In this document: piece after piece, positions 1 to 64,000 of the stretch
Position numbering within the stretch: position 1 is the first letter of the stretch
How the letters are laid out: each line of letters begins with the position of its first letter
Notes under the pieces: model-generated
What the model saw: only the letters and a program-made list of their open reading frames with translations
Told to the model about the DNA's origin: nothing
Database searches by the model: none
Assembly (NCBI GenBank): GCA_023666335.1
Contig: JAMPCE010000012.1
Span: forward strand, 1-64,000
Reading direction: 5' to 3'
Length of the DNA: 64,000 nucleotides
DNA from: a bacterium
GTDB lineage: Bacteria > Bacillota > Clostridia > Lachnospirales > Lachnospiraceae
Position numbers and translations under genes: made by a program

Positions 1-68
1 AATTGGAATAAATGAATTTCAGTTTCTTCGGCTAACCACAATCACAACTGAATAAGTAACACAGCGTC

Positions 69-104
69 AGAGCGTATAGAAACCAATCTATGCGCTCTAT
101 TTTT
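69..104 (+). terminator. Intrinsic terminator or attenuator hairpin
   Basis: A 12-bp stem (69-80 with 87-98, one G-U pair) around a 6-base loop is followed by ATTTTT. It lies about 20 bases before a small transposon-type gene, so it could end transcription from the lost left part of the element or attenuate read-through. Confidence 0.7.
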
Positions 105-122
105 ATGTAAAGGAGCAGATAT

Positions 123-296
123 ATGAGCAAAAACAGCAACACAGGACAGAGAACCCGCCGACAGCTGACACCCACGAAAATTATCGTGGAAAGGCATTAC
201 ACAGGCACAGAAAAAATGAAAACGGTATTCAAGCGGATAGTCGAGGAACAGATAATAAAAAAGGTTAAGGAAATGGCGGGAAACAACGCCGATTAG
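123..296 (+). CDS. Small basic protein of a decayed mobile element
   Basis: This 57-residue ORF starts at an ATG preceded by AAGGAG. The product is strongly basic and hydrophilic, beginning MSKNSNTGQRTRRQL, with a predicted helical C-terminal half (VEEQIIKKVKEM). Small basic ORFs of this kind commonly sit just upstream of large serine recombinase genes in Clostridia transposons, and that arrangement is seen here. A TnpW-like role is only a guess from position and size. It has no visible enzymatic motif. Confidence 0.5.
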   Translation: MSKNSNTGQRTRRQLTPTKIIVERHYTGTEKMKTVFKRIVEEQIIKKVKEMAGNNAD

Positions 297-367
297 GACT
301 GGAAACGGAAAAGGGAATATAGTATAATAAGAGCTGAGGAAGTCCCTTTTCATAAAAGGAGGACGAA

Positions 368-574
368 ATGAAAAGGGCACAACTGAATAACGACAAAATC
401 ACTGCTTTATATTGCATCAGCGACTATGCAGGGATAACGGAACTCAATTTTAAGATAATCAACCAACTGATAGACAAAATTCTTGTTTCTGAACCCGTAG
501 AAGTAGACGGGCAGAAAACTCAATGACTTACTATCCATTACAAGTTCATAGGGGCATTGGGAACCCTTGAATAA
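368..574 (+). pseudogene. Large serine recombinase remnant (internal deletion plus nonsense codon)
   Basis: An ATG with a strong AAAGGAGGACGAA site opens a frame whose first residues (KITALYC) match the N-terminal strand of serine recombinases, where the family continues into the Ser-containing CRxS motif. Here the frame runs directly into ISDYAGITELNFKIINQL and DKILVSEPVEVDG, typical of the extreme C-terminal segment of such recombinases. A TGA at 524-526 follows, and the same frame then continues LTIHYKFIGALGTLE to a TAA at 572. About 500 codons seem to be missing and the TGA may be a decayed CGA. The product cannot be active. A TATAAT at 323-328 may be its old promoter. Confidence 0.7.
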
Positions 575-627
575 TGGATATTTTCTAAGTCACTATTCCA
601 ACTAACCAACAAAAGGCGGAACGGAAA

Positions 628-1344
628 GTGACAGCGGAAAGGACAGTGCAGATGACGGTACAAACAGCGGCTGACAGGACAATCGAAGCGCGGGGCATCC
701 GCAAGGCGTACGGAAAAAAACAGGTGCTTGCGGATGTCACTTTTTTTGCAAAGAGCGGACAGTGCGTGGGAATCCTCGGCGGAAACGGCAGCGGAAAATC
801 CACGCTGTTTTCGATTCTGGCTGGTGTGCGCAAGGCGGATGGCGGTTCCTTTCTTTTGGGGGAGACAGACTTTCTGCGCCATTCCGGGAGAATCCCCGAT
901 GTGATCGGCTATGTGCCGCAGGCGGATCCGCTGATGGAGGAACTTTCCGCTTGGGACAATCTGCGGATGTGGCATGATAAAAAGACCATACAGCGGGAAC
1001 TTGCGGAGGGGGCGCTTGCGCTTCTCGGGATCGGGGACTTTTTGAAAACACCTGTGCGCAAGCTGTCCGGCGGCATGAGAAAACGGCTTTCCATCGCCTG
1101 TGCGGTGGCATCCCGCCCGGAAATCCTGGTGCTCGATGAACCGTCTGCCGCCCTCGATCTGGTCTGCAAGGACAGTATCAGCCGTTTTCTGACAACATAT
1201 AAGAAAGGCGGCGGCATCGTTCTGCTCACGACGCATGACGTGCAGGATCTGCCGTTGTGCGATGTGTGTTATATCCTGAAAGAGGGCAGTCTGCGCCCCT
1301 ATGCGTATGACGGCGATCCGCACAGGCTGGCGGAGGCTTTGTAG
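628..1344 (+). CDS. ABC transporter ATP-binding protein
   Basis: A 238-residue ATPase that would power the export system encoded by the next two genes. It has Walker A GGNGSGKST, the signature LSGGMRKRLSIA, Walker B EILVLDEPSAALD and the switch histidine in TTHD, in the usual order and at normal family length. The longest frame starts at GTG 628; the ATG at 652, with AAAGGA about eight bases upstream, is an equally good start. The stop codon abuts the ATG of the permease, so the genes are translationally coupled. The substrate is unknown. The gene begins about 50 bp after the transposon remnant, so its native promoter may have been displaced. Confidence 0.9.
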   Translation: MTAERTVQMTVQTAADRTIEARGIRKAYGKKQVLADVTFFAKSGQCVGILGGNGSGKSTLFSILAGVRKADGGSFLLGETDFLRHSGRIPDVIGYVPQADPLMEELSAWDNLRMWHDKKTIQRELAEGALALLGIGDFLKTPVRKLSGGMRKRLSIACAVASRPEILVLDEPSAALDLVCKDSISRFLTTYKKGGGIVLLTTHDVQDLPLCDVCYILKEGSLRPYAYDGDPHRLAEAL

Positions 1345-2583
1345 ATGAGAAAGTTTACGGATTATTTTTTTGCACAACTGAAACGTGTATGCCGTCTCCT
1401 GCCTTTGCAGATGGGGACAAGTCTCGTGATCTGCGCCTGCGTGGGTATGCTGGCTTTTTTGCTTGTAGCGCAGAGAGCGGAGGAAGGGCAGGAACGGTAT
1501 CGCATCGGTCTGGTGGGAGATGTTTCCGGCTCCTATCTGGGTTTCGGGATCGCCGCTTTGCAGACTGTGGACGATTCGCGGCTGATGATCGAGCTGGTTG
1601 AATTGTCGGAGACAGAGGCGGAGGACGCGCTTTCCCGTGGCGAACTGACAGCCGTGGTGCGGGTGCCGGACGATTTTCTGGATTCCGTTGTGTACGGAAG
1701 AAATGACACACATGTCACATATTTGGCGCCGCCGGACCAGACACAGCTTGGTTACGCGGTGATGGGGGAAGTCGCGGATGTGGCTTCCACGCTGGTGACG
1801 GCGTCCCAGAGCGCCATTTACGCGATGCAGCGCATCCTCTATGAACAGGAGGGTTCTGAGCGGATCGGCGAAGAGACGGACCGCCTGAACCTGATGCTGA
1901 TCAATCTGGTGCTTTCCCGCAGCGGCTTTGAAGAGGTCGAGGTACTGGGGTATGCCGAGGGGTTGAGTCTGGAGGCTTATTATTTCTGCAGGCTTCTTCT
2001 GCTCGTTCTGCTTCTTGCGGGTCTGTCCGGAAGCATCTTCTTTCTTTACAGAAAGGCGGCGTTGTCCGCGATGCTGAAAGCCGGGGGCGTCGGGGCGCTT
2101 TCACAGATTGCGGGGGAGTATCTTGCCTATCTGGGTCTGCTGTGCGCGGGCTTCATTCTTCCCTCCTGTGTTCTGGTATTTGCGCTTGCGCACAGGATGC
2201 TTTCGCTGCCGGAATGGAAAGGCGCAGGAGCAGAACCGTTTTTTGTGCTGCTTCCCGCTTTTTTTGCGGCGGCTGCCATGTTTGCGGCTCTCCAGCTTTT
2301 TCTTTATGAATTGGCGGACGGGATCGTGAACGGGCTCATGCTGCAGCTGCTTTGCGGCGTGGGGATGGCATACTTTTCCGGCTATTTCTATCCGGCGGCT
2401 TTTCTTCCGGAGCAGATGGGAACAGTCGGCAGCCTCTTTCCCACAGGCGCGGCGGCGCGCCTTGTGGAGGATACTTTCCTTGGAAAGAGCGTGAGTGCGT
2501 CCGGCGCGGCGGTTCTTCTGTGGCTTATGGCATTCCTGCTGCTTGCCGCATTCGTCCGACGCTGCCGAATCCGTCGCACTTAA
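1345..2583 (+). CDS. ABC-2 type transporter permease
   Basis: A 412-residue membrane protein with the ABC-2 (CcmB/YhgE-like) layout: an N-terminal membrane helix (about residues 24-42), a long extracytoplasmic domain of about 170 residues, then five or six hydrophobic segments (for example LLLVLLLAGLSGSIFFLY and FVLLPAFFAAAAMFAALQL). It starts directly after the ATPase stop and is followed by a related permease, so the pair probably forms a heterodimeric channel. The sequence contains one copy of the TGACA-N4-TGTCA palindrome (1704-1717). The exported substrate cannot be deduced. Confidence 0.85.
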   Translation: MRKFTDYFFAQLKRVCRLLPLQMGTSLVICACVGMLAFLLVAQRAEEGQERYRIGLVGDVSGSYLGFGIAALQTVDDSRLMIELVELSETEAEDALSRGELTAVVRVPDDFLDSVVYGRNDTHVTYLAPPDQTQLGYAVMGEVADVASTLVTASQSAIYAMQRILYEQEGSERIGEETDRLNLMLINLVLSRSGFEEVEVLGYAEGLSLEAYYFCRLLLLVLLLAGLSGSIFFLYRKAALSAMLKAGGVGALSQIAGEYLAYLGLLCAGFILPSCVLVFALAHRMLSLPEWKGAGAEPFFVLLPAFFAAAAMFAALQLFLYELADGIVNGLMLQLLCGVGMAYFSGYFYPAAFLPEQMGTVGSLFPTGAAARLVEDTFLGKSVSASGAAVLLWLMAFLLLAAFVRRCRIRRT

Positions 2584-2612
2584 CCGAAACCATTTATCAC
2601 AAGGAGACAGAA

Positions 2613-3758
2613 ATGCGCGTACAGATCCGCAGATTTTTGATCAGAGCATGGCTCACGCAAAAAAGGCTGCTCACCCACGGCAGCTTTCTTTTGCTGCTCG
2701 TTCTCCCCCTGCTGTTCTCCGTCGGGCTGAACAGACTTTCCCAAGAGGAGAGCGGGCTTGCGACCATCGCCCTGTATCTGCCGGAAGAAGATCTGCTTGC
2801 GGAACAAGTCGGGGAGCGGCTGTTTGGCAGAGAGAGCGCTTTCCGTTTTCTTTCCTGCGCGGATGAAGAGGAGGCGGTCATGCTTGTGGAGGCGGGGGAG
2901 GCGGACGCAGCATGGATCTTTTCCGGCGGGACGGAAGAGAGACTTCGGGAACTTGCGGGGAAGCGCCGTGTACGGCCGCTCGTAAAGGTGGTGGAAAGAC
3001 GTGACAGCGTGCCGCTGATCCTTGCAAGGGAAGTGTTGTCGGCGGCTGTCTATCCCGCTTTTTCCTATGCAGTCTATGAAAGCTATGTCACGCGGGAACT
3101 CGGGCTTACCGAATTGGAGGAAGAGACGCTGCGCCGCACCTATGAGGACGTGGCGGTGGCGGGCAGTCTGTTTCAGAGAGTCTATCCCGACGGAACAACA
3201 GAAAAAACAGCGGGCGATACCGACTATGTGCTGGCGCCGCTTCGGGGGATCCTTGCGATCTGGCTCACCTTTCTGGGAATCGCCGCGGCTCTGCTGTTTA
3301 TACAGGATGAGGAGCGGGGCGTTTACGGACGACTGCCCGCCGGCAGGCGTTCTTTGGCGTTCTACGGCACAGGCGCTGTGTTCCTTTTGGACGGGACGGT
3401 TGTTTTGTTTTTGTGTAGTCAGTTTGGCGGCGCGTTTACGGATTGGAAACGGGAAGCGGTGTGCGCGGCGGTCTTTGCCTGCTGTGTGTTGGCATTTTCC
3501 AACTTTTTGCGGCTTTTGTGCAGGAAGCCGCACCGGCTCGGCGTCATTCTCCTGCCATTGGGGGCGGCGATGTTTGCGCTCTGCCCCGTTTTCGTGAATC
3601 TGCAAAATTTCAGGGCGGTAAAGCTGCTGCTCCCGCCCCGATATTATCTGCTCTCTATTCATAACACATGTTATTTATATGAAATGGCTGTATATACGGT
3701 GATTTTGATTTTTGTCGGCGCTGTTTTGCAGCGGTTGACTCAATCGACCTCGATCTGA
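2613..3758 (+). CDS. ABC-2 type transporter permease, second subunit
   Basis: A 381-residue permease with the same architecture as its upstream neighbour: an N-terminal helix ([16 protein letters not shown]), a large outer domain and C-terminal hydrophobic segments. The frame is open further upstream, but the ATG at 2613 follows AAGGAGACAGAA, an ideal ribosome binding site, and lies 30 bases after the preceding stop. It completes a three-gene exporter operon. Its last 19 bases overlap the 3' end of the convergent oxidoreductase gene, leaving no room for a separate terminator. Confidence 0.85.
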
Positions 3759-5341
3759 TCCGTCTGGGCAGCCTTGTCTTTCTGCACTTCTTCGTGGTGC
3801 GTCTTTTCCGTATTGACATTCCAGATGTTATCCTTGGAAGAGATGCCGCCTAAAATGTTTTTCACGGTCTCAAAGGAGGTCATCATGGAATGGTCGATGT
3901 TGTTGTAGCGGTGCTGGCCGTTCCGTCCCACGCAGTAGAGGTTGTCGATGGTTTTCAGGTACTCGACCAGCTTGTCGATATCTTTGTAGGTGTCAAAGTA
4001 GGCGGGATAGGCTTTCTTCACCCGCTCTACATGGGAATCCATCACGTCGGAAGGCTTGTCGATCAGCCCCATGCTCACGATCTCATTGACTGCAAAACGC
4101 GCAAACGCCTCGTCCGTCATCGTCCAGTAGCGGTCCCCCTCGTTTACAAAGTATTCCAGACCGATCCATACCGTGTGCTCAAGGTCCCGCACCATGTAAG
4201 GAGACCAGTTGTTGTAGATCTGAAAACGTCCCAGCCGGACGCTCCTGTCGTGGACGTAGATCCAGCAGTCAGGGACGATGTTGCCGATGGTCTTTAAGTT
4301 GGTCTTATTCTGTAAGTTCAGCTTCGGCAGCAGCAGTCCGACCGTCATATAATCGCGGTAGGGAAGTCCCGCAGCGATGTCCGCCATCTCTTTTGGCACA
4401 TCGTTCATGCCTGCGACCAGATCCCTGACCGGCATGGAAGAGATGAAGATATCGCCTTTTTCTGTCACTTCGCCCTCAGGCGTCTCGTAAGTGATGGCGG
4501 TGATGCAGCCTGTTTCGTCCCTGTGGAGTTTGACTGCTTTGCTGTGGCAGAGGATCTTTCCGCCCATCTCTTTGATCTTGTCCGCAGTCACTTCCCAGAG
4601 CTGGCCGGGACCGAGTTTGGGATAGCTGAATTCTTCGATCAGGGAAGTCTCCACCTCCCGGTTCTTTTTGCCGGGCAGCATTTTCGAGAAAATGTCCTTG
4701 ATGATCGCGGAGACAGACAGACCCTTTACCCGCTGTGCGCCCCAGTCGGGAGCAATTTCGGACGGGTGCCGTCCCCAGAGATTCTCCGTATAGTTTTCAA
4801 AGAACATGGAGTAGAGCTTTTTGCCAAATCGGTTTACATAAAAATCCTCCAGGGAATTTTCCTGCCGCTTGTGGATCATGGCGGCAAGGTAACTGAACCC
4901 CGCCTGCATGGTGGCAAGAAAGCCCATATTGATGAAAGTCTCCGGCTTTAAGGAGATCGGATAGTCGAAGAATTTCCGGTTGAAATAGATGCGCGATACG
5001 CGGTGTCTGCGGAGCATGACCCGGTCTTCTTTCTCGGGATCCGGACCGCCGGGAGAGAGCGTCATCTCGCGGTGCAGGACGATATCGTCGTAGGTGGGAG
5101 ATCCCTGCGTGGGCAGCATATGTTCCCACCAGGCGTTGACCTCCGGCACTTTGGAGAAGAAGCGGTGTCCGCCCATGTCCATGCGGTTGCCCTTGTAGTT
5201 GACGGTCTTGGAGATACCGCCCATCGCGTCGGATTCCTCCAAAACGGTGACGTCGTATTCTTTCTTCTGATCCTGCCGGAGCAGTTCATAAGCGGCGGTG
5301 AGACCTGCGGGGCCCGCGCCGATCACATATACTTTTTTCAT
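3740..5341 (-). CDS. NAD(P)/FAD-dependent oxidoreductase, amine-oxidase/UDP-galactopyranose-mutase-like fold
   Basis: A 533-residue flavoprotein. The N-terminus [20 protein letters not shown] carries the GxGxxG dinucleotide-binding motif, followed by a GGI(S)K segment and MDMGGHRFF, as in protoporphyrinogen-oxidase-like and galactopyranose-mutase-like proteins often found with polysaccharide genes. The start is set at 5341 because GGAGGTAAGC lies just before it; the frame extends 12 codons further without a site. The substrate is unknown; a sugar-nucleotide or lipid-linked sugar is possible given the surrounding region. The gene is monocistronic and convergent with the ABC exporter. Confidence 0.8.
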
Positions 5342-5395
5342 GCTTACCTCCATATTTGTATAAATATAGTTTACCATGTTTTTGGAGGAATGTAT

Positions 5396-5428
5396 ACAAA
5401 AAAGGGTGCAGCCGTCGGCTGCACCCTT
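5396..5428 (-). terminator. Intrinsic terminator of the MATE gene
   Basis: A perfect 12-bp stem, AAGGGTGCAGCC at 5402-5413 and GGCTGCACCCTT at 5417-5428, with a 3-base loop. On the minus strand it is followed by six T residues. It lies directly downstream of the MATE stop codon. Confidence 0.9.
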
Positions 5429-5432
5429 GCGT

Positions 5433-6848
5433 TCATACCGCTGTCTCGGAAAGCATGACCGATTTCCCGTTCAGTTCCTGATAGGTTCTACAGATCAGGA
5501 ACAGGGAGATCACAAAGGTCAGGAGGTCCGATACCGGCATGGAATACAAAACGCCGTCCAGCCCGAACGCGACAGGCAGCAGCAGGGCGAATCCGACGCC
5601 GAACACAATTTCCCTGATCATGGAGAGGAGCGTAGATGCGGCTGCCTTTCCCATAGCCTGAAGAAAAATGAAGCATGCCTTATTCACACAAGCCAAAACG
5701 ATCATGCAAAGGTAAACGCGGAATGCCTTGACTGCGAAATCTGTATAATAACGGCTTTCATTCGCCGCACCAAATAGAGTGATGAGCTGTTTGGGGAAAA
5801 CAGTGACGATCACGAAAGCGATCGCGCCGACTCCCGCTTCGGAGAGCAGTAATTTTGTGAACAGCTCTTTGACCCGTTTATGGAAACCTGCGCCCATGTT
5901 ATACCCGACGATGGGGATGCAGCCTGCCGCCATACCTACGACGATCGATATGACGATCTGAAAGAATTTCATCACAATGCCGACGACTGCCATAGGAATC
6001 TGGGCGAATTGTTCCTGTCCGAAAATGATATCCCGTGCGCCGTATTTTCGGATCATATTATTGATCGCTGCCATAGCGGCAACCAAGGAGATCTGCGAAA
6101 GAAAGCTGCAAAGCCCGAGCACAAGTGTTTTTTCAGAAACATGGAGATCGATGCGAAGATCGCCTCTTGCGGGTTTGATCGTTTTCATGTTCAGCAGATA
6201 GAAAAGCGATAAGACCGCCGTGACGACCTGCCCGATGACGGTGGCGACCGCGGCGCCCATCATGCCCCACTGAAAGATAAAAATGAAAATCGGATCAAAA
6301 ATAATATTCAGGACTGCGCCGAGCAAAGTGGCGATCATGGCGAATTTCGGATTGCCGTCAGCCCGAATGATCGGGTTCATGGCTTGCCCGAACATATAAA
6401 ACGGGATTCCCAGAGAAATATAGAAAAAGTATTCTTTGGAATGCCGATAGGTTTCCGCGTTGATCGTACCGCCGAACATGGCAATGATCTGATTGCTGAA
6501 AAGCAGATAGACCCCGCACAAGATCAGACTGCTGACGATAACGAGTATCACGGCGTTTCCGACACTTTTCCTGGCATTCTGCATCTCCTTTTTGCCGAGG
6601 CTCAAGCTGACGAAAGCGCAGCATCCGTCGCCGACCATCACGGCGATCGCGAGCGCGATCACGGTCAGCGGGAAGACGACCGTATTTGCCGCATTGCCGT
6701 AAGAACCGAGATAAGAGGCGTTTGCAATAAAAATCTGATCCACGATGTTATAGAGTGCGCCGACCAGAAGGGAGATAATGCAGGGGATCGCATACCTGCG
6801 CATCAGCTTCCCGACGGGTTCCGTTCCCAAAAATTGATTTGTTTCCAT
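5433..6848 (-). CDS. MATE family multidrug efflux transporter
   Basis: A 471-residue polytopic protein of typical MATE length with about 12 membrane segments in two homologous halves. These pumps exchange Na+ or H+ for cationic drugs or metabolites. The N-terminus ([20 protein letters not shown] and [14 protein letters not shown]) matches the MATE first helix pair. The start at 6848 has GAAAGGAAGG upstream. The gene stands alone between its own promoter, leader hairpin and terminator. The long structured leader suggests regulated, perhaps drug-responsive, expression. Confidence 0.9.
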
Positions 6849-6875
6849 ATCAGTACCTTCCTTTCATAAAAAATA

Positions 6876-6919
6876 AACGTGCGGCAAATAACTGGATTTA
6901 CGCAGTTTTGCCACACGTT
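6876..6919 (-). promoter_or_regulatory. Leader hairpin with U-run, probable attenuator of the MATE pump
   Basis: On the minus strand the arms 6919-6903 and 6894-6876 pair in three blocks (AACGTG/CACGTT, GGCAA/TTGCC, AACTG/CAGTT) around an eight-base loop. The stem is followed by TATTTTTTATG, then the ribosome binding site. It starts within a few bases of the predicted transcription start, so it could act as a terminator/antiterminator or as a 5' stabilising hairpin. Confidence 0.6.
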
Positions 6920-6927
6920 CATAAAAT

Positions 6928-6957
6928 ATTTTAGGGCGCGCCCGCAAAAAAAGTCAA
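6928..6957 (-). promoter_or_regulatory. Predicted sigma-A promoter of the MATE gene
   Basis: On the minus strand TTGACT (6957-6952) and TAAAAT (6933-6928) are separated by 18 bases. It lies about 85 bases upstream of the start codon, directly before the leader hairpin. Confidence 0.55.
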
Positions 6958-7045
6958 AGGTACTTTTCAACAAAAAAGTTCCTTTCGAAAAAGGCATTTT
7001 GACAATAGGGAAAAACAGCGGGCGGGAGGGAAGAAAAGGCAGTGG

Positions 7046-7074
7046 TGGCAAATTCCGGCGGGTTGTGCTATAGT
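7046..7074 (+). promoter_or_regulatory. Predicted sigma-A promoter (extended -10)
   Basis: TGGCAA and TATAGT are separated by 17 bases, with TG one base before the -10 element. The downstream gene starts at 7125. The 250 bases between the divergent MATE and DUF6077 genes hold this promoter, the MATE promoter and the MATE leader. Confidence 0.5.
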
Positions 7075-7124
7075 GATATTGTTTGAAACCGCAAGCTGCG
7101 GAGAAAAATTTATGGAGGAGTGTC

Positions 7125-8336
7125 ATGACCGCGATCGTAAGCCTGCTGTTCTGGCTTGTGGCTGTACCGTTTGCTATCGGCTTGATTCCTGCAAATTTCA
7201 TACCGCCTGTAAGGCGCAATCCCGGATTCGTGCTGCTTGCGGGATATTTTGTCATGTGGGCGCTTTTTGCGCTGGCGGCGATTCCTGCGGTCTTATGGGT
7301 GGAGTATGACAATTTTAAGGTCGCTTCCGCTGTTTTTGCGGGTTTGGCGCTGTCAGGCGCCGCCGTGGGGATCTGTCTGCTGTATCGGAACGGAAAGGCG
7401 GGGGAGCCGGGGCTGGTTTTCGGGCGTCGGAAAGAGGAACGCCTGTGGCAAAAAAATGACACGCATGTCATAAAGGGGGCGGGGATCCGGGGACTGCTGA
7501 AAAGTTTCCTGCGGGCGGAATATATCGAATGGCTTGCTTTCTTTTTCCTGCTGGGATTCCAGCTTTACAAGGCGGCGGCTTTCGCTTCCTTTGACGGGGA
7601 CGACGCCTATTATGTGGTGGAGTCTCTGCTTGCGCAGGAAGCGGATGTGATGTACCGTATCCTTCCGCTCACGGGCGGTTCCACGGGGCTTGACGTGCGC
7701 CACGCGCTGGCGGTCTTTCCCATGTGGGTGGCTTTCGTGGCGGTGCGGTCAGGGATTCATGCCACCATCGTTTCCCATGTGGTGATGCCGTTTGTGCTGA
7801 TTCCGCTGACCTATCTGTTATATTATGAGATCGGCTGTCGGCTGTTCGGCCGCGTTTCGGCGGGCGGCGAAAGATCCGGCGGTGCGGAGGATGCGCGCGA
7901 GACCAGCGGGAGTGTGCTGTGTCGGGAGAATCTGCCCGTCTTCATGATTTTGCTGGCGCTGTTCCAGATTTTCGGCAACGTCTCCATCTACACGACGGAG
8001 ACCTTTTTCCTGACCCGTACCTGGCAGGGCAAGGCGGCAGCGGGGGCGCTCGTGATCCCTGCCGTGCTATGGCTGTTTCTTCTGCTTGACGGCGGGGAAA
8101 CAGAAAGAGGACAGAAGAAAGGGCTCTGGCTTCTCTTTGTCTGTGTGCAGATGACGGCGGGCATCTGTAGTTCCATCGCGGTGTTTCTGGTCTCGATCCT
8201 GACGGCGGTTACGGCGTTTGTGCTGGCCTGTATGCGGCGGGATCTGCGGCTCTTATTGAAATTCGGCGCCGCCTGCATCCCCAACGTGATCTACATGGCG
8301 ATTTATGTGGTGATTGGGTATAGTTATTTATTATAA
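7125..8336 (+). CDS. DUF6077-type polytopic membrane protein
   Basis: A 403-residue protein with about nine or ten hydrophobic segments. It carries the acidic motif DGDDAYYVVES after the fourth segment, as in membrane proteins of the DUF6077 group in Clostridia; acidic motifs in the first outer loop resemble those of lipid-linked-sugar-dependent GT-C glycosyltransferases, so a GT-C-like role is possible but unproven. The frame is open 14 codons upstream, but ATG 7125 follows GGAGG at good distance. One TGACA-N4-TGTCA copy lies at 7457-7470. It is followed by a second membrane-protein gene and an acylation pair, suggesting a surface-glycan modification operon. Confidence 0.7.
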   Translation: MTAIVSLLFWLVAVPFAIGLIPANFIPPVRRNPGFVLLAGYFVMWALFALAAIPAVLWVEYDNFKVASAVFAGLALSGAAVGICLLYRNGKAGEPGLVFGRRKEERLWQKNDTHVIKGAGIRGLLKSFLRAEYIEWLAFFFLLGFQLYKAAAFASFDGDDAYYVVESLLAQEADVMYRILPLTGGSTGLDVRHALAVFPMWVAFVAVRSGIHATIVSHVVMPFVLIPLTYLLYYEIGCRLFGRVSAGGERSGGAEDARETSGSVLCRENLPVFMILLALFQIFGNVSIYTTETFFLTRTWQGKAAAGALVIPAVLWLFLLLDGGETERGQKKGLWLLFVCVQMTAGICSSIAVFLVSILTAVTAFVLACMRRDLRLLLKFGAACIPNVIYMAIYVVIGYSYLL

Positions 8337-8337
8337 A

Positions 8338-8380
8338 TAATTGCGAAACGCAACATAATGTATCAATCATTGTGCAATTA
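8338..8380. repeat. Short intergenic palindromic element
   Basis: Seven-base arms TAATTGC (8338-8344) and GCAATTA (8374-8380) enclose smaller complementary pieces (TTGCG/CGCAA and AATG/CATT). It sits between two coupled membrane-protein genes and begins just after the first stop codon. It may be a remnant of a mobile palindrome or a processing site. Confidence 0.4.
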
Positions 8381-8402
8381 GGATGCAAAGGAGAGCCAAT
8401 TT

Positions 8403-9164
8403 ATGTGGGGCATTTTTTTAGAGAGCGTGGTCATCTTCAAAAATTACATGGGCTGGCACGAGAATCATTTTCTCGCGGGGCTTTATGCGTTTGCCCTTCT
8501 TTACCTGTGGCTTACGGAGAAAGACAAGGCGAAACGCGCCGTTTTTGTCTACGCGCCGACGCTGCTTTTGCTTCTGTTTTTCTGCCCCCTGTTCCGCAAG
8601 GTGTTTGTGCGGATCATGGAGGATTCCGAGACGTACTACAGATTGTTGTGGCTTTTGCAGATGAGCATCGTCAGCGCCTACGGCTTGCTCAAGCTGGCGG
8701 GAAGACACAGACGGATCGGGCTGATCGTGGCAGCCGCCGCGATCGTGGCGTGCGGGGATTACGTCTATGACAGCGAGCATATTTCCCGAGCGGAAAACGC
8801 TTATCATCTGCCGCAGGAGGCGGTGGATATCGTGGATCTGATCGAACCGGAGGAGGGGCGGATCACGGTGCTTTTTCCGGCGGATCTGATCTATTATGTC
8901 AGGCAGTACAGCACGGATATCGAGCTGCCTTACGGCAGGGAGATGCTGATCGAGCGATGGGATTACTACCATCCCATGTACGAGGCGATGGAGAAAGCGG
9001 AGGTGATCGACACGCCCGCTTTCGTCGAACTGACCAGAACTTACCCCTGCGCCTATGTGGTGTTGAAAGAAGACCGCGAGATCGCGGAACCGCTGACGGA
9101 CTATGGCTTCTCGGTCTACGGACAGGTAGGGGAGTTCGTGGTTTACAAGGATGAGACGCTGTAG
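8403..9164 (+). CDS. Membrane protein of unknown function
   Basis: A 253-residue protein with about four hydrophobic segments in the first 120 residues (LYAFALLYLWL, VYAPTLLLLLFFCPLF, LIVAAAAIVACGDYVY) and a soluble C-terminal domain of about 130 residues containing ITVLFPADLIYYVRQYSTD. That domain probably faces outside. ATG 8403 is preceded by AAAGGAGAGCC. It follows the DUF6077 gene and precedes the MBOAT gene by 20 bases, so it is probably in the same operon. I do not recognise the family. It resembles the C-terminal half of large glycosyltransferase-like membrane proteins. Confidence 0.65.
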   Translation: MWGIFLESVVIFKNYMGWHENHFLAGLYAFALLYLWLTEKDKAKRAVFVYAPTLLLLLFFCPLFRKVFVRIMEDSETYYRLLWLLQMSIVSAYGLLKLAGRHRRIGLIVAAAAIVACGDYVYDSEHISRAENAYHLPQEAVDIVDLIEPEEGRITVLFPADLIYYVRQYSTDIELPYGREMLIERWDYYHPMYEAMEKAEVIDTPAFVELTRTYPCAYVVLKEDREIAEPLTDYGFSVYGQVGEFVVYKDETL

Positions 9165-9184
9165 GGACGATGGGAGAATAACAA

Positions 9185-10735
9185 ATGTTATTTAATTCTT
9201 ATATTTTCATATTTGTCTTTTTACCCATATGCCTGCTCGGCTTTTACGGTCTTCTGCACAGCGGAAAGCCGGGGGCAGCCAGAGTGTTTCTGACGGCGAT
9301 GTCCTTGTGGTTCTATGGCTATTTTAACCGGAACTATCTGCTGATCATGGTGTGCAGCATCGCCGTAAATTTTTTGTTCCACAGACTGTTGTCCCGGGAG
9401 GATCTGTGGCGCAGGGCGGTTCTGATTCTGGCAGTCGGTTTTAATCTGGGGCTGCTGTTCTATTTCAAGTATTTTGATTTCTTTCTCACGATCGCAAACG
9501 GGCTATTCGGGACGGAATTTGTCCTGCGGGGCATTCTGCTGCCGCTGGGGATCAGTTTCTTTACGTTTCAGCAGATTTCCTTTCTCGTGGATACTTACCG
9601 GGGCGAGGTGAAAGACTGTCCGTTTACGGAGTATGCGCTGTTCGTCTCCTTTTTTCCGCAGCTCATCGCAGGCCCCATCGTAAACCACAGCGAGATGCTG
9701 CCGCAGTTTCGCGCGTTTGGCGAAAAAAAGGCGGATTGGGAACAGATCGCGGGCGGCGTCCTGCTGTTTGTGCTGGGACTTGCGAAGAAAGTGCTTTTGG
9801 CGGACACGTTCGGCGCGGGGGCGGATTTCGGCTATGCGGATCCGGCGGCGCTCGGGCGGGCGGACGCGGCGCTGGTCATCCTCTTTTATGCGCTGCAGCT
9901 CTACTTTGATTTCAGCGGCTACTGCGATATGGCGCGGGGGCTGGGAAAGATGTTCGGCATCGAGATTCCCGTCAATTTCGATTCCCCGTACAAGGCGGTG
10001 AACATCGTAGATTTCTGGAAACGGTGGCATATCACTCTGAACCGTTTTTTTACAAAATACGTCTACATTCCTCTGGGCGGGAACCGCAGGGGGCGGGCGC
10101 GGATGTACTGTAATCTCCTGCTCGTCTTTTTCTTAAGCGGTCTCTGGCACGGAGCGGGCTGGAATTTTATCGTCTGGGGGATGCTGCACGGCGTATTGTA
10201 TGTGGCGACTCGCTTCCTGCAAAGTCGGGGAAGACAAAAAAGTGACACAGATGTCAAAAATGACAAAGGTGTCGGAAAAGACAGCGCAAAAGCCCCGGAC
10301 GCATCGGGTGACGTGACAGGATTCGGCAGTAGGATCGGCAAGGCAGTCTCGCAGATCCTGACTTTCCTCTATGTCAGCGTGGCATGGGTCTACTTCCGCG
10401 CGGCGGATATCGCGCAGGCAAACGCCATCCTCCGCACAGCCCTTGCGGGGAAAGTGCAGAAAATCTCCGACGGACTGGCGGAGTGTTTCCGTGTGGACGA
10501 GTTCTGGTATGCCCTGAAAGTATTGCATTTGGACAATTTTTCGTTCAGCCGTTCCATTTTGATGTGGGCGATCCTGATAGCCGGACTCTATTTGGCGATG
10601 GTCGGGCGAAACGCCGCCGAGCGCGCATCACGGGTCAGATTCGGTCCGGTGTCGGCGGCGGCGTGCGTGATTCTCGCGGTATGGTGCATCCTCAGTCTTT
10701 CCGGGGTCAGCACCTTCCTGTACTTCAATTTCTGA
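9185..10735 (+). CDS. MBOAT family O-acyltransferase (AlgI/DltB-like)
   Basis: A 516-residue membrane-bound O-acyltransferase that would transfer acyl groups across the membrane onto a surface glycan. The start MLFNSYIFIFVFLP is characteristic of the family. Also seen are the conserved loop VDFWKRWHITLNRFF, the IPLGGNRRG stretch and the catalytic-histidine motif GLWHGAGWNFIVWG. A hydrophilic insert (about residues 345-380) carries one exact and one near copy of the TGACA-N4-TGTCA palindrome (10243-10274). It is followed 31 bases later by an SGNH partner gene, the usual AlgI-AlgJ or DltB-DltD pairing. Confidence 0.9.
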   Translation: MLFNSYIFIFVFLPICLLGFYGLLHSGKPGAARVFLTAMSLWFYGYFNRNYLLIMVCSIAVNFLFHRLLSREDLWRRAVLILAVGFNLGLLFYFKYFDFFLTIANGLFGTEFVLRGILLPLGISFFTFQQISFLVDTYRGEVKDCPFTEYALFVSFFPQLIAGPIVNHSEMLPQFRAFGEKKADWEQIAGGVLLFVLGLAKKVLLADTFGAGADFGYADPAALGRADAALVILFYALQLYFDFSGYCDMARGLGKMFGIEIPVNFDSPYKAVNIVDFWKRWHITLNRFFTKYVYIPLGGNRRGRARMYCNLLLVFFLSGLWHGAGWNFIVWGMLHGVLYVATRFLQSRGRQKSDTDVKNDKGVGKDSAKAPDASGDVTGFGSRIGKAVSQILTFLYVSVAWVYFRAADIAQANAILRTALAGKVQKISDGLAECFRVDEFWYALKVLHLDNFSFSRSILMWAILIAGLYLAMVGRNAAERASRVRFGPVSAAACVILAVWCILSLSGVSTFLYFNF

Positions 10736-10766
10736 CCGATAACTTTGTTTTTGAATGGAGAAAAGT

Positions 10767-11822
10767 ATGAACAAATTTCAAAAGTGGCTCACCGCTGTAG
10801 CAGCATCCATTCTCGCAATCCTTGTCCTGACAGCCGCGCTGGTCATCTGGATCGATCCCTTTTTCCACTATCACGCGCCGCTTTCGGGCTTTCCCTATCT
10901 GGTGGACAATCAGCTTTCCCAGAATCCGGGCATGGCGAAGCATATGGAGTACGACAGCGTGATGCTCGGCTCCTCCATGACGGTGAATTTCAACATGGAC
11001 TGGTTTCGGGAGCTGCTGTACCGCAATACGATCAAACTCAGCTACAGCGGCGCTTACCCGAAAGATCAGGCGAACATCATGGACGTCATCTTTGCAAGCG
11101 GTCACGAGGTGAAAGAGGTCTTCCTGGGCGTTGATGTGACGACTTACACGGGAGGCGTCGATGAGACGAAATACCCGATCCCCGCCTATCTCTACGACGA
11201 CAGTTATCTCAATGACGTGCAGTATCTTTTGAATAAGGATGTATTGTTAAACTATATCCTGCGACCTATCGCCGACCCGGACAAGACGGATCTTGCCACG
11301 GTGTATCAGAGCTGGTGGACGGACGAATACTATAATATCCAGTGGGTGATGCACAATTATGTGCCGTCCGAAAAGGTGGAGGCGGAGATGCCCGCGGACG
11401 CCCTGATCGAGAGCACGGAGCGGAACCTGCGCGCGAATCTCTGCCCTTATATCGAAGAGAATCCGGACACGGTCTTTACGATCTTTTTCCCGCCCTACAG
11501 TATCCTCTACTGGAATGACGTCATGCAGGAAAATCGGCTGGAAGCGACGATGCGGGAGTATGCGCATATCGCAGAGACCCTGCTTTCTTACGATAATGTG
11601 CGGGTGTTCTACTTTCCGAATCGGGAGGAGATCGTGACGGATTTGAACAATTATGCGGATTATACGCATTACCACGCGCGTTTTAACCGCTTTATGACGG
11701 AGTGTTTCGCGGACGGGACGTGCGAGATCAGGAGCATGGAGGAGATGGAGCGGGCGCTCGATGAGACGCGGGAGATGATAGCGGAATTTGACTTTGAAAC
11801 GCTGTTTTCCGTGGCGTATTAG
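10767..11822 (+). CDS. SGNH-like acyltransferase partner (DltD/AlgJ-like)
   Basis: A 351-residue membrane-anchored protein. An N-terminal helix (about residues 8-26, AVAASILAILVLTAALVIWI) is followed by an outer domain with the nucleophile motif MLGSSMTVNF and the late YADYTHYHARFNRFM, where D and H can complete an SGNH triad. The frame opens at 10755, but ATG 10767 has TGGAG six bases upstream. Placed directly after the MBOAT gene, it most likely completes acyl transfer to an extracellular glycan. Acetyl is the usual group for such pairs, but neither acyl group nor acceptor is known here. Confidence 0.75.
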   Translation: MNKFQKWLTAVAASILAILVLTAALVIWIDPFFHYHAPLSGFPYLVDNQLSQNPGMAKHMEYDSVMLGSSMTVNFNMDWFRELLYRNTIKLSYSGAYPKDQANIMDVIFASGHEVKEVFLGVDVTTYTGGVDETKYPIPAYLYDDSYLNDVQYLLNKDVLLNYILRPIADPDKTDLATVYQSWWTDEYYNIQWVMHNYVPSEKVEAEMPADALIESTERNLRANLCPYIEENPDTVFTIFFPPYSILYWNDVMQENRLEATMREYAHIAETLLSYDNVRVFYFPNREEIVTDLNNYADYTHYHARFNRFMTECFADGTCEIRSMEEMERALDETREMIAEFDFETLFSVAY

Positions 11823-11839
11823 CGCCTCGGCGGACAGGG

Positions 11840-11868
11840 TTGACGCGATGGAAGCCGCACTTTATAAT
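11840..11868 (+). promoter_or_regulatory. Strong predicted sigma-A promoter
   Basis: TTGACG and a consensus TATAAT are separated by 17 bases, upstream of the radical SAM gene. The predicted leader is about 105 bases long. Confidence 0.7.
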
Positions 11869-11944
11869 AGACCCATGCCGTTTGCACAAAAAGGCTGGGA
11901 ATCGGGCGCGGCGGACGCAGCCCGGCAAAAGAATCGAATGGAAT

Positions 11945-11958
11945 AGAACAAATGTTCG
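11945..11958 (+). promoter_or_regulatory. LexA-type (SOS) box candidate
   Basis: AGAACAAATGTTCG contains GAAC-N4-GTTC with the R-N-R-Y core of the Bacillus-type LexA box. It lies 25 bases before the radical SAM start codon, about 75 bases downstream of the predicted promoter, which is an unusual place for an operator. Confidence 0.35.
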
Positions 11959-11982
11959 AATAGAAAGGATCGGTAAGAGAAA

Positions 11983-12804
11983 ATGGGCGTAGACGGGATC
12001 GGCGGTAAGGTCGTAAGAAGACTGAAAAAGGAGATAAAGACGGCGACAGGGCGCTATCTGCCGCGGGTCGAATGCCATATTACGGATCATTGCAATCTGA
12101 ATTGCTGCGGCTGTTCTCATTTCAGCAATATCGCGCCGGAAACGTATAAAGACATCGGGGAATTTGAGAGAGAGCTGGCATGTCTGTCTGATAAGCTCAT
12201 CATCGACGAGTTGAAACTGTTGGGAGGAGAACCGCTTCTGCATCCGGATCTTCCGTCTTTCTTTGCCGTTGCCAGGAAGTATCTGCCGAAAGCGGAGATC
12301 ACGTTATGCACGAACTGCCTGCTGCTCGACCAAATGAGCGGCGCTTTTTGGGCGTCCATGAAAGAAAACAGGATCCGCTTTGTTCTCTCGATCTATCCGC
12401 CGTTAAAAGATAAGATCGGGCATTATAAGGAGCTGATCGCCGAAAAGGGTGTGGAGATTGCTTATACCCATGTGGCGGATGAATTTTGGGCGATGCGGAA
12501 CCGAAAAGGCGATTCCGACCCGCAGGAGGCGTACCGGGAATGCGCTGATTCTTTCTGTAGAAATCTGCGGAAAGGCAGGCTTTATATCTGTCCGGACGCG
12601 TGCTATATGGATTACTTTAACGAGTATTTTGGGCAGAATATCCCGCTGGACGAGGGCATTGATATTTATCGGCACAGCGGGAGGGAGATCGTGAAATATC
12701 TGTCTGCCGCCAAGGAAACCTGCAAATATTGTACCAAATATTCGATTCATCCCTGGAAACAGACAGAGAAAAAGATCGGCGAATGGGATGCGGCTGGAGA
12801 GTGA
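11983..12804 (+). CDS. Radical SAM protein
   Basis: A 273-residue protein with the 4Fe-4S/SAM motif as CNLNCCGC (CxxxCxxC, about residues 31-38), followed by LLGGEPLLHPDL, the family GGEP strand. The C-terminal part has further cysteines (CPDAC near residue 206, and CKYCTKY) that could bind an auxiliary cluster as in SPASM/twitch proteins. It is moderately short for SPASM enzymes. It has its own strong promoter and lies between two SGNH genes. Similar small radical SAM proteins accompany polysaccharide loci in Clostridia, but the substrate is unknown. Confidence 0.8.
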   Translation: MGVDGIGGKVVRRLKKEIKTATGRYLPRVECHITDHCNLNCCGCSHFSNIAPETYKDIGEFERELACLSDKLIIDELKLLGGEPLLHPDLPSFFAVARKYLPKAEITLCTNCLLLDQMSGAFWASMKENRIRFVLSIYPPLKDKIGHYKELIAEKGVEIAYTHVADEFWAMRNRKGDSDPQEAYRECADSFCRNLRKGRLYICPDACYMDYFNEYFGQNIPLDEGIDIYRHSGREIVKYLSAAKETCKYCTKYSIHPWKQTEKKIGEWDAAGE

Positions 12805-12808
12805 GGCG

Positions 12809-13846
12809 TTACTCCGCCGCCCCTGACAGTTCCGGGAACATACACTCCGTAAACCGTCTTGCCAGCAGTTCCCGCCCCGCATCGTTGAAGTGGATATAGT
12901 CCGTCATATAATCCAGATAATTATCCTCATTCACAGAGCCGTAGAAGTTGTCGATAAAGGAGACGCCGACGTCCAGAGTGGCGTCCAGTTCCTTTTGCAG
13001 ATAGTGGCTGATCGTGCCGTGGCCTAAGTCCGCGCGGTCGCCGTTCTGGAAATTGCCGTCCTCACCGATGCTGTGGCAGAAAGTGTGGGACATTACCACG
13101 ATGCGGATATGGGGATAAGCCTCCTGGATCGCCGTCACGCCTGCGCGCAGCGCGCCGGTGTAGGTGACGATGTCGTAGGGGGCGTTGGGATCGTCACAGG
13201 GCCGCCTGTTGATGTAATCGCTCGCGTCATACATGACGCAGATCATATCCACGGTATTTAAGTCCAGTTCCGAGAGCATCTGTGTGTTTGCGGCAAAGCT
13301 CTCGTCGTAGCTGTAAGTGGCAGCCGTCTTCATCAGATCGAAATTTCCCTCGGCAAGGCTTTTTGCCACATAGGAAAAGGAGAAAGCGTCCAGGATGTAG
13401 CCGTCATTGTAGGAGGCAAACTGCGCCGCCATTGTGGTTCCCGTAAAGGAGCCGTTATAGACGACTGCGCCCGTCTTTTCTGCGATCTGCTCCGACAGGC
13501 CGCCCTCGCCCCGGTCTAAGGAAAAAGGATCGTCGCCCAGACAGAGAATGGTGGTGACTCCGTCGTCCACCCAGCCCTCCCGCTTGTCCGGCGCCAGGGG
13601 GATGAGGTTGTCCAGAACTTCGACATCAAAGTCTGCCGTCTGTTCATCCGGATCGGGAACGATGGGCGTTCCCTTGTTCCATCTGTAGAGGCGGAAAGCG
13701 GAAAAGCCCACGACCAGCACGATGGCGGCGAGCAGGATGAGATGGACGCTCACATGGATGCGGCGCTTCTCCCGCTTCGCGGGAATATCTGACACTTCTG
13801 TCATATTTTCTGTTTCCGGTTGCTTCTTTTCCTGAAATTCTTTCAT
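12809..13846 (-). CDS. Membrane-anchored SGNH/GDSL-like protein lacking the usual nucleophile
   Basis: A 345-residue protein: a charged cytoplasmic tail, one membrane helix (about residues 34-52, LILLAAIVLVVGFSAFRLY), then an SGNH-type outer domain. The block I position reads LCLGDDPFSLDR, so the usual GDS serine is Asp; GSFTGTTM and the late DYIHFNDAGRE (Asp-His) are kept. It may use another serine or be non-catalytic. The start at 13846 has AGGAACT upstream. It converges with the radical SAM gene, leaving 4 bases between stops, and carries one palindrome copy at 13790-13803. A role in O-acylation of the local glycan is inferred from context. Confidence 0.7.
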   Translation of the reverse strand: MKEFQEKKQPETENMTEVSDIPAKREKRRIHVSVHLILLAAIVLVVGFSAFRLYRWNKGTPIVPDPDEQTADFDVEVLDNLIPLAPDKREGWVDDGVTTILCLGDDPFSLDRGEGGLSEQIAEKTGAVVYNGSFTGTTMAAQFASYNDGYILDAFSFSYVAKSLAEGNFDLMKTAATYSYDESFAANTQMLSELDLNTVDMICVMYDASDYINRRPCDDPNAPYDIVTYTGALRAGVTAIQEAYPHIRIVVMSHTFCHSIGEDGNFQNGDRADLGHGTISHYLQKELDATLDVGVSFIDNFYGSVNEDNYLDYMTDYIHFNDAGRELLARRFTECMFPELSGAAE

Positions 13847-13931
13847 AGTTCCTATGCCCGTTGTCCTTTCCGGCGTGAGCCGTCCTGCTGTTTTTATCTA
13901 TTCTACTATGGTTTTTCCCAAAAATCCACTG

Positions 13932-13983
13932 AAAAAAAGAAAAAGAGCGCCGTTCAGAAACCGAAGCTTCTAAACCGCGTTCT
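13932..13983 (-). terminator. Intrinsic terminator of the zinc-ribbon gene
   Basis: On the minus strand an imperfect 16-bp stem (13983-13968 with 13959-13944) is followed by TTTTCTTTTTTT. It lies just downstream of the small zinc-ribbon gene. Confidence 0.65.
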
Positions 13984-14000
13984 CTTTCCCGGGTTTCGTA

Positions 14001-14324
14001 TCAAATCATTGATACGGCGTTTCCCATCTGGGCTCGCTCGACGGGCGTGCAAGGATGGATCTTCGTCGGCACCAACTGCCGCTGCAACTCTTTGTACCAT
14101 TTGCTGTACTTGTACATTCGGTAGGTAGTCCCCAGCTTTTTGAGCTGTTCCTCGTCAGCACAGCGGTCCTGAAACGTCTCTCTGGCAGGCTTGTCCATTG
14201 AGACATACTCCATGTAACTGAGTTTCAATTCCGTGATCATACCTTGACAACTGGGACAAAACTGTTTGTGCCCGTTCAGCATCTGAACCCGATGGCAACG
14301 CTTACAGTAGTGCATGTACATCAT
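14001..14324 (-). CDS. Small zinc-ribbon protein of unknown function
   Basis: A 107-residue protein with an N-terminal zinc ribbon: YCKRCHRVQML and then FCPSCQG give CxxC-x15-CxxC. The rest is basic and helical (TTYRMYKYSKWYKELQRQL), which fits nucleic-acid or protein binding. The start is taken at 14324, where AAGGGG precedes ATGATG at good distance; seven more upstream codons are open but lack a site. It is monocistronic between its own terminator and the divergent GH25 gene. No specific family is recognised. Confidence 0.65.
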   Translation of the reverse strand: MMYMHYCKRCHRVQMLNGHKQFCPSCQGMITELKLSYMEYVSMDKPARETFQDRCADEEQLKKLGTTYRMYKYSKWYKELQRQLVPTKIHPCTPVERAQMGNAVSMI

Positions 14325-14522
14325 GAAAATTCCCCTTTTCCACAATTTATTATGTAAACGATTGCCGGTTGCTCTTCTATTTTGTCAGTTGAGCCGTGCA
14401 AAGTCAAGCGTATCTTGGCGAAAAATGGCGCAGAGCGGGCTGTAAGATATCGCGCAGACGTCGCGTGTCTGACACGATTTTTCAATTTACATAAATAATA
14501 TGCGGCTTCTGACATAAAAATC

Positions 14523-14551
14523 TTGCTATCGGGCATATTTTGTGCTACAAT
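14523..14551 (+). promoter_or_regulatory. Predicted promoter of the first GH25 gene
   Basis: TTGCTA and TACAAT are separated by 17 bases, with an extended -10 TG. The leader of about 95 bases runs to ATG 14652. The rest of the 14325-14651 gap shows only a short CGTGT/ACACG hairpin at 14464-14476. Confidence 0.6.
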
Positions 14552-14651
14552 GTTACAAAATTGTTACAAATACCGAGGTTTACATAAAAGAAAAAGGACA
14601 TCGGCGGCTCTACGGGAAGACCGGAAGATCCACGGACAGGGAGAAAACGAA

Positions 14652-17408
14652 ATGCAGAATAAGAATAATGCAAAAAACCATACAAAAGAACGCGGCGGAT
14701 CGGCGGATTTTGAGGAGCTGCTCGCAGACGATCGTTTTGATGATGAAGATGACGACAGTGTGACCGAAGACACGCTGGAATTTTTGAGTCTGGACGACGA
14801 GGCGATCGAGACCTGGCAGAAGACGCATGCTCCGGAAAAGAAAGCGGTTTCGACGGGAAAAGCGCCTGGCCGTGTCGTGGAAGTGTTTGAGGATGAGGAC
14901 GACGAGGACTATGAGGACGAAGATTACGAAGATGAGGATTACGAAGACGAAGAAGATGATGACGAAGATTATGAAGATGAGGATTACGAAGACGAAGAAG
15001 ATGATGACGGGGATTATGAGGAATATGACGATGACGACGGATTTGCAGCCCGCCTGAGATACTTTATCAGTGAGATGAACGGTCTGGATGTGGCGGTGGC
15101 TGTTCTGGGGATCATCGTGCTCGTAGGCGTGTTTGCGACAGGCGGGATCTATCTGCACGCCAGATCCACGCAGAAGCAGGTGGAGGCGTTCGCGAACGTC
15201 GGTGAGGAACTTGCGGGCGTTTCCGTGATCGGGGAGAGCGGTCTGATCGCCGTGACGGAATCCGCAAGGCTCGGCAATATGATCGATGTGGAAGAACCGG
15301 AGGAGGAGACGCCGGAGGCTTCCTATGTGGAGGCGGACGGCGAGGTGGAAGTGGAGCTGCATCTGACCTCTATTCTTTCCGATATGAAGATCAAGCTGGT
15401 GAACAGCGGGACGGGGAAACTGATCGGCGGCGTGCCCTTTGAGGTGGAAGTCTCCGGGACAAAGAGTTTTCAGTTAAAGGACGAAGACAAGGACGGCGTG
15501 ATCTACCAGACAGGCATTGATGCGGGGACTTACGAGGTAAAGCTGCTTCCTTTTCCGGCGGATGTGGCGGATAAATATAAACTTCCCGCAAAGAGCAGCA
15601 GCGTGAAAGTCACGGATCAGATCGCCTATCAGAAAGTGGATGTGGCGGATGAAGTAAAATCCGAATCGGAAGTCAACGTCGCAAAAGAGGAAGCCACACA
15701 GCAGAACACGGTAGAGGAGTCGGCTCTGGCGGATACCGTAGAGTGGGTGGAGTCTACCAAGACCCCCATCGGCGACGGGGAAATCTCCTATGAGGAAGTG
15801 TCGAAAGATCAGATACCGGATCCGTGGAAGACCGGCGCGGGCGCGTTCCGAAAGATGGTCGAGGACGGGGAGGAGGACGATCCTTACGAGAGGGCGACGT
15901 CATCTTTGAACCAGAGCAGCCTGACACTGGACAAGGGCGGCAGCGGGACCTTGAAGATATCTGTGAGCGAAGACGTCAGCTATTCGGTGGAGTGGAGCGT
16001 TTCTGACACGAGTGTCATTACGGTGAGCGACGGCACGGTGACGGCGGTTGCGCCCGGTACGGCAACAGTCACGGCACGCGTGGTGATCGGCAGCAAGGTG
16101 CAGGAGCATACCTGTACGGTGACAGTCAAGGGGGATGACGGCGCAGGCGGCGGCGACAAAGATAAGGAAGATCAGGACAAAGATAAAGATAAGGATCAGG
16201 ACAAAGACAAAGATAAGGATCAGGACAAAGACAAAGATAAAGAACAGGACAAAGACAAGGATAACGGTCAGAGCGAGACTGTCTATCAGAAGATCACGAT
16301 AAGCGGCGAGAGCGAGGTGTCGGTGGGAAAGACCGTGACCCTGACTGCACGGACGGAGCCGGAGGGCGGCAAGATCACCTGGGAGAGCGAGAATGCAAAG
16401 ATTGCAAAAGTGGACGAAAACGGCGTTGTGACAGGCGTGTCGGAAGGCAGCGTAAAGATTCTTGCCCGCTGTAAGGGAAAAGAGGAGATCACGGAGCCCT
16501 TTGAGATCAAAGTCGTGAAAGCGGCAGTCACCGTGGACGGCAAGGCGAAACTGAAAGATAAGGACGGCAACCAGTTATACTACAAAGATGGAGATGGAAC
16601 ATACAAAGAGGCGACTTATCAGGATTATAAAGAGCGGGACAAATTCTTCAAACAGGTGAAGACCGCTTCCGCATACCGCTATACCGGATGGCAGACCATA
16701 GACGGGCACCTCTATTACTATGATAAGAACGGCAATTATGTGACCGGAGATCAGGTCATCCAGGGCGCGCGGTACACTTTCGGCAGCGACGGAAAACTGC
16801 AGAAGAGTTCCGGCACGATGGGGATCGACGTGTCCAAGCACAACGGAAATATCGACTGGAACGCGGTGAAAAATTCCGGCGTCTCCTACGTCATCATCCG
16901 CTGCGGTTACCGCGGTTACTCCACGGGCGTGCTGGTGGAGGATCCGAAGTTTCACAGCAACATCAAAGGCGCGAAAGCGGCGGGTCTCAAGGTGGGCGCT
17001 TACTTTTTCAGTCAGGCGGTCAACGAGGTGGAGGCTGTGGAGGAAGCTTCTATGGCGATCGACCTAGTCAAGGGCTACGGTCTGAACTATCCGCTCTTTC
17101 TGGATGTGGAGGGCAGCGGCGGCAGGGCGGACGGCATCAGCCGCGATATGCGGACTGCAGTTTGCAATACCTTCTGTCAGACGGTGCAGAATTCGGGCAT
17201 TTCGGCGGGGGTTTATGCGAATAAGACATGGTTTACCGAGAAGATCAACACGGCGAGCCTCACAAACTATAAATTGTGGCTGGCGCAGTATGCCAGCGAG
17301 CCGACCTACACGGCTACCCGCTATGACCTGTGGCAGTATTCCTCCAAGGGCAGGGTCAGCGGCATCGGTACCAATGTGGACATGAATATAAGTTATGTAA
17401 ACTACTAA
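14652..17408 (+). CDS. Membrane-anchored GH25 muramidase with acidic tail and Ig-like domains
   Basis: A 918-residue protein. From the N-terminus: a cytoplasmic tail with a very acidic run (DYEDED units, about residues 78-130), one membrane helix (VAVAVLGIIVLVGVFATGGIY), a beta-rich domain containing DKDGVIY, a BIG2-like Ig domain, a DKDKDKDQ linker, a second BIG2-like domain, a short YYYDKNGNYVTG repeat and a C-terminal GH25 domain. The GH25 active site is present: D726 in GIDVSKHNG and D818/E820 in FLDVEG. It should cleave the MurNAc-GlcNAc bond outside the membrane. ATG 14652 has AGGGAG upstream; the longer frame includes the promoter. A role in wall remodelling during glycan attachment is inferred. 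Confidence 0.85.
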   Translation: MQNKNNAKNHTKERGGSADFEELLADDRFDDEDDDSVTEDTLEFLSLDDEAIETWQKTHAPEKKAVSTGKAPGRVVEVFEDEDDEDYEDEDYEDEDYEDEEDDDEDYEDEDYEDEEDDDGDYEEYDDDDGFAARLRYFISEMNGLDVAVAVLGIIVLVGVFATGGIYLHARSTQKQVEAFANVGEELAGVSVIGESGLIAVTESARLGNMIDVEEPEEETPEASYVEADGEVEVELHLTSILSDMKIKLVNSGTGKLIGGVPFEVEVSGTKSFQLKDEDKDGVIYQTGIDAGTYEVKLLPFPADVADKYKLPAKSSSVKVTDQIAYQKVDVADEVKSESEVNVAKEEATQQNTVEESALADTVEWVESTKTPIGDGEISYEEVSKDQIPDPWKTGAGAFRKMVEDGEEDDPYERATSSLNQSSLTLDKGGSGTLKISVSEDVSYSVEWSVSDTSVITVSDGTVTAVAPGTATVTARVVIGSKVQEHTCTVTVKGDDGAGGGDKDKEDQDKDKDKDQDKDKDKDQDKDKDKEQDKDKDNGQSETVYQKITISGESEVSVGKTVTLTARTEPEGGKITWESENAKIAKVDENGVVTGVSEGSVKILARCKGKEEITEPFEIKVVKAAVTVDGKAKLKDKDGNQLYYKDGDGTYKEATYQDYKERDKFFKQVKTASAYRYTGWQTIDGHLYYYDKNGNYVTGDQVIQGARYTFGSDGKLQKSSGTMGIDVSKHNGNIDWNAVKNSGVSYVIIRCGYRGYSTGVLVEDPKFHSNIKGAKAAGLKVGAYFFSQAVNEVEAVEEASMAIDLVKGYGLNYPLFLDVEGSGGRADGISRDMRTAVCNTFCQTVQNSGISAGVYANKTWFTEKINTASLTNYKLWLAQYASEPTYTATRYDLWQYSSKGRVSGIGTNVDMNISYVNY
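14931..15008 (+). repeat. 45-bp direct repeat in the acidic tail
   Basis: A 33-base sequence at 14931-14963 recurs exactly at 14976-15008, inside a longer run of GAT/GAC/GAA/GAG codons. Near-identity at DNA level suggests recent slippage or recombination. Confidence 0.8.
16155..16271 (+). repeat. 24-bp tandem repeat encoding a DKDKDKDQ linker
   Basis: One 21-base unit and four 24-base units with a few substitutions encode alternating Asp-Lys with Gln. The repeat forms the flexible linker between the two Ig-like domains of the GH25 protein and could vary in copy number. Confidence 0.85.
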
Positions 17409-17455
17409 GCGCTTGAGCTGGTTGATAGATAGTGCTTGCATTTTAGTGGCGCTTC

Positions 17456-17520
17456 TAGGATAATAGTAGTAAATTGCTTCGCAATTAACTACTAGAGGAT
17501 CTGCGATCCTCTGCATCCTA
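17456..17520. repeat. Three-way-junction palindromic element
   Basis: Outer arms TAGGAT (17456-17461) and ATCCTA (17515-17520) enclose two hairpins: AGTAGT-A-AATTGC with its complement (17465-17493, loop TTC, one mismatch) and GAGGATC/GATCCTC (17495-17511, loop TGC). It lies 22 bases before the rfbB start. There is no U-run, so it is not a classical terminator. Confidence 0.65.
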
Positions 17521-17542
17521 AATCGCTTTAATGGAGGAAGAC

Positions 17543-18625
17543 ATGAGAACATATCTGGTGACGGGCGGAGCCGGTTTCATCGGTTCCAATTACATTCATT
17601 ATATGTTTCGCAAATACGGCGATGCGGTCCGCATCATCAATGTGGACGCGCTGACCTATGCGGGCAATCCGGAAAACTTGAAAGAGGTGGAGGACAGGGA
17701 GAATTATACCTTTGTCAAGGCGGATATCTGCGACAAGGACGCGATCGCGAAGATCTTTGCGGAGAACGAGATCGACAGGGTCGTCCATTTTGCGGCGGAG
17801 AGCCATGTAGACAGGAGCATCGTGCACCCCGAGGTGTTTGTGCAGACCAACGTGCTGGGAACGGCGGTCATGTTAAACTGCGCGAAAGCGGCGTGGGAAC
17901 TTCCGGACGGCAGTTACAAAGCGGACAAAAAATTTCTGCATGTGTCCACCGACGAGGTGTACGGTTCCCTGCCGGAGGATGGCGGTTATTTTTATGAGAC
18001 GACGCCCTATGCGCCCCACAGCCCTTATTCCGCCAGCAAGGCAAGTTCGGATATGCTGGTGAAAGCCTATATGGACACCTATCATTTTCCTGCCAATATC
18101 ACGAACTGCTCCAACAATTACGGTCCCTATCAGTTCCCCGAGAAGCTGATTCCGCTCATGATCAACAATGCGTTACAGGGAAAGAAACTTCCCGTCTACG
18201 GTGACGGCAAGAATGTGCGCGACTGGCTCTATGTGGAGGATCATGCAAAGGCGATCGATATGGTACAGGAGAAGGGCAGACTTTTTGAGACCTACAACGT
18301 GGGCGGGCACAATGAGAAACAGAATGTTGAGATCGTTCAGATCATCATAGAGACCCTCAGGGAGGTGCTTCCCGATTCGGATCCCAGAAAGGCGGGGGTC
18401 ACGGAGGATCTGATCACCTATGTGGAGGACCGCAAGGGACATGACAGGCGTTATGCGATCGCGCCGGACAAGATTAGGGCGGAGATTGGCTGGGAGCCGG
18501 AGACCATGTTCAAGGAGGGCATCCGCCGTACGATCGAGTGGTATCTTGCGCATGAGGACTGGATGCAGCATGTGACAAGCGGCGATTATCAAAAATATTA
18601 TGAGGAGATGTACGCGAATAAATAA
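17543..18625 (+). CDS. rfbB: dTDP-glucose 4,6-dehydratase
   Basis: A 360-residue extended short-chain dehydrogenase converting dTDP-glucose to dTDP-4-keto-6-deoxyglucose, the second step of dTDP-rhamnose synthesis. Visible features are the NAD motif TGGAGFIG (residues 7-14), the catalytic TDE in VSTDEVYG and YSASK (Y162, K166). Length is normal. ATG 17543 follows GGAGGAAGAC; the frame opens four codons earlier, inside that site. It heads the rfbB-rfbA-GH25-rfbC gene order of this locus. Confidence 0.95.
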
Positions 18626-18648
18626 GTGCGCGCAGGAGAGGATCGTTT

Positions 18649-19518
18649 ATGAAAGGGATCATACTCGCGGGAGGGTCGGGCACACGGCTTTACCCGCTGA
18701 CAAAGGCAGTTTCCAAGCAGATTATGCCGATATACGATAAACCGATGATTTATTATCCGTTATCTATCCTGATGCTGGCGGGGATACGGGATATCCTGAT
18801 TATTTCCACGCCGCGGGATCTTCCCACGTTTCGGGAACTCTTCGGCACAGGAGAACAGCTCGGACTCCGTATGGAGTATGCGGTGCAGGAATATCCGAGA
18901 GGGCTTGCGGACGCGTTTATCATCGGCGCGGATTTTATCGGGAAAGACAGCGTTGCGCTTATCCTTGGCGATAATGTCTTTTACGGGCAGAGTTTTTCCA
19001 AAGTGCTGAAAGAGGTGGCGGCAAGAGAGAGCGGCGCAACGATCTTCGGTTACTATGTGAGGGATCCGCGGGAGTACGGTGTGGTGGAGTTTGATGAGAA
19101 CGGCAGGGCGCTCTCCATTGAGGAAAAGCCCGAGAACCCGAAGAGCAACTACGCGGTGCCGGGTCTGTATTTCTATGACAATGACGTGGTGGAGATCGCG
19201 CGGAACGTGCAGCCCTCCGCCAGAGGAGAGATCGAGATCACGAGTATCAACAATGAGTACCTGCGGCGGGGAACGCTGCGGGTAGAGACGTTGGGACGCG
19301 GCTTTGCGTGGCTTGACACGGGCAATCACGATGACCTTTTGGATGCGGCGGATTTCGTGGCGGCGTTTCAGAAGAGACAGGGGCTTTATATCTCCTGCAT
19401 TGAGGAGATCGCTTACAGGAGAGGCTTTATCACAAGGGAGCAGCTTCTGGAATTGGCGAAGCCGCTTATGAAGACCGCTTACGGGCAGTATATGGTAGAG
19501 GTAGCGAATGGACTCTAA
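18649..19518 (+). CDS. rfbA: Glucose-1-phosphate thymidylyltransferase
   Basis: A 289-residue nucleotidyltransferase making dTDP-glucose from dTTP and glucose-1-phosphate, the first step of the pathway. The N-terminus [18 protein letters not shown] holds the pyrophosphorylase signature; the EKP motif ([11 protein letters not shown]) and the DTG of [10 protein letters not shown] are also present. Length is typical. It is 23 bases downstream of rfbB and overlaps the following GH25 gene by 11 bases, so it is translationally coupled. Its substrate could come from the phosphosugar mutase at 31.7 kb. Confidence 0.95.
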
Positions 19519-20863
19519 ACGGATGAAACGCGTGCTCATCGCTATGATCGCCGTGTTTCTGGCGGTGATCGCGGTGCTCGCGCTCGCAAATCTTGACGCG
19601 GTGAAACGAAAGCTCGGACTTGCGCAGGCAGCGCCGATACAGGAAGAGCCTGAGGAGAATCCCGGGATGGAAGAGGAGGAGAGTGGACAGATCGGCAGCA
19701 ATCTGTCTGCTTTTCTGAGCGATGAGACCTTTTTTGATCCGGAAGTAAAGTTTAAGAGCCTCGAATCCTATTCCGGCAGGAACGTGTCGCTCGTCATGAG
19801 TTCCGTAGCGAAAGATCTGCGCATCATGGTGGTGGACAGCGTCGGCAGGCTGGTGACGGGCACGGAATTTACGGTCACGATCCAGAATGTGGGCGAGTAC
19901 ACCGACCGCGACAAGGACGGCGTGATCTATGTGGACGATCTGCGCTCCGGAGAGTACAGCGTGTCCCTCAATGAGCAGGACGGATTTCGCGTGCCGAACA
20001 CCATCACGACCATCCAGGTGCGGCAGGATATCGAGTATCGCGTGCTGGAGAATATCGAATACCTCATGCTGACAGAGGACGACATCGATCCCGAGAAAGA
20101 GGATAAGGCGGTAAACGGCGCGGCTGAGGATGCGGACGGCACGGAAAACATGGAATTGCAGTTTGACAACGGCAGCGCGAAACTCGGCATTGACGTGTCC
20201 AAATGGAATCAGGAGATTGACTGGGCAGCCGTGAAAGAAGCGGGCGTCGAGTTTGCCATCATCCGCTGCGGGTATCGCGGCGCATCGACAGGGGCGCTCG
20301 TCATTGACCCCCGGTACAAAGAGAATATCGAGGGCGCGATCGAGGCGGGCATCCCCGTCGGCGTTTACTTCTTCACGCAGGCGCGCGACGAGGTGGAGGC
20401 TGTGGAGGAGGCGTCTATGGTGATTCGGCTGATCGAGGATTACGATGTGGATTATCCGGTGTTTCTGGACAGCGAGAGCGCAGGCGGCAAGGGCAGGGCG
20501 GACGGATTGGACAGCGACGAGCGGACGCGGGCGCACAGGGCTTTCTTGCAGACCATTCAGGCGGCGGGTTACGAGACGGGCGTTTATGCTTCCCGCAACT
20601 GGCTGAAAGACAGAATAGATATGACACGCCTGTCAGATTATCGGATCTGGCTGGCGGAGTATGCGGATGTACCGACCTATGACGAATATTATTATCACAT
20701 GTGGCAGTATACCTCCAAGGGTACGGTGGACGGCATTTCCACGAACGTGGACTTAAACCTCTGCTATATGAATATCGATACCTCGATCAACCATTCCAAA
20801 CACGCGGCGGGGTATTCCGGCGTGGTGAATGGGGATACGGGGAATGTACCGACTACTGAGTAA
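19508..20863 (+). CDS. Membrane-anchored GH25 muramidase, shorter paralogue
   Basis: A 451-residue protein: an N-terminal helix (about residues 6-25), a beta-rich domain (residues about 70-190) containing [18 protein letters not shown], similar to the domain in the larger GH25 protein at 14.6 kb, and a C-terminal GH25 domain. Catalytic positions are GIDVSKWN and FLDSESAG, so the D-x-E pair is retained. The start overlaps rfbA by 11 bases. The paralogue pair flanks rfbBA, suggesting duplication within a wall-glycan operon. One palindrome copy lies at 20622-20635. Confidence 0.85.
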
Positions 20864-20880
20864 AAAGAAAAGGAGCGGAT

Positions 20881-21441
20881 ATGGGTAAGATAACAGTGGA
20901 AACATGTGCGATCGAGGGTTTGAAAGTAATCACCCCGACTGTATATGGAGATAACAGGGGTTATTTTATGGAGACGTATCACTATGAGGACTATAAGGCG
21001 GCGGGGATCGATCAGGTCTTTGTGCAGGATAACCAGTCCGCTTCCGTGGGCGGCGTCCTGCGGGGGCTGCATTTTCAGATACAGTATCCGCAGGATAAGC
21101 TGGTGCGGGTGATCGCGGGCGAAGTGTTTGACGTGGCGGTCGATCTGCGGAAAGGTTCCGCGACCTATGGCAAGTGGTATGGCGTGACGCTTTCTGCGGA
21201 AAATAAGAAACAGTTCTTTATTCCGAAGAACTTTGCACACGGATTTCTGGTGCTCTCGGATCATGCGGAATTTACTTACAAATGTACGGATTTTTATCAT
21301 CCGAACGACGAGGGGGGCATTCTTTACAGCGACCCCGAGATCGGTATCGAATGGCCGATTCCCGAGGGGATGGAGCTTGTGATGTCCGATAAGGACAAAA
21401 AATGGGAGGGACTCTCCGCGTTCACGAAAAAGTACCGTTAG
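20881..21441 (+). CDS. rfbC: dTDP-4-dehydrorhamnose 3,5-epimerase
   Basis: A 186-residue cupin enzyme, the third step of dTDP-rhamnose synthesis. The catalytic histidine is in LRGLHFQ (H64), followed by QDKLVRVIAGEVFDVAVD and KNFAHGFLVLSD, all typical. Length is normal. It starts 17 bases after the GH25 gene, behind AAAGGAG. The expected fourth gene, rfbD, does not follow: the next gene is the ABC permease. Confidence 0.95.
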   Translation: MGKITVETCAIEGLKVITPTVYGDNRGYFMETYHYEDYKAAGIDQVFVQDNQSASVGGVLRGLHFQIQYPQDKLVRVIAGEVFDVAVDLRKGSATYGKWYGVTLSAENKKQFFIPKNFAHGFLVLSDHAEFTYKCTDFYHPNDEGGILYSDPEIGIEWPIPEGMELVMSDKDKKWEGLSAFTKKYR

Positions 21442-21459
21442 GGCGCGAAGGGCAGCGGC

Positions 21460-22491
21460 ATGGCAGAAACGAAACAGAAACCAAAAAAGCCTGCAAAGGT
21501 AAAAAATATTCCGAAGTCCGCAGCGATCGCGATATTCTGGGGGCTTGGTATTCTTTTGGCTGCGGTGCTCATCCTGCACCACAATCCGCTGGCAGATCAG
21601 GTGACGGAACAGATGAAAAAGGTCAGCGGCTGTGTGCTGATCGCATTTACCTGTATCATGTTCACGATCTATTATGACAGGATCGTGACGATCCCCGTGG
21701 AACTTTTTCAGAGCAGAGGCCTGATCTGGAAACTGGCGAGAAATGATTTTAAGAAGCGCTACGCAGGCTCCTATCTGGGGATCGTGTGGGCGCTCGCGCA
21801 GCCGGTGGTCACGGTGCTGATGTACTGGATCGTCTTTGACAAGGTGTTCGACGCCAGAGTGGAATTTGTGGCGGCAGGGGGCGAGACGCCGCCCTATGTC
21901 CTGTATCTGACGGCGGGTCTGGTGCCGTGGTTCTATTTTTCGGAGGCGATCTCGCAGGGAACGATGGCGCTGGTGGAGTACAGCTATCTGGTCAAGAAGG
22001 TCGTGTTCAACATCAGCATCCTGCCGATCATCAAGGTGATCGCCGCAACGTTTATTCATCTGTTCTTTATGGGAATCCTCTTGCTTTTGGCGGTCGCATA
22101 CGGCTATACCCCCACGATCTACACGGTGCAGCTGCTCTATTACAGTCTGTGCCTGTTCTTCTTTGTGCTGGCTCTGAGCTATCTGACGAGTGCGCTGGTG
22201 GTCTTTATCCGGGACTTGCAGCAGATGATCGGCATCGCTCTCCAGATCGGGATGTGGGTGACGCCCATTATGTGGAACATCAATATGCTGCCGGACAATA
22301 TGAAGACGCTGTTTAAGCTGAATCCTCTGGTCTATGTGGTGAACGGCTACCGCAGCGCAATCTTCGAGGAAGTGTGGTTTTGGGAGCATTTTTATTCTTC
22401 TACCTATTTTTGGATCGTGACGATCAGTATGTTTTGTATCGGGACGCTGGTGTTTCGGAGGTTACGGAGTCACTTCGCGGATGTGCTATGA
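21460..22491 (+). CDS. wzm: Polysaccharide ABC exporter permease (Wzm/RgpC-like)
   Basis: A 343-residue ABC-2 permease exporting a lipid-linked polysaccharide. The core begins near LARNDFKKRYAGSYLG, the usual amphipathic start of Wzm-type proteins, and has six membrane segments with the family motif ALAQPVVTVLMYWIVFD. It carries about 75 extra N-terminal residues with two more predicted helices (AIFWGLGILLAAVLIL and VLIAFTCIMFTIYY), longer than the typical 260 residues. The ATPase partner is downstream but separated by 393 bases of structured non-coding DNA, which is unusual for this pair. Confidence 0.9.
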   Translation: MAETKQKPKKPAKVKNIPKSAAIAIFWGLGILLAAVLILHHNPLADQVTEQMKKVSGCVLIAFTCIMFTIYYDRIVTIPVELFQSRGLIWKLARNDFKKRYAGSYLGIVWALAQPVVTVLMYWIVFDKVFDARVEFVAAGGETPPYVLYLTAGLVPWFYFSEAISQGTMALVEYSYLVKKVVFNISILPIIKVIAATFIHLFFMGILLLLAVAYGYTPTIYTVQLLYYSLCLFFFVLALSYLTSALVVFIRDLQQMIGIALQIGMWVTPIMWNINMLPDNMKTLFKLNPLVYVVNGYRSAIFEEVWFWEHFYSSTYFWIVTISMFCIGTLVFRRLRSHFADVL

Positions 22492-22495
22492 TAAA

Positions 22496-22588
22496 CGCAG
22501 GTTTTGTGAGAATCCTTTGTTCCTTCGCAAAACTCGCTTCGCTCAGACAGTTGCTCAGTCACGCCAGGATTGCTCACAGAAACCTGCG
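22496..22588. repeat. Long imperfect palindrome between wzm and wzt
   Basis: Left arm (about 22496-22515) and right arm (about 22566-22588) pair through CGCAGGTTT, GTGAG and ATCCT blocks with small bulges. The interior contains CTCGCTTCGCTC, similar to pieces of the palindromes at 24.2 and 34.9 kb. It starts five bases after the wzm stop. Confidence 0.65.
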
Positions 22589-22654
22589 CAATTTACAGTA
22601 TGGAATAGCGTGTCGAAGAATGTGTCATATAAATTAAAATAACAGATTACACAA

Positions 22655-22876
22655 AATGTTCTCGTAGTGGTCTTGTGGAGGAATATGAGATTTTCTTAAT
22701 ATTCCTGCAATATACAGAAATTTCGGGACATGGATGTCACGAAAAGCCCGATATGAGCCTGGATGGCGAATAGAGGGCGGTTTCGTCCGCTATCATAGCT
22801 TTAATGGAATATGCTAGAAAATCCATATGACGGAACCAGACACGAGAGAACATTTTGCGTAATCTGTAAATGGAAG
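22655..22876 (+). repeat. Structured ~223-bp repeat, copy 1 (upstream of wzt)
   Basis: About four in five bases match 24513-24736. Conserved hairpins: GGAATAT/ATATTCC and TTTCGGGACA/TGTCACGAAA with loop TGGA (one mismatch). The GATTTTCT box near the start is complementary to AGAAAATC near the end. The copy ends about eight bases before the wzt start and supplies its GGAAG site. It could be a structured RNA leader or a mobile palindromic element. Confidence 0.75.
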
Positions 22877-22884
22877 AATGAAAC

Positions 22885-24183
22885 ATGGACAATATCGCGA
22901 TCGAAGTCAAAAATCTGGAAAAAGTGTATAAGTTATACGACAAGCCCTCGGATCGTCTGAAAGAGGCGCTGCACCTCGGTAAGGGCAGGCGCCATGCGGA
23001 GCACCGCGCCTTAAAAGGGGTCGATCTGACCATCCGACAGGGGGAGTGCGTGGGCATCATCGGCACGAACGGTTCGGGGAAATCCACCATTCTTAAAATA
23101 ATAACAGGTGTTCTTTCACCGACGTCGGGCGAAGTGAGCGTAAACGGTCGCATTTCCGCACTCTTAGAGCTGGGCGCGGGCTTTAACATGGAATATAACG
23201 GGATCGAGAATATCTACTTAAACGGAACGATGATCGGATTTTCCAAGAAAGAGATCGATGAAAAGCTGGAGGAGATTCTGGCGTTTGCGGATATCGGGGA
23301 CTATGTGTACCAGCCGGCAAAGACCTATTCCAGCGGAATGTTCGTGCGTCTGGCGTTCGCGGTAGCCATCAACATCGATCCGGAGATCCTGATCGTGGAC
23401 GAGGCGCTCTCCGTGGGCGACGTCTTTTTTCAGGCGAAATGTTACCACAAATTTGAAGAGTTTAAGGCGATGGGTAAGACGATCGTTTTTGTCAGCCATG
23501 ACTTAAGCAGCATCAGCAAATACTGCGACCGCGTGGTGCTCTTGAATCAGGGCGTTAAGCTGGGGGAGGGTGCGCCGAAGCAGATGATCGATACCTACAA
23601 GCAGGTGCTGGTCGGGCAGTATGTGCCGCCTGAGTCCGAGGGCGAACGCCTTTTGGATGACGAGGCGCTGCGGGAAATGGCGGCGAAAGGCGTGGATGGC
23701 AGCAAACTTGGCGCGCAGGGCGGCGGTGTGGCGGAAAATCCCGAACTGCTGGAATACGGTTCTAAAAAGGCGCAGATCACGGAATACTATATTACGGACG
23801 AGAAAGGGACGAAGACCTCCGCCATTTTGAAAGGAAGTACATTCACGATTTACATGAAAGTGGAGATGGCGGAGCGGATCGCCGCGCCTATCTTTGCTTT
23901 TACGATTAAAAATGTGCGCGGAACGGAGATTACGGGCACGAATACGATGTTTGAAAAGGCGTTTCTCGAAGCGGTGGAGGCTGGGGAGACGAAAGAGATC
24001 GCTTTTACGCAGGAGATGAATCTGCAGGGGGGAGATTATCTGCTGTCGCTCGGCGTTACCGGATATGAGGAGGACGAGTTTACCGTGTATCACAGGCTGT
24101 ACGATGTGCTGAACGTGACGGTGATCTCCGATAAAGATACGGTGGGGTTTTATGATATGAACTCGAGGATTACAGTAAAATAG
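22885..24183 (+). CDS. wzt: Polysaccharide ABC exporter ATPase with C-terminal glycan-binding-type domain
   Basis: A 432-residue protein. The N-terminal 245 residues are an ABC ATPase: GTNGSGKST, the signature YSSGMFVRLAFAVAI and Walker B ILIVDEALSVGD, characteristic of the Wzt/TagH/RgpD subgroup. After a linker (about residues 250-300) comes a beta-sandwich-like domain of about 130 residues (GTKTSAILKGSTFTIYMKVE onward) matching the Wzt C-terminal position. In E. coli O8/O9a this domain recognises the chemical cap at the glycan end before export. Its neighbour, a methyltransferase/kinase-like gene, fits the same logic. The start at 22885 uses GGAAG from the upstream repeat. Confidence 0.9.
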   Translation: MDNIAIEVKNLEKVYKLYDKPSDRLKEALHLGKGRRHAEHRALKGVDLTIRQGECVGIIGTNGSGKSTILKIITGVLSPTSGEVSVNGRISALLELGAGFNMEYNGIENIYLNGTMIGFSKKEIDEKLEEILAFADIGDYVYQPAKTYSSGMFVRLAFAVAINIDPEILIVDEALSVGDVFFQAKCYHKFEEFKAMGKTIVFVSHDLSSISKYCDRVVLLNQGVKLGEGAPKQMIDTYKQVLVGQYVPPESEGERLLDDEALREMAAKGVDGSKLGAQGGGVAENPELLEYGSKKAQITEYYITDEKGTKTSAILKGSTFTIYMKVEMAERIAAPIFAFTIKNVRGTEITGTNTMFEKAFLEAVEAGETKEIAFTQEMNLQGGDYLLSLGVTGYEEDEFTVYHRLYDVLNVTVISDKDTVGFYDMNSRITVK

Positions 24184-24204
24184 CGGGTGTTATGGATGGC
24201 GGAC

Positions 24205-24340
24205 GCTTAGGTGGGGTGATATTCCAGTGGAGTCGCGCTCTCGCTCCGCAAAAAGCGTAGCAGGTGCTAGACTCGTGAAATACCTCGTCAAGCACTGACG
24301 CTTTTTGAGGGACTCCGTCGGAATATCACCCCGCCCAAGC
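24205..24340. repeat. Large palindromic element between wzt and the methyltransferase gene
   Basis: Outer arms of about 31 bases (24205-24236 and 24309-24340) share GGGGTGATATTCC and GGAGTC blocks in inverted orientation. Inner arms CAAAAAGCGT (24249-24258) and ACGCTTTTTG (24298-24307) enclose a core with CGTAGCA, CTCG, ACCTCG and CTGACG, also found in the palindrome at 34.9 kb. Confidence 0.75.
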
Positions 24341-24520
24341 TGTGCTGCGGTATCATATAGCAGGATTGATTCAGAGAGATTCCTACAGATTATCTGTCCG
24401 TCTCAGCTGTGCTATGATATCATGCGGCAGGATCGACTTTGAAGGACTCTTTCGGAATATCTGTTCGTCCAAGCTGTGCTGTGATATCATATAACAGGGC
24501 AGATCGCGTAACATATTCTC
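24320..24520 (+). repeat. 67-bp tandem repeat, three diverged units
   Basis: Units start at 24320, 24387 and 24454 with no gaps. Each contains AGCTGTGCT, two variable bases, then G[AG]TATCAT and CAGG. The first unit overlaps the right arm of the preceding palindrome; the third runs into repeat copy 2. Confidence 0.75.
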
Positions 24521-24736
24521 GAAGTCGTCATTGTGCAGGAATATGAGATTTTCTTACATATTCCGGTAACGCGCAGAAATTTCGGGACACGGATGTCCCG
24601 AAAAGCCCGACACGAGTCCGGATGACGAGTAGAGGGCGGTTTCGTCCGTTTTCATAATCGATGCGGAATATGTTAGAAAATCCATAGGACGGAGCATGAC
24701 ACGAGAGAATATTTTGCGCAATCTGCCAATAGAAGT
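24513..24736 (+). repeat. Structured ~223-bp repeat, copy 2 (upstream of the methyltransferase gene)
   Basis: Diverged copy of 22655-22876. It has a perfect 10-bp hairpin TTTCGGGACA-CGGA-TGTCCCGAAA (24581-24604), a perfect 8-bp hairpin GGAATATG/CATATTCC near its start, and the same GGGCGGTTTCGTCC hairpin. It ends about 45 bases before the next start codon. With the adjoining palindrome and tandem repeat it fills the whole 597-bp gap 24184-24780, which shows no convincing gene. Confidence 0.75.
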
Positions 24737-24780
24737 ATCGGACATATATTTTGACATTTTAAACCTTAGAGGAAAACCAA

Positions 24781-26883
24781 ATGACAGAAAATCAAATAGA
24801 AACAATCGGCAAAATCAAACTGGATCTCACCCACTATCCGGGCGAGGATCTGTACTGCGACGGCGAGATCGAAGACGAACTTCTGGCGATCGCGAGAGAC
24901 TGCGCGGCGGTGGAGTATCAGCGCATCATCGAGGAGCGAAAAAGCTGGGAGATTCTGTACCATCTCTCCCCCTTGCGGGAAAATATCGTGGAGTGGCTCC
25001 CGATCAACCGCGCGATGAAAGTGCTGGAGGTCGGCTCGGGCTGCGGGGCGATCACGGGGGCGCTCTCGAAAAAGGCGGGTGAGGTGACTTGCGTGGAACT
25101 TTCCAAAAAGCGCAGTCAGATCAATGCCTACCGTCATATGGATGCGGACAACGTGACGATCCATGTGGGAAACTTTCAGGACGTGGAACCGGATCTTCCC
25201 TGCGATTATGACTACATCTGCCTGATCGGCGTCTTTGAGTACGCGAGAGGCTATATTGGTTCAGAGAAGCCTTACGAGGACTTTCTGACCATCATCAAAA
25301 AGCATCTGAAACCGGGCGGGCATATCGCCATTGCCATTGAAAATAAATTTGGATTAAAATATTGGGCGGGGTGCAGAGAGGATCATCTGGGCGTCTATTT
25401 TGCGGGGATCGAGGACTATCCCGAGGGCGGCGTGGTCAGGACATTCACGCGGGACACGCTCCTTGCCATCGCGAAGCGCTGCGGCTTTTCGGAGATGCAG
25501 ATGTATTACCCGTACCCGGATTACAAGTTTATGACGACCCTCTATTCCGACAGACGGCTTCCGAAGAGGGGGGAACTATCCGATAACATGCGTAATTTTG
25601 ATCGGGACAGGCTGCAGCTCTTTGATGAAAAACGGGTGTTTGACAGCGTGATCGGAGAAGGGCAGTTCCCTCTTTTCTCCAATTCCTATCTGCTTCTTCT
25701 GGGGGCGCCTTTGTCGGAAGAATATGTGAAGTATTCCAACGACAGGAAAGAAGCGTTTCAGATCAAGACCGTACAGCGAAGCACAGGATTTGGACCCGTT
25801 ATTGAGAAACACCCGTTATCCAAAGAAGCCGAAAAGCACATCGAAGACACGGTTAAGGCTTATGAAAAGCTGGCTGGACGCTATCGGGGAAGTCTCCTGG
25901 CAGTCAATGAGGCGAAGCTGGAAAAAACTGCGGACGGATCAAATTATATTAAGATTAAATTTTTGAAAGGAAAAACGCTGGAGGAGATCCTCGACGAGCG
26001 ATTGGAAAAACAGGATGTGGAGGGGTTCCAAAACCTCTTTGACGAGTATGTCAAACGGATCTCTGCGGGCGAGGAGCAGGAGATCGCAGATTACGACATG
26101 ATCTTCGCAAATATCATGATCGAGCAGGATGATAACGGGTGTTATAAATTAGATAACACATGGAATTTAATAGACTGTGAATGGACGTTTGAGCGGGTGG
26201 TCGAAACGAAAGAGATCGCGTTCCGCGCAATTTACTGCTATCTGCTGGAAGACGAAAAAAGGAATAGATTAAATCTTGATTTAATAATGAACAAGCTGGG
26301 AATCGGGCAGGCGGAGGCGGAACAGTACCGCAGGCAGGAGATGAAATTCCAAAAATATGTGACGGGGAAACGGCTTTCCACGGCGGAGTTGAGAGAAGCG
26401 ATCGGGAAAAAAATCTATCCGCTCTCGGACATCTGCGAGGGATTAAGAGATCGTTCCGGCAGTGACAGGATCCAGATCTATGAGGACACGGGAAGCGGAT
26501 TTCGGGAAGAGCAGTCTTTCTTTCCGGAGGAGGACGGCGAGCAGCTTGTGAGAAATGCCGAGGGTCTGGTGGAGCTTTCCGTAAAGATCGGGAGAGGACG
26601 GAGCGCTCTGCGGATCGATCCGGGGGGAAACCCCTGCCTGGTCTGGCTGAAACGGATCGCATGGAACGGGGAAGCGGTCGCCCTGAAAGGAAAGCATTTG
26701 CAGGTGAACGGCTTTCGGATCGGGGAGGATGTCTACGCGTTTCCGACGGAGGACCCGAATATCACACTGTCGCTCTGGGGACTTTCGGGTGAGGAAGAAA
26801 ATCGGCTGGAGATGGTCATGGAAGTGACGAAAATGCCAATGGAAACGATCAAACATTTGCAGAAAAGGGGATTGTTTGGCTGA
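24781..26883 (+). CDS. SAM methyltransferase with kinase-like domain (WbdD-like capping enzyme candidate)
   Basis: A 700-residue protein. Residues about 55-210 are a class I methyltransferase: motif I VLEVGSGCGAITGAL and the acidic post-I position CVELSKKRS. Residues about 325-495 look like an APH/LPS-kinase-type fold: candidate K343 in PVIEKHPL with E349/E351 in the next helix, hinge FLKGKTLEEIL, catalytic loop D439-x4-N444 (YDMIFANIMI) and metal Asp D465 in NLIDCEW. The last 200 residues are beta-rich and unassigned. Methyltransferase plus kinase is the WbdD layout, which caps O-antigen chains recognised by Wzt. It follows a Wzt with a C-terminal domain. The methyltransferase is clear; the kinase call is by eye. 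Confidence 0.7.
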   Translation: MTENQIETIGKIKLDLTHYPGEDLYCDGEIEDELLAIARDCAAVEYQRIIEERKSWEILYHLSPLRENIVEWLPINRAMKVLEVGSGCGAITGALSKKAGEVTCVELSKKRSQINAYRHMDADNVTIHVGNFQDVEPDLPCDYDYICLIGVFEYARGYIGSEKPYEDFLTIIKKHLKPGGHIAIAIENKFGLKYWAGCREDHLGVYFAGIEDYPEGGVVRTFTRDTLLAIAKRCGFSEMQMYYPYPDYKFMTTLYSDRRLPKRGELSDNMRNFDRDRLQLFDEKRVFDSVIGEGQFPLFSNSYLLLLGAPLSEEYVKYSNDRKEAFQIKTVQRSTGFGPVIEKHPLSKEAEKHIEDTVKAYEKLAGRYRGSLLAVNEAKLEKTADGSNYIKIKFLKGKTLEEILDERLEKQDVEGFQNLFDEYVKRISAGEEQEIADYDMIFANIMIEQDDNGCYKLDNTWNLIDCEWTFERVVETKEIAFRAIYCYLLEDEKRNRLNLDLIMNKLGIGQAEAEQYRRQEMKFQKYVTGKRLSTAELREAIGKKIYPLSDICEGLRDRSGSDRIQIYEDTGSGFREEQSFFPEEDGEQLVRNAEGLVELSVKIGRGRSALRIDPGGNPCLVWLKRIAWNGEAVALKGKHLQVNGFRIGEDVYAFPTEDPNITLSLWGLSGEEENRLEMVMEVTKMPMETIKHLQKRGLFG

Positions 26884-29285
26884 TGAAGATGAATAAACAG
26901 AAAAACAATTATGACTGGACGGCATGGTATCAGGCGGCTTACGAGGAGGAGCGGAAGCGGAATACGGAGCTGGCGGGACGCATTGCAGATGCGGAGCGGC
27001 GTCAGGCGGATGCGCAGGATAATCTGAACCGTATCTGCAACAGCCCGCTTTACAGGATGGCGCGCAAAGCGGCGTCTCCCGCCCGGCGTTTTGCGGGCAG
27101 TTTCCGGGGAAAGTCAGGTCCGGATGAGAGACTTGCGCAGATCGAGGCGAAGAAAGAACAGGTTCTGCGCTATGAGGATGAACTGTGGCGGCAGTCAAAT
27201 CCTTATCAGGAGTGGATCGTTGCCTGCGAACATAAAAATACAGGCGTTATTGAAAACGGCGATGCGATCACGGTACAGGGATTTCGGGAGATCGCGGTGC
27301 CGGAGACGGATGTGGTGATCCTGACCTACGGCGAGGGGCTGATCTCCTTTTCCGCGTTTGCGGCGGTGAAAGCTTATTTTGCGAGAAATACGACCTGTCT
27401 GTTGGCATACGCGGACGAGGATTATTACTGGGAAGACCTGACGAGACGGATGGAACCGTGGTTTAAGCCGGACTATTCTCCCGATACGCTGCTCGCTTTT
27501 CAGTATTTCGGTCATTTTCTGGCGGTTCGGACGCCTCTGCTCGATGTCATGAGTTACCGAATGGTGAATATGAAAGATCCCGAGGCGGGTTTTTACGAAC
27601 TCTGCCTGCGCCTGGATGAAAAGATCGCGGAGCTTGCAAAAGGCGATATGCGGCGGAGACGCCTTGCCATCGGGCATTTGAAAGCGGTGCTCTATCACAA
27701 CGTTTATAAGCCCTCCGGCGATACGGTGCGGAAGATCGCGCAGACGCCGTCCCGCAGAGAGGCTTTTCTTGCGGTGCAGGAAGCGCTGCGAAAGGACCTT
27801 GGAGAAGGAAAATATCTGACAGGCGCCTCCGCAGACTGTCTTCCGGTCAAGGAGGACGCCCTGATGCGCAGGGGGATTCGGGCGGAGCTTAGGCAGGGAG
27901 CGGATCCGGATGTCTATCATCTGCTCTATGACACATCCGTTTCCGGCAGGGAGCGCTGTACGAGGTCGGGAAGCGAAAATACGGCAATCGCGCCGCACCG
28001 CGTGGTCTCGGTGATCATTCCCTCAAAAGACCACCCGGAAGTGCTGGAAAAGTGTCTGCAATCTTTTCGGGAGCGGACGGCTTACCGCTTTTACGAGTGG
28101 ATCGTGGTAGATAACGGCAGCACGGACGAGAATCGGGAAAAGATGCGCGCGCTGCAAAAAACCTACGGTTTTACTTATGTCTATGCGCGGATGCCCTTTC
28201 ATTTTTCCAAAATGTGCAATCTGGGCGCAAAGTACGCGAAAGGCGATCTGCTCCTTTTGATGAACGACGATATGGAGATTCTGGAGAGCAGCTGGCTGGA
28301 ACGCATGACGGGACAGGCATTGCAGCCCCATGTGGGCGCGGTGGGCGCAAAACTCTGGTATGCGGACACGGAAAAGATCCAGCACGCGGGTGTGACGAAT
28401 CTGGAGATCGGACCGTCCCACAAGCTGATTACATTTCCCGATGAGGAGGACTATTATCACGGGAGAAACCGTGTTACCTATAACGTGGCGGCGGTGACGG
28501 GCGCCTGCCTGATGGTATCGCGGAAGAAATATGAAGAAGTGGGCGGTCTGGACGAGGGGCTGCCGGTGGCATACAACGATGTGGATCTCTGCTTCAAGCT
28601 TTTGGAGGCGGGGTACTTAAATGTCCAGAGAAACGACGTGATTCTCTATCACCATGAATCGTTGAGCAGGGGCTTGGACGAAGAGGACGAGGGCAAGTGG
28701 GAGCGGCTGCTTGCAGAGAAAGAGGCGCTTTATGACAGACATCCGAAACTGCCGGGAAAGGATCCGTTCTACCATAAAGAATTGATCGATAATGCGTCGC
28801 ATTACGCGTGTAATTTTAAATTTCCGCATGAAGACAGGCTTTGCACACAGGAAGCGCGGTTCCTGCCGAAGTCGCCGTTTCGCAAGCAGTTGAAAAAGGC
28901 GGCGCGCGGGAGTCTTAGGCTGACGGTGGACAGGGCGGAGCCGCAGCACAAGATCCACAGGGAGGAACCGGATATCCTCTGGATCATGGGTTGGAGCTAT
29001 CTGCCGGGAGCGGACAATGCGGCTTTTGGGCGGGAGATCGTGTTACAGCGGGCGGACGGCGCGGGATATCTTGCGCGTCCCGCCGACTGGCGCCGGACCG
29101 ATGTGGAGGAGATTCTGCCTGCGGAGAAACATGTGGGTCTTGCGGGCTTTGTCCTGCGCCTGCGCAGGGAGGAAGTGCAGCCGGGCGTCTACAGGATCGG
29201 GATGCTTGCGACAAACGAGTCGCCGGGGGAGGAACAGATGCCCGGAACTTATATCGCGTGGTCGGAGAGCCGGATCACTGTCTGA
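26883..29285 (+). CDS. GT2 glycosyltransferase with N-terminal coiled coil and degenerate second domain
   Basis: An 800-residue protein overlapping the previous stop by one base (ATGA). Residues about 15-50 form a coiled coil ending in the NSPLYRMARKA type segment common in rhamnan glycosyltransferases. Residues about 130-260 resemble a divergent GT2 domain (YADEDYYWEDLTRRMEPWF). Residues about 375-620 are a clear GT-A GT2 domain: VSVIIPSKDHPE, VVDNGSTDENR, the metal-binding LLLMNDDMEI and AVTGACLMVSRKKYEEVGG. A C-terminal beta domain of about 90 residues follows. It probably adds rhamnose or another sugar on the cytoplasmic side; linkage is unknown. Confidence 0.8.
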   Translation: MKMNKQKNNYDWTAWYQAAYEEERKRNTELAGRIADAERRQADAQDNLNRICNSPLYRMARKAASPARRFAGSFRGKSGPDERLAQIEAKKEQVLRYEDELWRQSNPYQEWIVACEHKNTGVIENGDAITVQGFREIAVPETDVVILTYGEGLISFSAFAAVKAYFARNTTCLLAYADEDYYWEDLTRRMEPWFKPDYSPDTLLAFQYFGHFLAVRTPLLDVMSYRMVNMKDPEAGFYELCLRLDEKIAELAKGDMRRRRLAIGHLKAVLYHNVYKPSGDTVRKIAQTPSRREAFLAVQEALRKDLGEGKYLTGASADCLPVKEDALMRRGIRAELRQGADPDVYHLLYDTSVSGRERCTRSGSENTAIAPHRVVSVIIPSKDHPEVLEKCLQSFRERTAYRFYEWIVVDNGSTDENREKMRALQKTYGFTYVYARMPFHFSKMCNLGAKYAKGDLLLLMNDDMEILESSWLERMTGQALQPHVGAVGAKLWYADTEKIQHAGVTNLEIGPSHKLITFPDEEDYYHGRNRVTYNVAAVTGACLMVSRKKYEEVGGLDEGLPVAYNDVDLCFKLLEAGYLNVQRNDVILYHHESLSRGLDEEDEGKWERLLAEKEALYDRHPKLPGKDPFYHKELIDNASHYACNFKFPHEDRLCTQEARFLPKSPFRKQLKKAARGSLRLTVDRAEPQHKIHREEPDILWIMGWSYLPGADNAAFGREIVLQRADGAGYLARPADWRRTDVEEILPAEKHVGLAGFVLRLRREEVQPGVYRIGMLATNESPGEEQMPGTYIAWSESRITV

Positions 29286-29304
29286 ACAAGGAATGGAGAT
29301 TACT

Positions 29305-31332
29305 ATGGAACGAAAAGATATGACGGAGACAGAGGCGCTGCGCTATTACAAGAACGCCTACAGACGGGAGCAGGAGCGGGGAAGAACGCTCTCGGAGAAA
29401 CTTGCGGCGGCGGAAAAAAACGAGGCGGAGGCGGTCTCGAAACTTAGCAGGATCAAAGGGAGCTTTCTCTGGAAGCTTTCAAAGCCCCTGCGCATGCTCC
29501 TGCACAAGATGCAGCGCACGAAAGAGCGCCTGGGCTATTACGGAAGCCTGAAAGGCATCCTTAGAAAATTAAATGCCAAAGCCATTGAGAAAAAGGCAAA
29601 GGTACAGCACGGGACAGCCAGTTTTCCGAATCTGGAGGAAGCGGCGAGACAGCGGCTTACGAAGTTTGACAAAGAAGTAAAGTTCAGTATCCTCATGCCT
29701 CTCTACAATACGCCGGAGGATTTTCTGCGTCAGGCGATCGAGTCCGTGACGGATCAGACCTACGAAAACTGGGAGCTTTGTCTGGCGGACGGTTCCGATG
29801 AGGAGCACGCTTATGTGGAACAGGTCTGTAAGGAATACATGGAGCACGACAAGTTGTACCTGCGTCCCAGAAGCAGCCTTTACTGCCGCATCCTTTATAA
29901 GAAACTGCCGAAAAATGAGGGGATATCCGGCAATACCAACGCCTGTCTGGCGATGTCTTCGGGAAATTATATCGCGCTGTTTGATCACGACGACGTGCTT
30001 CATCCAAGCGTCTTATACGAGTATGCGAAAGTGATCTGCGAGCAGGGGGCGGACTACATTTACTGCGACGAGGCTACTTTCAAGGGAAACGGCACCATCG
30101 ACGATATGATCACGCTGCATTTTAAGCCGGATTACGCGCCGGATAATCTGCGTGCAAACAATTACATCTGTCATTTCAGCGCTTTTGCGAGACGGCTTTT
30201 GGACGGGACCGAGCTGTTCCGTTCTCAGTTTGACGGCAGCCAGGACCATGATATGATCCTGCGCCTCACCGCGCGGGCAAAGTGCGTGGTGCATGTGCCG
30301 AAACTTCTCTATTACTGGAGATCCCACGCGGGCAGCGTGGCTTCCGATATTCAGGCGAAGAGTTATGCCATTGAGGCGGCGAAAGGAGCTGTGGCGGCGC
30401 ATCTGACCGCGCAGGGCTTCAAAAACTTTTCCATTTCTTCCACGAAAGCTTTTGAGACTATTTTTCAGATCAAGTACGAGGTCCTGGGGAATCCCAAAGT
30501 GTCCATCGTGATCCCGAACCGTGACCATCTGGAGGACTTGAGCCGCTGCATCACTTCCATCCTGGAGCGCAGCACTTACGACAATATCGAGATCATCGTG
30601 GTGGAGAACAACAGCGCGACGGAGGAGGTTTTTGCCTATTACAAGAAAATACAGGAGAATCCGGCGGTCCGCGTCATCACCTACAAGGGCGAGTTCAATT
30701 ATTCAAGGATCAACAATCTGGGCGTCCGGCAGGCTTCGGGGGAGTATGTGCTCCTCTTAAACAACGATACGCAGGTCATCACGCCGGACTGGATCGAGGA
30801 ACTTTTGATGTATGCGCAGCGAAAGGATGTAGGCGCCGTGGGCGCGAAGCTTTACTATGAAGACAGGACGATCCAGCATGCGGGCGTCGTGCTGGGACTT
30901 GGCGCGCACAGGACGGCGGGACACAGCCACTACCGCGTGGCAAGCCAGAATCTGGGTTACATGGGAAAGCTCTGTTACGCGCAGAACGTGATGGCGGTGA
31001 CGGGCGCCTGTCTGATGATGAAAAAGGCGTTGTATATGAAGCTGGGCGGTCTGGAGGAGAAGCTGGCGGTCTCCTTAAACGATGTGGATCTCTGCGTCCG
31101 CGCGTGGAAAGCAGGCTATGTGAATGTGTTCACGCCTTTTGCCGAACTTTACCACTACGAGTCGGTCTCAAGAGGATCGGACGGCAGCGGGGAGAATGCG
31201 GAACGTTACGAGAAAGAGTCTGCGTTTTTCCGGGAGCGGTGGAAAGAGCTGCTTGAGAAAGGGGATCCGTATTACAATCCGAACTTTTCACTCGATCGGA
31301 GTGATTTTGCGCTGAAAACAGGCAATGAATGA
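29305..31332 (+). CDS. Dual-domain GT2 glycosyltransferase
   Basis: A 675-residue protein with an N-terminal coiled coil (about residues 5-50), a first GT2 domain (VKFSILMPLYNTPEDFL, LADGSDEEH, ALFDHDDVLHPS with its DxD-type motif) and a second GT2 domain (VSIVIPNRDHLEDL, VVENNSATEE, LLLNNDTQVI, VTGACLMMKKALYMKLGG). Both keep acidic motifs, so it may add two sugars or two linkages. ATG 29305 follows GGAGATTACT; the frame is open upstream inside the previous gene. It is 19 bases downstream of the preceding transferase, in the same operon. Confidence 0.85.
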   Translation: MERKDMTETEALRYYKNAYRREQERGRTLSEKLAAAEKNEAEAVSKLSRIKGSFLWKLSKPLRMLLHKMQRTKERLGYYGSLKGILRKLNAKAIEKKAKVQHGTASFPNLEEAARQRLTKFDKEVKFSILMPLYNTPEDFLRQAIESVTDQTYENWELCLADGSDEEHAYVEQVCKEYMEHDKLYLRPRSSLYCRILYKKLPKNEGISGNTNACLAMSSGNYIALFDHDDVLHPSVLYEYAKVICEQGADYIYCDEATFKGNGTIDDMITLHFKPDYAPDNLRANNYICHFSAFARRLLDGTELFRSQFDGSQDHDMILRLTARAKCVVHVPKLLYYWRSHAGSVASDIQAKSYAIEAAKGAVAAHLTAQGFKNFSISSTKAFETIFQIKYEVLGNPKVSIVIPNRDHLEDLSRCITSILERSTYDNIEIIVVENNSATEEVFAYYKKIQENPAVRVITYKGEFNYSRINNLGVRQASGEYVLLLNNDTQVITPDWIEELLMYAQRKDVGAVGAKLYYEDRTIQHAGVVLGLGAHRTAGHSHYRVASQNLGYMGKLCYAQNVMAVTGACLMMKKALYMKLGGLEEKLAVSLNDVDLCVRAWKAGYVNVFTPFAELYHYESVSRGSDGSGENAERYEKESAFFRERWKELLEKGDPYYNPNFSLDRSDFALKTGNE

Positions 31333-31389
31333 TGAGGCAATGATGGTCAGGCGGAAGTATTATCTCATATGCACAGTGCTAAAGTCGGC

Positions 31390-31418
31390 TTTACACAGTT
31401 AAAGAAATCCGCTATAAT
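31390..31418 (+). promoter_or_regulatory. Predicted sigma-A promoter
   Basis: TTTACA and consensus TATAAT are separated by 17 bases, upstream of the small ORF at 31461 and the phosphosugar mutase gene. It may start an internal transcription unit. Confidence 0.6.
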
Positions 31419-31460
31419 GAATGCGTGGGAACATATGGCGATCCGGCGAAAAAAGGGGTG

Positions 31461-31673
31461 ATGAAGATGGGAGGAATGGAAGAAATGAATAATGGTGAGA
31501 TTATCCAGAAAGCAATTGAAGATTTTAAGAATATCCAGCGGCATATGTTTGTCGCAAGAGAAGAAAATGCAGTAAAAACATACGAAAGTTTGAAAGAAGA
31601 CTATATTTCTCTGAAAGTGCTGCTCAGCAGTCTGGGCGTGAATTTGGTAGAGATAGATAAGATCAAAGAATAA
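31461..31673 (+). CDS. Small helical protein of unknown function
   Basis: A 70-residue, charged, predicted all-helical protein (EIIQKAIEDFKNIQRHMF and KTYESLKEDYISLKVLLSSL). Several in-frame ATGs are possible (31461, 31467, 31476, 31485); GGGGTG best serves 31467 and GGAGG best serves 31485. It has its own promoter and lies 37 bases before the mutase gene. I recognise no family. AT content is higher than in its neighbours. Confidence 0.5.
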   Translation: MKMGGMEEMNNGEIIQKAIEDFKNIQRHMFVAREENAVKTYESLKEDYISLKVLLSSLGVNLVEIDKIKE

Positions 31674-31710
31674 ATAGCATATGTTATTAAAATAAAGGAG
31701 GGTATACGCA

Positions 31711-33432
31711 ATGGGCTACAAAGAGCAGTTTGAGTTTTGGCTGGAGGATTCCTACTTCGACGATGCGACAAAGCAGGAGCTTCTGGCGATCCGCAATGAC
31801 GAAAAAGAGATCGAGGACCGTTTTTACAAGGAGCTGGCGTTCGGTACGGGCGGTCTGCGCGGCGTGATCGGCGCGGGCACGAACCGCATGAACATCTACA
31901 CGGTGCGCAAAGCGACGCAGGGTCTGGCGAATTACATAAAGGAACAGGGCGGCGAGAAGAAAGGCGTGGCGATCGCCTACGATTCCAGAAGGATGTCCCC
32001 CGAGTTTGCGGATGAGGCGGCGTTATGCCTTGCGGCGAACGGCATCAAAGCCTATGTGTTCGATGCGCTCCGCCCTACGCCGGAACTGTCCTTTGCCCTC
32101 AGAGAATTGGGCTGCATCTCCGGCATCGTGATCACGGCAAGCCACAATCCGCCGGAGTATAACGGCTACAAGTGCTATTGGGAGGACGGCGCGCAGGTGA
32201 CGGCTCCCAAGGATCAGGAGATCATCACAGAGGTCAACAATGTGACCGATTATCATACGGTAAAGACGATGGACAAGGAGGAGGCAAAGAAAGCGGGTCT
32301 CTATGAAGTCATCGGCAAAGAAATCGACGACAAGTACATGGCGGAGCTGAAAAAGCAGATCATCCATCCCGATGTGATCAGGGAGATGGCGGAGGAGATG
32401 AAGATCGTCTACTCGCCGTTCAACGGGACGGGCAATGTGCCGGTAAGACGCATCCTTTCGGAACTCGGCTTCAAGAACGTGTATGTCGTGCCTGAGCAGG
32501 AGATGCCGGATCCCGATTTTACGACACTGGAGTATCCGAATCCCGAGGATCCCAAGGCGTTCACGCTGGCTCTGAAACTGGCGAAAGAGAAAAACGCGGA
32601 TATCGTGCTGGCGACAGACCCCGATGCGGACAGACTCGGTATCTATGCGCTGGATACAAAGTCCGGCGAGTATGTGCCTTTTACGGGCAATATGTCCGGT
32701 ATGCTGATTGCGGAGTACATCCTGCGCGAGAGAACGGCAGAGGGTATGATGCCTGAGAATCCGGCGCTTGTCACCACGATCGTGACCACGAACATGGCGC
32801 GGGCGATCGCGGAGGACTACAAGGTAAGGTTTATCGAAGTGCTGACAGGCTTTAAATTCATCGGCGAGCAGATCAAGTTCTTTGAGCAGAGCGGCTCCAA
32901 CAACTATGTGTTCGGTCTGGAGGAGAGTTACGGGTGTCTCGCGGGCACCCATGCGAGGGATAAGGACGCTGTCGTTGCCGTGATGTGTCTGTGCGAGATG
33001 GCGGCATGGTGCAAGAAGAACGGCAGGACCGTCTGGGATCAGATGATCAATCTCTATGAAAAGTACGGCTACTATAAAGAGAGCCAATATTCCATCACCA
33101 TGAAAGGGATCGACGGTGCGAAAGAGATTGAGGAGCTGATGGCGAAACTGCGGAAGAACCCGCCGAAGAGCTTTGGCGAGCTTACCGTGAAAGAGTTCAG
33201 GGATTACGATACCGGAAAGACCCTGAATCTGGAGACCGGCGCGGAGGGCGAGACAGGTCTGCCGAAGTCGAACGTGCTCTACTTTGATCTGACGAACGAC
33301 TCCTGGTGCTGCGCGAGACCTTCCGGCACGGAGCCGAAGATCAAGTTCTACATGGGCGTGAAAGGCACGAGCCTTGAGGATGCACAGGCGAAACTCGACC
33401 GATTGACCGAGGAAGTGAAGAAGAATATCTGA
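31711..33432 (+). CDS. Phosphoglucomutase/phosphomannomutase
   Basis: A 573-residue alpha-D-phosphohexomutase of PgcA-like length. The phosphoserine loop is TASHNPPEYNGYK with S144, the metal site is D303-x-D305-x-D307 (TDPDADRLG), the sugar-binding GLEESYG motif is present and the phosphate-binding C-terminal loop is RPSGTEPKIKFY. It interconverts glucose-6-phosphate and glucose-1-phosphate, feeding rfbA in this locus. AAAGGAGGG precedes the start. It is coupled to the next glycosyltransferase by a shared TGATG. Confidence 0.92.
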   Translation: MGYKEQFEFWLEDSYFDDATKQELLAIRNDEKEIEDRFYKELAFGTGGLRGVIGAGTNRMNIYTVRKATQGLANYIKEQGGEKKGVAIAYDSRRMSPEFADEAALCLAANGIKAYVFDALRPTPELSFALRELGCISGIVITASHNPPEYNGYKCYWEDGAQVTAPKDQEIITEVNNVTDYHTVKTMDKEEAKKAGLYEVIGKEIDDKYMAELKKQIIHPDVIREMAEEMKIVYSPFNGTGNVPVRRILSELGFKNVYVVPEQEMPDPDFTTLEYPNPEDPKAFTLALKLAKEKNADIVLATDPDADRLGIYALDTKSGEYVPFTGNMSGMLIAEYILRERTAEGMMPENPALVTTIVTTNMARAIAEDYKVRFIEVLTGFKFIGEQIKFFEQSGSNNYVFGLEESYGCLAGTHARDKDAVVAVMCLCEMAAWCKKNGRTVWDQMINLYEKYGYYKESQYSITMKGIDGAKEIEELMAKLRKNPPKSFGELTVKEFRDYDTGKTLNLETGAEGETGLPKSNVLYFDLTNDSWCCARPSGTEPKIKFYMGVKGTSLEDAQAKLDRLTEEVKKNI

Positions 33433-34868
33433 TGCGGATACTGAGGATCGACAATCTTAGAAAAACAGCAAACTATCTGAAAAAGAACGGTTTGGCGGGC
33501 ACTTTCTATGCGGCGGCGGAGCGCGCGCAGGAGGAGAAAAAGGCGGACTACCGCTATGTTTCCCCCGACGCGGAGACGCTTGCCGCACAGAGGCGCGAGA
33601 CGGCGGAATACCCGTATCGGTTCAGCATCGTGACGCCTGCCTACGAGACGAAAGAGGCTTATCTGCGGGAGATGATCGCCTCCGTGCAGGCGCAGAGCTA
33701 TGAGAACTGGGAGCTGGTCATTGCGGATGCGAGTGTGGGCGGCGCCGTGGAGCGCACGGTGCGGCAGATCATTCACGACACCGGAGATATGCGCATCCGT
33801 TACCACAGGCTTTCCGAAAACCGGGGGATCGCGGAGAATACCAACGCCGGGATCGAGGCGGCGTCGGGGGATTACATTGCGCTCCTGGATCATGATGATT
33901 TCATAACACCTGATGCGTTATATGAGATGGCGCTTTCGGTACACCAAGGCAGGCGGAAAGGATGTCCGCCTGCACTTCTGTATTCCGATGAAGATAAGTT
34001 CGACGAGGGGATGCAGACCTTTGTATTTCCCAACAAAAAGAAAGAATTTAATCTGGATTTAATTTTGTCAAATAACTATATCTGCCACTTTATGGCGGTG
34101 GAAGCGGAGCTGATGAAACGCCTGAAACTGCGGAAAGACTACGACGGCGCGCAGGACTACGATCTGGTGCTGCGGGTGGTGGACAGCCTTTGGCCGGAGG
34201 ACGCCCTTCTTCCGGAGACGGCGCGCATCCGCCATATTCCGCACGTTCTCTATCACTGGCGCTCCCACAGGGAGTCCACTGCATTAAATACGGGGAGCAA
34301 GACCTACGCCTATGAGGCGGGGCGGCGTGCGCTTGAGGATTTCTGCGCCGGGAGGGGGTTCCGCGTACGGGTGGAGCACAGTCTCCATCTGGGTTTTTAC
34401 CGCATTGCCTATGAATCGGATCTGCTGACGGAAAGGCGGGACGCCGGGATGGTCGGCGGACGGATTTTGAACGGAAAAAGCCGCATTGCGGCGGGCGGTT
34501 ATGACGAGGCGGGACGCTGCCTGTACGAGGGACTGCCGGCACGCTTTACGGGCGGGAGCACGCATCTTGCATCACTGCGGCAGGACTGTGCGGCTGCGGA
34601 TATCCGCTGTATGCGGCTGCGGGAAGAATTACGACCGTTATTTTATGAAATCACAGGACTTCCCTATCGGGAGAAATGCGTTCAGATCAAAGAAGGACGC
34701 GAAAAGCGGGAGATCGTTCTGGCGGATGTGGCGGGGCTGCACTGTGATGAGGCGGGCTATCGGAAATTGAGCATGGCTTTGGGAGAGGCGGTGCGTGGAG
34801 CGGGGTATCTGGTTGTGTGGGACCCCGGGATTACAGTTTCTATGCAGGATTGCGAAACGCAGTTTTAA
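33432..34868 (+). CDS. GT2 glycosyltransferase
   Basis: A 478-residue protein starting on the mutase stop codon (TGATG). Residues about 55-260 form a GT2 domain: FSIVTPAYETKEAYL, VIADASVGG, the acidic ALLDHDDFITPDALY and the later HIPHVLYHWRSHREST segment seen in the same family. The C-terminal 200 residues look like the remainder of a second transferase domain without an obvious DxD motif. It is shorter than the dual-domain enzyme at 29.3 kb but clearly similar to its first half. A sugar transfer to the same polymer is inferred. Confidence 0.8.
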   Translation: MRILRIDNLRKTANYLKKNGLAGTFYAAAERAQEEKKADYRYVSPDAETLAAQRRETAEYPYRFSIVTPAYETKEAYLREMIASVQAQSYENWELVIADASVGGAVERTVRQIIHDTGDMRIRYHRLSENRGIAENTNAGIEAASGDYIALLDHDDFITPDALYEMALSVHQGRRKGCPPALLYSDEDKFDEGMQTFVFPNKKKEFNLDLILSNNYICHFMAVEAELMKRLKLRKDYDGAQDYDLVLRVVDSLWPEDALLPETARIRHIPHVLYHWRSHRESTALNTGSKTYAYEAGRRALEDFCAGRGFRVRVEHSLHLGFYRIAYESDLLTERRDAGMVGGRILNGKSRIAAGGYDEAGRCLYEGLPARFTGGSTHLASLRQDCAAADIRCMRLREELRPLFYEITGLPYREKCVQIKEGREKREIVLADVAGLHCDEAGYRKLSMALGEAVRGAGYLVVWDPGITVSMQDCETQF

Positions 34869-34875
34869 TTGTCGA

Positions 34876-35026
34876 AATTGTACAAATCGCATAACCAACG
34901 CAGACGCGCTTTCGCTCCATTCCGGACGTAGCAGTACTAAGCTCGAGAGTTGCGATGCAACTCTGAACCTCGCTAAGTGCTGACGTCCTGCAAGGGTCTG
35001 CTTATGGTTATCCTATTTGCACAATT
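34876..35026. repeat. Large nested palindromic element
   Basis: Three nested inverted pairs: AATTGTACAAAT with ATTTGCACAATT, ATAACC with GGTTAT and GCAGAC with GTCTGC. They surround a core with GGACGT/ACGTCC and a perfect apical hairpin AGAGTTGC-GAT-GCAACTCT. The core shares CGTAGCA, CTCG, ACCTCG and CTGACG with the element at 24.2 kb. It fills most of the 223-bp gap between two transferase genes. Confidence 0.75.
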
Positions 35027-35091
35027 ATGATAGTGTTTTGAAGCGTTTCGCAAGCGACAGATTATAGAATGTTTAGAAATGAGGAAATGGA

Positions 35092-36087
35092 ATGCCGCAT
35101 GAAACAAAGAGAGACGGCAAAATCCGCTCGACAATTATCATACCAAATTACAACGGTATCAAATATATTGAAAACTGTCTGACCTCGCTGGCGGACGAGC
35201 CTGCGGAAGTGCTCGTGGTGGACAACGGTTCTGCGGACGGGAGCAGGGAACTTGTGCGGGAAAAATTTCCGGACGTCCGCGTGATTGCGCTTCCGAAGAA
35301 CTACGGCTTCTGCGCGGCGGTAAACCGCGGGATCCGTGAGAGTGAAAAGGATAACACAACATATGTTATTTTATTAAACAACGACACGGTGGCGGAGCCG
35401 GGCTTCGTGCGCGCGCTGGAAGCGGCGCTCGACGGGGACGAAAAAGTCTTTTCCGGGGCGGCGAAGATGGTGAATCTGTACCGTCCGAAGCTGATCGACG
35501 ACGCGGGGGATTATTACTGCGCGCTGGGCTGGGCTTTTGCCGCGGGAAAAGACAAACCGAGAGAACGGTATGATGCGGCGAGGGAGATCTTTTCCGCCTG
35601 CGGGGGAGCCTGCATTTACCGCAGGAGCGTCCTCCGCGAGATCGGGCTGCTGGATGAGGCGCACTTTGCGTATCTGGAGGACGTGGATCTCGGATACCGT
35701 GCAAAAATATACGGCTATCGGAATGTTTATGCGCCGGGGGCGGTGGTGCGCCACGCGGGGAGCGGCGTTTCGGGTTCCCGTCACAATGCGTTTAAGGTAC
35801 GGCTTTCCGCCCAAAACAGCGTGTATCTTATCGTCAAAAATATGCCGCCTTTGCAGATTCTGCTGAATCTTCCCTTTCTGCTGGCGGGCTTTTTGATCAA
35901 GATGCTCTTTTTCCTGAAAAAAGGGCTTGGAAAGAGCTGGTTTCAGGGAACGGCGGAGGGGCTGCGTCTCAGCTTTTCCGCGAAAGGCAGAAGGAAGCGG
36001 GTGCGCTTTTCGTTCCGGCATCTTCCCGCCTATGGCAGGATCCAGTGGGAGCTGTGGCGCAATCTTTGGTACAGAGTCCGCCTGTAG
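35092..36087 (+). CDS. GT2 glycosyltransferase, rhamnosyltransferase-like
   Basis: A 331-residue GT2 enzyme with STIIIPNYNGIKYIENC, VVDNGSADGSREL, YGFCAAVNRGI, the DxD-type LLNNDTVAEP and the acceptor-side YLEDVDLGYRAKIYGY. This set is typical of rhamnosyl- or galactosyl-transferases of wall polysaccharide loci. A hydrophobic segment near residue 265 (LLNLPFLLAGFLIKMLFFL) may anchor it to the membrane. ATG 35092 has GAGGAAATGG upstream. It follows a large palindrome and precedes the MoxR gene by 30 bases. Confidence 0.85.
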   Translation: MPHETKRDGKIRSTIIIPNYNGIKYIENCLTSLADEPAEVLVVDNGSADGSRELVREKFPDVRVIALPKNYGFCAAVNRGIRESEKDNTTYVILLNNDTVAEPGFVRALEAALDGDEKVFSGAAKMVNLYRPKLIDDAGDYYCALGWAFAAGKDKPRERYDAAREIFSACGGACIYRRSVLREIGLLDEAHFAYLEDVDLGYRAKIYGYRNVYAPGAVVRHAGSGVSGSRHNAFKVRLSAQNSVYLIVKNMPPLQILLNLPFLLAGFLIKMLFFLKKGLGKSWFQGTAEGLRLSFSAKGRRKRVRFSFRHLPAYGRIQWELWRNLWYRVRL

Positions 36088-36117
36088 GCCGGTTTTGCGG
36101 CGGAATGAGAGGAGCGT

Positions 36118-37038
36118 ATGAATCAGGAACTGGAACAGATCGTCTTCGAGGTGAATAAGGTCGTGAAAGGGAAAGACGGCGTGATCCGCAAGGCGCTGGC
36201 TGCCATTCTTGCGGGCGGGCATGTGCTGCTTGAGGATATCCCGGGCGTCGGCAAGACGACTCTGGCGATGGCTCTGGGGAAAGCGATGGAACTTTCCTGT
36301 AAAAGGATGCAGTTTACGCCCGATGTGCTTCCGAGCGATATCGTGGGCTTTACCATGTATAACAGCCGGGAGGGCACGTTCGAATATAAGAAAGGCGCGG
36401 TATTCTGCAATCTTTTTCTGGCGGACGAATTGAACCGCACTTCCTCAAAAACGCAGTCCGCGCTGCTGGAAGTGATGGAGGAGGCAAAAGTCACCGTGGA
36501 CGGCGTAACCTATCCGCTGCCATGTCCGTTTACGGTCATAGCGACGGAGAATCCTTTCGGCTCGTCCGGCACACAGCTTTTGCCCGAATCGCAGCTTGAC
36601 CGCTTCATGGTATGTCTGAGCATGGGCTATCCCTCACACGCCGCCGCCATAGATATTCTCAAAGGCAGCGTGGGACAGGGGCTTAAGCAGGTCGGGAGCG
36701 TGATCACGAAAGAGCGTCTGATCGAGCTGCGCGCGCAGACGGAAGCGCTGCATGTGGACGAGAGGATTTACGAATATATCATTGACCTTGCGGAGGAGAG
36801 CAGAAGAGATCCGAACATTGCGCTTGGCGCCAGTCCGCGCGGCAGCATAGCGCTGCTTAAGATGGCGAGAGCGATGGCGATGATGCGGGGCGGAGATTAT
36901 GTGATCCCGGAAGACATTCTCGGCGTGATCGATGATGTGTGGAAGCATCGGATCAGGCTGAATGCCCGCGCAAAGGCGGAGGGTCTGGACGTGTCGGAGG
37001 TGATCTTGCGGATCACGGAAAGGATACATGCGGTCTGA
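36118..37038 (+). CDS. MoxR-family AAA+ ATPase
   Basis: A 306-residue AAA ATPase with Walker A GVGKTTLA (about residues 43-50), Walker B NLFLADELNR, sensor VIATENPFGSSGTQLLPESQLDRF and a C-terminal lid. MoxR proteins act as chaperones for protein complexes and usually pair with DUF58 and transglutaminase-like genes, as here. It starts 30 bases after a glycosyltransferase and shares TGATG with the DUF58 gene. The target in this organism is unknown; a cell-envelope assembly role is inferred. Confidence 0.92.
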   Translation: MNQELEQIVFEVNKVVKGKDGVIRKALAAILAGGHVLLEDIPGVGKTTLAMALGKAMELSCKRMQFTPDVLPSDIVGFTMYNSREGTFEYKKGAVFCNLFLADELNRTSSKTQSALLEVMEEAKVTVDGVTYPLPCPFTVIATENPFGSSGTQLLPESQLDRFMVCLSMGYPSHAAAIDILKGSVGQGLKQVGSVITKERLIELRAQTEALHVDERIYEYIIDLAEESRRDPNIALGASPRGSIALLKMARAMAMMRGGDYVIPEDILGVIDDVWKHRIRLNARAKAEGLDVSEVILRITERIHAV

Positions 37039-38072
37039 TGGAGAAAAAGCTGCGGCTGAGTGCAAAGGGAAGCGTCAGATTGGTCGCGGTATTTGCCGTG
37101 ATCTTGTGGCTGTGGAATTTTTTCAGGAGTTATCTGCTCTTTTTAATGATGCTTCTTTTAATAACAGGCGTTATAATATCTGCGGCAGTTATGATGTCGG
37201 CGCGGGACAGCATACAGGTAACGGTCGTGCTGCCTTATCATCGGGTAGGGAAGAAAACGGATATTCCATGCGATATCCGTTTTTTGAATCTCCGGCGTTT
37301 TGTCGGGTTTTCGATCGACGCGACCTATCGGTACGGAAATCTTTTTACGGGGGATATGGAAGAAAAAAAGGAGAAACTGTGGGCTGCGCCCCGCGAAGGC
37401 GGAACGCTTTCGTTTCTGCTAAACAGCCGCTATGCGGGGCGGCTTAAGGTCAGTGTGGAGACCTGTCAGATATATGATCCGCTGCACCTGTTCTGTCTGA
37501 CCTGTCGGGAGGCGGGAAGTGCGGAAGTGTTGGCATGGCATGTCTTTTCGGACGGGGAGGACGCCGAAGAACTCTATGCGTGTATTGAAGGCTTTCCCGA
37601 AGAAGACATGAGCAGGAGGCGGGGGACGGAGTATGATCCCGACTATGAGATCCGGGAGTATGCCGCTGGGGACGAATTAAAGAGCATCCACTGGAAACTG
37701 TCGGCAAAACAGGGGAAGACGATGGTGCGGGAGCGCCTTGCGGCAGGAAAGGAAAGGATCAACGTGCTGCTGCCTCTGGGAAGCGAGAGGGACGAAAATG
37801 ACGCGCTGATGGAGTCCGTGTACAGGCTGTGCAGGGCGCTGCTTTCCAAAGGATATCCGATCAGGTTGTTTCGGCAGGACGCGGAGGGCGGACTTTGCAG
37901 TTACTTGATCATGGAAACGGGGGAACTGGAGAACGCGCTGGGAGAGATTCTGAGCACGAGCGGGATCCGCGCTTTCTCTTTCATCGAGGAACAGATGGCA
38001 ATCGAGCATCCCGCAGAGCGGTATGTGTTGGTAAAGACGGGGGCGTATCAGGGTGCATACGTTATTTCGTAG
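37038..38072 (+). CDS. DUF58 domain membrane protein
   Basis: A 344-residue protein with two N-terminal membrane helices (about residues 13-50) and a soluble C-terminal DUF58 domain marked by YDPDYEIREYAAGDELKSI and HWKLSAKQGKTMVRE. DUF58 has a von Willebrand A-like fold and works with MoxR ATPases. The start at 37038 overlaps the MoxR stop. The gene end overlaps the next start by 20 bases, so the three genes form a tight operon. Confidence 0.9.
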   Translation: MEKKLRLSAKGSVRLVAVFAVILWLWNFFRSYLLFLMMLLLITGVIISAAVMMSARDSIQVTVVLPYHRVGKKTDIPCDIRFLNLRRFVGFSIDATYRYGNLFTGDMEEKKEKLWAAPREGGTLSFLLNSRYAGRLKVSVETCQIYDPLHLFCLTCREAGSAEVLAWHVFSDGEDAEELYACIEGFPEEDMSRRRGTEYDPDYEIREYAAGDELKSIHWKLSAKQGKTMVRERLAAGKERINVLLPLGSERDENDALMESVYRLCRALLSKGYPIRLFRQDAEGGLCSYLIMETGELENALGEILSTSGIRAFSFIEEQMAIEHPAERYVLVKTGAYQGAYVIS

Positions 38073-40263
38073 AAAAAAAGAAAATACAGCGGCTGTTTCC
38101 CTGGTCAAAGCGCCGGATGAGGGGAAGTATGACCTGATTACGGCGGCTGCCAAGGCGCTGATCCTGTTTGCCCTCGTTTACGGAGCGGTCGGCGGCTTTT
38201 TGGCGGCTTTCGAGATAGACTTTCATGCGGGATTCTGCATGCTTACGGTCTTTGCGCTTGCCTTTGTGCTGAGTGCGGTGTATGAGACGGGGAAGAAATG
38301 GCTCATCAACCTGACGGTGCTGCTCCTGTTCTTCCTGTATTTAGCGGTCGCCGTTACGAATTATTGGAGGATCAATAACGGATATTATTATATCCTCAAT
38401 CGGATCTTCGATGTGGCAAGACAGTATTTTGCCGTGGAGAACGGTGTGGAATACTCGCTGATCATCGAGGACGGCTATCTGGCGGTAACGGTCTTTGCCA
38501 TCTTCTTGGGGATGGTCGGGGTCATTTTGCTCAATATCCAATTGCATCATAAGAGTACGCCGCTTGGCGTTCTCGTTTTGACGCTGACGCCCTATGTCAT
38601 TCCCATGTATTTTGACCGCACGCCGCCGCTTTTGTACCTGATCCTGCTGCTCATCGGCTATGCGTCGGTGATGCTTTTGTCTTACGGAAGGGGGCGGGTC
38701 TCGCGGCAGATGCGGTATCTGCTGCCCGTCACGGCGGCAGTCGTCATATTGCTGGTGAGAACGACGACCTTTCTCATACCGGAGCAGCGTTATCACAGCG
38801 CGGTGCCGAAGAGTCAGGCAAAGGAAGCGTCCGGGCAGGGGATGGCGCAGTTTGCGCAGTACGGCATGCAGGCTTTTCTGCCGCAGGGCACAGCGGGATC
38901 GGGCGTCAGCGGCGGGAAACTGAGCAAAGGCTCCGCCGTGACGCCAAGCTATGATACCGCCCTGACCGTCAGGTACACGCCATACAGCTTTGAGCCGGTC
39001 TACCTGAAAGCGTTTACGGGGCTTGACTACATCGGGACTTCGTGGACGGAAGCGATGGGGCAATGGCCGGAAGACGGCGATATGGAGCTGTCTCTCAACA
39101 GCAGAGAACGTCAGTTCGAAGAGCCGGGCGGCGAGGCGGCACAGGGCTTTGGGATCATGGAGGTGGAAAAGGCAGGAGCGGAGGACATGTTTGAGTACCG
39201 CCCTTATTATACGGATCATTACCATATAGAAGAAAAGGACGGCGCCATGATCTATCCTTATTATCCCGACAACGGGGCGTCTGCGCTGTTGTCTGAAAGC
39301 GCGCCGTACGAGCGGTATCTGGACGTGCCGGAAAGCTGCGCGGATGCAGTAGACAGAGTATGTAAGGAAGCAGGTTTTGGCGGCACGGAGGAGGAGATCG
39401 CCCAGCAGATCGTAACGTATTTTGACGAAAATTACAGGTATACCTTAAGACCGGGATATTATTTCGGCGATCCCGATTATATTACGCACTTTCTGCTGGA
39501 GAGCAAAAGAGGGTACTGCGCGCATTTCGCCTCGGCGGCGACGATGCTCTTTCGGCAGATGGGAATCCCCGCGCGCTATGTGGAGGGGTATGCGTTTTCC
39601 TATGCGGCGGTCGTCACGAGCGGCGAACTGGTGGAAGGAGCCGATTACCATGCGTATTATCAGGGCTTTTCTCCGCTTGGGGAGACAGCGCTGGTGCAGG
39701 TGGAGATCCCGGAGGCGAACGCCCACGCGTGGGTGGAGTTCTATGACAGGGAGAGAGGATGGATCGTGGCGGATCCCACGCCGTCTTCGACCGAGGAGGA
39801 GAGGACTTCTTTCTGGGAGGCGTTTATACAGGACGAAGACGGGGCGGCGGACTTCGCGCAGGGCGGAGATCTGCTCGGCGGTTATCTGGAGAATGCGCTG
39901 GGCGTCCTGAGTTATGTGGTCTTTGCTGTATTGACTATAGCGGTCATTGGCTTTGCGGTGGTCCGGATCGTCAGAAAGGAAAAGGAGAGGCGGCTGTCCG
40001 GCAGGGAGCGCGTGAAACTGGAATACGGGCGGCTGCAAAGAAAAGCGGCAAAGCGCGACAGGAATTTCTTAAAGCTGCGCACCCTGCAGGAGCAGATCGC
40101 ATGGATGCGGGAGCATTGCCGCACAGAGATCGGCAGGGAGCAGGAGGAAGCGCTGTATCAGGTATATTTTGCCGGAGAGATCGATTATGACTGCGATAAA
40201 CTCTGCAGGGAACTGCACAGTTGTATTTTTGCGCAGAATCGTGTAAAATATAATAGCCGTTAA
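38053..40263 (+). CDS. Transglutaminase-like membrane protein
   Basis: A 736-residue protein with about six N-terminal membrane helices (residues about 30-250), a long outer region and a papain-like transglutaminase core: C489 in RGYCAHFASAATMLFRQMG, H558 in NAHAWVEFY and D574 in VADPTPS. One more helix (ALGVLSYVVFAVLTIAVIGF) precedes a basic C-terminal tail. GTG 38053 is used, overlapping the DUF58 gene by 20 bases. The intact triad suggests a protease or cross-linking role at the outer face. Substrate unknown. Confidence 0.88.
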   Translation: MHTLFRRKKENTAAVSLVKAPDEGKYDLITAAAKALILFALVYGAVGGFLAAFEIDFHAGFCMLTVFALAFVLSAVYETGKKWLINLTVLLLFFLYLAVAVTNYWRINNGYYYILNRIFDVARQYFAVENGVEYSLIIEDGYLAVTVFAIFLGMVGVILLNIQLHHKSTPLGVLVLTLTPYVIPMYFDRTPPLLYLILLLIGYASVMLLSYGRGRVSRQMRYLLPVTAAVVILLVRTTTFLIPEQRYHSAVPKSQAKEASGQGMAQFAQYGMQAFLPQGTAGSGVSGGKLSKGSAVTPSYDTALTVRYTPYSFEPVYLKAFTGLDYIGTSWTEAMGQWPEDGDMELSLNSRERQFEEPGGEAAQGFGIMEVEKAGAEDMFEYRPYYTDHYHIEEKDGAMIYPYYPDNGASALLSESAPYERYLDVPESCADAVDRVCKEAGFGGTEEEIAQQIVTYFDENYRYTLRPGYYFGDPDYITHFLLESKRGYCAHFASAATMLFRQMGIPARYVEGYAFSYAAVVTSGELVEGADYHAYYQGFSPLGETALVQVEIPEANAHAWVEFYDRERGWIVADPTPSSTEEERTSFWEAFIQDEDGAADFAQGGDLLGGYLENALGVLSYVVFAVLTIAVIGFAVVRIVRKEKERRLSGRERVKLEYGRLQRKAAKRDRNFLKLRTLQEQIAWMREHCRTEIGREQEEALYQVYFAGEIDYDCDKLCRELHSCIFAQNRVKYNSR
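40221..40249 (+). promoter_or_regulatory. Predicted promoter of the WbaP-type gene
   Basis: TTGTAT and TAAAAT are separated by 17 bases (an overlapping TATAAT lies at 40249-40254). It lies inside the last codons of the transglutaminase gene, about 45 bases before the next start. Confidence 0.45.
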
Positions 40264-40293
40264 GAAAAACAAGCGGCTGCGAAGAGCATAACT

Positions 40294-41703
40294 ATGATCA
40301 AAGACAACCAGAAATATTTTAACAGACTGCACGTCGTGCTGGATGCCGTGATCGTGGCGGCTTCCTATATGCTGGCATGGTATCTGAAATTCGCCAGCCC
40401 CTTTTCGGACATCGACCCAAACGTCGGTGCTCTTTCCATGCAGACTTATTTCGGGATGCTCTACTTTATCGTCCCGGGCTATCTCATCTTATATTATGCC
40501 TTTAACCTCTATACGCCCAAGCGGGCGACCGTCCACCGCTACGAGATCCTGAATATCTTCCAGGCAAATGCCGTGGGTATGGTGCTGATGATGGCGGGCT
40601 GGTATCTGGTGGCGCAGATCCATTTCTCCCGTACCATGATGGCGATGTTTTTTGTCATCAATATTGTCCTGACCACGCTGGGCCGTTCCCTGATCCGCGT
40701 GATCTTGCAGTATTTTCGGGAAAAAGGCTACAATCTGAAATACATCCTGCTCGTGGGCTACTCCCGCGCGGCGGAGGAGTATATCAACCGCATCAACGCC
40801 AATCCCCAGTGGGGCTATGTGGTGCGCGGCATTCTGGACGACAGCGTACCGGCAGGCACGACCTACAAGGGCGTCAAAGTGGTGGGGACCATCCCGAATC
40901 TGGCATATATTCTCCCGGAAAATAAATTAGACGAAATAGCGATCACACTTTCCCTGAAAGATTACGATAATCTGGAACACATCGTGGATTACTGCGAAAA
41001 ATCCGGCGTGCACACGAAGTTCATTCCGGATTACAACAGTCTGTTTCCGAGCCGCCCTTACACGGAGGATCTGATGGGGCTGCCGGTGATCAACATCCGC
41101 TATGTACCGCTGACCAACACCCTAAACTGGTGGCTGAAACGCCTGGTGGATATCGTGGTGTCGTTGGTGGGGCTGGTCGTTGCCTCTCCGGTCATGCTGC
41201 TTGCCGCCATCGCCGTAGGTTTTACTTCCAGAGGACCGGTCATCTTTAAGCAGGAGCGGATCGGGCTGCACAATAAGCCGTTCCGCATGTATAAATTCCG
41301 CACCATGAAAGTGCAGATGCCCGCCGCGGAACAGCAGGGCTGGACGACGAAAGACGATCCCCGCGTCACGAAAGTGGGAAAATTCTTAAGAAAGACAAGC
41401 ATCGACGAGCTGCCCCAGCTCTTTAACATCTTAAAAGGCGATATGAGCGTGGTAGGACCGCGTCCGGAGCGCCCGCAGTTCGTGGAGCAGTTTAAGGAGG
41501 AGATCCCCCGCTACATGGTGAAACATCAGGTCAGGCCGGGACTGACGGGCTGGGCGCAGATCAACGGCTATCGCGGCGATACTTCCATCAAAAGGCGGAT
41601 CGAGTATGATATCTTCTATATTGAGAATTGGACGATGTCGTTTGACGTGAAGATCATGTTTTTGACGATTTTCAAAGGTTTTATCAATAAAAACGCCTAT
41701 TAA
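40294..41703 (+). CDS. Undecaprenyl-phosphate sugar phosphotransferase (WbaP/CpsE-like)
   Basis: A 469-residue polyprenyl-phosphate hexose-1-phosphate transferase that starts a polysaccharide on undecaprenyl phosphate. Four or five N-terminal membrane helices and a CoA-binding-like central domain precede the catalytic domain: KRLVDIVVSLVGLVVASP, MYKFRTMKVQMP, DELPQLFNILKGDMSVVGPR and PGLTGWAQINGYRGD. The length matches WbaP/CpsE. The sugar (often glucose or galactose) cannot be told from sequence alone. It combines with the LCP ligase downstream to cover the first and last steps of wall-glycan assembly. Confidence 0.92.
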   Translation: MIKDNQKYFNRLHVVLDAVIVAASYMLAWYLKFASPFSDIDPNVGALSMQTYFGMLYFIVPGYLILYYAFNLYTPKRATVHRYEILNIFQANAVGMVLMMAGWYLVAQIHFSRTMMAMFFVINIVLTTLGRSLIRVILQYFREKGYNLKYILLVGYSRAAEEYINRINANPQWGYVVRGILDDSVPAGTTYKGVKVVGTIPNLAYILPENKLDEIAITLSLKDYDNLEHIVDYCEKSGVHTKFIPDYNSLFPSRPYTEDLMGLPVINIRYVPLTNTLNWWLKRLVDIVVSLVGLVVASPVMLLAAIAVGFTSRGPVIFKQERIGLHNKPFRMYKFRTMKVQMPAAEQQGWTTKDDPRVTKVGKFLRKTSIDELPQLFNILKGDMSVVGPRPERPQFVEQFKEEIPRYMVKHQVRPGLTGWAQINGYRGDTSIKRRIEYDIFYIENWTMSFDVKIMFLTIFKGFINKNAY

Positions 41704-41761
41704 AAGAGATACTAAAATCTTAAGAAATCCAAAAGACTTACGGAAGAATCGGGAATTAAGG

Positions 41762-41789
41762 TTGCAAATATATCAAGATGTAGTATAAT
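41762..41789 (+). promoter_or_regulatory. Predicted promoter of the LCP ligase gene
   Basis: TTGCAA and TATAAT are separated by 16 bases. It lies about 100 bases before the LCP start codon, giving this gene its own transcription start. Confidence 0.6.
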
Positions 41790-41886
41790 CTTATAAGAGC
41801 TGACACAAAAACTTGCTTTTTTGGACAGAATATGACAAAATGGGAAATGTACGTTGAGTGTAGATTGTATTTAAGGAGTACGGGAT

Positions 41887-42963
41887 ATGGCAAAGAGACC
41901 TAAAAATTCAGGAAAGAGAGCGCAGGCAAAAAAACAGCGCAGGAGAATTATCCTCTTTATTGTAGAAATCATCATTTTACTGCTGGCTGTGGTGGTGCTG
42001 TACGCCGTTCTTGCAGGGACGGGCAGCGGCAGGGTAGAGTTGAAAGAAAAGGATATCATCATCAACGAGACCGTGCAGGAAGCGCAGGAGACTACGATGA
42101 AAGGCTATCGGAACATCGCTCTCTTCGGCGTGGATTCCACTACGGGAGCCCTGACGAAAAACACCAGAAGCGATACGATCATGATCGCTTCCATCAATCA
42201 GGATACCGGAGAGTGTAAGCTGGTTTCCGTATACCGCGACACCTACCTGAACTTGAGCAACGATTCCTACAATAAATGTAACGCGGCGTATGCAAAGGGC
42301 GGTCCCGAACAGGCGATCAATATGCTGAACATGAATCTGGACATGAACATCACGGATTTCGTCACGGTAGGCTTTGCGGGCTTGACAGACGCCATCGATG
42401 CGGTGGGCGGCGTCTATATCGATGTGGACGATGCGGAGATCAGCCATCTGAACAACTATCAGCTCTGTATCGCCGAGAACCTGAAACGGAGTTACACGCC
42501 GGTGGCGAACACAGGATATCAGCTTTTGGACGGTTTACAGGCTACGGGCTACTGCCGGATCCGCTATACGGCAGGCGATGATTTCAAGCGTGCCGAGCGG
42601 CAGAGAGAAGTGCTCATGGCGGTAGCGGATCAGGCGAAGAAAGCCTCGATCCCGAAACTGACGGAGACGGCGAACTCGGTGTTTGACGAGGTGTACACAT
42701 CCCTTGATCTGTCGGAGATCGTGGATATGTTGAGCGACGTCGGATCCTATTATATCAAGGAGACGGAGGGCTTCCCGCAGGAGCAGTACCGCAAGACCGG
42801 CACGATTGGCTCCAAGGGTTCCTGCGTGGTGCCTACGAGTCTGGAGGACAATGTCAGGTGGCTGCACAAGTTCCTGTTTGATACGGATAATTACGAACCC
42901 TCCTCGACCGTAAAGGAATGCAGCGAAAAGATTTATCAGGATACGAACGGTTATCTGAAATAA
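41887..42963 (+). CDS. LytR-CpsA-Psr family wall polymer ligase
   Basis: A 358-residue membrane-anchored phosphotransferase that attaches undecaprenyl-linked glycans to peptidoglycan. A basic cytoplasmic N-terminus and one helix (about residues 20-42) precede the LCP domain: NIALFGVDSTTG, NTRSDTIMIASINQ, LVSVYRDTYLNL, DAVGGVYIDV and YCRIRYTAGDDFKRAERQREVL, which contain the conserved Arg and Asp residues for pyrophosphate and Mg2+ binding. AAGGAGTACGGGAT precedes the start. It is followed by a terminator, ending this transcription unit. Confidence 0.92.
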   Translation: MAKRPKNSGKRAQAKKQRRRIILFIVEIIILLLAVVVLYAVLAGTGSGRVELKEKDIIINETVQEAQETTMKGYRNIALFGVDSTTGALTKNTRSDTIMIASINQDTGECKLVSVYRDTYLNLSNDSYNKCNAAYAKGGPEQAINMLNMNLDMNITDFVTVGFAGLTDAIDAVGGVYIDVDDAEISHLNNYQLCIAENLKRSYTPVANTGYQLLDGLQATGYCRIRYTAGDDFKRAERQREVLMAVADQAKKASIPKLTETANSVFDEVYTSLDLSEIVDMLSDVGSYYIKETEGFPQEQYRKTGTIGSKGSCVVPTSLEDNVRWLHKFLFDTDNYEPSSTVKECSEKIYQDTNGYLK

Positions 42964-42967
42964 GCGG

Positions 42968-43000
42968 AAAGGGGCTTGTCTGACAGGCCCCTTCTGTTTT
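42968..43000 (+). terminator. Intrinsic terminator after the LCP gene
   Basis: Stem AAGGGGC, TGTC, GACA, GCCCCTT around a single loop base, followed by CTGTTTT. It lies five bases after the LCP stop. Confidence 0.8.
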
Positions 43001-43020
43001 CATGGACGGAGGGCGGATAC

Positions 43021-43950
43021 GTGGATAGTGTAGATGTGATCATTCCCGTCTACAAGCCGGACAGCGGTTTTTTGATGTTGATGGAGAGACTGCGGGCGCA
43101 GACGGTTCCCGTGAATCAGATCATTCTGATGAACACGGAGCAGAAATATCTGGACAGACTGCTCTACGGTACTACACTGGAGAGGCAGGCTCATAATATA
43201 ACAGTAAAGCACCTTTCCAAGCGGGAGTTTGACCACGGGCGCACCAGAAATCAGGGCGTGAGGCTTTCGGAGGCAGCGGTTTTTTTGATGATGACGCAGG
43301 ATGCGGTCCCGGCGGACGAGTATCTGGTGGAGCGTCTTCTCACCCGGCTGCGGCAGGAAGACGCCGCCGTATCTTATGCCAGACAGCTTCCGACGAAAGA
43401 CAGCGGCGAGATCGAGCGGTATACCAGACAATTCAACTATCCGCCTGAGTCCTGTGTCAAGAGCAGTGAGGATCTTCCCAGGCTGGGGATCAAGACCTTT
43501 TTCTGCTCGAACGTCTGCGCGGCTTATGACAGGGAGACATTTGACAGGCTGGGCGGCTTTGTGAACCACACGATCTTTAACGAAGATATGCTCTATGCCG
43601 CGAAAGCGGTGGAGGCAGGGTGCCGGATCGCCTATGCGGCGGATGCCTGCGTGTATCATTCGCATAACTATACCCACAGGCAGCAGTTTCACCGCAATTT
43701 TGATCTGGGCGTCTCGCAGGCGGACCACCCGGAAGTGTTTGCAAAGTACCCTTCCGAGTCGGAGGGGATCCGCATGGTGAAAGGGCTGATCGCACACTTG
43801 CGGCAAAACGGGATGAAAAATAAAATACCACATGTTATTATACAGAGCGCGTTCAAATACGCAGGGTATCTTTGTGGAAAACATTACCGTTTACTGCCGA
43901 AGCGGCTGGCGGTGGCGATGTCATCGAATAAAGAATACTGGAATAATTAA
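43021..43950 (+). CDS. GT2 glycosyltransferase
   Basis: A 309-residue GT2 enzyme: VDVIIPVYKPDSGFLMLMER, ILMNTEQKY, the motif REFDHGRTRNQGV and LMMTQDAVPADEYLVE with its acidic pair, then FNEDMLYAAKAVEAGCRIAY. This order is typical of rhamnosyltransferases. The frame extends upstream into the terminator, so GTG 43021 behind GGAGGGCGGATAC is preferred. It follows the LCP terminator and precedes glmS by 21 bases, so it may be cotranscribed with glmS. Confidence 0.82.
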   Translation: MDSVDVIIPVYKPDSGFLMLMERLRAQTVPVNQIILMNTEQKYLDRLLYGTTLERQAHNITVKHLSKREFDHGRTRNQGVRLSEAAVFLMMTQDAVPADEYLVERLLTRLRQEDAAVSYARQLPTKDSGEIERYTRQFNYPPESCVKSSEDLPRLGIKTFFCSNVCAAYDRETFDRLGGFVNHTIFNEDMLYAAKAVEAGCRIAYAADACVYHSHNYTHRQQFHRNFDLGVSQADHPEVFAKYPSESEGIRMVKGLIAHLRQNGMKNKIPHVIIQSAFKYAGYLCGKHYRLLPKRLAVAMSSNKEYWNN

Positions 43951-43971
43951 AGCAGGAGGGATTATTAGTCT

Positions 43972-45801
43972 ATGTGCGGAATCGTAGGATATATCGGAAC
44001 GAAGCAGGCGGCGCCCATCATTCTGGACGGTCTGGCGAAATTGGAGTACCGCGGATACGACTCGGCGGGCATGGCGGTCTATGACGGCAAAGAAAAGATC
44101 AATATCACGAAATCGGTGGGCAGGCTGAAAGTTTTGGAGAATATGACGCACGGCGGCGAGAATATGCCGGGTTTCTGCGGCGTCGGCCACACGCGCTGGG
44201 CGACCCACGGCGCGCCAAGCGATACGAATGCGCACCCGCATTTTAACGAGGCGGAGACGATCGCGGTGGTACATAACGGTATCATCGAAAATTACTTACA
44301 GCTTCGCAAGATGCTGACTGAGCGCGGTTATCATTTTGTGTCGGAGACGGACACGGAGGTTCTGGCGCATCTTTTGGACTACTATTATAAAGGAAATCCG
44401 CTGGAGGCTGTGACCAAGGTGCTCCACCGGGTAGAAGGTTCCTACGCGCTGGGGATCCTCTTTGCGGACTGCCCCGATCAGATCTTTGCGGCCAGAAAGG
44501 ATTCGCCCCTGATCGTGGGACAGAATGAGGAGGGATGCTTTATCGCCTCGGATGTGCCTGCGATTTTAAAATACACCCGAAAAGTCTACTATGTGGACAA
44601 TCAGGAAGTCGTGCGCCTGCGCGCGGATCATATGCACTTTTATACGGTGGACGAGGAGGAGATACAAAAAGACCCCGTCACCATCGAGTGGGATGCGAGC
44701 GCGGCGGAGAAAGCGGGCTACGAGCATTTCATGTTAAAGGAGATGTACGAGCAGCCAAAGACTGTGACTGACACGCTTTTGCCCCGCATCAAGGACAATG
44801 ATATCGTGATCGAAGAACTCGGTATGGACGACGAAGCGATGCGGGCGGTGAAAAAGATTCATATCGTGGCGTGCGGTTCGGCGTACCATGCGGGCGTCAC
44901 GGGAAAGTATGTGATCGAGGGTCTTGCCCGGATCCCCGTGGAGGTGGATCTGGCTTCCGAGTTCCGCTATCGCGATCCCATTTTGGAGGAAGGCGCCATG
45001 GTGGTGGTGATCAGTCAGTCCGGTGAGACGGCGGATACGCTGGCGGCGCTGCGGGAATCGAAGGCGAGAGGGTTCAAGGTCCTCGGCATCGTCAACGTCG
45101 TGGGAAGTTCGATCGCCAGAGAGGCGGACAATGTGATGTACACATGGGCGGGACCGGAGATCGCGGTGGCGACGACCAAGGCATACACGGCGCAGTTGAT
45201 CGCGCTCTATCTGCTTGCCATCAAGTTTGGCAGAGTGCGGGGCGAGATCGACGATATGACATTCGTGTCACTTTTGGGCGATCTGCGCTGCCTCCCCGAT
45301 CAGATCGAGCTTCTCTTAAATAATAAGAACAAGATCCAGAGATTCGCCAACCGTTACATCGGCGCAAAGGATGTCTTCTTCATTGGCAGGGGCATCGACT
45401 ACGCGATCTCGTTAGAGGGGTCCCTCAAATTAAAGGAGATCTCCTATATCCATTCCGAAGCCTATGCGGCGGGTGAACTCAAGCACGGCACCATCTCCCT
45501 GATCGAGGAGGGAACGCTTGTGGCGGCGGTGTCCACCCAGCCCGCGCTCTATGCGAAGACCATCAGCAATATGGTGGAAGTCAAGGCAAGAGGCGCCTTT
45601 GTGCTGGCGGTGACCTGTGAGGAGAATAAAGAGATCGAGAAGGCGGCGGATTATGTGATCTATATTCCGGAAACGAACCCTTATTTTGCCAATTCGCTTG
45701 CCATCATTCCCTTGCAGTTGTTCGGCTACTATGTTTCGGTCGGAAAAGGCTGCGATGTGGATAAGCCGAGAAATCTGGCAAAATCCGTGACGGTCGAATA
45801 A
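43972..45801 (+). CDS. glmS: Glutamine-fructose-6-phosphate aminotransferase (isomerizing)
   Basis: A 609-residue enzyme making glucosamine-6-phosphate for peptidoglycan and other glycans. The N-terminal MCGIVGYIG exposes the catalytic Cys of the glutaminase domain, with THGAPSDTNAHPH following. Two SIS domains hold ACGSAYHAG and SQSGETADTLAAL, and the C-terminus DKPRNLAKSVTVE is the family ending. Length is normal. No glmS ribozyme was recognised upstream: only 21 bases separate it from the preceding gene. One palindrome copy lies at 45257-45270. Confidence 0.96.
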   Translation: MCGIVGYIGTKQAAPIILDGLAKLEYRGYDSAGMAVYDGKEKINITKSVGRLKVLENMTHGGENMPGFCGVGHTRWATHGAPSDTNAHPHFNEAETIAVVHNGIIENYLQLRKMLTERGYHFVSETDTEVLAHLLDYYYKGNPLEAVTKVLHRVEGSYALGILFADCPDQIFAARKDSPLIVGQNEEGCFIASDVPAILKYTRKVYYVDNQEVVRLRADHMHFYTVDEEEIQKDPVTIEWDASAAEKAGYEHFMLKEMYEQPKTVTDTLLPRIKDNDIVIEELGMDDEAMRAVKKIHIVACGSAYHAGVTGKYVIEGLARIPVEVDLASEFRYRDPILEEGAMVVVISQSGETADTLAALRESKARGFKVLGIVNVVGSSIAREADNVMYTWAGPEIAVATTKAYTAQLIALYLLAIKFGRVRGEIDDMTFVSLLGDLRCLPDQIELLLNNKNKIQRFANRYIGAKDVFFIGRGIDYAISLEGSLKLKEISYIHSEAYAAGELKHGTISLIEEGTLVAAVSTQPALYAKTISNMVEVKARGAFVLAVTCEENKEIEKAADYVIYIPETNPYFANSLAIIPLQLFGYYVSVGKGCDVDKPRNLAKSVTVE

Positions 45802-45946
45802 AAAACACAATTTCTATAAAAAATGAACACAAAATAGACACAATTCGCCGCTATACTGAGTGCATGATCAGGAAACAGAGATGGCGTAAAGATGTCTGCC
45901 TGTATAGCTTTGTATCATTGCACAGTATGAAAGGAGCGAATGAATC

Positions 45947-47608
45947 ATGTACGACAACAATAACTATCCAAACGATTATACGAATCATACGGGTTCCGGA
46001 GCAAATGATCCGCAGATCGGCTCGGAGTCTGTTCAGGGCGGGAATGCTTACAGTCCCTATCAGAATACGCAGAGTACAGGACAGAGCTATACCAGCCGGG
46101 GTACGGAACAGAGCGCATACGGCGCACAGAGCAGTTATGGCAGCCGGAATGCCGAGCAGAACAGCTACGGCAGTCTGAGCGGTTATGACAGCCGCGGCGC
46201 CGAGCAGAGAAGCTACAGCAGTTATAACAGCCGGAGCGCGGCGCAGGGAAGCAGCGCGGGGACATACCACTACGGAAATGTGTATCCGAACAGCTACGCG
46301 CAGACCGTACAGAAGCCGGAGAAGAAGAAAAAAGCAAAAACAGGCGGCGGTTATTTTAAGAAAGCGCTCGCTGCGGTGTCGCTGGGACTGTTCTTCGGCG
46401 TTTTTGCGGGGCTGGGGCTTTATGCGGTAGATTACGCGACAGGGATACTCGGCGGTAAGGACGAAAAAGCGGCGGAAGCCGAAGCGCCCACGGAGAGCAA
46501 AGATTCCGCGGCGGCTGCATTATTGGACGAGGAGACGACAAAACAGCCGGTGATCGAGGGCGACCTCATCAAACAGTCGGACGCCGCAACGACGGTAGTG
46601 ACAGATGTGACCGAAGTGGTCAAGAAAGTGATGCCTTCCATCGTGGCGGTGAACAATCACTATACGGAGACCATGTCCTGGTTCGGACAGTCTATGGACA
46701 GCGAGGCGGACGCCAGCGGTTCCGGCATTATCGTCGGATTGAACGATGCGGAACTTCTGATCGTATCAAACTACCATGTGGTGGCGGACACCGATAAACT
46801 GACGGTGCAGTTCAATGAGGGCAGCGAGGCGGAGGCCTTTATCAAAGGGCAGGATTCCAAGATGGATCTGGCGGTGATCGCGGTGCCGGTGACAGAACTG
46901 TCAGATGCGACTCTGGAGGCGATCGAAGTGGCTACGCTGGGCAATTCCGACGAGCTGGAAGTCGGCGAGCCGGCGATTGCCATCGGCAACTCTCTCGGCT
47001 ACGGTCAGTCCGTTACCACGGGCGTGATCAGCGCACTCGACAGGAGCATCGACCTGTCTGCCAACGCTTACGGCGGTGACAGCGTGGAGGGCACCTTTAT
47101 CCAGACAGATGCGGCTATCAATCCAGGCAACTCCGGCGGCGCGCTCTTAAATATCAAAGGCGAAGTGATCGGCATCAATTCCAACAAGATCGGCGGCAGC
47201 GCCGTGGAGGGCATGGGCTATGCGATCCCCATTTCGGCGGCAAGCCCCATCATCGCGGAACTGATGCTGCGGGAGACCAGAAGCAAGGTCGCGGAGGAGG
47301 AACGGGGGTATCTCGGTATTTCCGGCATCAGCGTCACGCAGGAGGTCTCGCAGGCATACGGTATGCCCGAGGGCGTCTATATCGCGCAGGTCTATGAGGG
47401 CACGGCGGCAGCGGCAGCAGGCTTGAAGCAGGGCGACATCATCACGGTGTTTGGCGGCGACAAGATCGCTTCTATGGAGGAGCTGCAAAAAGAACTGGAG
47501 TTCTATGCAAAGGGCGATACCGTGGAAGTCAAGGTCATGACGATGACCGTGGCAGGGTATGAGGAGGTCACACGGCAGTTGACCTTAGGCAATAAAGTGA
47601 CGGAGTAA
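45947..47608 (+). CDS. HtrA/DegP-like serine protease with PDZ domain
   Basis: A 553-residue membrane-anchored S1C protease for envelope quality control. The first 120 residues are Tyr/Ser/Asn/Gln-rich with repeated SYGS and SRNAEQ-type pieces. Next are a basic stretch (PEKKKKAKTGG), one helix (about residues 143-165), the protease domain with H277 (SNYHVVAD), D307 (KMDLAVIAV) and S396 (PGNSGGALL), and a PDZ domain near the C-terminus. The 145-base gap upstream has no clear promoter that I can defend. One palindrome copy lies at 46890-46903. Confidence 0.93.
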   Translation: MYDNNNYPNDYTNHTGSGANDPQIGSESVQGGNAYSPYQNTQSTGQSYTSRGTEQSAYGAQSSYGSRNAEQNSYGSLSGYDSRGAEQRSYSSYNSRSAAQGSSAGTYHYGNVYPNSYAQTVQKPEKKKKAKTGGGYFKKALAAVSLGLFFGVFAGLGLYAVDYATGILGGKDEKAAEAEAPTESKDSAAAALLDEETTKQPVIEGDLIKQSDAATTVVTDVTEVVKKVMPSIVAVNNHYTETMSWFGQSMDSEADASGSGIIVGLNDAELLIVSNYHVVADTDKLTVQFNEGSEAEAFIKGQDSKMDLAVIAVPVTELSDATLEAIEVATLGNSDELEVGEPAIAIGNSLGYGQSVTTGVISALDRSIDLSANAYGGDSVEGTFIQTDAAINPGNSGGALLNIKGEVIGINSNKIGGSAVEGMGYAIPISAASPIIAELMLRETRSKVAEEERGYLGISGISVTQEVSQAYGMPEGVYIAQVYEGTAAAAAGLKQGDIITVFGGDKIASMEELQKELEFYAKGDTVEVKVMTMTVAGYEEVTRQLTLGNKVTE

Positions 47609-47632
47609 ATAGCGGAAATGTGATAGAACAAT

Positions 47633-47675
47633 ATCCCCGGCAGTACGGTATCGTAAGGATACGGCTGCCGGGGAT
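47633..47675. terminator. Terminator-like hairpin after the HtrA gene
   Basis: Perfect 9-bp arms CCCCGGCAG (47635-47643) and CTGCCGGGG (47665-47673) with an inner TATC/GATA pair. There is no T-run on either side, so it may be a processing or 3' stability element. Confidence 0.5.
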
Positions 47676-47858
47676 TGAGGTATTATAACAGGGGTATCAA
47701 CTTCCGGGGAGGGGGGTGTAAAGTGACAATCAAATACACAAAGAAAGTATAGAATTATATATAATTATGAGTATGGTCAAAACGGAGAAATTAAGGTATT
47801 ATATATTATGCATATAGATACAAGGGGAGATATCTATAAATAGAAAGGAAGTGCCTAT

Positions 47859-48071
47859 ATGAGTGGAACAGTAAAAGAAGCGGTAAATCTTATGGAAGTG
47901 TTGCCGGAAAGCGATCAGAACTTTGCACTCGAGTTTATAAAGAAACTGGTTCTTGCATGGGATCCGGATTATACGAAAGTTACATTGGCAGAGAAAGAGG
48001 CGATAGAGGAAGCGGAAAAAGATATTTCAGAAAATAAGATGATTTCCCATGATGCAATAAATTGGGATTAA
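47859..48071 (+). CDS. Small acidic antitoxin-like protein without an adjacent toxin
   Basis: A 70-residue acidic protein with predicted helices and the ending EKDISENKMISHDAINWD, resembling short antitoxin-like proteins of Clostridia that normally precede RelE-type toxins. The start has AAAGGAAGTG upstream. No toxin gene follows: the next gene, 75 bases on, is a ClpX-like ATPase. It may be an orphan antitoxin or a regulator. Family assignment is tentative. The 47.6-47.86 kb gap upstream is AT-rich and probably holds its promoter. Confidence 0.6.
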   Translation: MSGTVKEAVNLMEVLPESDQNFALEFIKKLVLAWDPDYTKVTLAEKEAIEEAEKDISENKMISHDAINWD

Positions 48072-48145
48072 CCCTCTTTTGTTATATATGTAAGAATCCC
48101 CGATAGACCAATATCTGCGGGCGAGACGGAGGAATAATAGATAGT

Positions 48146-49627
48146 ATGGACGATAGACATGACGACACCGAATTAGAGAAGCAGGAGAGCGCGGAGGCGG
48201 GTGAGACGGAGGAGAAAAAGGACGACTCTTCCGGCGATTATGAGGATGTCTGCTTTATCTGCCGCAGGCCGGAGAGCAAGGCGGGAAAGATGTTCCGTCT
48301 GCCGAACCATATCTGCGTCTGCGACGACTGTATGCACAAGACGATGGATACGGTCGCCCAGTTCGATTACCAGGGGCTTTTGAACAATCCGAATATGAGC
48401 GACTTAAATTCCGGCAAGGGATTTCCGAACATCAGTTTCGTGAATCTGGCGGACTTAAGAGGCGACGGCGGAATCCCCAACAAGCAGAAGCCGAAGAAAA
48501 AGAAGAAAGAGGCTTCCGCGGAGATTGACATTCGCGATATCATGCCGCCCCACAAGATCAAACAGAAGCTGGATGAGTATGTCGTGGGGCAGGAGCAGGC
48601 AAAAAAAGTGATGTCCGTTGCGGTCTACAACCACTATAAGAGAGTGGCGACCGGCACGATGGACGAGATCGAGATCGAAAAGTCCAATATGCTGATGATC
48701 GGTCCGACCGGCTGCGGCAAGACCTATCTGGTCAAGACATTGGCGAAACTTCTGGATGTGCCGCTTGCCATTGCGGACGCCACATCGCTGACAGAGGCAG
48801 GCTACATTGGGGACGATATCGAGAGCGTGGTTTCCAAACTGCTGGCAGCCGCGGACAATGATGTGGAGCGGGCGGAGCGCGGCATCATCTTTATTGACGA
48901 GATCGATAAGATCGCCAAGAAGCGGAACACCAATTCGCGGGATGTGAGCGGCGAGTCCGTGCAGCAGGGGATGCTAAAACTGTTGGAGGGCGCGGAGGTG
49001 GAGGTGCCCGTGGGCGCAAATTCCAAAAACGCTATGGTGCCCCTTGCGACGGTGAATACAAGAAACATCTTGTTTATCTGCGGCGGCGCTTTTCCGGATC
49101 TGGATGAGATCATCAAGCAGCGGCTCAAAAAGAAGACGTCCATCGGTTACAGCGCTGAACTCAAGGATAAGTATGATAAGGAAAAAAATATTTTGAGCAG
49201 GGTGACGGTGGAAGATATCAGAAAATTCGGGATGATTCCGGAGTTTATCGGTCGTCTGCCCGTCATTTTCACGCTGGAAGGCTTGAGTCGTGATATGATG
49301 GTGCAGATTTTAAGCGAACCGAGAAACGCCATTTTGAAGCAGTACCAGAAACTGCTGGAACTTGACGAGGTGGAACTGATCTTCGATCAGGGCGCGCTGG
49401 AGGCCATCGCCGATAAAGCGATGGAGAAAGAGACGGGGGCAAGAGCCCTGCGCGCCATCATCGAAGAATTTATGCTGGATATCATGTACGAAGTGCCGAA
49501 AGATGACAACATCGGTCGCGTGACCATCACCCGAGAGTATATTGAGGGAAACGGCGGACCGATCATCGACATCCGCAGCAGGAGCGCGGAACATCCGGAG
49601 CATTTGCGGGAGATACGGCAGTCATAG
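48146..49627 (+). CDS. ClpX-like AAA+ unfoldase, divergent paralogue
   Basis: A 493-residue protein, longer than typical ClpX (about 420). The N-terminal zinc domain CxxC-x19-CxxC (CFIC...CDDC, about residues 33-59) is preserved. Walker A is GPTGCGKT, Walker B GIIFIDEIDKI, and IPEFIGRLPV is the family sensor region. Differences from classical ClpX: pore loop GYIG instead of GYVG, ClpP-docking loop reading TSIGYSAEL (IGY instead of IGF) and a non-standard SRDVSGESVQQGMLKLLEG region. No clpP, tig or lon is adjacent. It is probably a second ClpX that may work without ClpP. Confidence 0.8.
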   Translation: MDDRHDDTELEKQESAEAGETEEKKDDSSGDYEDVCFICRRPESKAGKMFRLPNHICVCDDCMHKTMDTVAQFDYQGLLNNPNMSDLNSGKGFPNISFVNLADLRGDGGIPNKQKPKKKKKEASAEIDIRDIMPPHKIKQKLDEYVVGQEQAKKVMSVAVYNHYKRVATGTMDEIEIEKSNMLMIGPTGCGKTYLVKTLAKLLDVPLAIADATSLTEAGYIGDDIESVVSKLLAAADNDVERAERGIIFIDEIDKIAKKRNTNSRDVSGESVQQGMLKLLEGAEVEVPVGANSKNAMVPLATVNTRNILFICGGAFPDLDEIIKQRLKKKTSIGYSAELKDKYDKEKNILSRVTVEDIRKFGMIPEFIGRLPVIFTLEGLSRDMMVQILSEPRNAILKQYQKLLELDEVELIFDQGALEAIADKAMEKETGARALRAIIEEFMLDIMYEVPKDDNIGRVTITREYIEGNGGPIIDIRSRSAEHPEHLREIRQS

Positions 49628-49648
49628 AAACATAAAGTATACTAAATA

Positions 49649-49688
49649 GAAAGCGATTGGTGGAGAAATGGATGCGCCGATCGCTTTC
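49649..49688. terminator. Terminator-like hairpin after the ClpX-like gene
   Basis: Arms GAAAGCGATTGG (49649-49660) and CCGATCGCTTTC (49677-49688) pair with one wobble. There is no T-run on the plus strand. Confidence 0.5.
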
Positions 49689-49870
49689 CGGTACAAAGAA
49701 TAAATAAGAAATTGAGGAATGGCGGAAAACGAACTTTTTTCTGGACAAATCCCGTCACCTGTGCTATGGTTGTAATAACATATCTGGGGGTCTGAAATTC
49801 TGATATATCTGTATGACACATCATGGAACCGGAATCCCTTATATGAAAACAGAATAGGGGAGGAAGGCTG

Positions 49871-50851
49871 ATGGGGACAAAGGATGCGTATCAGTTTGAT
49901 TATCTGGATGATGACGGAAGGTTTGCAGACCAGATAAATGGTGCATTATTTAACGGCAGGCAGATTGTAAAGCCGGAGGAGTTGGAACCGGAGGATTCAC
50001 AGGCGGTAATCTTTGGCAGAGAGGGCGGAGCGGGAAATATTAAGACAATCGTAGATAAAGCCCGCATCTGGAAAGGGACAAAGCTGCATATCCTTGCAGT
50101 GGAGAATCAGAACTATGTGGACTATCGGATGGTTCTGCGGACCATGCTCTCAGAGAGCATCGGCTATCAGAAACAGTGGAAACGTAAGAAGCGCAGGCAT
50201 GAAGCAGACCGGGATTTGAAAGACAGGGACGAATTTCTCTCCGGTATGAAGAAGGACGAAAAGTATACACCGATTATAACGCTTGTCGTGTATTTTGGAA
50301 TGGATGGTACATGGGATGGAGCCAGATGCCTCTATGATCTGCTGGACATTGATGATGAATGGAAAGAATATGTAACAAATTACAAACTGAATCTGTACGA
50401 CTGCCACGAGCATGATACATTCGACGAATATAAGACAGGTCTGCGTCAGGTATTCGAGACAGTCAGGTATGCAAAGGATAAAGAGAAACTGCAAGAGATA
50501 ATGGAGGAAAACAGGGAAGCATATAGCAGAATCGACAGTGATACCAAAAATATGCTGGAAGTTGTGGCGAACATAAAGATATCCGAACGATGTAAAGTGA
50601 TGGAAGACGGGAAAGAGAGGTACGATATGTGTAATGTGTTTGAAGATATGAGGCAGGAAGGATACGAAGCGGGAATAGAAAAAGGAATAGAAAAAGGAAT
50701 AGAAAAAGGAATAGAAAAAGGAATACGCGCTTTGATCCAGACATGCGCGGAATTAGGCATTTCCGATGATGTGATCATCGAAAAATGTGCGGAAAAGTAC
50801 GAGATGACAAAGGAAGCCGCGGGCAGATATGTGAAAGAATGCTGTGCCTGA
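49871..50851 (+). CDS. Rpn/YhgA-like recombination-promoting nuclease
   Basis: A 326-residue protein resembling the Rpn family (PD-(D/E)xK nucleases once annotated as transposases). The N-terminal half has the core KLHILAVENQNYVDYRM with an ExQ-type catalytic strand, and KYTPIITLVVYFG, both characteristic. The C-terminal region has an (EKGI)n run encoded by a 12-bp repeat, then a helical tail. Family members cut DNA and can promote RecA-independent recombination; some variants act in phage defence. ATG 49871 follows GGGGAGGAAGGCTG. The gene is monocistronic, with a strong terminator downstream. Confidence 0.8.
   Translation: MGTKDAYQFDYLDDDGRFADQINGALFNGRQIVKPEELEPEDSQAVIFGREGGAGNIKTIVDKARIWKGTKLHILAVENQNYVDYRMVLRTMLSESIGYQKQWKRKKRRHEADRDLKDRDEFLSGMKKDEKYTPIITLVVYFGMDGTWDGARCLYDLLDIDDEWKEYVTNYKLNLYDCHEHDTFDEYKTGLRQVFETVRYAKDKEKLQEIMEENREAYSRIDSDTKNMLEVVANIKISERCKVMEDGKERYDMCNVFEDMRQEGYEAGIEKGIEKGIEKGIEKGIRALIQTCAELGISDDVIIEKCAEKYEMTKEAAGRYVKECCA
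50672..50719 (+). repeat. 12-bp perfect tandem repeat, four copies
   Basis: Four identical GGAATAGAAAAA units encode repeated GIEK-type residues in the Rpn-like protein. The 12-base period keeps the frame, so slippage would change length without truncation. Confidence 0.95.
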
Positions 50852-50919
50852 CGGGCGTGGAAATAGCAGAGTACAAGAGTCACCATTGTAAAGATGGTAT
50901 GATTACAGAAAAGCAGCAG

Positions 50920-50956
50920 ACGATCGGCGTGAGATACACGTCGGTCGTTTTGTTTT
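50920..50956 (+). terminator. Intrinsic terminator of the Rpn-like gene
   Basis: A 12-bp stem (50920-50931 with 50937-50948, two wobble pairs) and a 5-base loop are followed by TTTTGTTTT. The 301-bp gap 50852-51152 holds this terminator, then the amylase promoter and leader hairpin. Confidence 0.85.
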
Positions 50957-51004
50957 GGTAAATATGTATAAAAAAGGAGCAGATATTTTCTGCGGTTAGT
51001 CGGA

Positions 51005-51033
51005 TTGCCTATACCTCCCGATTGGTCTATAAT
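51005..51033 (+). promoter_or_regulatory. Predicted sigma-A promoter of the amylase gene
   Basis: TTGCCT and consensus TATAAT are separated by 17 bases. Transcription would start near 51040, directly before the G-tract hairpin. Confidence 0.65.
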
Positions 51034-51042
51034 GATTCTTAA

Positions 51043-51074
51043 GCAAAATATACTGGGGGGGGGGTATATTTTGC
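51043..51074 (+). promoter_or_regulatory. G-tract hairpin at the 5' end of the amylase mRNA
   Basis: Perfect 11-bp arms GCAAAATATAC (51043-51053) and GTATATTTTGC (51064-51074) enclose a loop of T plus nine G; the full homopolymer is ten G (51055-51064). It begins within about three bases of the predicted start site. It could stabilise the mRNA, affect initiation or vary in length. Confidence 0.75.
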
Positions 51075-51152
51075 GCCGTATAAAGGGGAAAATGTGGGGA
51101 TGCGTGGGCATTTCCCAAAACAGTTTACATAACACAAGAAGGAGGTAAAGAA

Positions 51153-54100
51153 ATGAAACGAAAGAGATGTTTCAAAACGGTGTTGAGCGGCATGTTGGCG
51201 GCAATGATGCTGTTTACGTCCGCTCCGGTAGATGTGTTGGCGGCGTCTGTCGATCCGGCAGCGCTGGAGGAAGCGGCGCCGATCGCGCTGGCAGAAGAGG
51301 AAACGATTCCTGTCGATGAGGAAGAAATCGATGAGGAAGAAATCGATGAGGAAGTGCAGAGCCTTGAGGATGAGGAGAATGGCGCCGGCAGCGATGATGC
51401 GGCGGACGGCGGTGCCGGTGGTTTAGATGCGCAGGATGATCAGACTCCCGGTGAGGGCGAAGATGAGAATACCGGGGAGGATGATCCGGGTACGGAAGTG
51501 AATGCTGTCACAGGGCACAAGATTGATGGCAATAATGTAACCTTTACCTATGTTGGAGACGAGACTACTACCAAAGTACAAGTTGCCGGAAGTATGACAA
51601 ATTGGGAAAAGAATCCCATTGACATGGATGCGGGCGATAATCATGTCTTTACCAAGACGATGGAGTTGACTCCGGGTGATTATCAGTACAAGTTTATTGT
51701 AAATGGCAGCACTTGGATAGGCGAAGAGAACGACAATGATAAAAATAGATCTTTTAGCATAGAGGATCCAGATGGCGTAACAAGCCCTGTCATAAATGGC
51801 AGAGAAGTTACTTTCCTATATAAAGATAATACAGGTACAGCGACGCAGGTAAGATTAGCAGGCACAATGACTGATTGGGGCAGTGGAGCTAAGGATCTTA
51901 CAAAGAATCCAGAGACCGGTTTATGGGAGCTGAAGATCGAACTGGCTCCGGGTAATTATCAATATAAATTTATTGTTGGTGAAGATGGGTGGACAACGGA
52001 TCCGGGCAATAAGAATGAAAAGGTAGATGGAAACAGCGCATTTACTATCACAGGCTTGGAAGATGCCAAGCAGGACGTAAAACGAGGCGGAAGCGCAGAA
52101 CTTCCGAAGACTTTAAAATTGTGGTCGGACGATGGCAACTCATCTGACGCGTCGGTTACTTATACGCTTGCGGATTCAACATATGCGGATCAGATTACTT
52201 TGACGACCGAGACGGTGGAGGGTGCAACGGCTACGACGGTCACAGTTGCGGCTGATTTGCCGGATACCGTAACAGAATTTGCCTTGACGGCGTCGGACGG
52301 AACGAATACTTCTACGGTGACGATTTCCGTTAAGGACTTTACCTGTGTCTATACGATTTATTACTATGATCCCAATTCGGAGCATATGACGGTGGATGCG
52401 GCAGCGCTCTGGCTTTGGCAGACAAGCGGTGCGGGCGCTTCCAACCAGACGGATTTTGATGAGACAGAAGTGCTTGCAGATGGCAATACTTGGTTAAAGA
52501 AGACGATCGAGTTAGGTTATGCGGATGTGTCTCTGATCCCCAAAGCATATGGTTCATGGGAGTGGCAGGATGGTACCGGTAAACGGTTTGTCAACACGGA
52601 AGAAAAAGAAGCGATTACGTTATATACCGTATTTGGCGATGAGGAAATTTACACAGAGCTTCCGAAGATTGGTACTTATTCCCGATATCTCGTGGTAGAC
52701 TACACGCGCACAAGCGATTCGGCTGCCGATTGGACTTTCTATACCTGGAACGGCGGGTATGGAAACATGTCCGTGCCGTTTACCGATGATGACGGTGATG
52801 GAACGGCAACCGTTCAAATTCCGGTAAAGGAAGGTCTTGACTCTATCAGTTTCGTGCTCGCACAGACTGCTTCCATGACAGCGTCTGATTGGATAAAAGA
52901 CGGCGGCGACTTTGTCTGCCCGATGCCCGTCGATCAGAGCGTGGTCAAGATCAAGATGGAAGAGGGAAAGGGCATTACCTATACCTATCCCTACAACGTT
53001 GGCTATGAGATCGATCCTGTAAATGGCAAGATCAGTTTCTACTACAGGGATGACGAGGCTTTCCTTGCGGGCAGTGAAAGCGGCTGCGAGGCAGTGACGT
53101 TAGAGCTGATCGCGCCGGGCGCGGAAGCGGCAGTGAAGCAGCCGATGGTATTTGACGCGGATGAGCAGCGTTATGAGTATGTTTTGAATAAGCTGGAAGT
53201 AGGCAGTCATTATTATCGTTACGGCGTCAAGAAAGCAGGCGCGGAAACGTATGTACTGGATGCGTTTAATGAGACAAGCCAATTCGTAGGGGAAACAGAG
53301 TATTCCGTACTGGAATATGATATTCTGGATATTGCGCCGGAAGCGTCCATGTCTCAGGCGTCTATGGACTACAACGACAACAATGTATTGACTGTAAAAG
53401 TCAATGCGAAAGATAAGGACGGTCAGTCGGTAGACGAAAAAACAGCCCGCGCGCAGATCAAGCGTGCAACGGTGGACTTGAGTGCAGTCGGCGGCGGTCT
53501 GACGGAAATTGAGCCGGAACTGATGGCGATCTCCATTGCGGTAAAAGAGGGGACGGCAGCAGGCGTAAAGACGCTTCCGATCGTCGTGTACGATCAGTAT
53601 GAAAATGCGTATAAGGCAGAGGCGAAAGTTGAGGTAGTGCCTCGTGGCGGCGGCGACTTTGACTGGGATGAGGCTGTGATCTACTTTGCCGTGACAGACC
53701 GTTTCTATGACGGCAATGCGGCAAACAATGAAGGCGGTGCGGCGGGCAGTTACGACAAGACGACTAATAACGGCTCGAACTCCAGCTATCACGGCGGCGA
53801 CTTCGCGGGTCTGACCCAGAAACTGGATTATTTACAGGAACTTGGCGTGAATACGATCTGGATCACGCCGATCGTAGAGAACCAAAAGACTGCAAATGCG
53901 GTTACGGATAACGATACCGTGAAGCAGGCGTGGGGCTATCACGGGTATTGGGCGAAAGACTTTGAGAAACTGGACGCCCATCTCGGAACGGAGGCGGAGT
54001 TTGGCGCATTGCTGGATGCCGCGCATGCAAAGGGTATGAAAGTGATGGTGGACGTCGTTTTGAACCACAGCGGTTACGGAACAGATGTTACCGATTACTT

Positions 54101-57100
54101 CAATACGAACTTCAAGAATGAAGCCGGCGAGTCCATCAGGATGTTAAGAAATACGGATGAGATGGTAAACGGAAGCGATCAGCAGTTTTCGTTGTCCGGA
54201 CTTCCCGATTTCCGCACCGAAGATCCGGAAGTCAGAGAGCTTCTGGTAGAGTGGCAGTCTAATTGGGTGAGCAAATACCCGATCGACTATTATCGTGTGG
54301 ATACGGTGAAACATGTAGACGATACGACGTGGTCGGCATTTAAGAATGCGTTGACGCAGATCGATCCCGATTTCAAGATGATCGGTGAATGGTCGGGCGC
54401 AGGTTACACATCGGATACCGGTATGCTGCGCGCAGGCCGTATGGATTCCCTGCTTGACTTTGATTTCAACGATCAGGCGGCAACGTTCGTGACCGGGAAT
54501 CTCTCCGGTGCAGAGAGTTTCTTATCTGCAAGAAACGCGGCGATCGATAACACGGCTTCCTTGGGTTCTTTCCTGAGCAGCCACGATGAAAACGGATTTA
54601 TCTACAGTCTGACCGAGAAGGGCAAGACGTTGGAAGAAGCCCGCAATCTCGCGCTGGTGGCGGCTTCCCTGCAGATGACCGCGAAAGGGCAGGTAGTCAT
54701 CTACTACGGCGAGGAGATCGGCGACAGCGACGGGCAGGAGAATTATCCTTATAATACGAACCGTGATGACTTTGACTGGACGAAAGTGACGGACGACAAT
54801 GCGGCATTGGCGCATTATAAGAAGATGCTCTCGATCCGTAATGATTATACGGACATACTGGCAAAAGGCACGCGTACGACCATAGCGGCGGATAACGCCA
54901 AAGGCGTGGACGTCTTCAAGAGAAGCTACGGCGGCAAAGAACTGACGATCGCGCTGAATATCACGGGTGCGCCTGTCACTTATACGCTGGCATTGGGAAG
55001 CGGATATGCGGATGTATCGCTGAAAGACTGCTACAGTGGGAACTTCTACAATACGGATGCGGCAGGCAATGTTGAAATCACGATACCGGCAGCGGCGGCA
55101 GGCGGTACGGTCGTTCTGGTAGAAGCGGGCGCAGCAGCGGATGACAGTTACAGTGAAAAGGGATACCGGGTAACTTTCGATTATAACTGCGGCGCGGAAG
55201 TGAAAGCAAAAGTGATCGAGGTAGAGCCGGGCGCATTGATCACGGAAAATGACATGGCGAAAGTAAGGGCTGTGAAGCGGAAAGGGTACAGCCTGCAGGC
55301 GGAGTGGTACAGGGACGCGGAATATAAGAAAGTATGGAACTTTGACACCGACACGGTGCAGGAGGACATGACACTGTATGCGCTTTGGTTGAAAGAATCA
55401 GATGCGCAGGAGCAGGAGAAGACTTCGTTGGTCGTGCAGGAGATCCGTCCGCTGACCTATACGGGCAGCGCCCTGAAACCGTCCGTGATCGTATATGCCG
55501 ATGTGACGGATGCAGACGGCAATACGGAACGCATACAGTTGAAGGCAAACAGAGATTACAAGGTAACCTATAAGAACAATGTAAACGCGTACGCGGGAGA
55601 ACTGAAAGCGTCCGTGGCGCTTGACAAGGCATATGTAGACCAGACGACGAAGCCGAAGAACCAGTGGTTTGCCGGACCGTATGTGGAGATCAAAGGGAGC
55701 GGCAGCTACAGCGGCTATGTCTATCAGGCATTTGAGATCGTACAGGCGGACATCAAAGAAGCGACGCTGAACTATAATACGCAGCTTGTAGCGGATAAAC
55801 AGGCGAAGGTCGTAACCTCCCTGAAATATAAGAAAGCGTTAAAAGAGGGAACGGATTACGATGTCGTAGTAAAAGATGCAGGCGGCAAGATAATCGCAGA
55901 AACCAAATATAAGGATGAAGCGAAAACCAAACTCAATAAAGCGGCAGTTATTGCAAAAGCGGATGCAAAGTCGGGAACCTATGCAATGACAATCACGGCA
56001 AAGGGCAATTATAAGGGCACAGTGACGGGCGATATCATGATTGCAGCCAATAACCAACTGATGCAGAAAGCAGTCGTTTCCGTAGGCGCTAATGCGAAGT
56101 CGCAGAAATGGACAGGAAAAGCGATTACCTTGACGTCCGCTTATGCACTGACAGGAAACAACGCGACAACGCTTGATGACAGCGTAGTGAACAAAAAAGA
56201 AGTTTACACGGTAAAGCTGGGCGGAAAACTGCTGAAAGAAAACAGAGACTTTGTTGTATCTTATCGAAATAACGTAAATGTTGGAACGGCGACAATGGTT
56301 CTGACAGGTCTCAAGAGCGAAGCGGAAGGTGCGGTGTTCTGCACCGGTACGAAGGAAGTGACCTTCAAGATCACGGGTTCGAAGTTTGCGGCAGCAGGCA
56401 AAGACAGCACCATCAAAGTCAAAGACGGAGATGCAGAAACGAACGGCAAGGACCTTACTGCGGCAGTTTACACGGGCAGACCCGTGACGAAGAGCGGTGT
56501 TGTGCTGACGAGCGAGCAGAAAGGGGAAGGCGATGCCGGAAAACTGGTACTTGGCAGGGATTATAACATCACCTACAAGAACAACCTAAAGAGCGGTAAC
56601 GCGACAGTGACTTTCACGGCGACGGAGCGGTCAGGCTTCACGGGTAAATTTACGATGAAGTTCAAGATCGACAAAGCGGATCTGTCTGAATTGACCAGGA
56701 TAGACGGCGTTACAGCCACAATTGATGGGGAAACGAAAACATGGACGGCGGCTGCGGCAGTGCCTTATACACCGGCAGGTGCGAAACTGACCGGCATCAC
56801 GCCCCACAATGCAGTCAGCGGTACGGCGCTGAAAGAAAAGACGGACTACACGATCAGCGATGTCAAGGGCTGTAATTATAAGAAACCCGGTGAAGTAAAA
56901 GCGCTGCTGAAAGGAAAAGGAAACTATAAAGGGCAGTTGGAGGTAAACTACACGATTGGCAAGGCAACAATTGATGACCTGACAATCACCGGCAAGGCAG
57001 TACAATATAATCCGGCAGCGACGAAAGATTATGCGCCCGCCATCACGGTCAAGCATGGCAAGACGACGTTGAAGGCAAACGGAAATAATGCGGTTTATGA

Positions 57101-57569
57101 GGTTGCATATCAGAATTGTAAGCCGGACGAGGTGAAAGCATATATCGACTACAGAATCAACAATGGGGCTAAGAACCCTGAGCCGACGGCGACAGTCACG
57201 CTGAAAGACAGCGAGTATTACGACGGATTAAAGACGGCGACAGTGCCGCTGACGATCTTTGACAAGGACCATAAGCTGACAGCCAAAAAGGTGAAAGTGA
57301 ACTTCAACGCCGAAACGCATTACTATGAAGGCGGTCGGCAGATCCGTCCGAGCTTTCAATCGATTCAGTTTGACCCGAAGGGCAAGTTCGCTGAAGGTAC
57401 TGAGAATGCGTGGATTACTCTGTCCCCTCAGGACTATGACATCACATGGGGTGCAAACAACAAGACCGGCAACGGGACCATGAAGATCACGGGTAAGGGA
57501 ATCTACAGCGGAACGGTGACAGTGAAATTTAAGATCGAAAAGAAGCCGATCAACAGGAAAACAAACTGA
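51153..57569 (+). CDS. Secreted multidomain GH13 amylase/pullulanase-like enzyme
   Basis: A 2138-residue exported protein with signal peptide MKRKRCFKTVLSGMLAAMML and AxA-like end. After an acidic linker come two starch-binding-type domains of the AMPK/CBM48 style (VAGSMTNW and LAGTMTDWG), a CBM41-like region (YTIYYYDPNSEHM), then the GH13 barrel: YHGGDFAGLTQKLDYL, VDVVLNHSG, nucleophile D1050 (YYRVDTVKH), acid/base E1079 (MIGEWSG) and D1145 (LSSHDENG). An InlB-type repeat and about six Ig-like repeats (pattern DYxVxYKNN, then GKGxYxG) follow. It should cut alpha-glucans outside the cell. No LPxTG or membrane anchor is seen at the C-terminus (KPINRKTN). AGAAGGAGGTAAAGAA precedes the start. 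Confidence 0.9.
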   Translation: MKRKRCFKTVLSGMLAAMMLFTSAPVDVLAASVDPAALEEAAPIALAEEETIPVDEEEIDEEEIDEEVQSLEDEENGAGSDDAADGGAGGLDAQDDQTPGEGEDENTGEDDPGTEVNAVTGHKIDGNNVTFTYVGDETTTKVQVAGSMTNWEKNPIDMDAGDNHVFTKTMELTPGDYQYKFIVNGSTWIGEENDNDKNRSFSIEDPDGVTSPVINGREVTFLYKDNTGTATQVRLAGTMTDWGSGAKDLTKNPETGLWELKIELAPGNYQYKFIVGEDGWTTDPGNKNEKVDGNSAFTITGLEDAKQDVKRGGSAELPKTLKLWSDDGNSSDASVTYTLADSTYADQITLTTETVEGATATTVTVAADLPDTVTEFALTASDGTNTSTVTISVKDFTCVYTIYYYDPNSEHMTVDAAALWLWQTSGAGASNQTDFDETEVLADGNTWLKKTIELGYADVSLIPKAYGSWEWQDGTGKRFVNTEEKEAITLYTVFGDEEIYTELPKIGTYSRYLVVDYTRTSDSAADWTFYTWNGGYGNMSVPFTDDDGDGTATVQIPVKEGLDSISFVLAQTASMTASDWIKDGGDFVCPMPVDQSVVKIKMEEGKGITYTYPYNVGYEIDPVNGKISFYYRDDEAFLAGSESGCEAVTLELIAPGAEAAVKQPMVFDADEQRYEYVLNKLEVGSHYYRYGVKKAGAETYVLDAFNETSQFVGETEYSVLEYDILDIAPEASMSQASMDYNDNNVLTVKVNAKDKDGQSVDEKTARAQIKRATVDLSAVGGGLTEIEPELMAISIAVKEGTAAGVKTLPIVVYDQYENAYKAEAKVEVVPRGGGDFDWDEAVIYFAVTDRFYDGNAANNEGGAAGSYDKTTNNGSNSSYHGGDFAGLTQKLDYLQELGVNTIWITPIVENQKTANAVTDNDTVKQAWGYHGYWAKDFEKLDAHLGTEAEFGALLDAAHAKGMKVMVDVVLNHSGYGTDVTDYFNTNFKNEAGESIRMLRNTDEMVNGSDQQFSLSGLPDFRTEDPEVRELLVEWQSNWVSKYPIDYYRVDTVKHVDDTTWSAFKNALTQIDPDFKMIGEWSGAGYTSDTGMLRAGRMDSLLDFDFNDQAATFVTGNLSGAESFLSARNAAIDNTASLGSFLSSHDENGFIYSLTEKGKTLEEARNLALVAASLQMTAKGQVVIYYGEEIGDSDGQENYPYNTNRDDFDWTKVTDDNAALAHYKKMLSIRNDYTDILAKGTRTTIAADNAKGVDVFKRSYGGKELTIALNITGAPVTYTLALGSGYADVSLKDCYSGNFYNTDAAGNVEITIPAAAAGGTVVLVEAGAAADDSYSEKGYRVTFDYNCGAEVKAKVIEVEPGALITENDMAKVRAVKRKGYSLQAEWYRDAEYKKVWNFDTDTVQEDMTLYALWLKESDAQEQEKTSLVVQEIRPLTYTGSALKPSVIVYADVTDADGNTERIQLKANRDYKVTYKNNVNAYAGELKASVALDKAYVDQTTKPKNQWFAGPYVEIKGSGSYSGYVYQAFEIVQADIKEATLNYNTQLVADKQAKVVTSLKYKKALKEGTDYDVVVKDAGGKIIAETKYKDEAKTKLNKAAVIAKADAKSGTYAMTITAKGNYKGTVTGDIMIAANNQLMQKAVVSVGANAKSQKWTGKAITLTSAYALTGNNATTLDDSVVNKKEVYTVKLGGKLLKENRDFVVSYRNNVNVGTATMVLTGLKSEAEGAVFCTGTKEVTFKITGSKFAAAGKDSTIKVKDGDAETNGKDLTAAVYTGRPVTKSGVVLTSEQKGEGDAGKLVLGRDYNITYKNNLKSGNATVTFTATERSGFTGKFTMKFKIDKADLSELTRIDGVTATIDGETKTWTAAAAVPYTPAGAKLTGITPHNAVSGTALKEKTDYTISDVKGCNYKKPGEVKALLKGKGNYKGQLEVNYTIGKATIDDLTITGKAVQYNPAATKDYAPAITVKHGKTTLKANGNNAVYEVAYQNCKPDEVKAYIDYRINNGAKNPEPTATVTLKDSEYYDGLKTATVPLTIFDKDHKLTAKKVKVNFNAETHYYEGGRQIRPSFQSIQFDPKGKFAEGTENAWITLSPQDYDITWGANNKTGNGTMKITGKGIYSGTVTVKFKIEKKPINRKTN

Positions 57570-57587
57570 AAAGTAACGTAAAGCAGA

Positions 57588-57618
57588 AAGGGGCGGGAGT
57601 GATAAACTCCTGCCCCTT
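57588..57618 (+). terminator. Terminator-like hairpin after the amylase gene
   Basis: AAGGGGCGGGAGT and ACTCCTGCCCCTT pair (one wobble) around GATAA. No T-run follows, so termination may be partial. Confidence 0.55.
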
Positions 57619-57720
57619 ATGCCGTCACGATTCCTGCGTCCTGTCATACGATAATAACAAGTGAAGTCGGGGCGGAAGGTTCATATAATAACGCACGTTA
57701 TTGTATGGAATAAAAATGTT

Positions 57721-59415
57721 ATGACCTGTAAAGAGCGAATCTTATCGGAGGACTATGCGGATATCATTACGGATTTTGAATTGATGGAAGAAATTTTGGA
57801 GTTGTCGGGGATAGATGCCTGCTATCGCGAACTGGACGGTGGGTACGGCGTTTCCTATGTGAAACGGGACGAGATCCCGCCGCTCTCCATCGGACAATAC
57901 GGGTATTCCAGCATCCCCAAGCTTTACGGCCTGATGCGGGCGGATGGACAGCTTTTCGATCTTTCCTGCCTTACGGCTATGGGAAATATCAGAGTACAGG
58001 AGCCGCCGCTCGCCCTACAGGGGAGCGGCGTTATCATAGGCTTTATTGACACAGGAATCCGCTATCAGGAGGATGTATTTCGGCGGGAGGACGGGAGTAC
58101 CCGCATTGTCTCGATCTGGGACCAGACGATACAGACAGGGGAGCCGCCCGAGGGATTTCTCTACGGAACGGAGTATCGGCGGGATCAGATCGACAGGGCG
58201 CTTGTCTCGGATGCGCCGCTGTCCGTCGTGCCGACGACGGATACGGACGGTCACGGCACGAGTCTTGCTTCTGCGGCGGCGGGAAGCCTGCTCGGGCAGG
58301 GGCTTATCTTCCGGGGATCTGCGCCGAGAGCGGATATTGCGGTAGTGAAATTAAAAGGCGCAAAGACCTATCTGCGGGATTATTATCTCGTAGATGACGG
58401 GGCGGCGGCTTATCAGGAAAACGATATCATGGAGGCGGTAAAGTATCTACAGCAGATGGCGGTGGCTTACAGCGAACCGGTGGTGATCGTGCTGGGGCTT
58501 GGAACGAACATGGGCAGCCACGACGGCACCTCCTCTCTGGACTCTTACCTGAATATCGTGGCGGGCCGCAGGAGTCTGGCGGTGGTGGTCTGCGGCGGCA
58601 ACGAGGGAGACAAGGAGCATCACTACGAGTCCGCTATGCCGGAAAGTGTGGAAGTCCGCGTGGAGGAGTCGATGAAAGGGTTCTGCATGGAACTGTGGGG
58701 GAGTCTGCCGGACGCTTACGCGGTGCAGATCCGCTCACCCGGAGGCGAGATGTCGCCGGTCATTGATTTTCGAAACGGTATCGACCGGGAGATTTCCTTT
58801 ATTTTTGAAAGAACGAGGATTCGGATCGGCATCGTGCCGGTGGAGCGGGATGCGGGAGATCCTTTGGTATTCATGCGCTTTGCGGATCCGACGCCGGGCA
58901 TCTGGACGGTGGAGGTGACGTCAGCGGGCAGGAGCATGAGCGGCAGAGGGATTTATCATATGTGGCTGCCGATCGAGGCTTTTTTGGAGCATTCCGTGAC
59001 CTTTCTTGCACCCAGCCCGGAGGTGACGCTGACGGAACCGGCAAACGCTTCGCAGGTGATCACCGTTTCCGCCTACAACAGCTATGTGGACGGCTGGTAT
59101 GCGGCCTCGGGACGCGGCTATGCCAGAAACGGTTCCATCAAGCCGGAGCTCGCCGCGCCGGGGGTGCGGGTGCCGACTATCTTAGGAGAACAGAGCGGTT
59201 CCAGTCTGGCAGCGGCTATGGCGGCGGGCTGTGTGGCGCAGTTTCTGGAGTGGGCGGTGGTGCAGGGCAACGCTTTTGCCGTGGACAGCCGGGGGACGAA
59301 AAGCTATCTGATCCAGGGCGCAAGCCGATCGAGCGGGATCGTCTATCCCGACAGACGCTGGGGGTATGGGCGCATCAACATCAGCGGAACATTCGAGACG
59401 CTGGCGAGGCTTTAA
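57721..59415 (+). CDS. Subtilisin-like serine protease (S8, Csp-like)
   Basis: A 564-residue protease without a signal peptide. The N-terminus MTCKERILSEDYADIITDF and the RDEIPPLSIGQYGYSSIPKLYGL segment are typical of the Csp-like S8 group found in sporulating Clostridia. The triad appears intact: D110 (GFIDTGI), H178 (DGHGTSLAS) and S495 (SGSSLAAA), with an inserted domain of about 200 residues between H and S. The frame is open to 57661 but only from a GTG without a convincing site; ATG 57721 matches family starts. A role in germination signalling is suggested by CspB in other Clostridia, but paralogues of unknown role are common. Confidence 0.85.
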   Translation: MTCKERILSEDYADIITDFELMEEILELSGIDACYRELDGGYGVSYVKRDEIPPLSIGQYGYSSIPKLYGLMRADGQLFDLSCLTAMGNIRVQEPPLALQGSGVIIGFIDTGIRYQEDVFRREDGSTRIVSIWDQTIQTGEPPEGFLYGTEYRRDQIDRALVSDAPLSVVPTTDTDGHGTSLASAAAGSLLGQGLIFRGSAPRADIAVVKLKGAKTYLRDYYLVDDGAAAYQENDIMEAVKYLQQMAVAYSEPVVIVLGLGTNMGSHDGTSSLDSYLNIVAGRRSLAVVVCGGNEGDKEHHYESAMPESVEVRVEESMKGFCMELWGSLPDAYAVQIRSPGGEMSPVIDFRNGIDREISFIFERTRIRIGIVPVERDAGDPLVFMRFADPTPGIWTVEVTSAGRSMSGRGIYHMWLPIEAFLEHSVTFLAPSPEVTLTEPANASQVITVSAYNSYVDGWYAASGRGYARNGSIKPELAAPGVRVPTILGEQSGSSLAAAMAAGCVAQFLEWAVVQGNAFAVDSRGTKSYLIQGASRSSGIVYPDRRWGYGRINISGTFETLARL

Positions 59416-59438
59416 TGTCTCCGATCCTGACAGAAAAC

Positions 59439-59467
59439 TTGCTGATTTTTCCCACTTGTGGTATCTT
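59439..59467 (+). promoter_or_regulatory. Predicted promoter of the lipoprotein operon
   Basis: TTGCTG and TATCTT are separated by 17 bases, 45 bases upstream of the BMP-like lipoprotein start. Confidence 0.4.
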
Positions 59468-59511
59468 GAAAAGAGCGGATGTTTTTTGACGGCATGGATG
59501 GGAGCATCACA

Positions 59512-60747
59512 ATGAAAAAGTGTGGAAACGGCAGAGTGATAAAGATTTTTCTCCCGCTCTTCCTTTTTCTTACCGCTTTGACAGCCTGCGGTAATTCGGC
59601 GAGCGAGACGGCGGCGCCCGGCGAGGAGGCTGTGGGCGGCGCTATCGAGGAAGCGGGGAATCAGGAACAGGGCGAGGAGATGGACGACGACAAAGTGTCG
59701 TCGTGGCGCGAGTCGGTGGATCAGATGTTTGAAGACCCGTACGGGGATTACCGTGAGACGGGCGGTGAGATCGCCTTTCTGACGGACGGCAATGTGGAAG
59801 ACGGCGGCTATAATGAAGCCATCTACAACGGTGTGCGGATGTATGCGCTGGGCGCGGGCGTGACTTTTTCGTATTATCATGCGGAGAGCGGTGATGCCCA
59901 AAGCTGCCGCGAGGCGGTCGAGCGGGCGGCGGCGGAAAACGCGAGACTTGTCGTTTGTGCCGGAGATATCTTTGCCGAGGCGGTCGGCGTTACGCAGGAA
60001 GTCTATCCGCAGATGTCTTTTCTGCTGATCGACAGTGTTCCCCGCGATGAGGAGGGCAATGCGCTTTCTCTTGCGGAAAATGTGCATTGTATCGCCTTTC
60101 ACGAGGAGCAGGCGGGGTATCTTGCGGGCTACATGGCGGTCTGGGAAGGCTATCACAGACTTGGGTTTATAGGAGGCAGGCAGGAGCCGGCTGTACTTCG
60201 TTACGGTTACGGCTATCTACAGGGAATCAATGCGGCGGCAAAGGATCTGTCGCTGGAGGACGTGGTCGTCGATTACTGCTATGCGGATACTTTTTCGGCG
60301 GATATTGCGGTGCGCGAGAAAGCGGCTTCCTGGTATGAGAACGGCACGCAGGTCATCTTTTCCTGCGGCGGCAGTATTTATGAGTCCGTGCTGGAGGCGG
60401 CGGAGGAGCAGGACGGTCTGCTGATCGGTGTGGATGTGGATCAGTATCGTGACTCGGAACGATTTTTGACCAGCGCGGTCAAAAATATCGGATCTGCGGT
60501 GACGGATGCGCTGGATGCCTTTTACGCGGCGGGCGGCTGGTCTGACGCGGAGGCAGGGCAGATACGCCGCTACGGTGTGGAGGAAGGCTGCGCGGCGATT
60601 CCTGTGGTGGATACGGAATGGCGTTTCAGGGAGATTCCGGTCACGCACTTTTTTGAGATCTATAAGCAGATGAAGCGGGGCGACAGGACAGTGTCGGACG
60701 CGATCGACGCGCCGCCTGAGGTCAATGTGACGGTGAGTTTTGAATGA
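59512..60747 (+). CDS. BMP/PnrA-like substrate-binding lipoprotein
   Basis: A 411-residue lipoprotein. The signal peptide has lipobox LTAC (IFLPLFLFLTALTACG) and is followed by a Gly/Glu-rich linker. The domain resembles basic membrane protein/PnrA nucleoside-binding proteins: GEIAFLTDGNVEDGGYNEAIYNGV, VVCAGDIFAEAV, AFHEEQAGYLAGYMAVW and RLGFIGGRQEPAVLRYGYGYLQG. These usually serve purine-nucleoside ABC importers, but no ATPase or permease gene is adjacent. ATG 59512 has GGGAG upstream. The gene end overlaps the DUF5722 frame. It may be a receptor or a component served by a distant transporter. Confidence 0.82.
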   Translation: MKKCGNGRVIKIFLPLFLFLTALTACGNSASETAAPGEEAVGGAIEEAGNQEQGEEMDDDKVSSWRESVDQMFEDPYGDYRETGGEIAFLTDGNVEDGGYNEAIYNGVRMYALGAGVTFSYYHAESGDAQSCREAVERAAAENARLVVCAGDIFAEAVGVTQEVYPQMSFLLIDSVPRDEEGNALSLAENVHCIAFHEEQAGYLAGYMAVWEGYHRLGFIGGRQEPAVLRYGYGYLQGINAAAKDLSLEDVVVDYCYADTFSADIAVREKAASWYENGTQVIFSCGGSIYESVLEAAEEQDGLLIGVDVDQYRDSERFLTSAVKNIGSAVTDALDAFYAAGGWSDAEAGQIRRYGVEEGCAAIPVVDTEWRFREIPVTHFFEIYKQMKRGDRTVSDAIDAPPEVNVTVSFE

Positions 60748-60764
60748 GTGCGGGAGGTTTGGGA

Positions 60765-62525
60765 ATGAAAGATAAGCATAATAGAAGACGACGTCCCGCG
60801 TATCTTCCGCTTTTGGGGGTCTTTGTTCTTACAGTGTTTCTTGTTTCCTGTGGGCGCGGGGAACAGCCTGTAAAGTCTGCGAGCGGCGGGCAGGTGGAGA
60901 GTACAGGGCAGGGAATGACGCTCGACCAGCATGCGCAGGTCATGGACGATCTGGCTGAGGGGGAGACAAGCCTGTCGGCGGCGGAACTGGCTGACTATGC
61001 GATGGATGTTTCGCTCACCTATGACGCCGGGACGAAAAAACTCTGTTTCTCTCTCGATATGCCGCTGCTTCCGGCAAGCGACGACGCCTATGTGTACCTG
61101 TTTGCGGCACAGAGCTGGGAGGACGATACGGATGCGCTTCTGAAAGAACCTGTTACGAGAGCGAGAAAGGACAGAGTGTGGGAGACGGCCTTCCCCTATC
61201 GGGAGACACATCTGTTTTCCCGATTTGTTCCGGCGCTCAGGATAGACGGTAATTTCGTACCGATGGGAAAGAGCGTTTATCTCTCCAATCCGGAGGCGCT
61301 TGCAGAGAATCGGGACGCTTATCCGGATCCCGGGTCCAAAAAGGGGCTTCTCTTAGACCCGACCATGATCGGCGATCCGGAACTGACGGAACTTGGCGTC
61401 AAGCATACGATCTACAATATTCCGCTTTCCCATATTATGGGGGAGACGGCGGATCCGACCTTTCCCACGATCACTTATACTTATCGGGGAAAGAATTATC
61501 AGTTTAACGGTGCAGCCATCAACGGCTATGACGGTCTTTTTACCTATCTGTCAGACATGGGAATGAGCGCTACGGCGGTGGTCTTGAATGATTGGAATGA
61601 GGAGTATTTGGAGCTGATCCATCCGGAAGCCAGAAAGCAGGCGGACGGCGCTTACTATTATATGTTCAATACGGCGGAGGAGAACGGCGCAAGAACGCTT
61701 GAGGCGGTGGCGTCTTTCCTTGCGGAACGCTATTCGAGCGGAGAGCATGGAATGATACACAGCTGGGTGATCGCCAACGAGATCAATCAGAAGCGGGTCT
61801 GGAATTACATGGATACGCAGGATGTGGTCCACTATGCGGAGACATTTGAAAGGTCGCTGCGGATCTTCTATCAGGCGGTGAAGAGTCATTATGCGGCAGG
61901 GCGGGTCTATTTCAGCATCGACCATGCCTGGAACAGCAATGAGGGTGACAATCGGAACTTTTTCAACGGGAGGGATGTGCTGGAAGCCTTTAACACGGCT
62001 GCGCTCGCCCACGGCAATTATGATTGGGGCATCGCGATCCATCCCTATCCGGAACCGCTGACCCGCGTGAATTTCTGGTCGCAGGAATACGACAAGACAA
62101 GGGATACATCCCATCTGTCCGTGATGAATCTCAATGTATTGACGGACATGCTGTCGGAGGACGCGTTTTTGCAGCGGGACGGGGATGTGCGCAGCATTAC
62201 GATCACGGAGCTGGGTTTTTCCTCCGGATCGGGTGAACGCTTACAGGCGGCAGCCTTTGCCTACTGCTACTATATCGTGGAAGCGAATCCTTATGTGGAC
62301 GCCTTTTTGATGAGCCGCCAGACGGACGCGCCCGAGGAGGTCAGGGCAGGTTTGAGTTTCGGCATATACGAGTACGACCACACGGGAAAATATATGAAAG
62401 ATGTTTTTCGCGATATCGACACCGACAGAGCCGGGGAGCACATGGATTTCATGTTAAAGATCTTAGGGGCGGACAGTCTGGAGGAAGCGCTCTCCTGGGC
62501 GGCGGCGGATGCCGGAAATCAGTAA
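60765..62525 (+). CDS. DUF5722-type lipoprotein, glycoside-hydrolase-like
   Basis: A 586-residue lipoprotein with lipobox LVSC (FVLTVFLVSCGRG). A short N-terminal beta region precedes a TIM-barrel-like domain in the DUF5722 style (LLDPTMIGDPELTELGVKH, INGYDGLFTYLSDMG). IANEINQKRVWN provides an Asn-Glu pair as in clan GH-A acid/base motifs, and ITITELGFSSG a later Glu, so a glycosidase fold is plausible; activity is unproven. ATG 60765 follows GGGAGG at seven bases, preferred over ATG 60744, which overlaps the previous stop. It forms an operon with the BMP-like gene. Confidence 0.8.
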   Translation: MKDKHNRRRRPAYLPLLGVFVLTVFLVSCGRGEQPVKSASGGQVESTGQGMTLDQHAQVMDDLAEGETSLSAAELADYAMDVSLTYDAGTKKLCFSLDMPLLPASDDAYVYLFAAQSWEDDTDALLKEPVTRARKDRVWETAFPYRETHLFSRFVPALRIDGNFVPMGKSVYLSNPEALAENRDAYPDPGSKKGLLLDPTMIGDPELTELGVKHTIYNIPLSHIMGETADPTFPTITYTYRGKNYQFNGAAINGYDGLFTYLSDMGMSATAVVLNDWNEEYLELIHPEARKQADGAYYYMFNTAEENGARTLEAVASFLAERYSSGEHGMIHSWVIANEINQKRVWNYMDTQDVVHYAETFERSLRIFYQAVKSHYAAGRVYFSIDHAWNSNEGDNRNFFNGRDVLEAFNTAALAHGNYDWGIAIHPYPEPLTRVNFWSQEYDKTRDTSHLSVMNLNVLTDMLSEDAFLQRDGDVRSITITELGFSSGSGERLQAAAFAYCYYIVEANPYVDAFLMSRQTDAPEEVRAGLSFGIYEYDHTGKYMKDVFRDIDTDRAGEHMDFMLKILGADSLEEALSWAAADAGNQ

Positions 62526-62542
62526 GGGATCGGGAGTGCGGA

Positions 62543-63289
62543 ATGAAAGTATCTTTGTTGGTGACGGTCTATAATGTTAAGAATACGCTGCCGATTACGC
62601 TGGGGAGCATCGAGGAACAGGATTACCCGAATCTCGAAGTGGTGATCGTGGACGGCGGATCGACGGACGGCACGGTGGAGCTGATCAGGGCGTTTGCCGC
62701 GCGGACAGAGGAGCGGCAGGGTTTTTCAGTCCGCTGGGTCTCGGAGCCTGACAACGGTCTTTACGACGCCATGAATAAGGCGTTTCACATGAGTACCGGA
62801 GAGGTGGTCGCGGTCTGCAACGATAAGTTATGTAAACCGGAAGCGGTCAGTCTCTTTGCTGCCGCGATCGAGCGGGGCGGCAGCCGCTGTGTGGGCGCAC
62901 ACGCCGATCTGGTGTATGTGGAGGGGGAGCGTGTGGTCAGAGAATGGCGCATGGGGCAGGGAACGCTTTCGGAGGGCTGGATGCCCGGTCATCCCACCCT
63001 GTTTTTGCGGCGCCGGATCTACGAGACGTACGGTCTCTACGACACATCCTACCGCTGCGCGGCGGACTACGAGTTTATGGTGCGCTTCTTAAAGGACGAG
63101 AACAATGAACTGGCTTATGTGCCAAAGATCCTGATCGCGATGTTCTACGGCGGGACGAGCAATGCAGGGCTTTCCAATTACCTGCTCTCTTTTCGGGAGG
63201 GATTCCGTGCGCTTAAGAAAAATAAAGTGCCGCATCCGCTCCTGATCACTCTGCGCAGAAGCCTGCGGGTGCTTAAGCAGTTTCGGTGA
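62543..63289 (+). CDS. GT2 glycosyltransferase
   Basis: A 248-residue compact GT2 enzyme: KVSLLVTVYNVKNTLPITLG, EVVIVDGGSTDGTVELI and the acceptor-site SEPDNGLYDAMNKAF, characteristic of WcaA-like transferases acting on lipid-linked glycans. A normal GT-A metal motif is less obvious (VVAVCNDKL). It has no membrane helix. It starts 17 bases after the DUF5722 gene and ends 10 bases before lspA, so all four genes from 59.5 kb may be cotranscribed. Confidence 0.85.
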   Translation: MKVSLLVTVYNVKNTLPITLGSIEEQDYPNLEVVIVDGGSTDGTVELIRAFAARTEERQGFSVRWVSEPDNGLYDAMNKAFHMSTGEVVAVCNDKLCKPEAVSLFAAAIERGGSRCVGAHADLVYVEGERVVREWRMGQGTLSEGWMPGHPTLFLRRRIYETYGLYDTSYRCAADYEFMVRFLKDENNELAYVPKILIAMFYGGTSNAGLSNYLLSFREGFRALKKNKVPHPLLITLRRSLRVLKQFR

Positions 63290-63299
63290 GAGGAGTCAT

Positions 63300-63764
63300 A
63301 TGGTGGCGATCGTTTGTGGAATTTTGGCGGCAGGAATTTTCCTGCTGGACTTTCTTTTGAAAAGTCAGATCGAAAAGAAACTGGCAGCGGGGGAGATTAA
63401 ACCTTTCTGCAAGGGTAGACTTTTGATCCGAAAATATCATAACACGGGGGTGGCTTTTGATCTGGGCGCAAAAAAACAGGGAGCGGTAGCCTGCCTCTCC
63501 CTGCTCTTAACGCTCGTTCTGAGCGTGGTATTTCTTGCAACGTTCACATTTCGCGGAAACTCTACCCTTAAGGCAGGGTTAGCGTTTCTGCTCGGCGGTG
63601 CCTACAGCAACACCTATGACCGCCTTGTCAGGAAATATGTGGTGGATTATGTCAGCTTTCCCGTGAAAAATAAGCGGCTGCGCAGCATGGTCTTTAATCT
63701 TGCCGATTTCTGTATCCTGATTGGGGCGCTGCTCATGACGCTGGCAGCGATACAGGAGCCCTGA
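63300..63764 (+). CDS. lspA: Lipoprotein signal peptidase II
   Basis: A 154-residue inner-membrane aspartyl peptidase that removes lipoprotein signal peptides. Four hydrophobic segments and both catalytic Asp motifs are present: GGAYSNTYDRLVRKYVVDYVSF and VFNLADFCILIG. The usual GGxxGN is GGAYSN, so it is a divergent copy. It follows two lipoprotein genes whose products are its likely substrates. The pseudouridine synthase gene often paired with lspA is absent. Start at 63300 behind GAGGAGTC. Confidence 0.85.
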   Translation: MVAIVCGILAAGIFLLDFLLKSQIEKKLAAGEIKPFCKGRLLIRKYHNTGVAFDLGAKKQGAVACLSLLLTLVLSVVFLATFTFRGNSTLKAGLAFLLGGAYSNTYDRLVRKYVVDYVSFPVKNKRLRSMVFNLADFCILIGALLMTLAAIQEP

Positions 63765-63806
63765 GAGCCTTGAAACGAGTCGAGCCCCTGGGTTCCTGTC
63801 TGTCGA

Positions 63807-64000
63807 TCATGCCGTGATCACTGTGCCGCTCCTGCCCTTTAAGGCTTCTTTCACATCGGCGAGGGAGGTGATCAGCACGCTTCCCTGCGGATGCTGTTCC
63901 AGATAGGAGACGGCAGCCTCGATCTTCGGGAGCATGGTGCCCTCCTCAAATTCGCCCTGCGCGCAGAGCGCTTTTGCCTGCGATGCGGTGAGGGACGGGA
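63807..64000 (-). CDS. arcC: Carbamate kinase, C-terminal part (gene continues beyond the window)
   Basis: A minus-strand frame ending at TGA (63809-63807) translates to a C-terminal segment with LTASQAKALCAQGEFEEGTM, LPKIEAAVSYLEQHPQG and VLITSLADVKEALKGRSGTV, matching the end of carbamate kinase, where the GSMxPKV-type motif precedes the ITS strand. The enzyme makes ATP from carbamoyl phosphate in arginine or purine catabolism. Only about 64 codons are visible; the 5' end is outside. It converges with lspA across a 42-bp gap; an imperfect hairpin (about 63750-63799) may end one or both. Confidence 0.8.
   Translation of the reverse strand, partial: PSLTASQAKALCAQGEFEEGTMLPKIEAAVSYLEQHPQGSVLITSLADVKEALKGRSGTVITA

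Follow-up and report, generated by a model that had tools for sequence, protein, structure and literature searches.

The matS site is a TGAC...GTCA dyad whose copies are confined to the terminus of the chromosome. The RacA site (ram) is TGACG-N4-CGTCA, the consensus of the Noc sites (NBS) is ATTTCCCGGGAAAT, and the ParB system uses parS (TGTTTCACGTGAAACA), of which there are few copies near the origin. In B. subtilis, ram sites are dispersed, with their highest density near the origin (PMC6593407). Noc sites, a 14-bp palindrome in about 70 copies, and SlmA sites, palindromes in 24-52 copies, are under-represented at Ter (PMC4726725).

The palindrome described here, TGACA-N4-TGTCA, was noticed in a window of 64 kb (the whole stretch of DNA analysed) and resembles most of these systems in part. 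It shares with matS the TGAC...GTCA dyad and the use of dispersed sites that mark a zone of the chromosome, but it is depleted at the terminus; it is another palindrome of the same genome (sister motif 2, Table 1) that is enriched near the putative terminus. With ram it has the 14-bp geometry and the TGAC half-site in common; the fifth base, however, is A/T here and G/C in ram, and the distribution of RacA-like proteins does not follow that of the motif. From parS it differs in sequence and spread. SlmA sites (SBS) of Escherichia coli are likewise dispersed palindromes under-represented at Ter, yet they have another sequence and belong to another phylum, and SlmA is a TetR-type protein. The sequence of the palindrome also differs from the NBS consensus, and Noc is a ParB paralogue, nothing similar to which is seen in motif-rich genomes. 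Otherwise the likeness to the Noc sites of B. subtilis and S. aureus is close, for these too are 14-bp palindromes of Firmicutes, dispersed in tens of copies that are rare at the terminus or missing from it (PMC4726725, PMC5540599). With somewhat better than even confidence, we predict that TGACA-N4-TGTCA is the site at which one dimeric protein binds DNA, marking the chromosome of this clade everywhere but around the terminus, in the manner of Noc and SlmA.

The initial annotation of the window reported eight exact copies and a near copy at 10261-10274, and all of these coordinates are correct (Table 1). Dinucleotide shuffles give an expectation of 0.05 exact copies, and none reached 8; the one-mismatch variant ending in TGTCG is enriched too (7 versus 0.6). 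All eight exact sites do lie within ORFs. Their restriction to two reading frames, which had also been pointed out, is forced, since in the third frame the TGA would be a stop codon. Sites are densest in the first 21 kb of the window, a cell-surface region with MBOAT, SGNH and GH25 genes that holds six of them.

Table 1. Copies of TGACA-N4-TGTCA and of two sister palindromes in the window
Position	Feature	Context
1704-1717	exact site TGACACACATGTCA	in ABC-2 transporter permease gene 1345-2583
7457-7470	exact site TGACACGCATGTCA	in DUF6077 gene 7083-8336
10243-10256	exact site TGACACAGATGTCA	in MBOAT gene 9185-10735
10261-10274	near copy TGACAAAGGTGTCG	18 bp from site 10243-10256; one-mismatch type
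13790-13803	exact site TGACACTTCTGTCA	in GDSL/SGNH-like gene 12809-13846, gene on - strand
16004-16017	exact site TGACACGAGTGTCA	in Big_2/GH25 gene 14523-17408
16429-16442	near copy TGACAGGCGTGTCG, end TGTCG	
20622-20635	exact site TGACACGCCTGTCA	in GH25 gene 19508-20863
45257-45270	exact site TGACATTCGTGTCA	in glmS 43972-45801
46890-46903	exact site TGACAGAACTGTCA	in htrA-type protease gene 45947-47608
3661-3674	sister motif 3, ATAACR-N2-YGTTAT	
9178-9191	sister motif 3	between called ORFs
20951-20964	sister motif 3, ATAAC-N4-GTTAT form	
26132-26145	sister motif 3	
37161-37174	sister motif 3	
57688-57701	sister motif 3	
46608-46622	sister motif 2, TGACC-N5-GGTCA form	
53388-53404	sister motif 2, TTGACY-N5-RGTCAA	
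60466-60482	sister motif 2, TTGACC-N5-GGTCAA	

The spacer is strictly four bases: with the same arm order, spacers of 0 to 29 other than 4 give 0. The extended site is approximately WWWATGACAC-NN-GTGTCATWWW, and its logo is alike in the window's genome (G000), G170 and G334, which belong to three genera. The preference for C that makes most window copies start with TGACAC holds genome-wide (0.46, 0.35 and 0.41, respectively). A literature search for the exact motif returned unrelated matches only. We also considered an RNA hairpin with a 5-bp stem and a 4-base loop, which was ruled out by reasoning: there is no loop consensus, and the strands are equal by symmetry.

The initial annotation had staked its claim of over-representation on a genome-wide frequency well away from expectation. 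The 3.1 Mb of the window's genome contain 175 copies against 1 of the reversed motif, used as control, and the excess is thus larger than it had stated. Enrichment was found in 36 of 36 other congeneric genomes sampled (17-157 sites each), so that copy number varies tenfold within the genus, from 17 to 175, a spread that counts against the reading favoured here. Among about 297 sampled genomes of other Lachnospiraceae genera, 28 have at least 20 sites, a count that the control reached once; other families of the same order have 0-7 sites, and the highest count in about 295 genomes from elsewhere in the phylum, outside the family, is 21. A tree of Spo0J unites 16 motif-rich genomes in a single clade, apart from 13 motif-poor genomes (support 98/93). 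High counts are restricted to one Lachnospiraceae clade among the sampled genomes of the phylum. The sites of motif-poor genomes were inspected as a core regulon that might name a regulator; the 20 examined were mostly intragenic singletons without a theme.

The contigs come from drafts and are unordered, and termini were placed mainly by skew. The termini of three genomes, pooled, hold 4 sites where 26 are expected. In G334, contig C19 (513 kb, skew switch at 320-360 kb) has 0 sites against 8.4 expected, with P 1e-4 under uniform placement and 0.008 when sites within 5 kb are merged. In G170, positions 1-291 kb of contig C6 (skew maximum at 89 kb) have 0 against 6.0, an interval that ends at the first site and is hence partly data-chosen; for the a priori interval of +-89 kb, P is 0.022. 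In the window's genome, contig C29, on which skew and gene strand switch near 185 kb, has 4 against 11.7, the position of the terminus resting on 20 kb of reversed skew. Away from the terminus the sites are clustered, which weakens the terminus probabilities relative to those for uniform placement. No dif site that could serve as a terminus marker in further genomes was recognisable near the G170 skew maximum. The oriC contig of G170 (C7) has 20 sites versus 9 on the terminus contig C6 (p 0.008). The dnaA contig of G334 (79 kb) is as empty as its terminus; the pattern is therefore not a simple gradient from origin to terminus.

In glmS, the rare codons ACA (430) and TCA (433) of the site are each present in 12 of 13 congeneric sequences; among 50 conserved Thr/Ser codons, ACA is fixed only at 430 and TCA is in the majority only at 433. 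The palindrome is completed by a change of Ala to Val in the window or Ala to Met in L021. The htrA site has 0 mismatches in nine sequences and 3 in four, with no intermediates, and is kept at the same codons in eight congeners. The sequence itself is under constraint, synonymous positions included. Shared orthologous sequence inflates the enrichments in the sets of glmS loci, and these enrichments were left out of the evidence.

Several candidates for the putative reader of these sites were examined. A Noc-like ParB paralogue was not found: nearly every genome examined has one canonical Spo0J, and other ParB-type matches are weak and not limited to motif-rich genomes. Spo0J itself was rejected, its HTH being alike in motif-rich and motif-poor genera; canonical parS is present separately, beside the G170 origin. 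Next to dnaB, the window's genome encodes a RacA-like MerR/coiled-coil protein whose HTH segment is a match (LPIERNEMGHRSYT versus LPAERNELGHYSFT). It too was rejected as the reader. The protein is absent from half of the motif-positive genera, where the extended site is the same (no match in G170, G154 and G188, and generic MerR matches only in other motif-rich genera), and many motif-poor genera carry it with an identical recognition helix.

Two more dispersed palindromes occupy other chromosome zones of the window's genome. On C29, sister motif 3 has 7 sites at 7-54 kb, while sister motif 2 occurs mainly at 105-206 kb (14 sites), around the putative terminus, and the two zones mix little. 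It is tempting, though we hold the idea only tentatively and think it somewhat improbable, to see here a positional code of at least three mostly intragenic palindrome families, each with its own reader protein and its own zone, by which the cell would distinguish the terminus from other zones. G334 has palindromes of another kind, TGCAC-N-GTGCA and TTGGG..CCCAA, which are one interspersed repeat.

The same layout could be produced in other ways. Centromere-like anchoring or arm-folding sites outside the terminus, of the RacA or condensin-loader type, would not involve division control; terminus depletion and clustering fit them as well, the site geometry resembles that of the RacA site, and a RacA-like protein is encoded beside dnaB. 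We regard this as unlikely, given that the RacA-like protein does not accompany the motif, that the RacA-type variant TGACG-N4-CGTCA is not clearly enriched (G170: 9 versus 3) and that the empty G334 origin contig speaks against a general origin enrichment. The depletion might instead reflect genome history, with a general motif of the clade surviving in older genes alone and a terminus rich in recent low-GC genes. Terminus-side stretches are indeed somewhat lower in G+C; the site-dense first 21 kb of the window, however, consist of typical accessory genes, and motif 2 is enriched in the same terminus stretch of G000, which makes such an origin very unlikely.

It is at least as doubtful that the sites, inside genes, serve a global transcription regulator or a roadblock, a proposal we consider highly improbable. 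Of 36 sites, 34 (~94%) are intragenic while ORFs cover ~95% of the sequence; this is chance placement, the intergenic fraction (2/36) being equal to that of the genome, and therefore the sites are not operators, which would lie mainly upstream of genes. Global regulators do normally have palindromic sites flanked by A/T, and one intergenic copy, TGACACGCGTGTCA at C24:15751, precedes a LacI-type gene by 50 bp and could function as an operator. Nevertheless, glmS, htrA, MBOAT, GH25 and recF have no common pathway, and neither terminus depletion nor clustering would be expected. The initial annotation had also suggested the target of a modification enzyme. For such a target, or a restriction site or DNA-uptake sequence that owes its enrichment to drive rather than to a chromosomal function, one could cite the strength of the enrichment, its tenfold variation among congeneric species, and the A/T flanks, which are seen in some uptake sequences. 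But restriction sites tend toward avoidance, not enrichment, and ten specified bases are more than those of any restriction enzyme known to us. For a modification target, the enrichment, the terminus depletion and the A/T flanks are all out of place. Palindromes are unusual among uptake sequences, which give no reason for terminus depletion either. We find this suggestion scarcely credible.

The other suggestion of the initial annotation, a site for chromosome organisation, finds support in its Noc or SlmA form and falls in its matS form, which would be enriched at the terminus. We favour the Noc/SlmA type because of terminus depletion in three genomes, placement proportional to coding density and constraint at the level of codons. 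We infer that a protein probably binds the sites, that it is probably one protein across all genera, and that its output is probably the organisation of the nucleoid or the timing of division. On the model of Noc and SlmA, the putative protein would sit on its sites as a nucleoid-wide marker. Such a marker might keep the division machinery away from DNA that is not yet segregated, or tether that DNA to the membrane; it would have left mid-cell once only the site-poor terminus remains there.

Noc and SlmA are the nucleoid-occlusion factors treated in the literature consulted, and we know of none from Clostridia. Here is a common gut clade without a Noc paralogue, yet with a site family that is sparse at the terminus, as Noc and SlmA sites are. 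The exact 14-bp site can be used directly as bait for the putative reader protein, and congeners whose copy numbers differ tenfold offer a natural experiment. Codon choice at the sites suggests, moreover, that a gene as basic as glmS can have its synonymous codons, and even its amino acids, dictated by a DNA-binding site.

Motif 1, the palindrome TGACA-N4-TGTCA, is a conserved, exactly spaced and clade-specific site, which is constrained in sequence and depleted at chromosome termini. The initial annotation had placed eight exact copies and a near copy in the window, all at the correct coordinates; dinucleotide shuffles give an expectation of 0.05 for the eight. Only spacer 4 is populated in the window, and in 474 kb of its genome (G000) the arms occur 36 times at spacer 4 and 0-2 times at each other spacer from 0 to 19. 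The window is part of contig C21 of this 3.1 Mb draft genome of 117 contigs, and the genome-wide count, a check that had been proposed, gives 175 copies, against 1 for the reversed pattern used as control. The single-base variant most clearly enriched is a one-sided TGTCG (7 versus 0.6).

Pfam supports the gene context first described for these sites: the hosts are an ABC-2 permease, DUF6077, MBOAT, two GH25, GlmS and HtrA-type trypsin/PDZ proteins, and one with a weak GDSL match. Motif 1 is intragenic at 34 of 36 sites sampled in G000, with both strands and all depths within the gene represented; therefore these sites are not operators. The two reading frames noticed earlier are those in which the motif has no TGA stop. 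Synonymous conservation had been suggested as a check. Constraint works at the level of DNA, as seen in codon fixation in glmS and in the pattern of mismatches in htrA. Among 13 glmS sequences from the genus or its nearest kin (raw counts across related species), 50 Thr/Ser positions are conserved; ACA is fixed at codon 430 only and TCA is the majority at codon 433 only, one in each half-site. Each is present in 12 of the 13, the remaining sequence having both residues replaced. At one position GCG (Ala) is found in most of these relatives, against GTG (Val) in the window and ATG (Met) in locus L021; only these last two carry the full palindrome. In htrA, again by raw counts across related species, the site is perfect in nine sequences and differs at three bases in four, with none of these close relatives showing one or two mismatches.

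Symmetrised logos from G000 (36 sites) and from G170 (33) and G334 (11), motif-rich genomes of two other genera, agree: A/T at -2 and -3 in 70-95% and at -4 in 70-75%, with A preferred at -1 and C immediately inside the arm. One specificity of about 22-24 bp is therefore common to genera that otherwise differ. All 36 other sampled congeneric genomes carry 17-157 copies, with 0-11 in controls. Counts in 24 other families of the order are 0-7. In 297 genomes of other Lachnospiraceae genera the median is 5 (control 3), with at least 20 copies in 28 and at least 50 in 10, while the control reaches 20 in one. Outside the family, the maximum among about 295 genomes of the phylum is 21. Relatives that are close by GlmS are almost all Lachnospiraceae MAGs. 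In a Spo0J tree of 29 genomes, picked for high or low counts with intermediate genera outside the sample, the 16 that are rich in the motif group in a single clade (support 98/93) with one change, and none of 500 label shuffles was as low. Family f42 of the phylum (G369, G449, G527) has a mild excess, 15-21 versus 2-8 in controls.

Density relative to the terminus, another comparison first proposed from sequence, gives 4 sites found and 26 expected over three termini. The 2.8-Mb genome G170, assembled in few contigs, carries recF-dnaN-dnaA-rnpA and soj-spo0J at C7:600-615 kb and, at 612 kb, two canonical parS; its cumulative skew peak places the terminus at C6:89 kb. C6 has 9 sites in 806 kb versus 20 in 621 kb of C7 (p 0.008), and none at 1-291 kb. 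In G334 the skew switches between 320 and 360 kb of the 513-kb C19, which has 0 of 49 sites; p is 0.0001 if sites are uniform and 0.008 with those within 5 kb merged. Such probabilities are weakened by clustering, which is strong elsewhere in G334 (11 gaps under 1 kb versus 0.8 expected). The 79-kb dnaA contig of G334 likewise lacks the site, which suggests that the origin has no special marking of its own. In G000, gene strand and skew both switch near 185 kb of C29, tentatively the terminus, and this contig has 4 sites in 206 kb versus 11.7 expected.

Other palindromes bear on what such sites are for. When 5-bp dyads at all spacers from 0 to 16 were scanned without bias over 480 kb of G000, motif 1 ranked top (29 copies, p 4e-46), followed by TTGAC-N7-GTCAA (motif 2; 25, with 17 of the overlapping TGACC-N5-GGTCA) and ATAAC-N4-GTTAT (motif 3; 15). 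Both are mostly intragenic, like motif 1, with reversed controls of 0. Motif 2 has 14 sites at 105-206 kb of C29 versus 2 in the first 105 kb, and motif 3 has 7 at 7-54 kb (Fisher p 6e-5 for segregation of the two motifs, with zone boundaries chosen post hoc and 8 motif 3 sites taken, one above the final count). In other genera of the Lachnospiraceae, some of them poor in motif 1, motif 3 also turns up at many positions that are not orthologous. The initial annotation had offered chromosome organisation or a modification target: several dispersed palindromes in separate zones fit the former and are not easily accounted for by modification or uptake. Motif 2 in C29 is concentrated round the putative terminus, a matS-like layout. 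At the G170 terminus (C6:56-118 kb; L250, L213, L252), 5 of 7 sampled copies of TCGGT-N9-ACCGA lie within 62 kb, a weak candidate for a terminus motif. A repeat interspersed in G334 (C22, C20, C4, C18 and others; L280, L279, L263, L277), CTGTCCCCAAATTGCAC-N-GTGCAAATTGGGGACAG, frequently forms close arrays and looks like a REP/MITE-type element.

Locations of the sister motifs and of the RacA-like protein
Feature	Location	Remark
Motif 2, TTGACY-N5-RGTCAA	window 53388, 60466, 46608; G000 C29:105-206 kb; C24	
Motif 3, ATAACR-N2-YGTTAT	window 3661, 9178, 20951, 26132, 37161, 57688; G000 C29:7-54 kb; L017-L095	
RacA-like MerR wHTH/coiled-coil protein, basic tail	G000 C22:58279-58929 (L116/L121)	adjoins rplI-dnaB

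As a common reader of motif 1, the RacA-like protein looked promising because the RacA site has the same geometry. Its HTH resembles that of RacA (5i41, E 4e-5), and NF009648 aligns from residue 14 to 159 with a score under the cut-off. We reject it on distribution: several motif-rich genera bearing the identical extended site lack it, and many motif-poor genera have it with its recognition helix unchanged. Relatives occur in 168 of 299 Lachnospiraceae genomes, and it is possibly a Clostridial RacA/RocS-like nucleoid protein. Spo0J is a single canonical copy in nearly every genome, its HTH similar with and without motif 1. A perfect TGACACGCGTGTCA at C24:15751 of G000 (L099) precedes a LacI-family gene by 50 bp; it may serve as an operator for the regulator encoded there and match motif 1 only by chance.

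Sites of Noc (about 70) and SlmA (24-52) are under-represented at Ter, and arrays of them relocated to the terminus delay division (PMC4726725; PMC5540599). The motif 1 system is alike in layout. It lies outside the Noc family, since no Noc-like ParB paralogue was found in the genomes searched. By analogy, a dimeric protein would occupy motif 1 over the nucleoid, the terminus excepted, and might influence division or nucleoid layout in these bacteria, as Noc and SlmA do.

Follow-up and report, generated by a model that had tools for sequence, protein, structure and literature searches.

The window analysed here is a stretch of 64,000 nucleotides of DNA from a bacterium of the Lachnospiraceae. 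It carries the gene of a giant secreted alpha-amylase, and the region in front of this gene contains a run of ten G residues (G10) held within a perfect inverted repeat (Table 1). The amylase matches PF00128 (E 1e-45) as well as CBM48/AMPK1_CBM and PUD, and related proteins are found across the genus. A terminator-like hairpin closes off the upstream gene, and the amylase gene is therefore probably its own transcription unit. An Rpn-like ORF (49871-50851) carries tandem 12-bp repeats of the GGAATAGAAAAA type (GIEKGIEKGIEKGIEKGI) at window positions 50660-50730, a possible repeat-variable site.

Table 1. Positions of the amylase gene and of the features in front of it.
Feature	Position	Strand	Basis
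Terminator-like hairpin between upstream gene and amylase	50918..50950	+	consensus scan
P1, sigma-70-like promoter: TTGCCT (51005-51010), 17 bp, TATAAT (51028-51033)	51005..51033	+	consensus scan, 10/12 matches
Candidate degenerate -35 (TTAAGC) of P2	51039..51044	+	aligned with TTGACA of L226/L238; alone 3/6 consensus
Left arm of perfect 11-bp inverted repeat, GCAAAATATAC	51043..51053	+	sequence and inverted-repeat search
G10 simple-sequence tract	51055..51064	+	sequence; candidate slippage site
Right arm of perfect 11-bp inverted repeat, GTATATTTTGC; first base is the tenth G	51064..51074	+	sequence and inverted-repeat search
TATATT, candidate -10 of P2, abutting the tract	51065..51070	+	genus-wide G8+TANNNT rule
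Ribosome-binding site AGGAGG	51140..51145	+	sequence
Secreted alpha-amylase (GH13), 2138 aa, signal peptide, starch-binding-like modules	51153..57569	+	ORF and domain matches

The two arms of the repeat are 100% complementary, by direct reading and by an inverted-repeat search, and no other inverted repeat with a short loop reaches 9 bp between positions 50500 and 51500. The first-pass annotation had placed the G10 inside a perfect 11-bp hairpin and had put the end of a -10 element nine bases before it. Both placements are confirmed, the -10 element being the TATAAT of P1. The same annotation described the exact complements as flanking the tract; the arms are indeed perfect, but the tenth G counts as a base of the right arm, and the loop therefore consists of a T followed by nine Gs.

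Two promoters can be proposed in front of the amylase gene. By its elements, P1 is a good promoter of the sigma-70-like type. Matches to the promoter consensus as good as that of P1 occur about once per kb, which is not above chance (shuffle mean 1.6). The presumed 5' end of the amylase mRNA would lie just after P1. The second candidate, P2, would be built around the tract itself, since the G10 stands directly 5' of the -10-like hexamer TATATT, as in the spacers of porA-type promoters. Its putative -35 element, recognized by alignment with the TTGACA of two promoters found in relatives, is degenerate, and the spacer of 20 bp goes beyond the usual range; P2 may thus be weak or unused at G10.

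Poly-G tracts of the genome and of the genus

The genome comprises 3.1 Mb in 117 contigs. Counts of runs of at least nine Gs come from a scan of the whole genome, and the distribution of run lengths from 792 kb that were read directly. By chance, the number of runs declines geometrically with their length. In the 792 kb, the A/T runs follow such a smooth decay, without the second peak seen for the G/C runs (542 of length 5, 27 of 6, 1 of 7, 3 of 8, 3 of 9, 8 of 10 and 2 of 11). This second peak at G10 argues that the tracts are maintained and that they slip. Genome-wide, 33 runs have at least nine Gs (5 G9, 23 G10 and 5 G11), none of them being longer. The G10 of the amylase locus is itself longer than chance allows, as are the tracts of SSR contingency loci.

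Some of the tracts of this genome lie within ORFs, either keeping the frame or coinciding with a break in it, and others upstream of genes. Among the products linked to them are flagellin, methyl-accepting chemotaxis receptors, an EAL protein, a sulfatase-like enzyme, an acyltransferase, a radical SAM protein, a weak glycosyltransferase match and large secreted proteins, a gene set such as phasomes usually comprise. As at SSR contingency loci, there is a link to surface, motility or variable-expression genes, and the amylase is itself secreted. Five promoters of the genome (L009, L010, L017, L041 and L052) have the arrangement TTGACA/G-N8-9-G9..11-TAGAAT/TAGACT, and the first three of them stand before the genes of large secreted proteins whose signal peptides resemble one another.

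Of 234 contig ends, 5 have a G tract no more than 25 bp away, for an estimated expectation of about 0.06. Such an excess would be expected if the assembly breaks at the tracts; it could result from ambiguity of tract length or from a sequencing bias. Two contigs, C49 (L037) and C81 (L049), both end in TTA-G10-TAAATA in front of an ORF for a GntR-like regulator; they seem to meet at one tract, and the assembly seems to break at G tracts.

The association of the tracts with a -10 element extends to the genus. A scan of 77 same-genus genomes gave 289 cases of G8 directly before TANNNT, as compared with 44 for the reversed control, and the bases after the G8 are mostly TAAAAT, TATAAT or TAGAAT. 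Among 98 tracts of this type, a TTGACA-like box (at least 5/6) lies 7-10 nt upstream of the tract in 27 cases, against about 2 expected from neighbouring positions. This peak indicates that the tract fills the spacer between the -35 and -10 elements, as in porA and tp0126. The tract class is concentrated in this genus, where 67 of the 77 genomes bear the motif, vs. 122 of 394 in other genera of the family.

The total length of the spacer in the 98 genus tracts (including L163-L299) is most often 19 bp, its two parts compensating each other (N9+G10, N10+G9 or N8+G11). A constant spacer of 19 bp is suggestive only: it occurs in 15 of 23 cases for 7 expected, with a permutation p of 0.0002 for a statistic picked after the data had been seen and a p of 0.12 in a variance test. 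This length may correspond to an OFF state, or it may be the working spacing when the spacer DNA is G-rich and A-form-like.

Two promoters of relatives are particularly close to P2. The 22 bases AAAATATACT-G10-TA of the amylase locus have an exact copy in genome G027, at L226, where TTGACA-AAAATATACT-G10-TAAAAT precedes a membrane-protein gene. The ortholog of L226 in genome G042 (L238) reads TTGACA-AAAATATACT-G9-TATAAT, and the length of the tract thus differs between the two species, G10 vs. G9. In the amylase counterpart, TTAAGC-AAAATATACT-G10-TATATT, TTAAGC occupies the position of TTGACA. Such an exact match over the 10 nt of AAAATATACT is unusual among 132 tract flanks, but the shared spacer sequence is short and may have arisen by convergence. 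No orthologous copy of the amylase promoter region was found among the 77 same-genus genomes.

Tracts are also found inside the coding sequences of related amylases, close to the secretion signal. Two of these are in frame, a G9 in G057 (C26) and a G8 in G040 (C18). In two others, a signal peptide is followed by the tract and then by a long amylase ORF that is out of frame, with G8 in G027 (L151, C126) and G11 in G057 (L152, C90); as assembled, these two amylases would be in the OFF phase, despite their different tract lengths. Three other amylase homologues examined have no G tract. Orthology of the window promoter with those of other amylases was ruled out, because the neighbouring genes are not common to them and no G tract stands upstream of their ORFs. 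For the same reasons, the in-gene tracts are not homologous to the tract of the window, and control by G tracts has apparently arisen more than once on this type of enzyme. No other independent argument speaks as strongly for a role of the window tract as this apparent repeated origin.

These comparisons bear on whether the tract of the window has any effect on amylase output. P1, with its 10/12 matches and its 17-bp spacing, is the better promoter and could alone be enough for all amylase transcription, in which case the length of the tract would be of little consequence: the tract would slip, but as a passive part of the leader, and the predicted folding of the leader and access to the ribosome-binding site are independent of its length from G6 to G14. 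Such passivity fits poorly, however, with the place of the G10 right next to a -10-like hexamer, an arrangement typical of the promoter class found across the genus, and with the clear frameshift consequences of the tracts of related amylases, and we regard it as rather unlikely.

The palindrome and the folding of the leader

Among 58 G tracts examined, that of the amylase locus is the only one with a stem longer than 8 bp, the next best stem being 8 bp, and the remaining stems agree with those of re-paired flanks. Hence, a hairpin is not a general trait of G tracts. The tract of this locus is of a kind seen throughout the genome, but its hairpin is peculiar to the locus. In 792 kb of the genome there are 38 perfect repeats whose arms measure at least 11 bp and whose loop is 3-14, from which the chance that any G tract, genome-wide, lies in such a loop is estimated at about 1%. 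The palindrome is absent from L226 and L238 and therefore stands outside the promoter design that these relatives share with P2.

Several identities were discarded for the palindrome. It is not a dispersed repeat, since the genome holds no second copy of the region and only a single instance of the hairpin pattern; no further palindromic copy was found in the 792 kb. A search of Rfam gave no match above threshold. The hairpin does not appear in a terminator scan of both strands, and its stem is followed by GCCGTATAAAGG where an intrinsic terminator is expected to have a run of T. Finally, a tiny invertible element was ruled out; an invertible segment of 10 bp is not plausible for known recombinases. 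Elsewhere in the genome, another hairpin, GATT(G/A)AAAAATCA-N11-TGATTTTT(C/T)AATC, recurs at L079:9256, L081:4599 and L111:19782.

A regulator might bind the palindrome, the half-sites of which are 21 bp apart, that is two helical turns, or the palindrome could form a stabilizing stem at the 5' end of P1 transcripts. A stable stem near the 5' end of a transcript can protect an mRNA, and transcripts from P1 would start a few bases before a stable stem of 11-12 bp. The first-pass annotation proposed that a tract held in a hairpin at this position could change the choice of the start site, mRNA stability or the formation of a G-quadruplex. The leader does fold better than 200 shuffled sequences (z -3.6). 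But from G6 to G14 the predicted energy of the hairpin shifts by only about 1 kcal/mol and the exposure of the ribosome-binding site (AGGAGG) is unchanged, so that the length of the tract is a poor handle on RNA structure and no effect at the RNA level is predicted over this range. As the hairpin is, in addition, neither common to other tracts nor present at L226 and L238, this part of the earlier proposal was not upheld, and we consider it quite doubtful that the tract acts in this way.

Repressors often bind just downstream of a -10 element, which is where the palindrome lies with respect to P1. With perfect 11-bp arms that are exceptional among the 58 tracts, it might be the operator of a dimeric regulator, of which the tract would phase the two half-sites, 21 bp apart from centre to centre, slippage then tuning the repression of P1. 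Nevertheless, the 792 kb contain no second palindromic copy, the similar promoters L226 and L238 lack the palindrome and no regulator gene is linked to it, all of which makes an operator of this kind unlikely. A more specific candidate was the operator of a metal sensor of the CsoR/RcnR (DUF156) family. The sites of this family contain a G tract between TACT/AGTA-like arms, and the TACT-G-tract of the amylase locus resembles RcnR sites. This assignment is extremely improbable and was abandoned: the single DUF156 gene of the genome has a different palindrome upstream, ATACCCTATAGGGGTAT, and no matching site in its own promoter, the pattern TATACNG6..GTATA has no second genomic match, and the genome-wide G10 class accounts for the tract better. 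The palindrome ATACCCTATAGGGGTAT (L003:1348-1364), upstream of this only CsoR-family gene and followed by an ORF with the heavy-metal-binding motif GMTCAAC, is probably a copper operator.

Proposed slippage in a promoter spacer and related systems

The reading that we prefer, although we give it only an even chance of being right, is that the G10 is a slippage (contingency) tract in the -35/-10 spacer of P2, the length of which alters amylase transcription, the hairpin being secondary. It would be one of the approximately 33 poly-G contingency tracts of this Lachnospiraceae genome and would separate the -35 and -10 elements of another promoter of the amylase gene, TTAAGC-(AAAATATACT-G10)-TATATT, downstream of the conventional P1. 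Replication slippage would remove or add one or more Gs and thereby set the spacer of P2, which would measure 20 bp at G10, 19 bp at G9 and 17 bp at G7. Changes of the spacer would in turn alter amylase transcription, so that cells with high and with low expression would coexist in the population. The palindrome of 11 bp would be an extra of this locus, possibly a regulator site or a 5' stem, and not the switch.

What is established is the tract itself, the fact that it belongs to a non-random class of tracts throughout the genome, and the promoter layout common to the genus. From these we infer the use of P2, a variation of the tract in the population and an effect of this variation on amylase output. 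Switchable expression of the amylase by slippage, already put forward in the first-pass annotation, is thus plausible and is strengthened by the 33 tracts of G9-11, by the association of such tracts with -10 and TTGACA elements across the genus and by the in-gene tracts of related amylases.

More tentatively, the whole may be one poly-G phasome extending over a genus of gut Lachnospiraceae, in which starch-degrading enzymes, besides surface antigens, would be switched stochastically by slippage in promoter spacers and in reading frames, the promoter tracts being held near a -35/-10 spacing of 19 bp. If true, cells of a single clone of these commensals would differ stochastically in their use of starch, in their motility and in the make-up of their surface, and the assembly breaks at G runs would be easier to explain. 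Bet-hedging on dietary substrate would also become directly testable.

The best-known cases of poly-G phase variation are those of host-adapted pathogens, among them Neisseria, Campylobacter and Treponema, and Campylobacter, Helicobacter and Neisseria are lineages well known for SSR phasomes. In Neisseria and Treponema, switches of this type are established both for promoters and for reading frames (PMC5320596, PMC7864442). The mechanism considered here is of a known kind, the lineage and the type of target being new. In a search of literature that covered few subscription journals, we found no report of poly-G phase variation in Lachnospiraceae or of phase-variable amylases.

The closest parallels are porA of Neisseria meningitidis and tp0126 of Treponema pallidum, where a tract of about 7-11 Gs between the -35 and -10 elements sets by its length the spacer and the expression (PMC7864442, PMC5320596). 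The G10 of the amylase gene is likewise placed in a candidate -35/-10 spacer. In contrast, the tract of the window is that of a gut commensal and would act on a giant secreted amylase, the effect of its length on expression is a predicted one, the -35 element is degenerate and the tract lies in a palindrome behind another promoter. In tprE/G/J and tprL of Treponema pallidum, a poly-G tract is found near the start site, with mixtures of lengths within isolates, and in tprE/G/J eight Gs or fewer are permissive (PMC7864442). The amylase tract is also close to a start site, which here is a predicted one.

In Bifidobacterium breve, a G tract splits the first pilin ORF between the secretion signal and the remainder and thereby serves as an ON/OFF switch of the pilus (PMC9187656). 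This organism is also a gut Gram-positive, and the amylases of G027 and G057 are split after the signal in the same way. However, the pilus switch is a translational frameshift, whereas the tract of the window amylase sits upstream of the ORF. In the SSR phasomes of Campylobacter, Helicobacter and Neisseria, G/C tracts occur by the dozen in genes for surface, motility and glycan functions (PMC6321876, PMC2823697), and the tracts of the present genome are also at motility, glycan and secreted-protein genes.

As a separate observation, a G10 followed by TATATT (L053, G000 C95:32869-32878) stands about 91 bp in front of a flagellin gene (PF00669) and next to a sigma-28-like GCCGATAC; this flagellin is possibly phase-variable.
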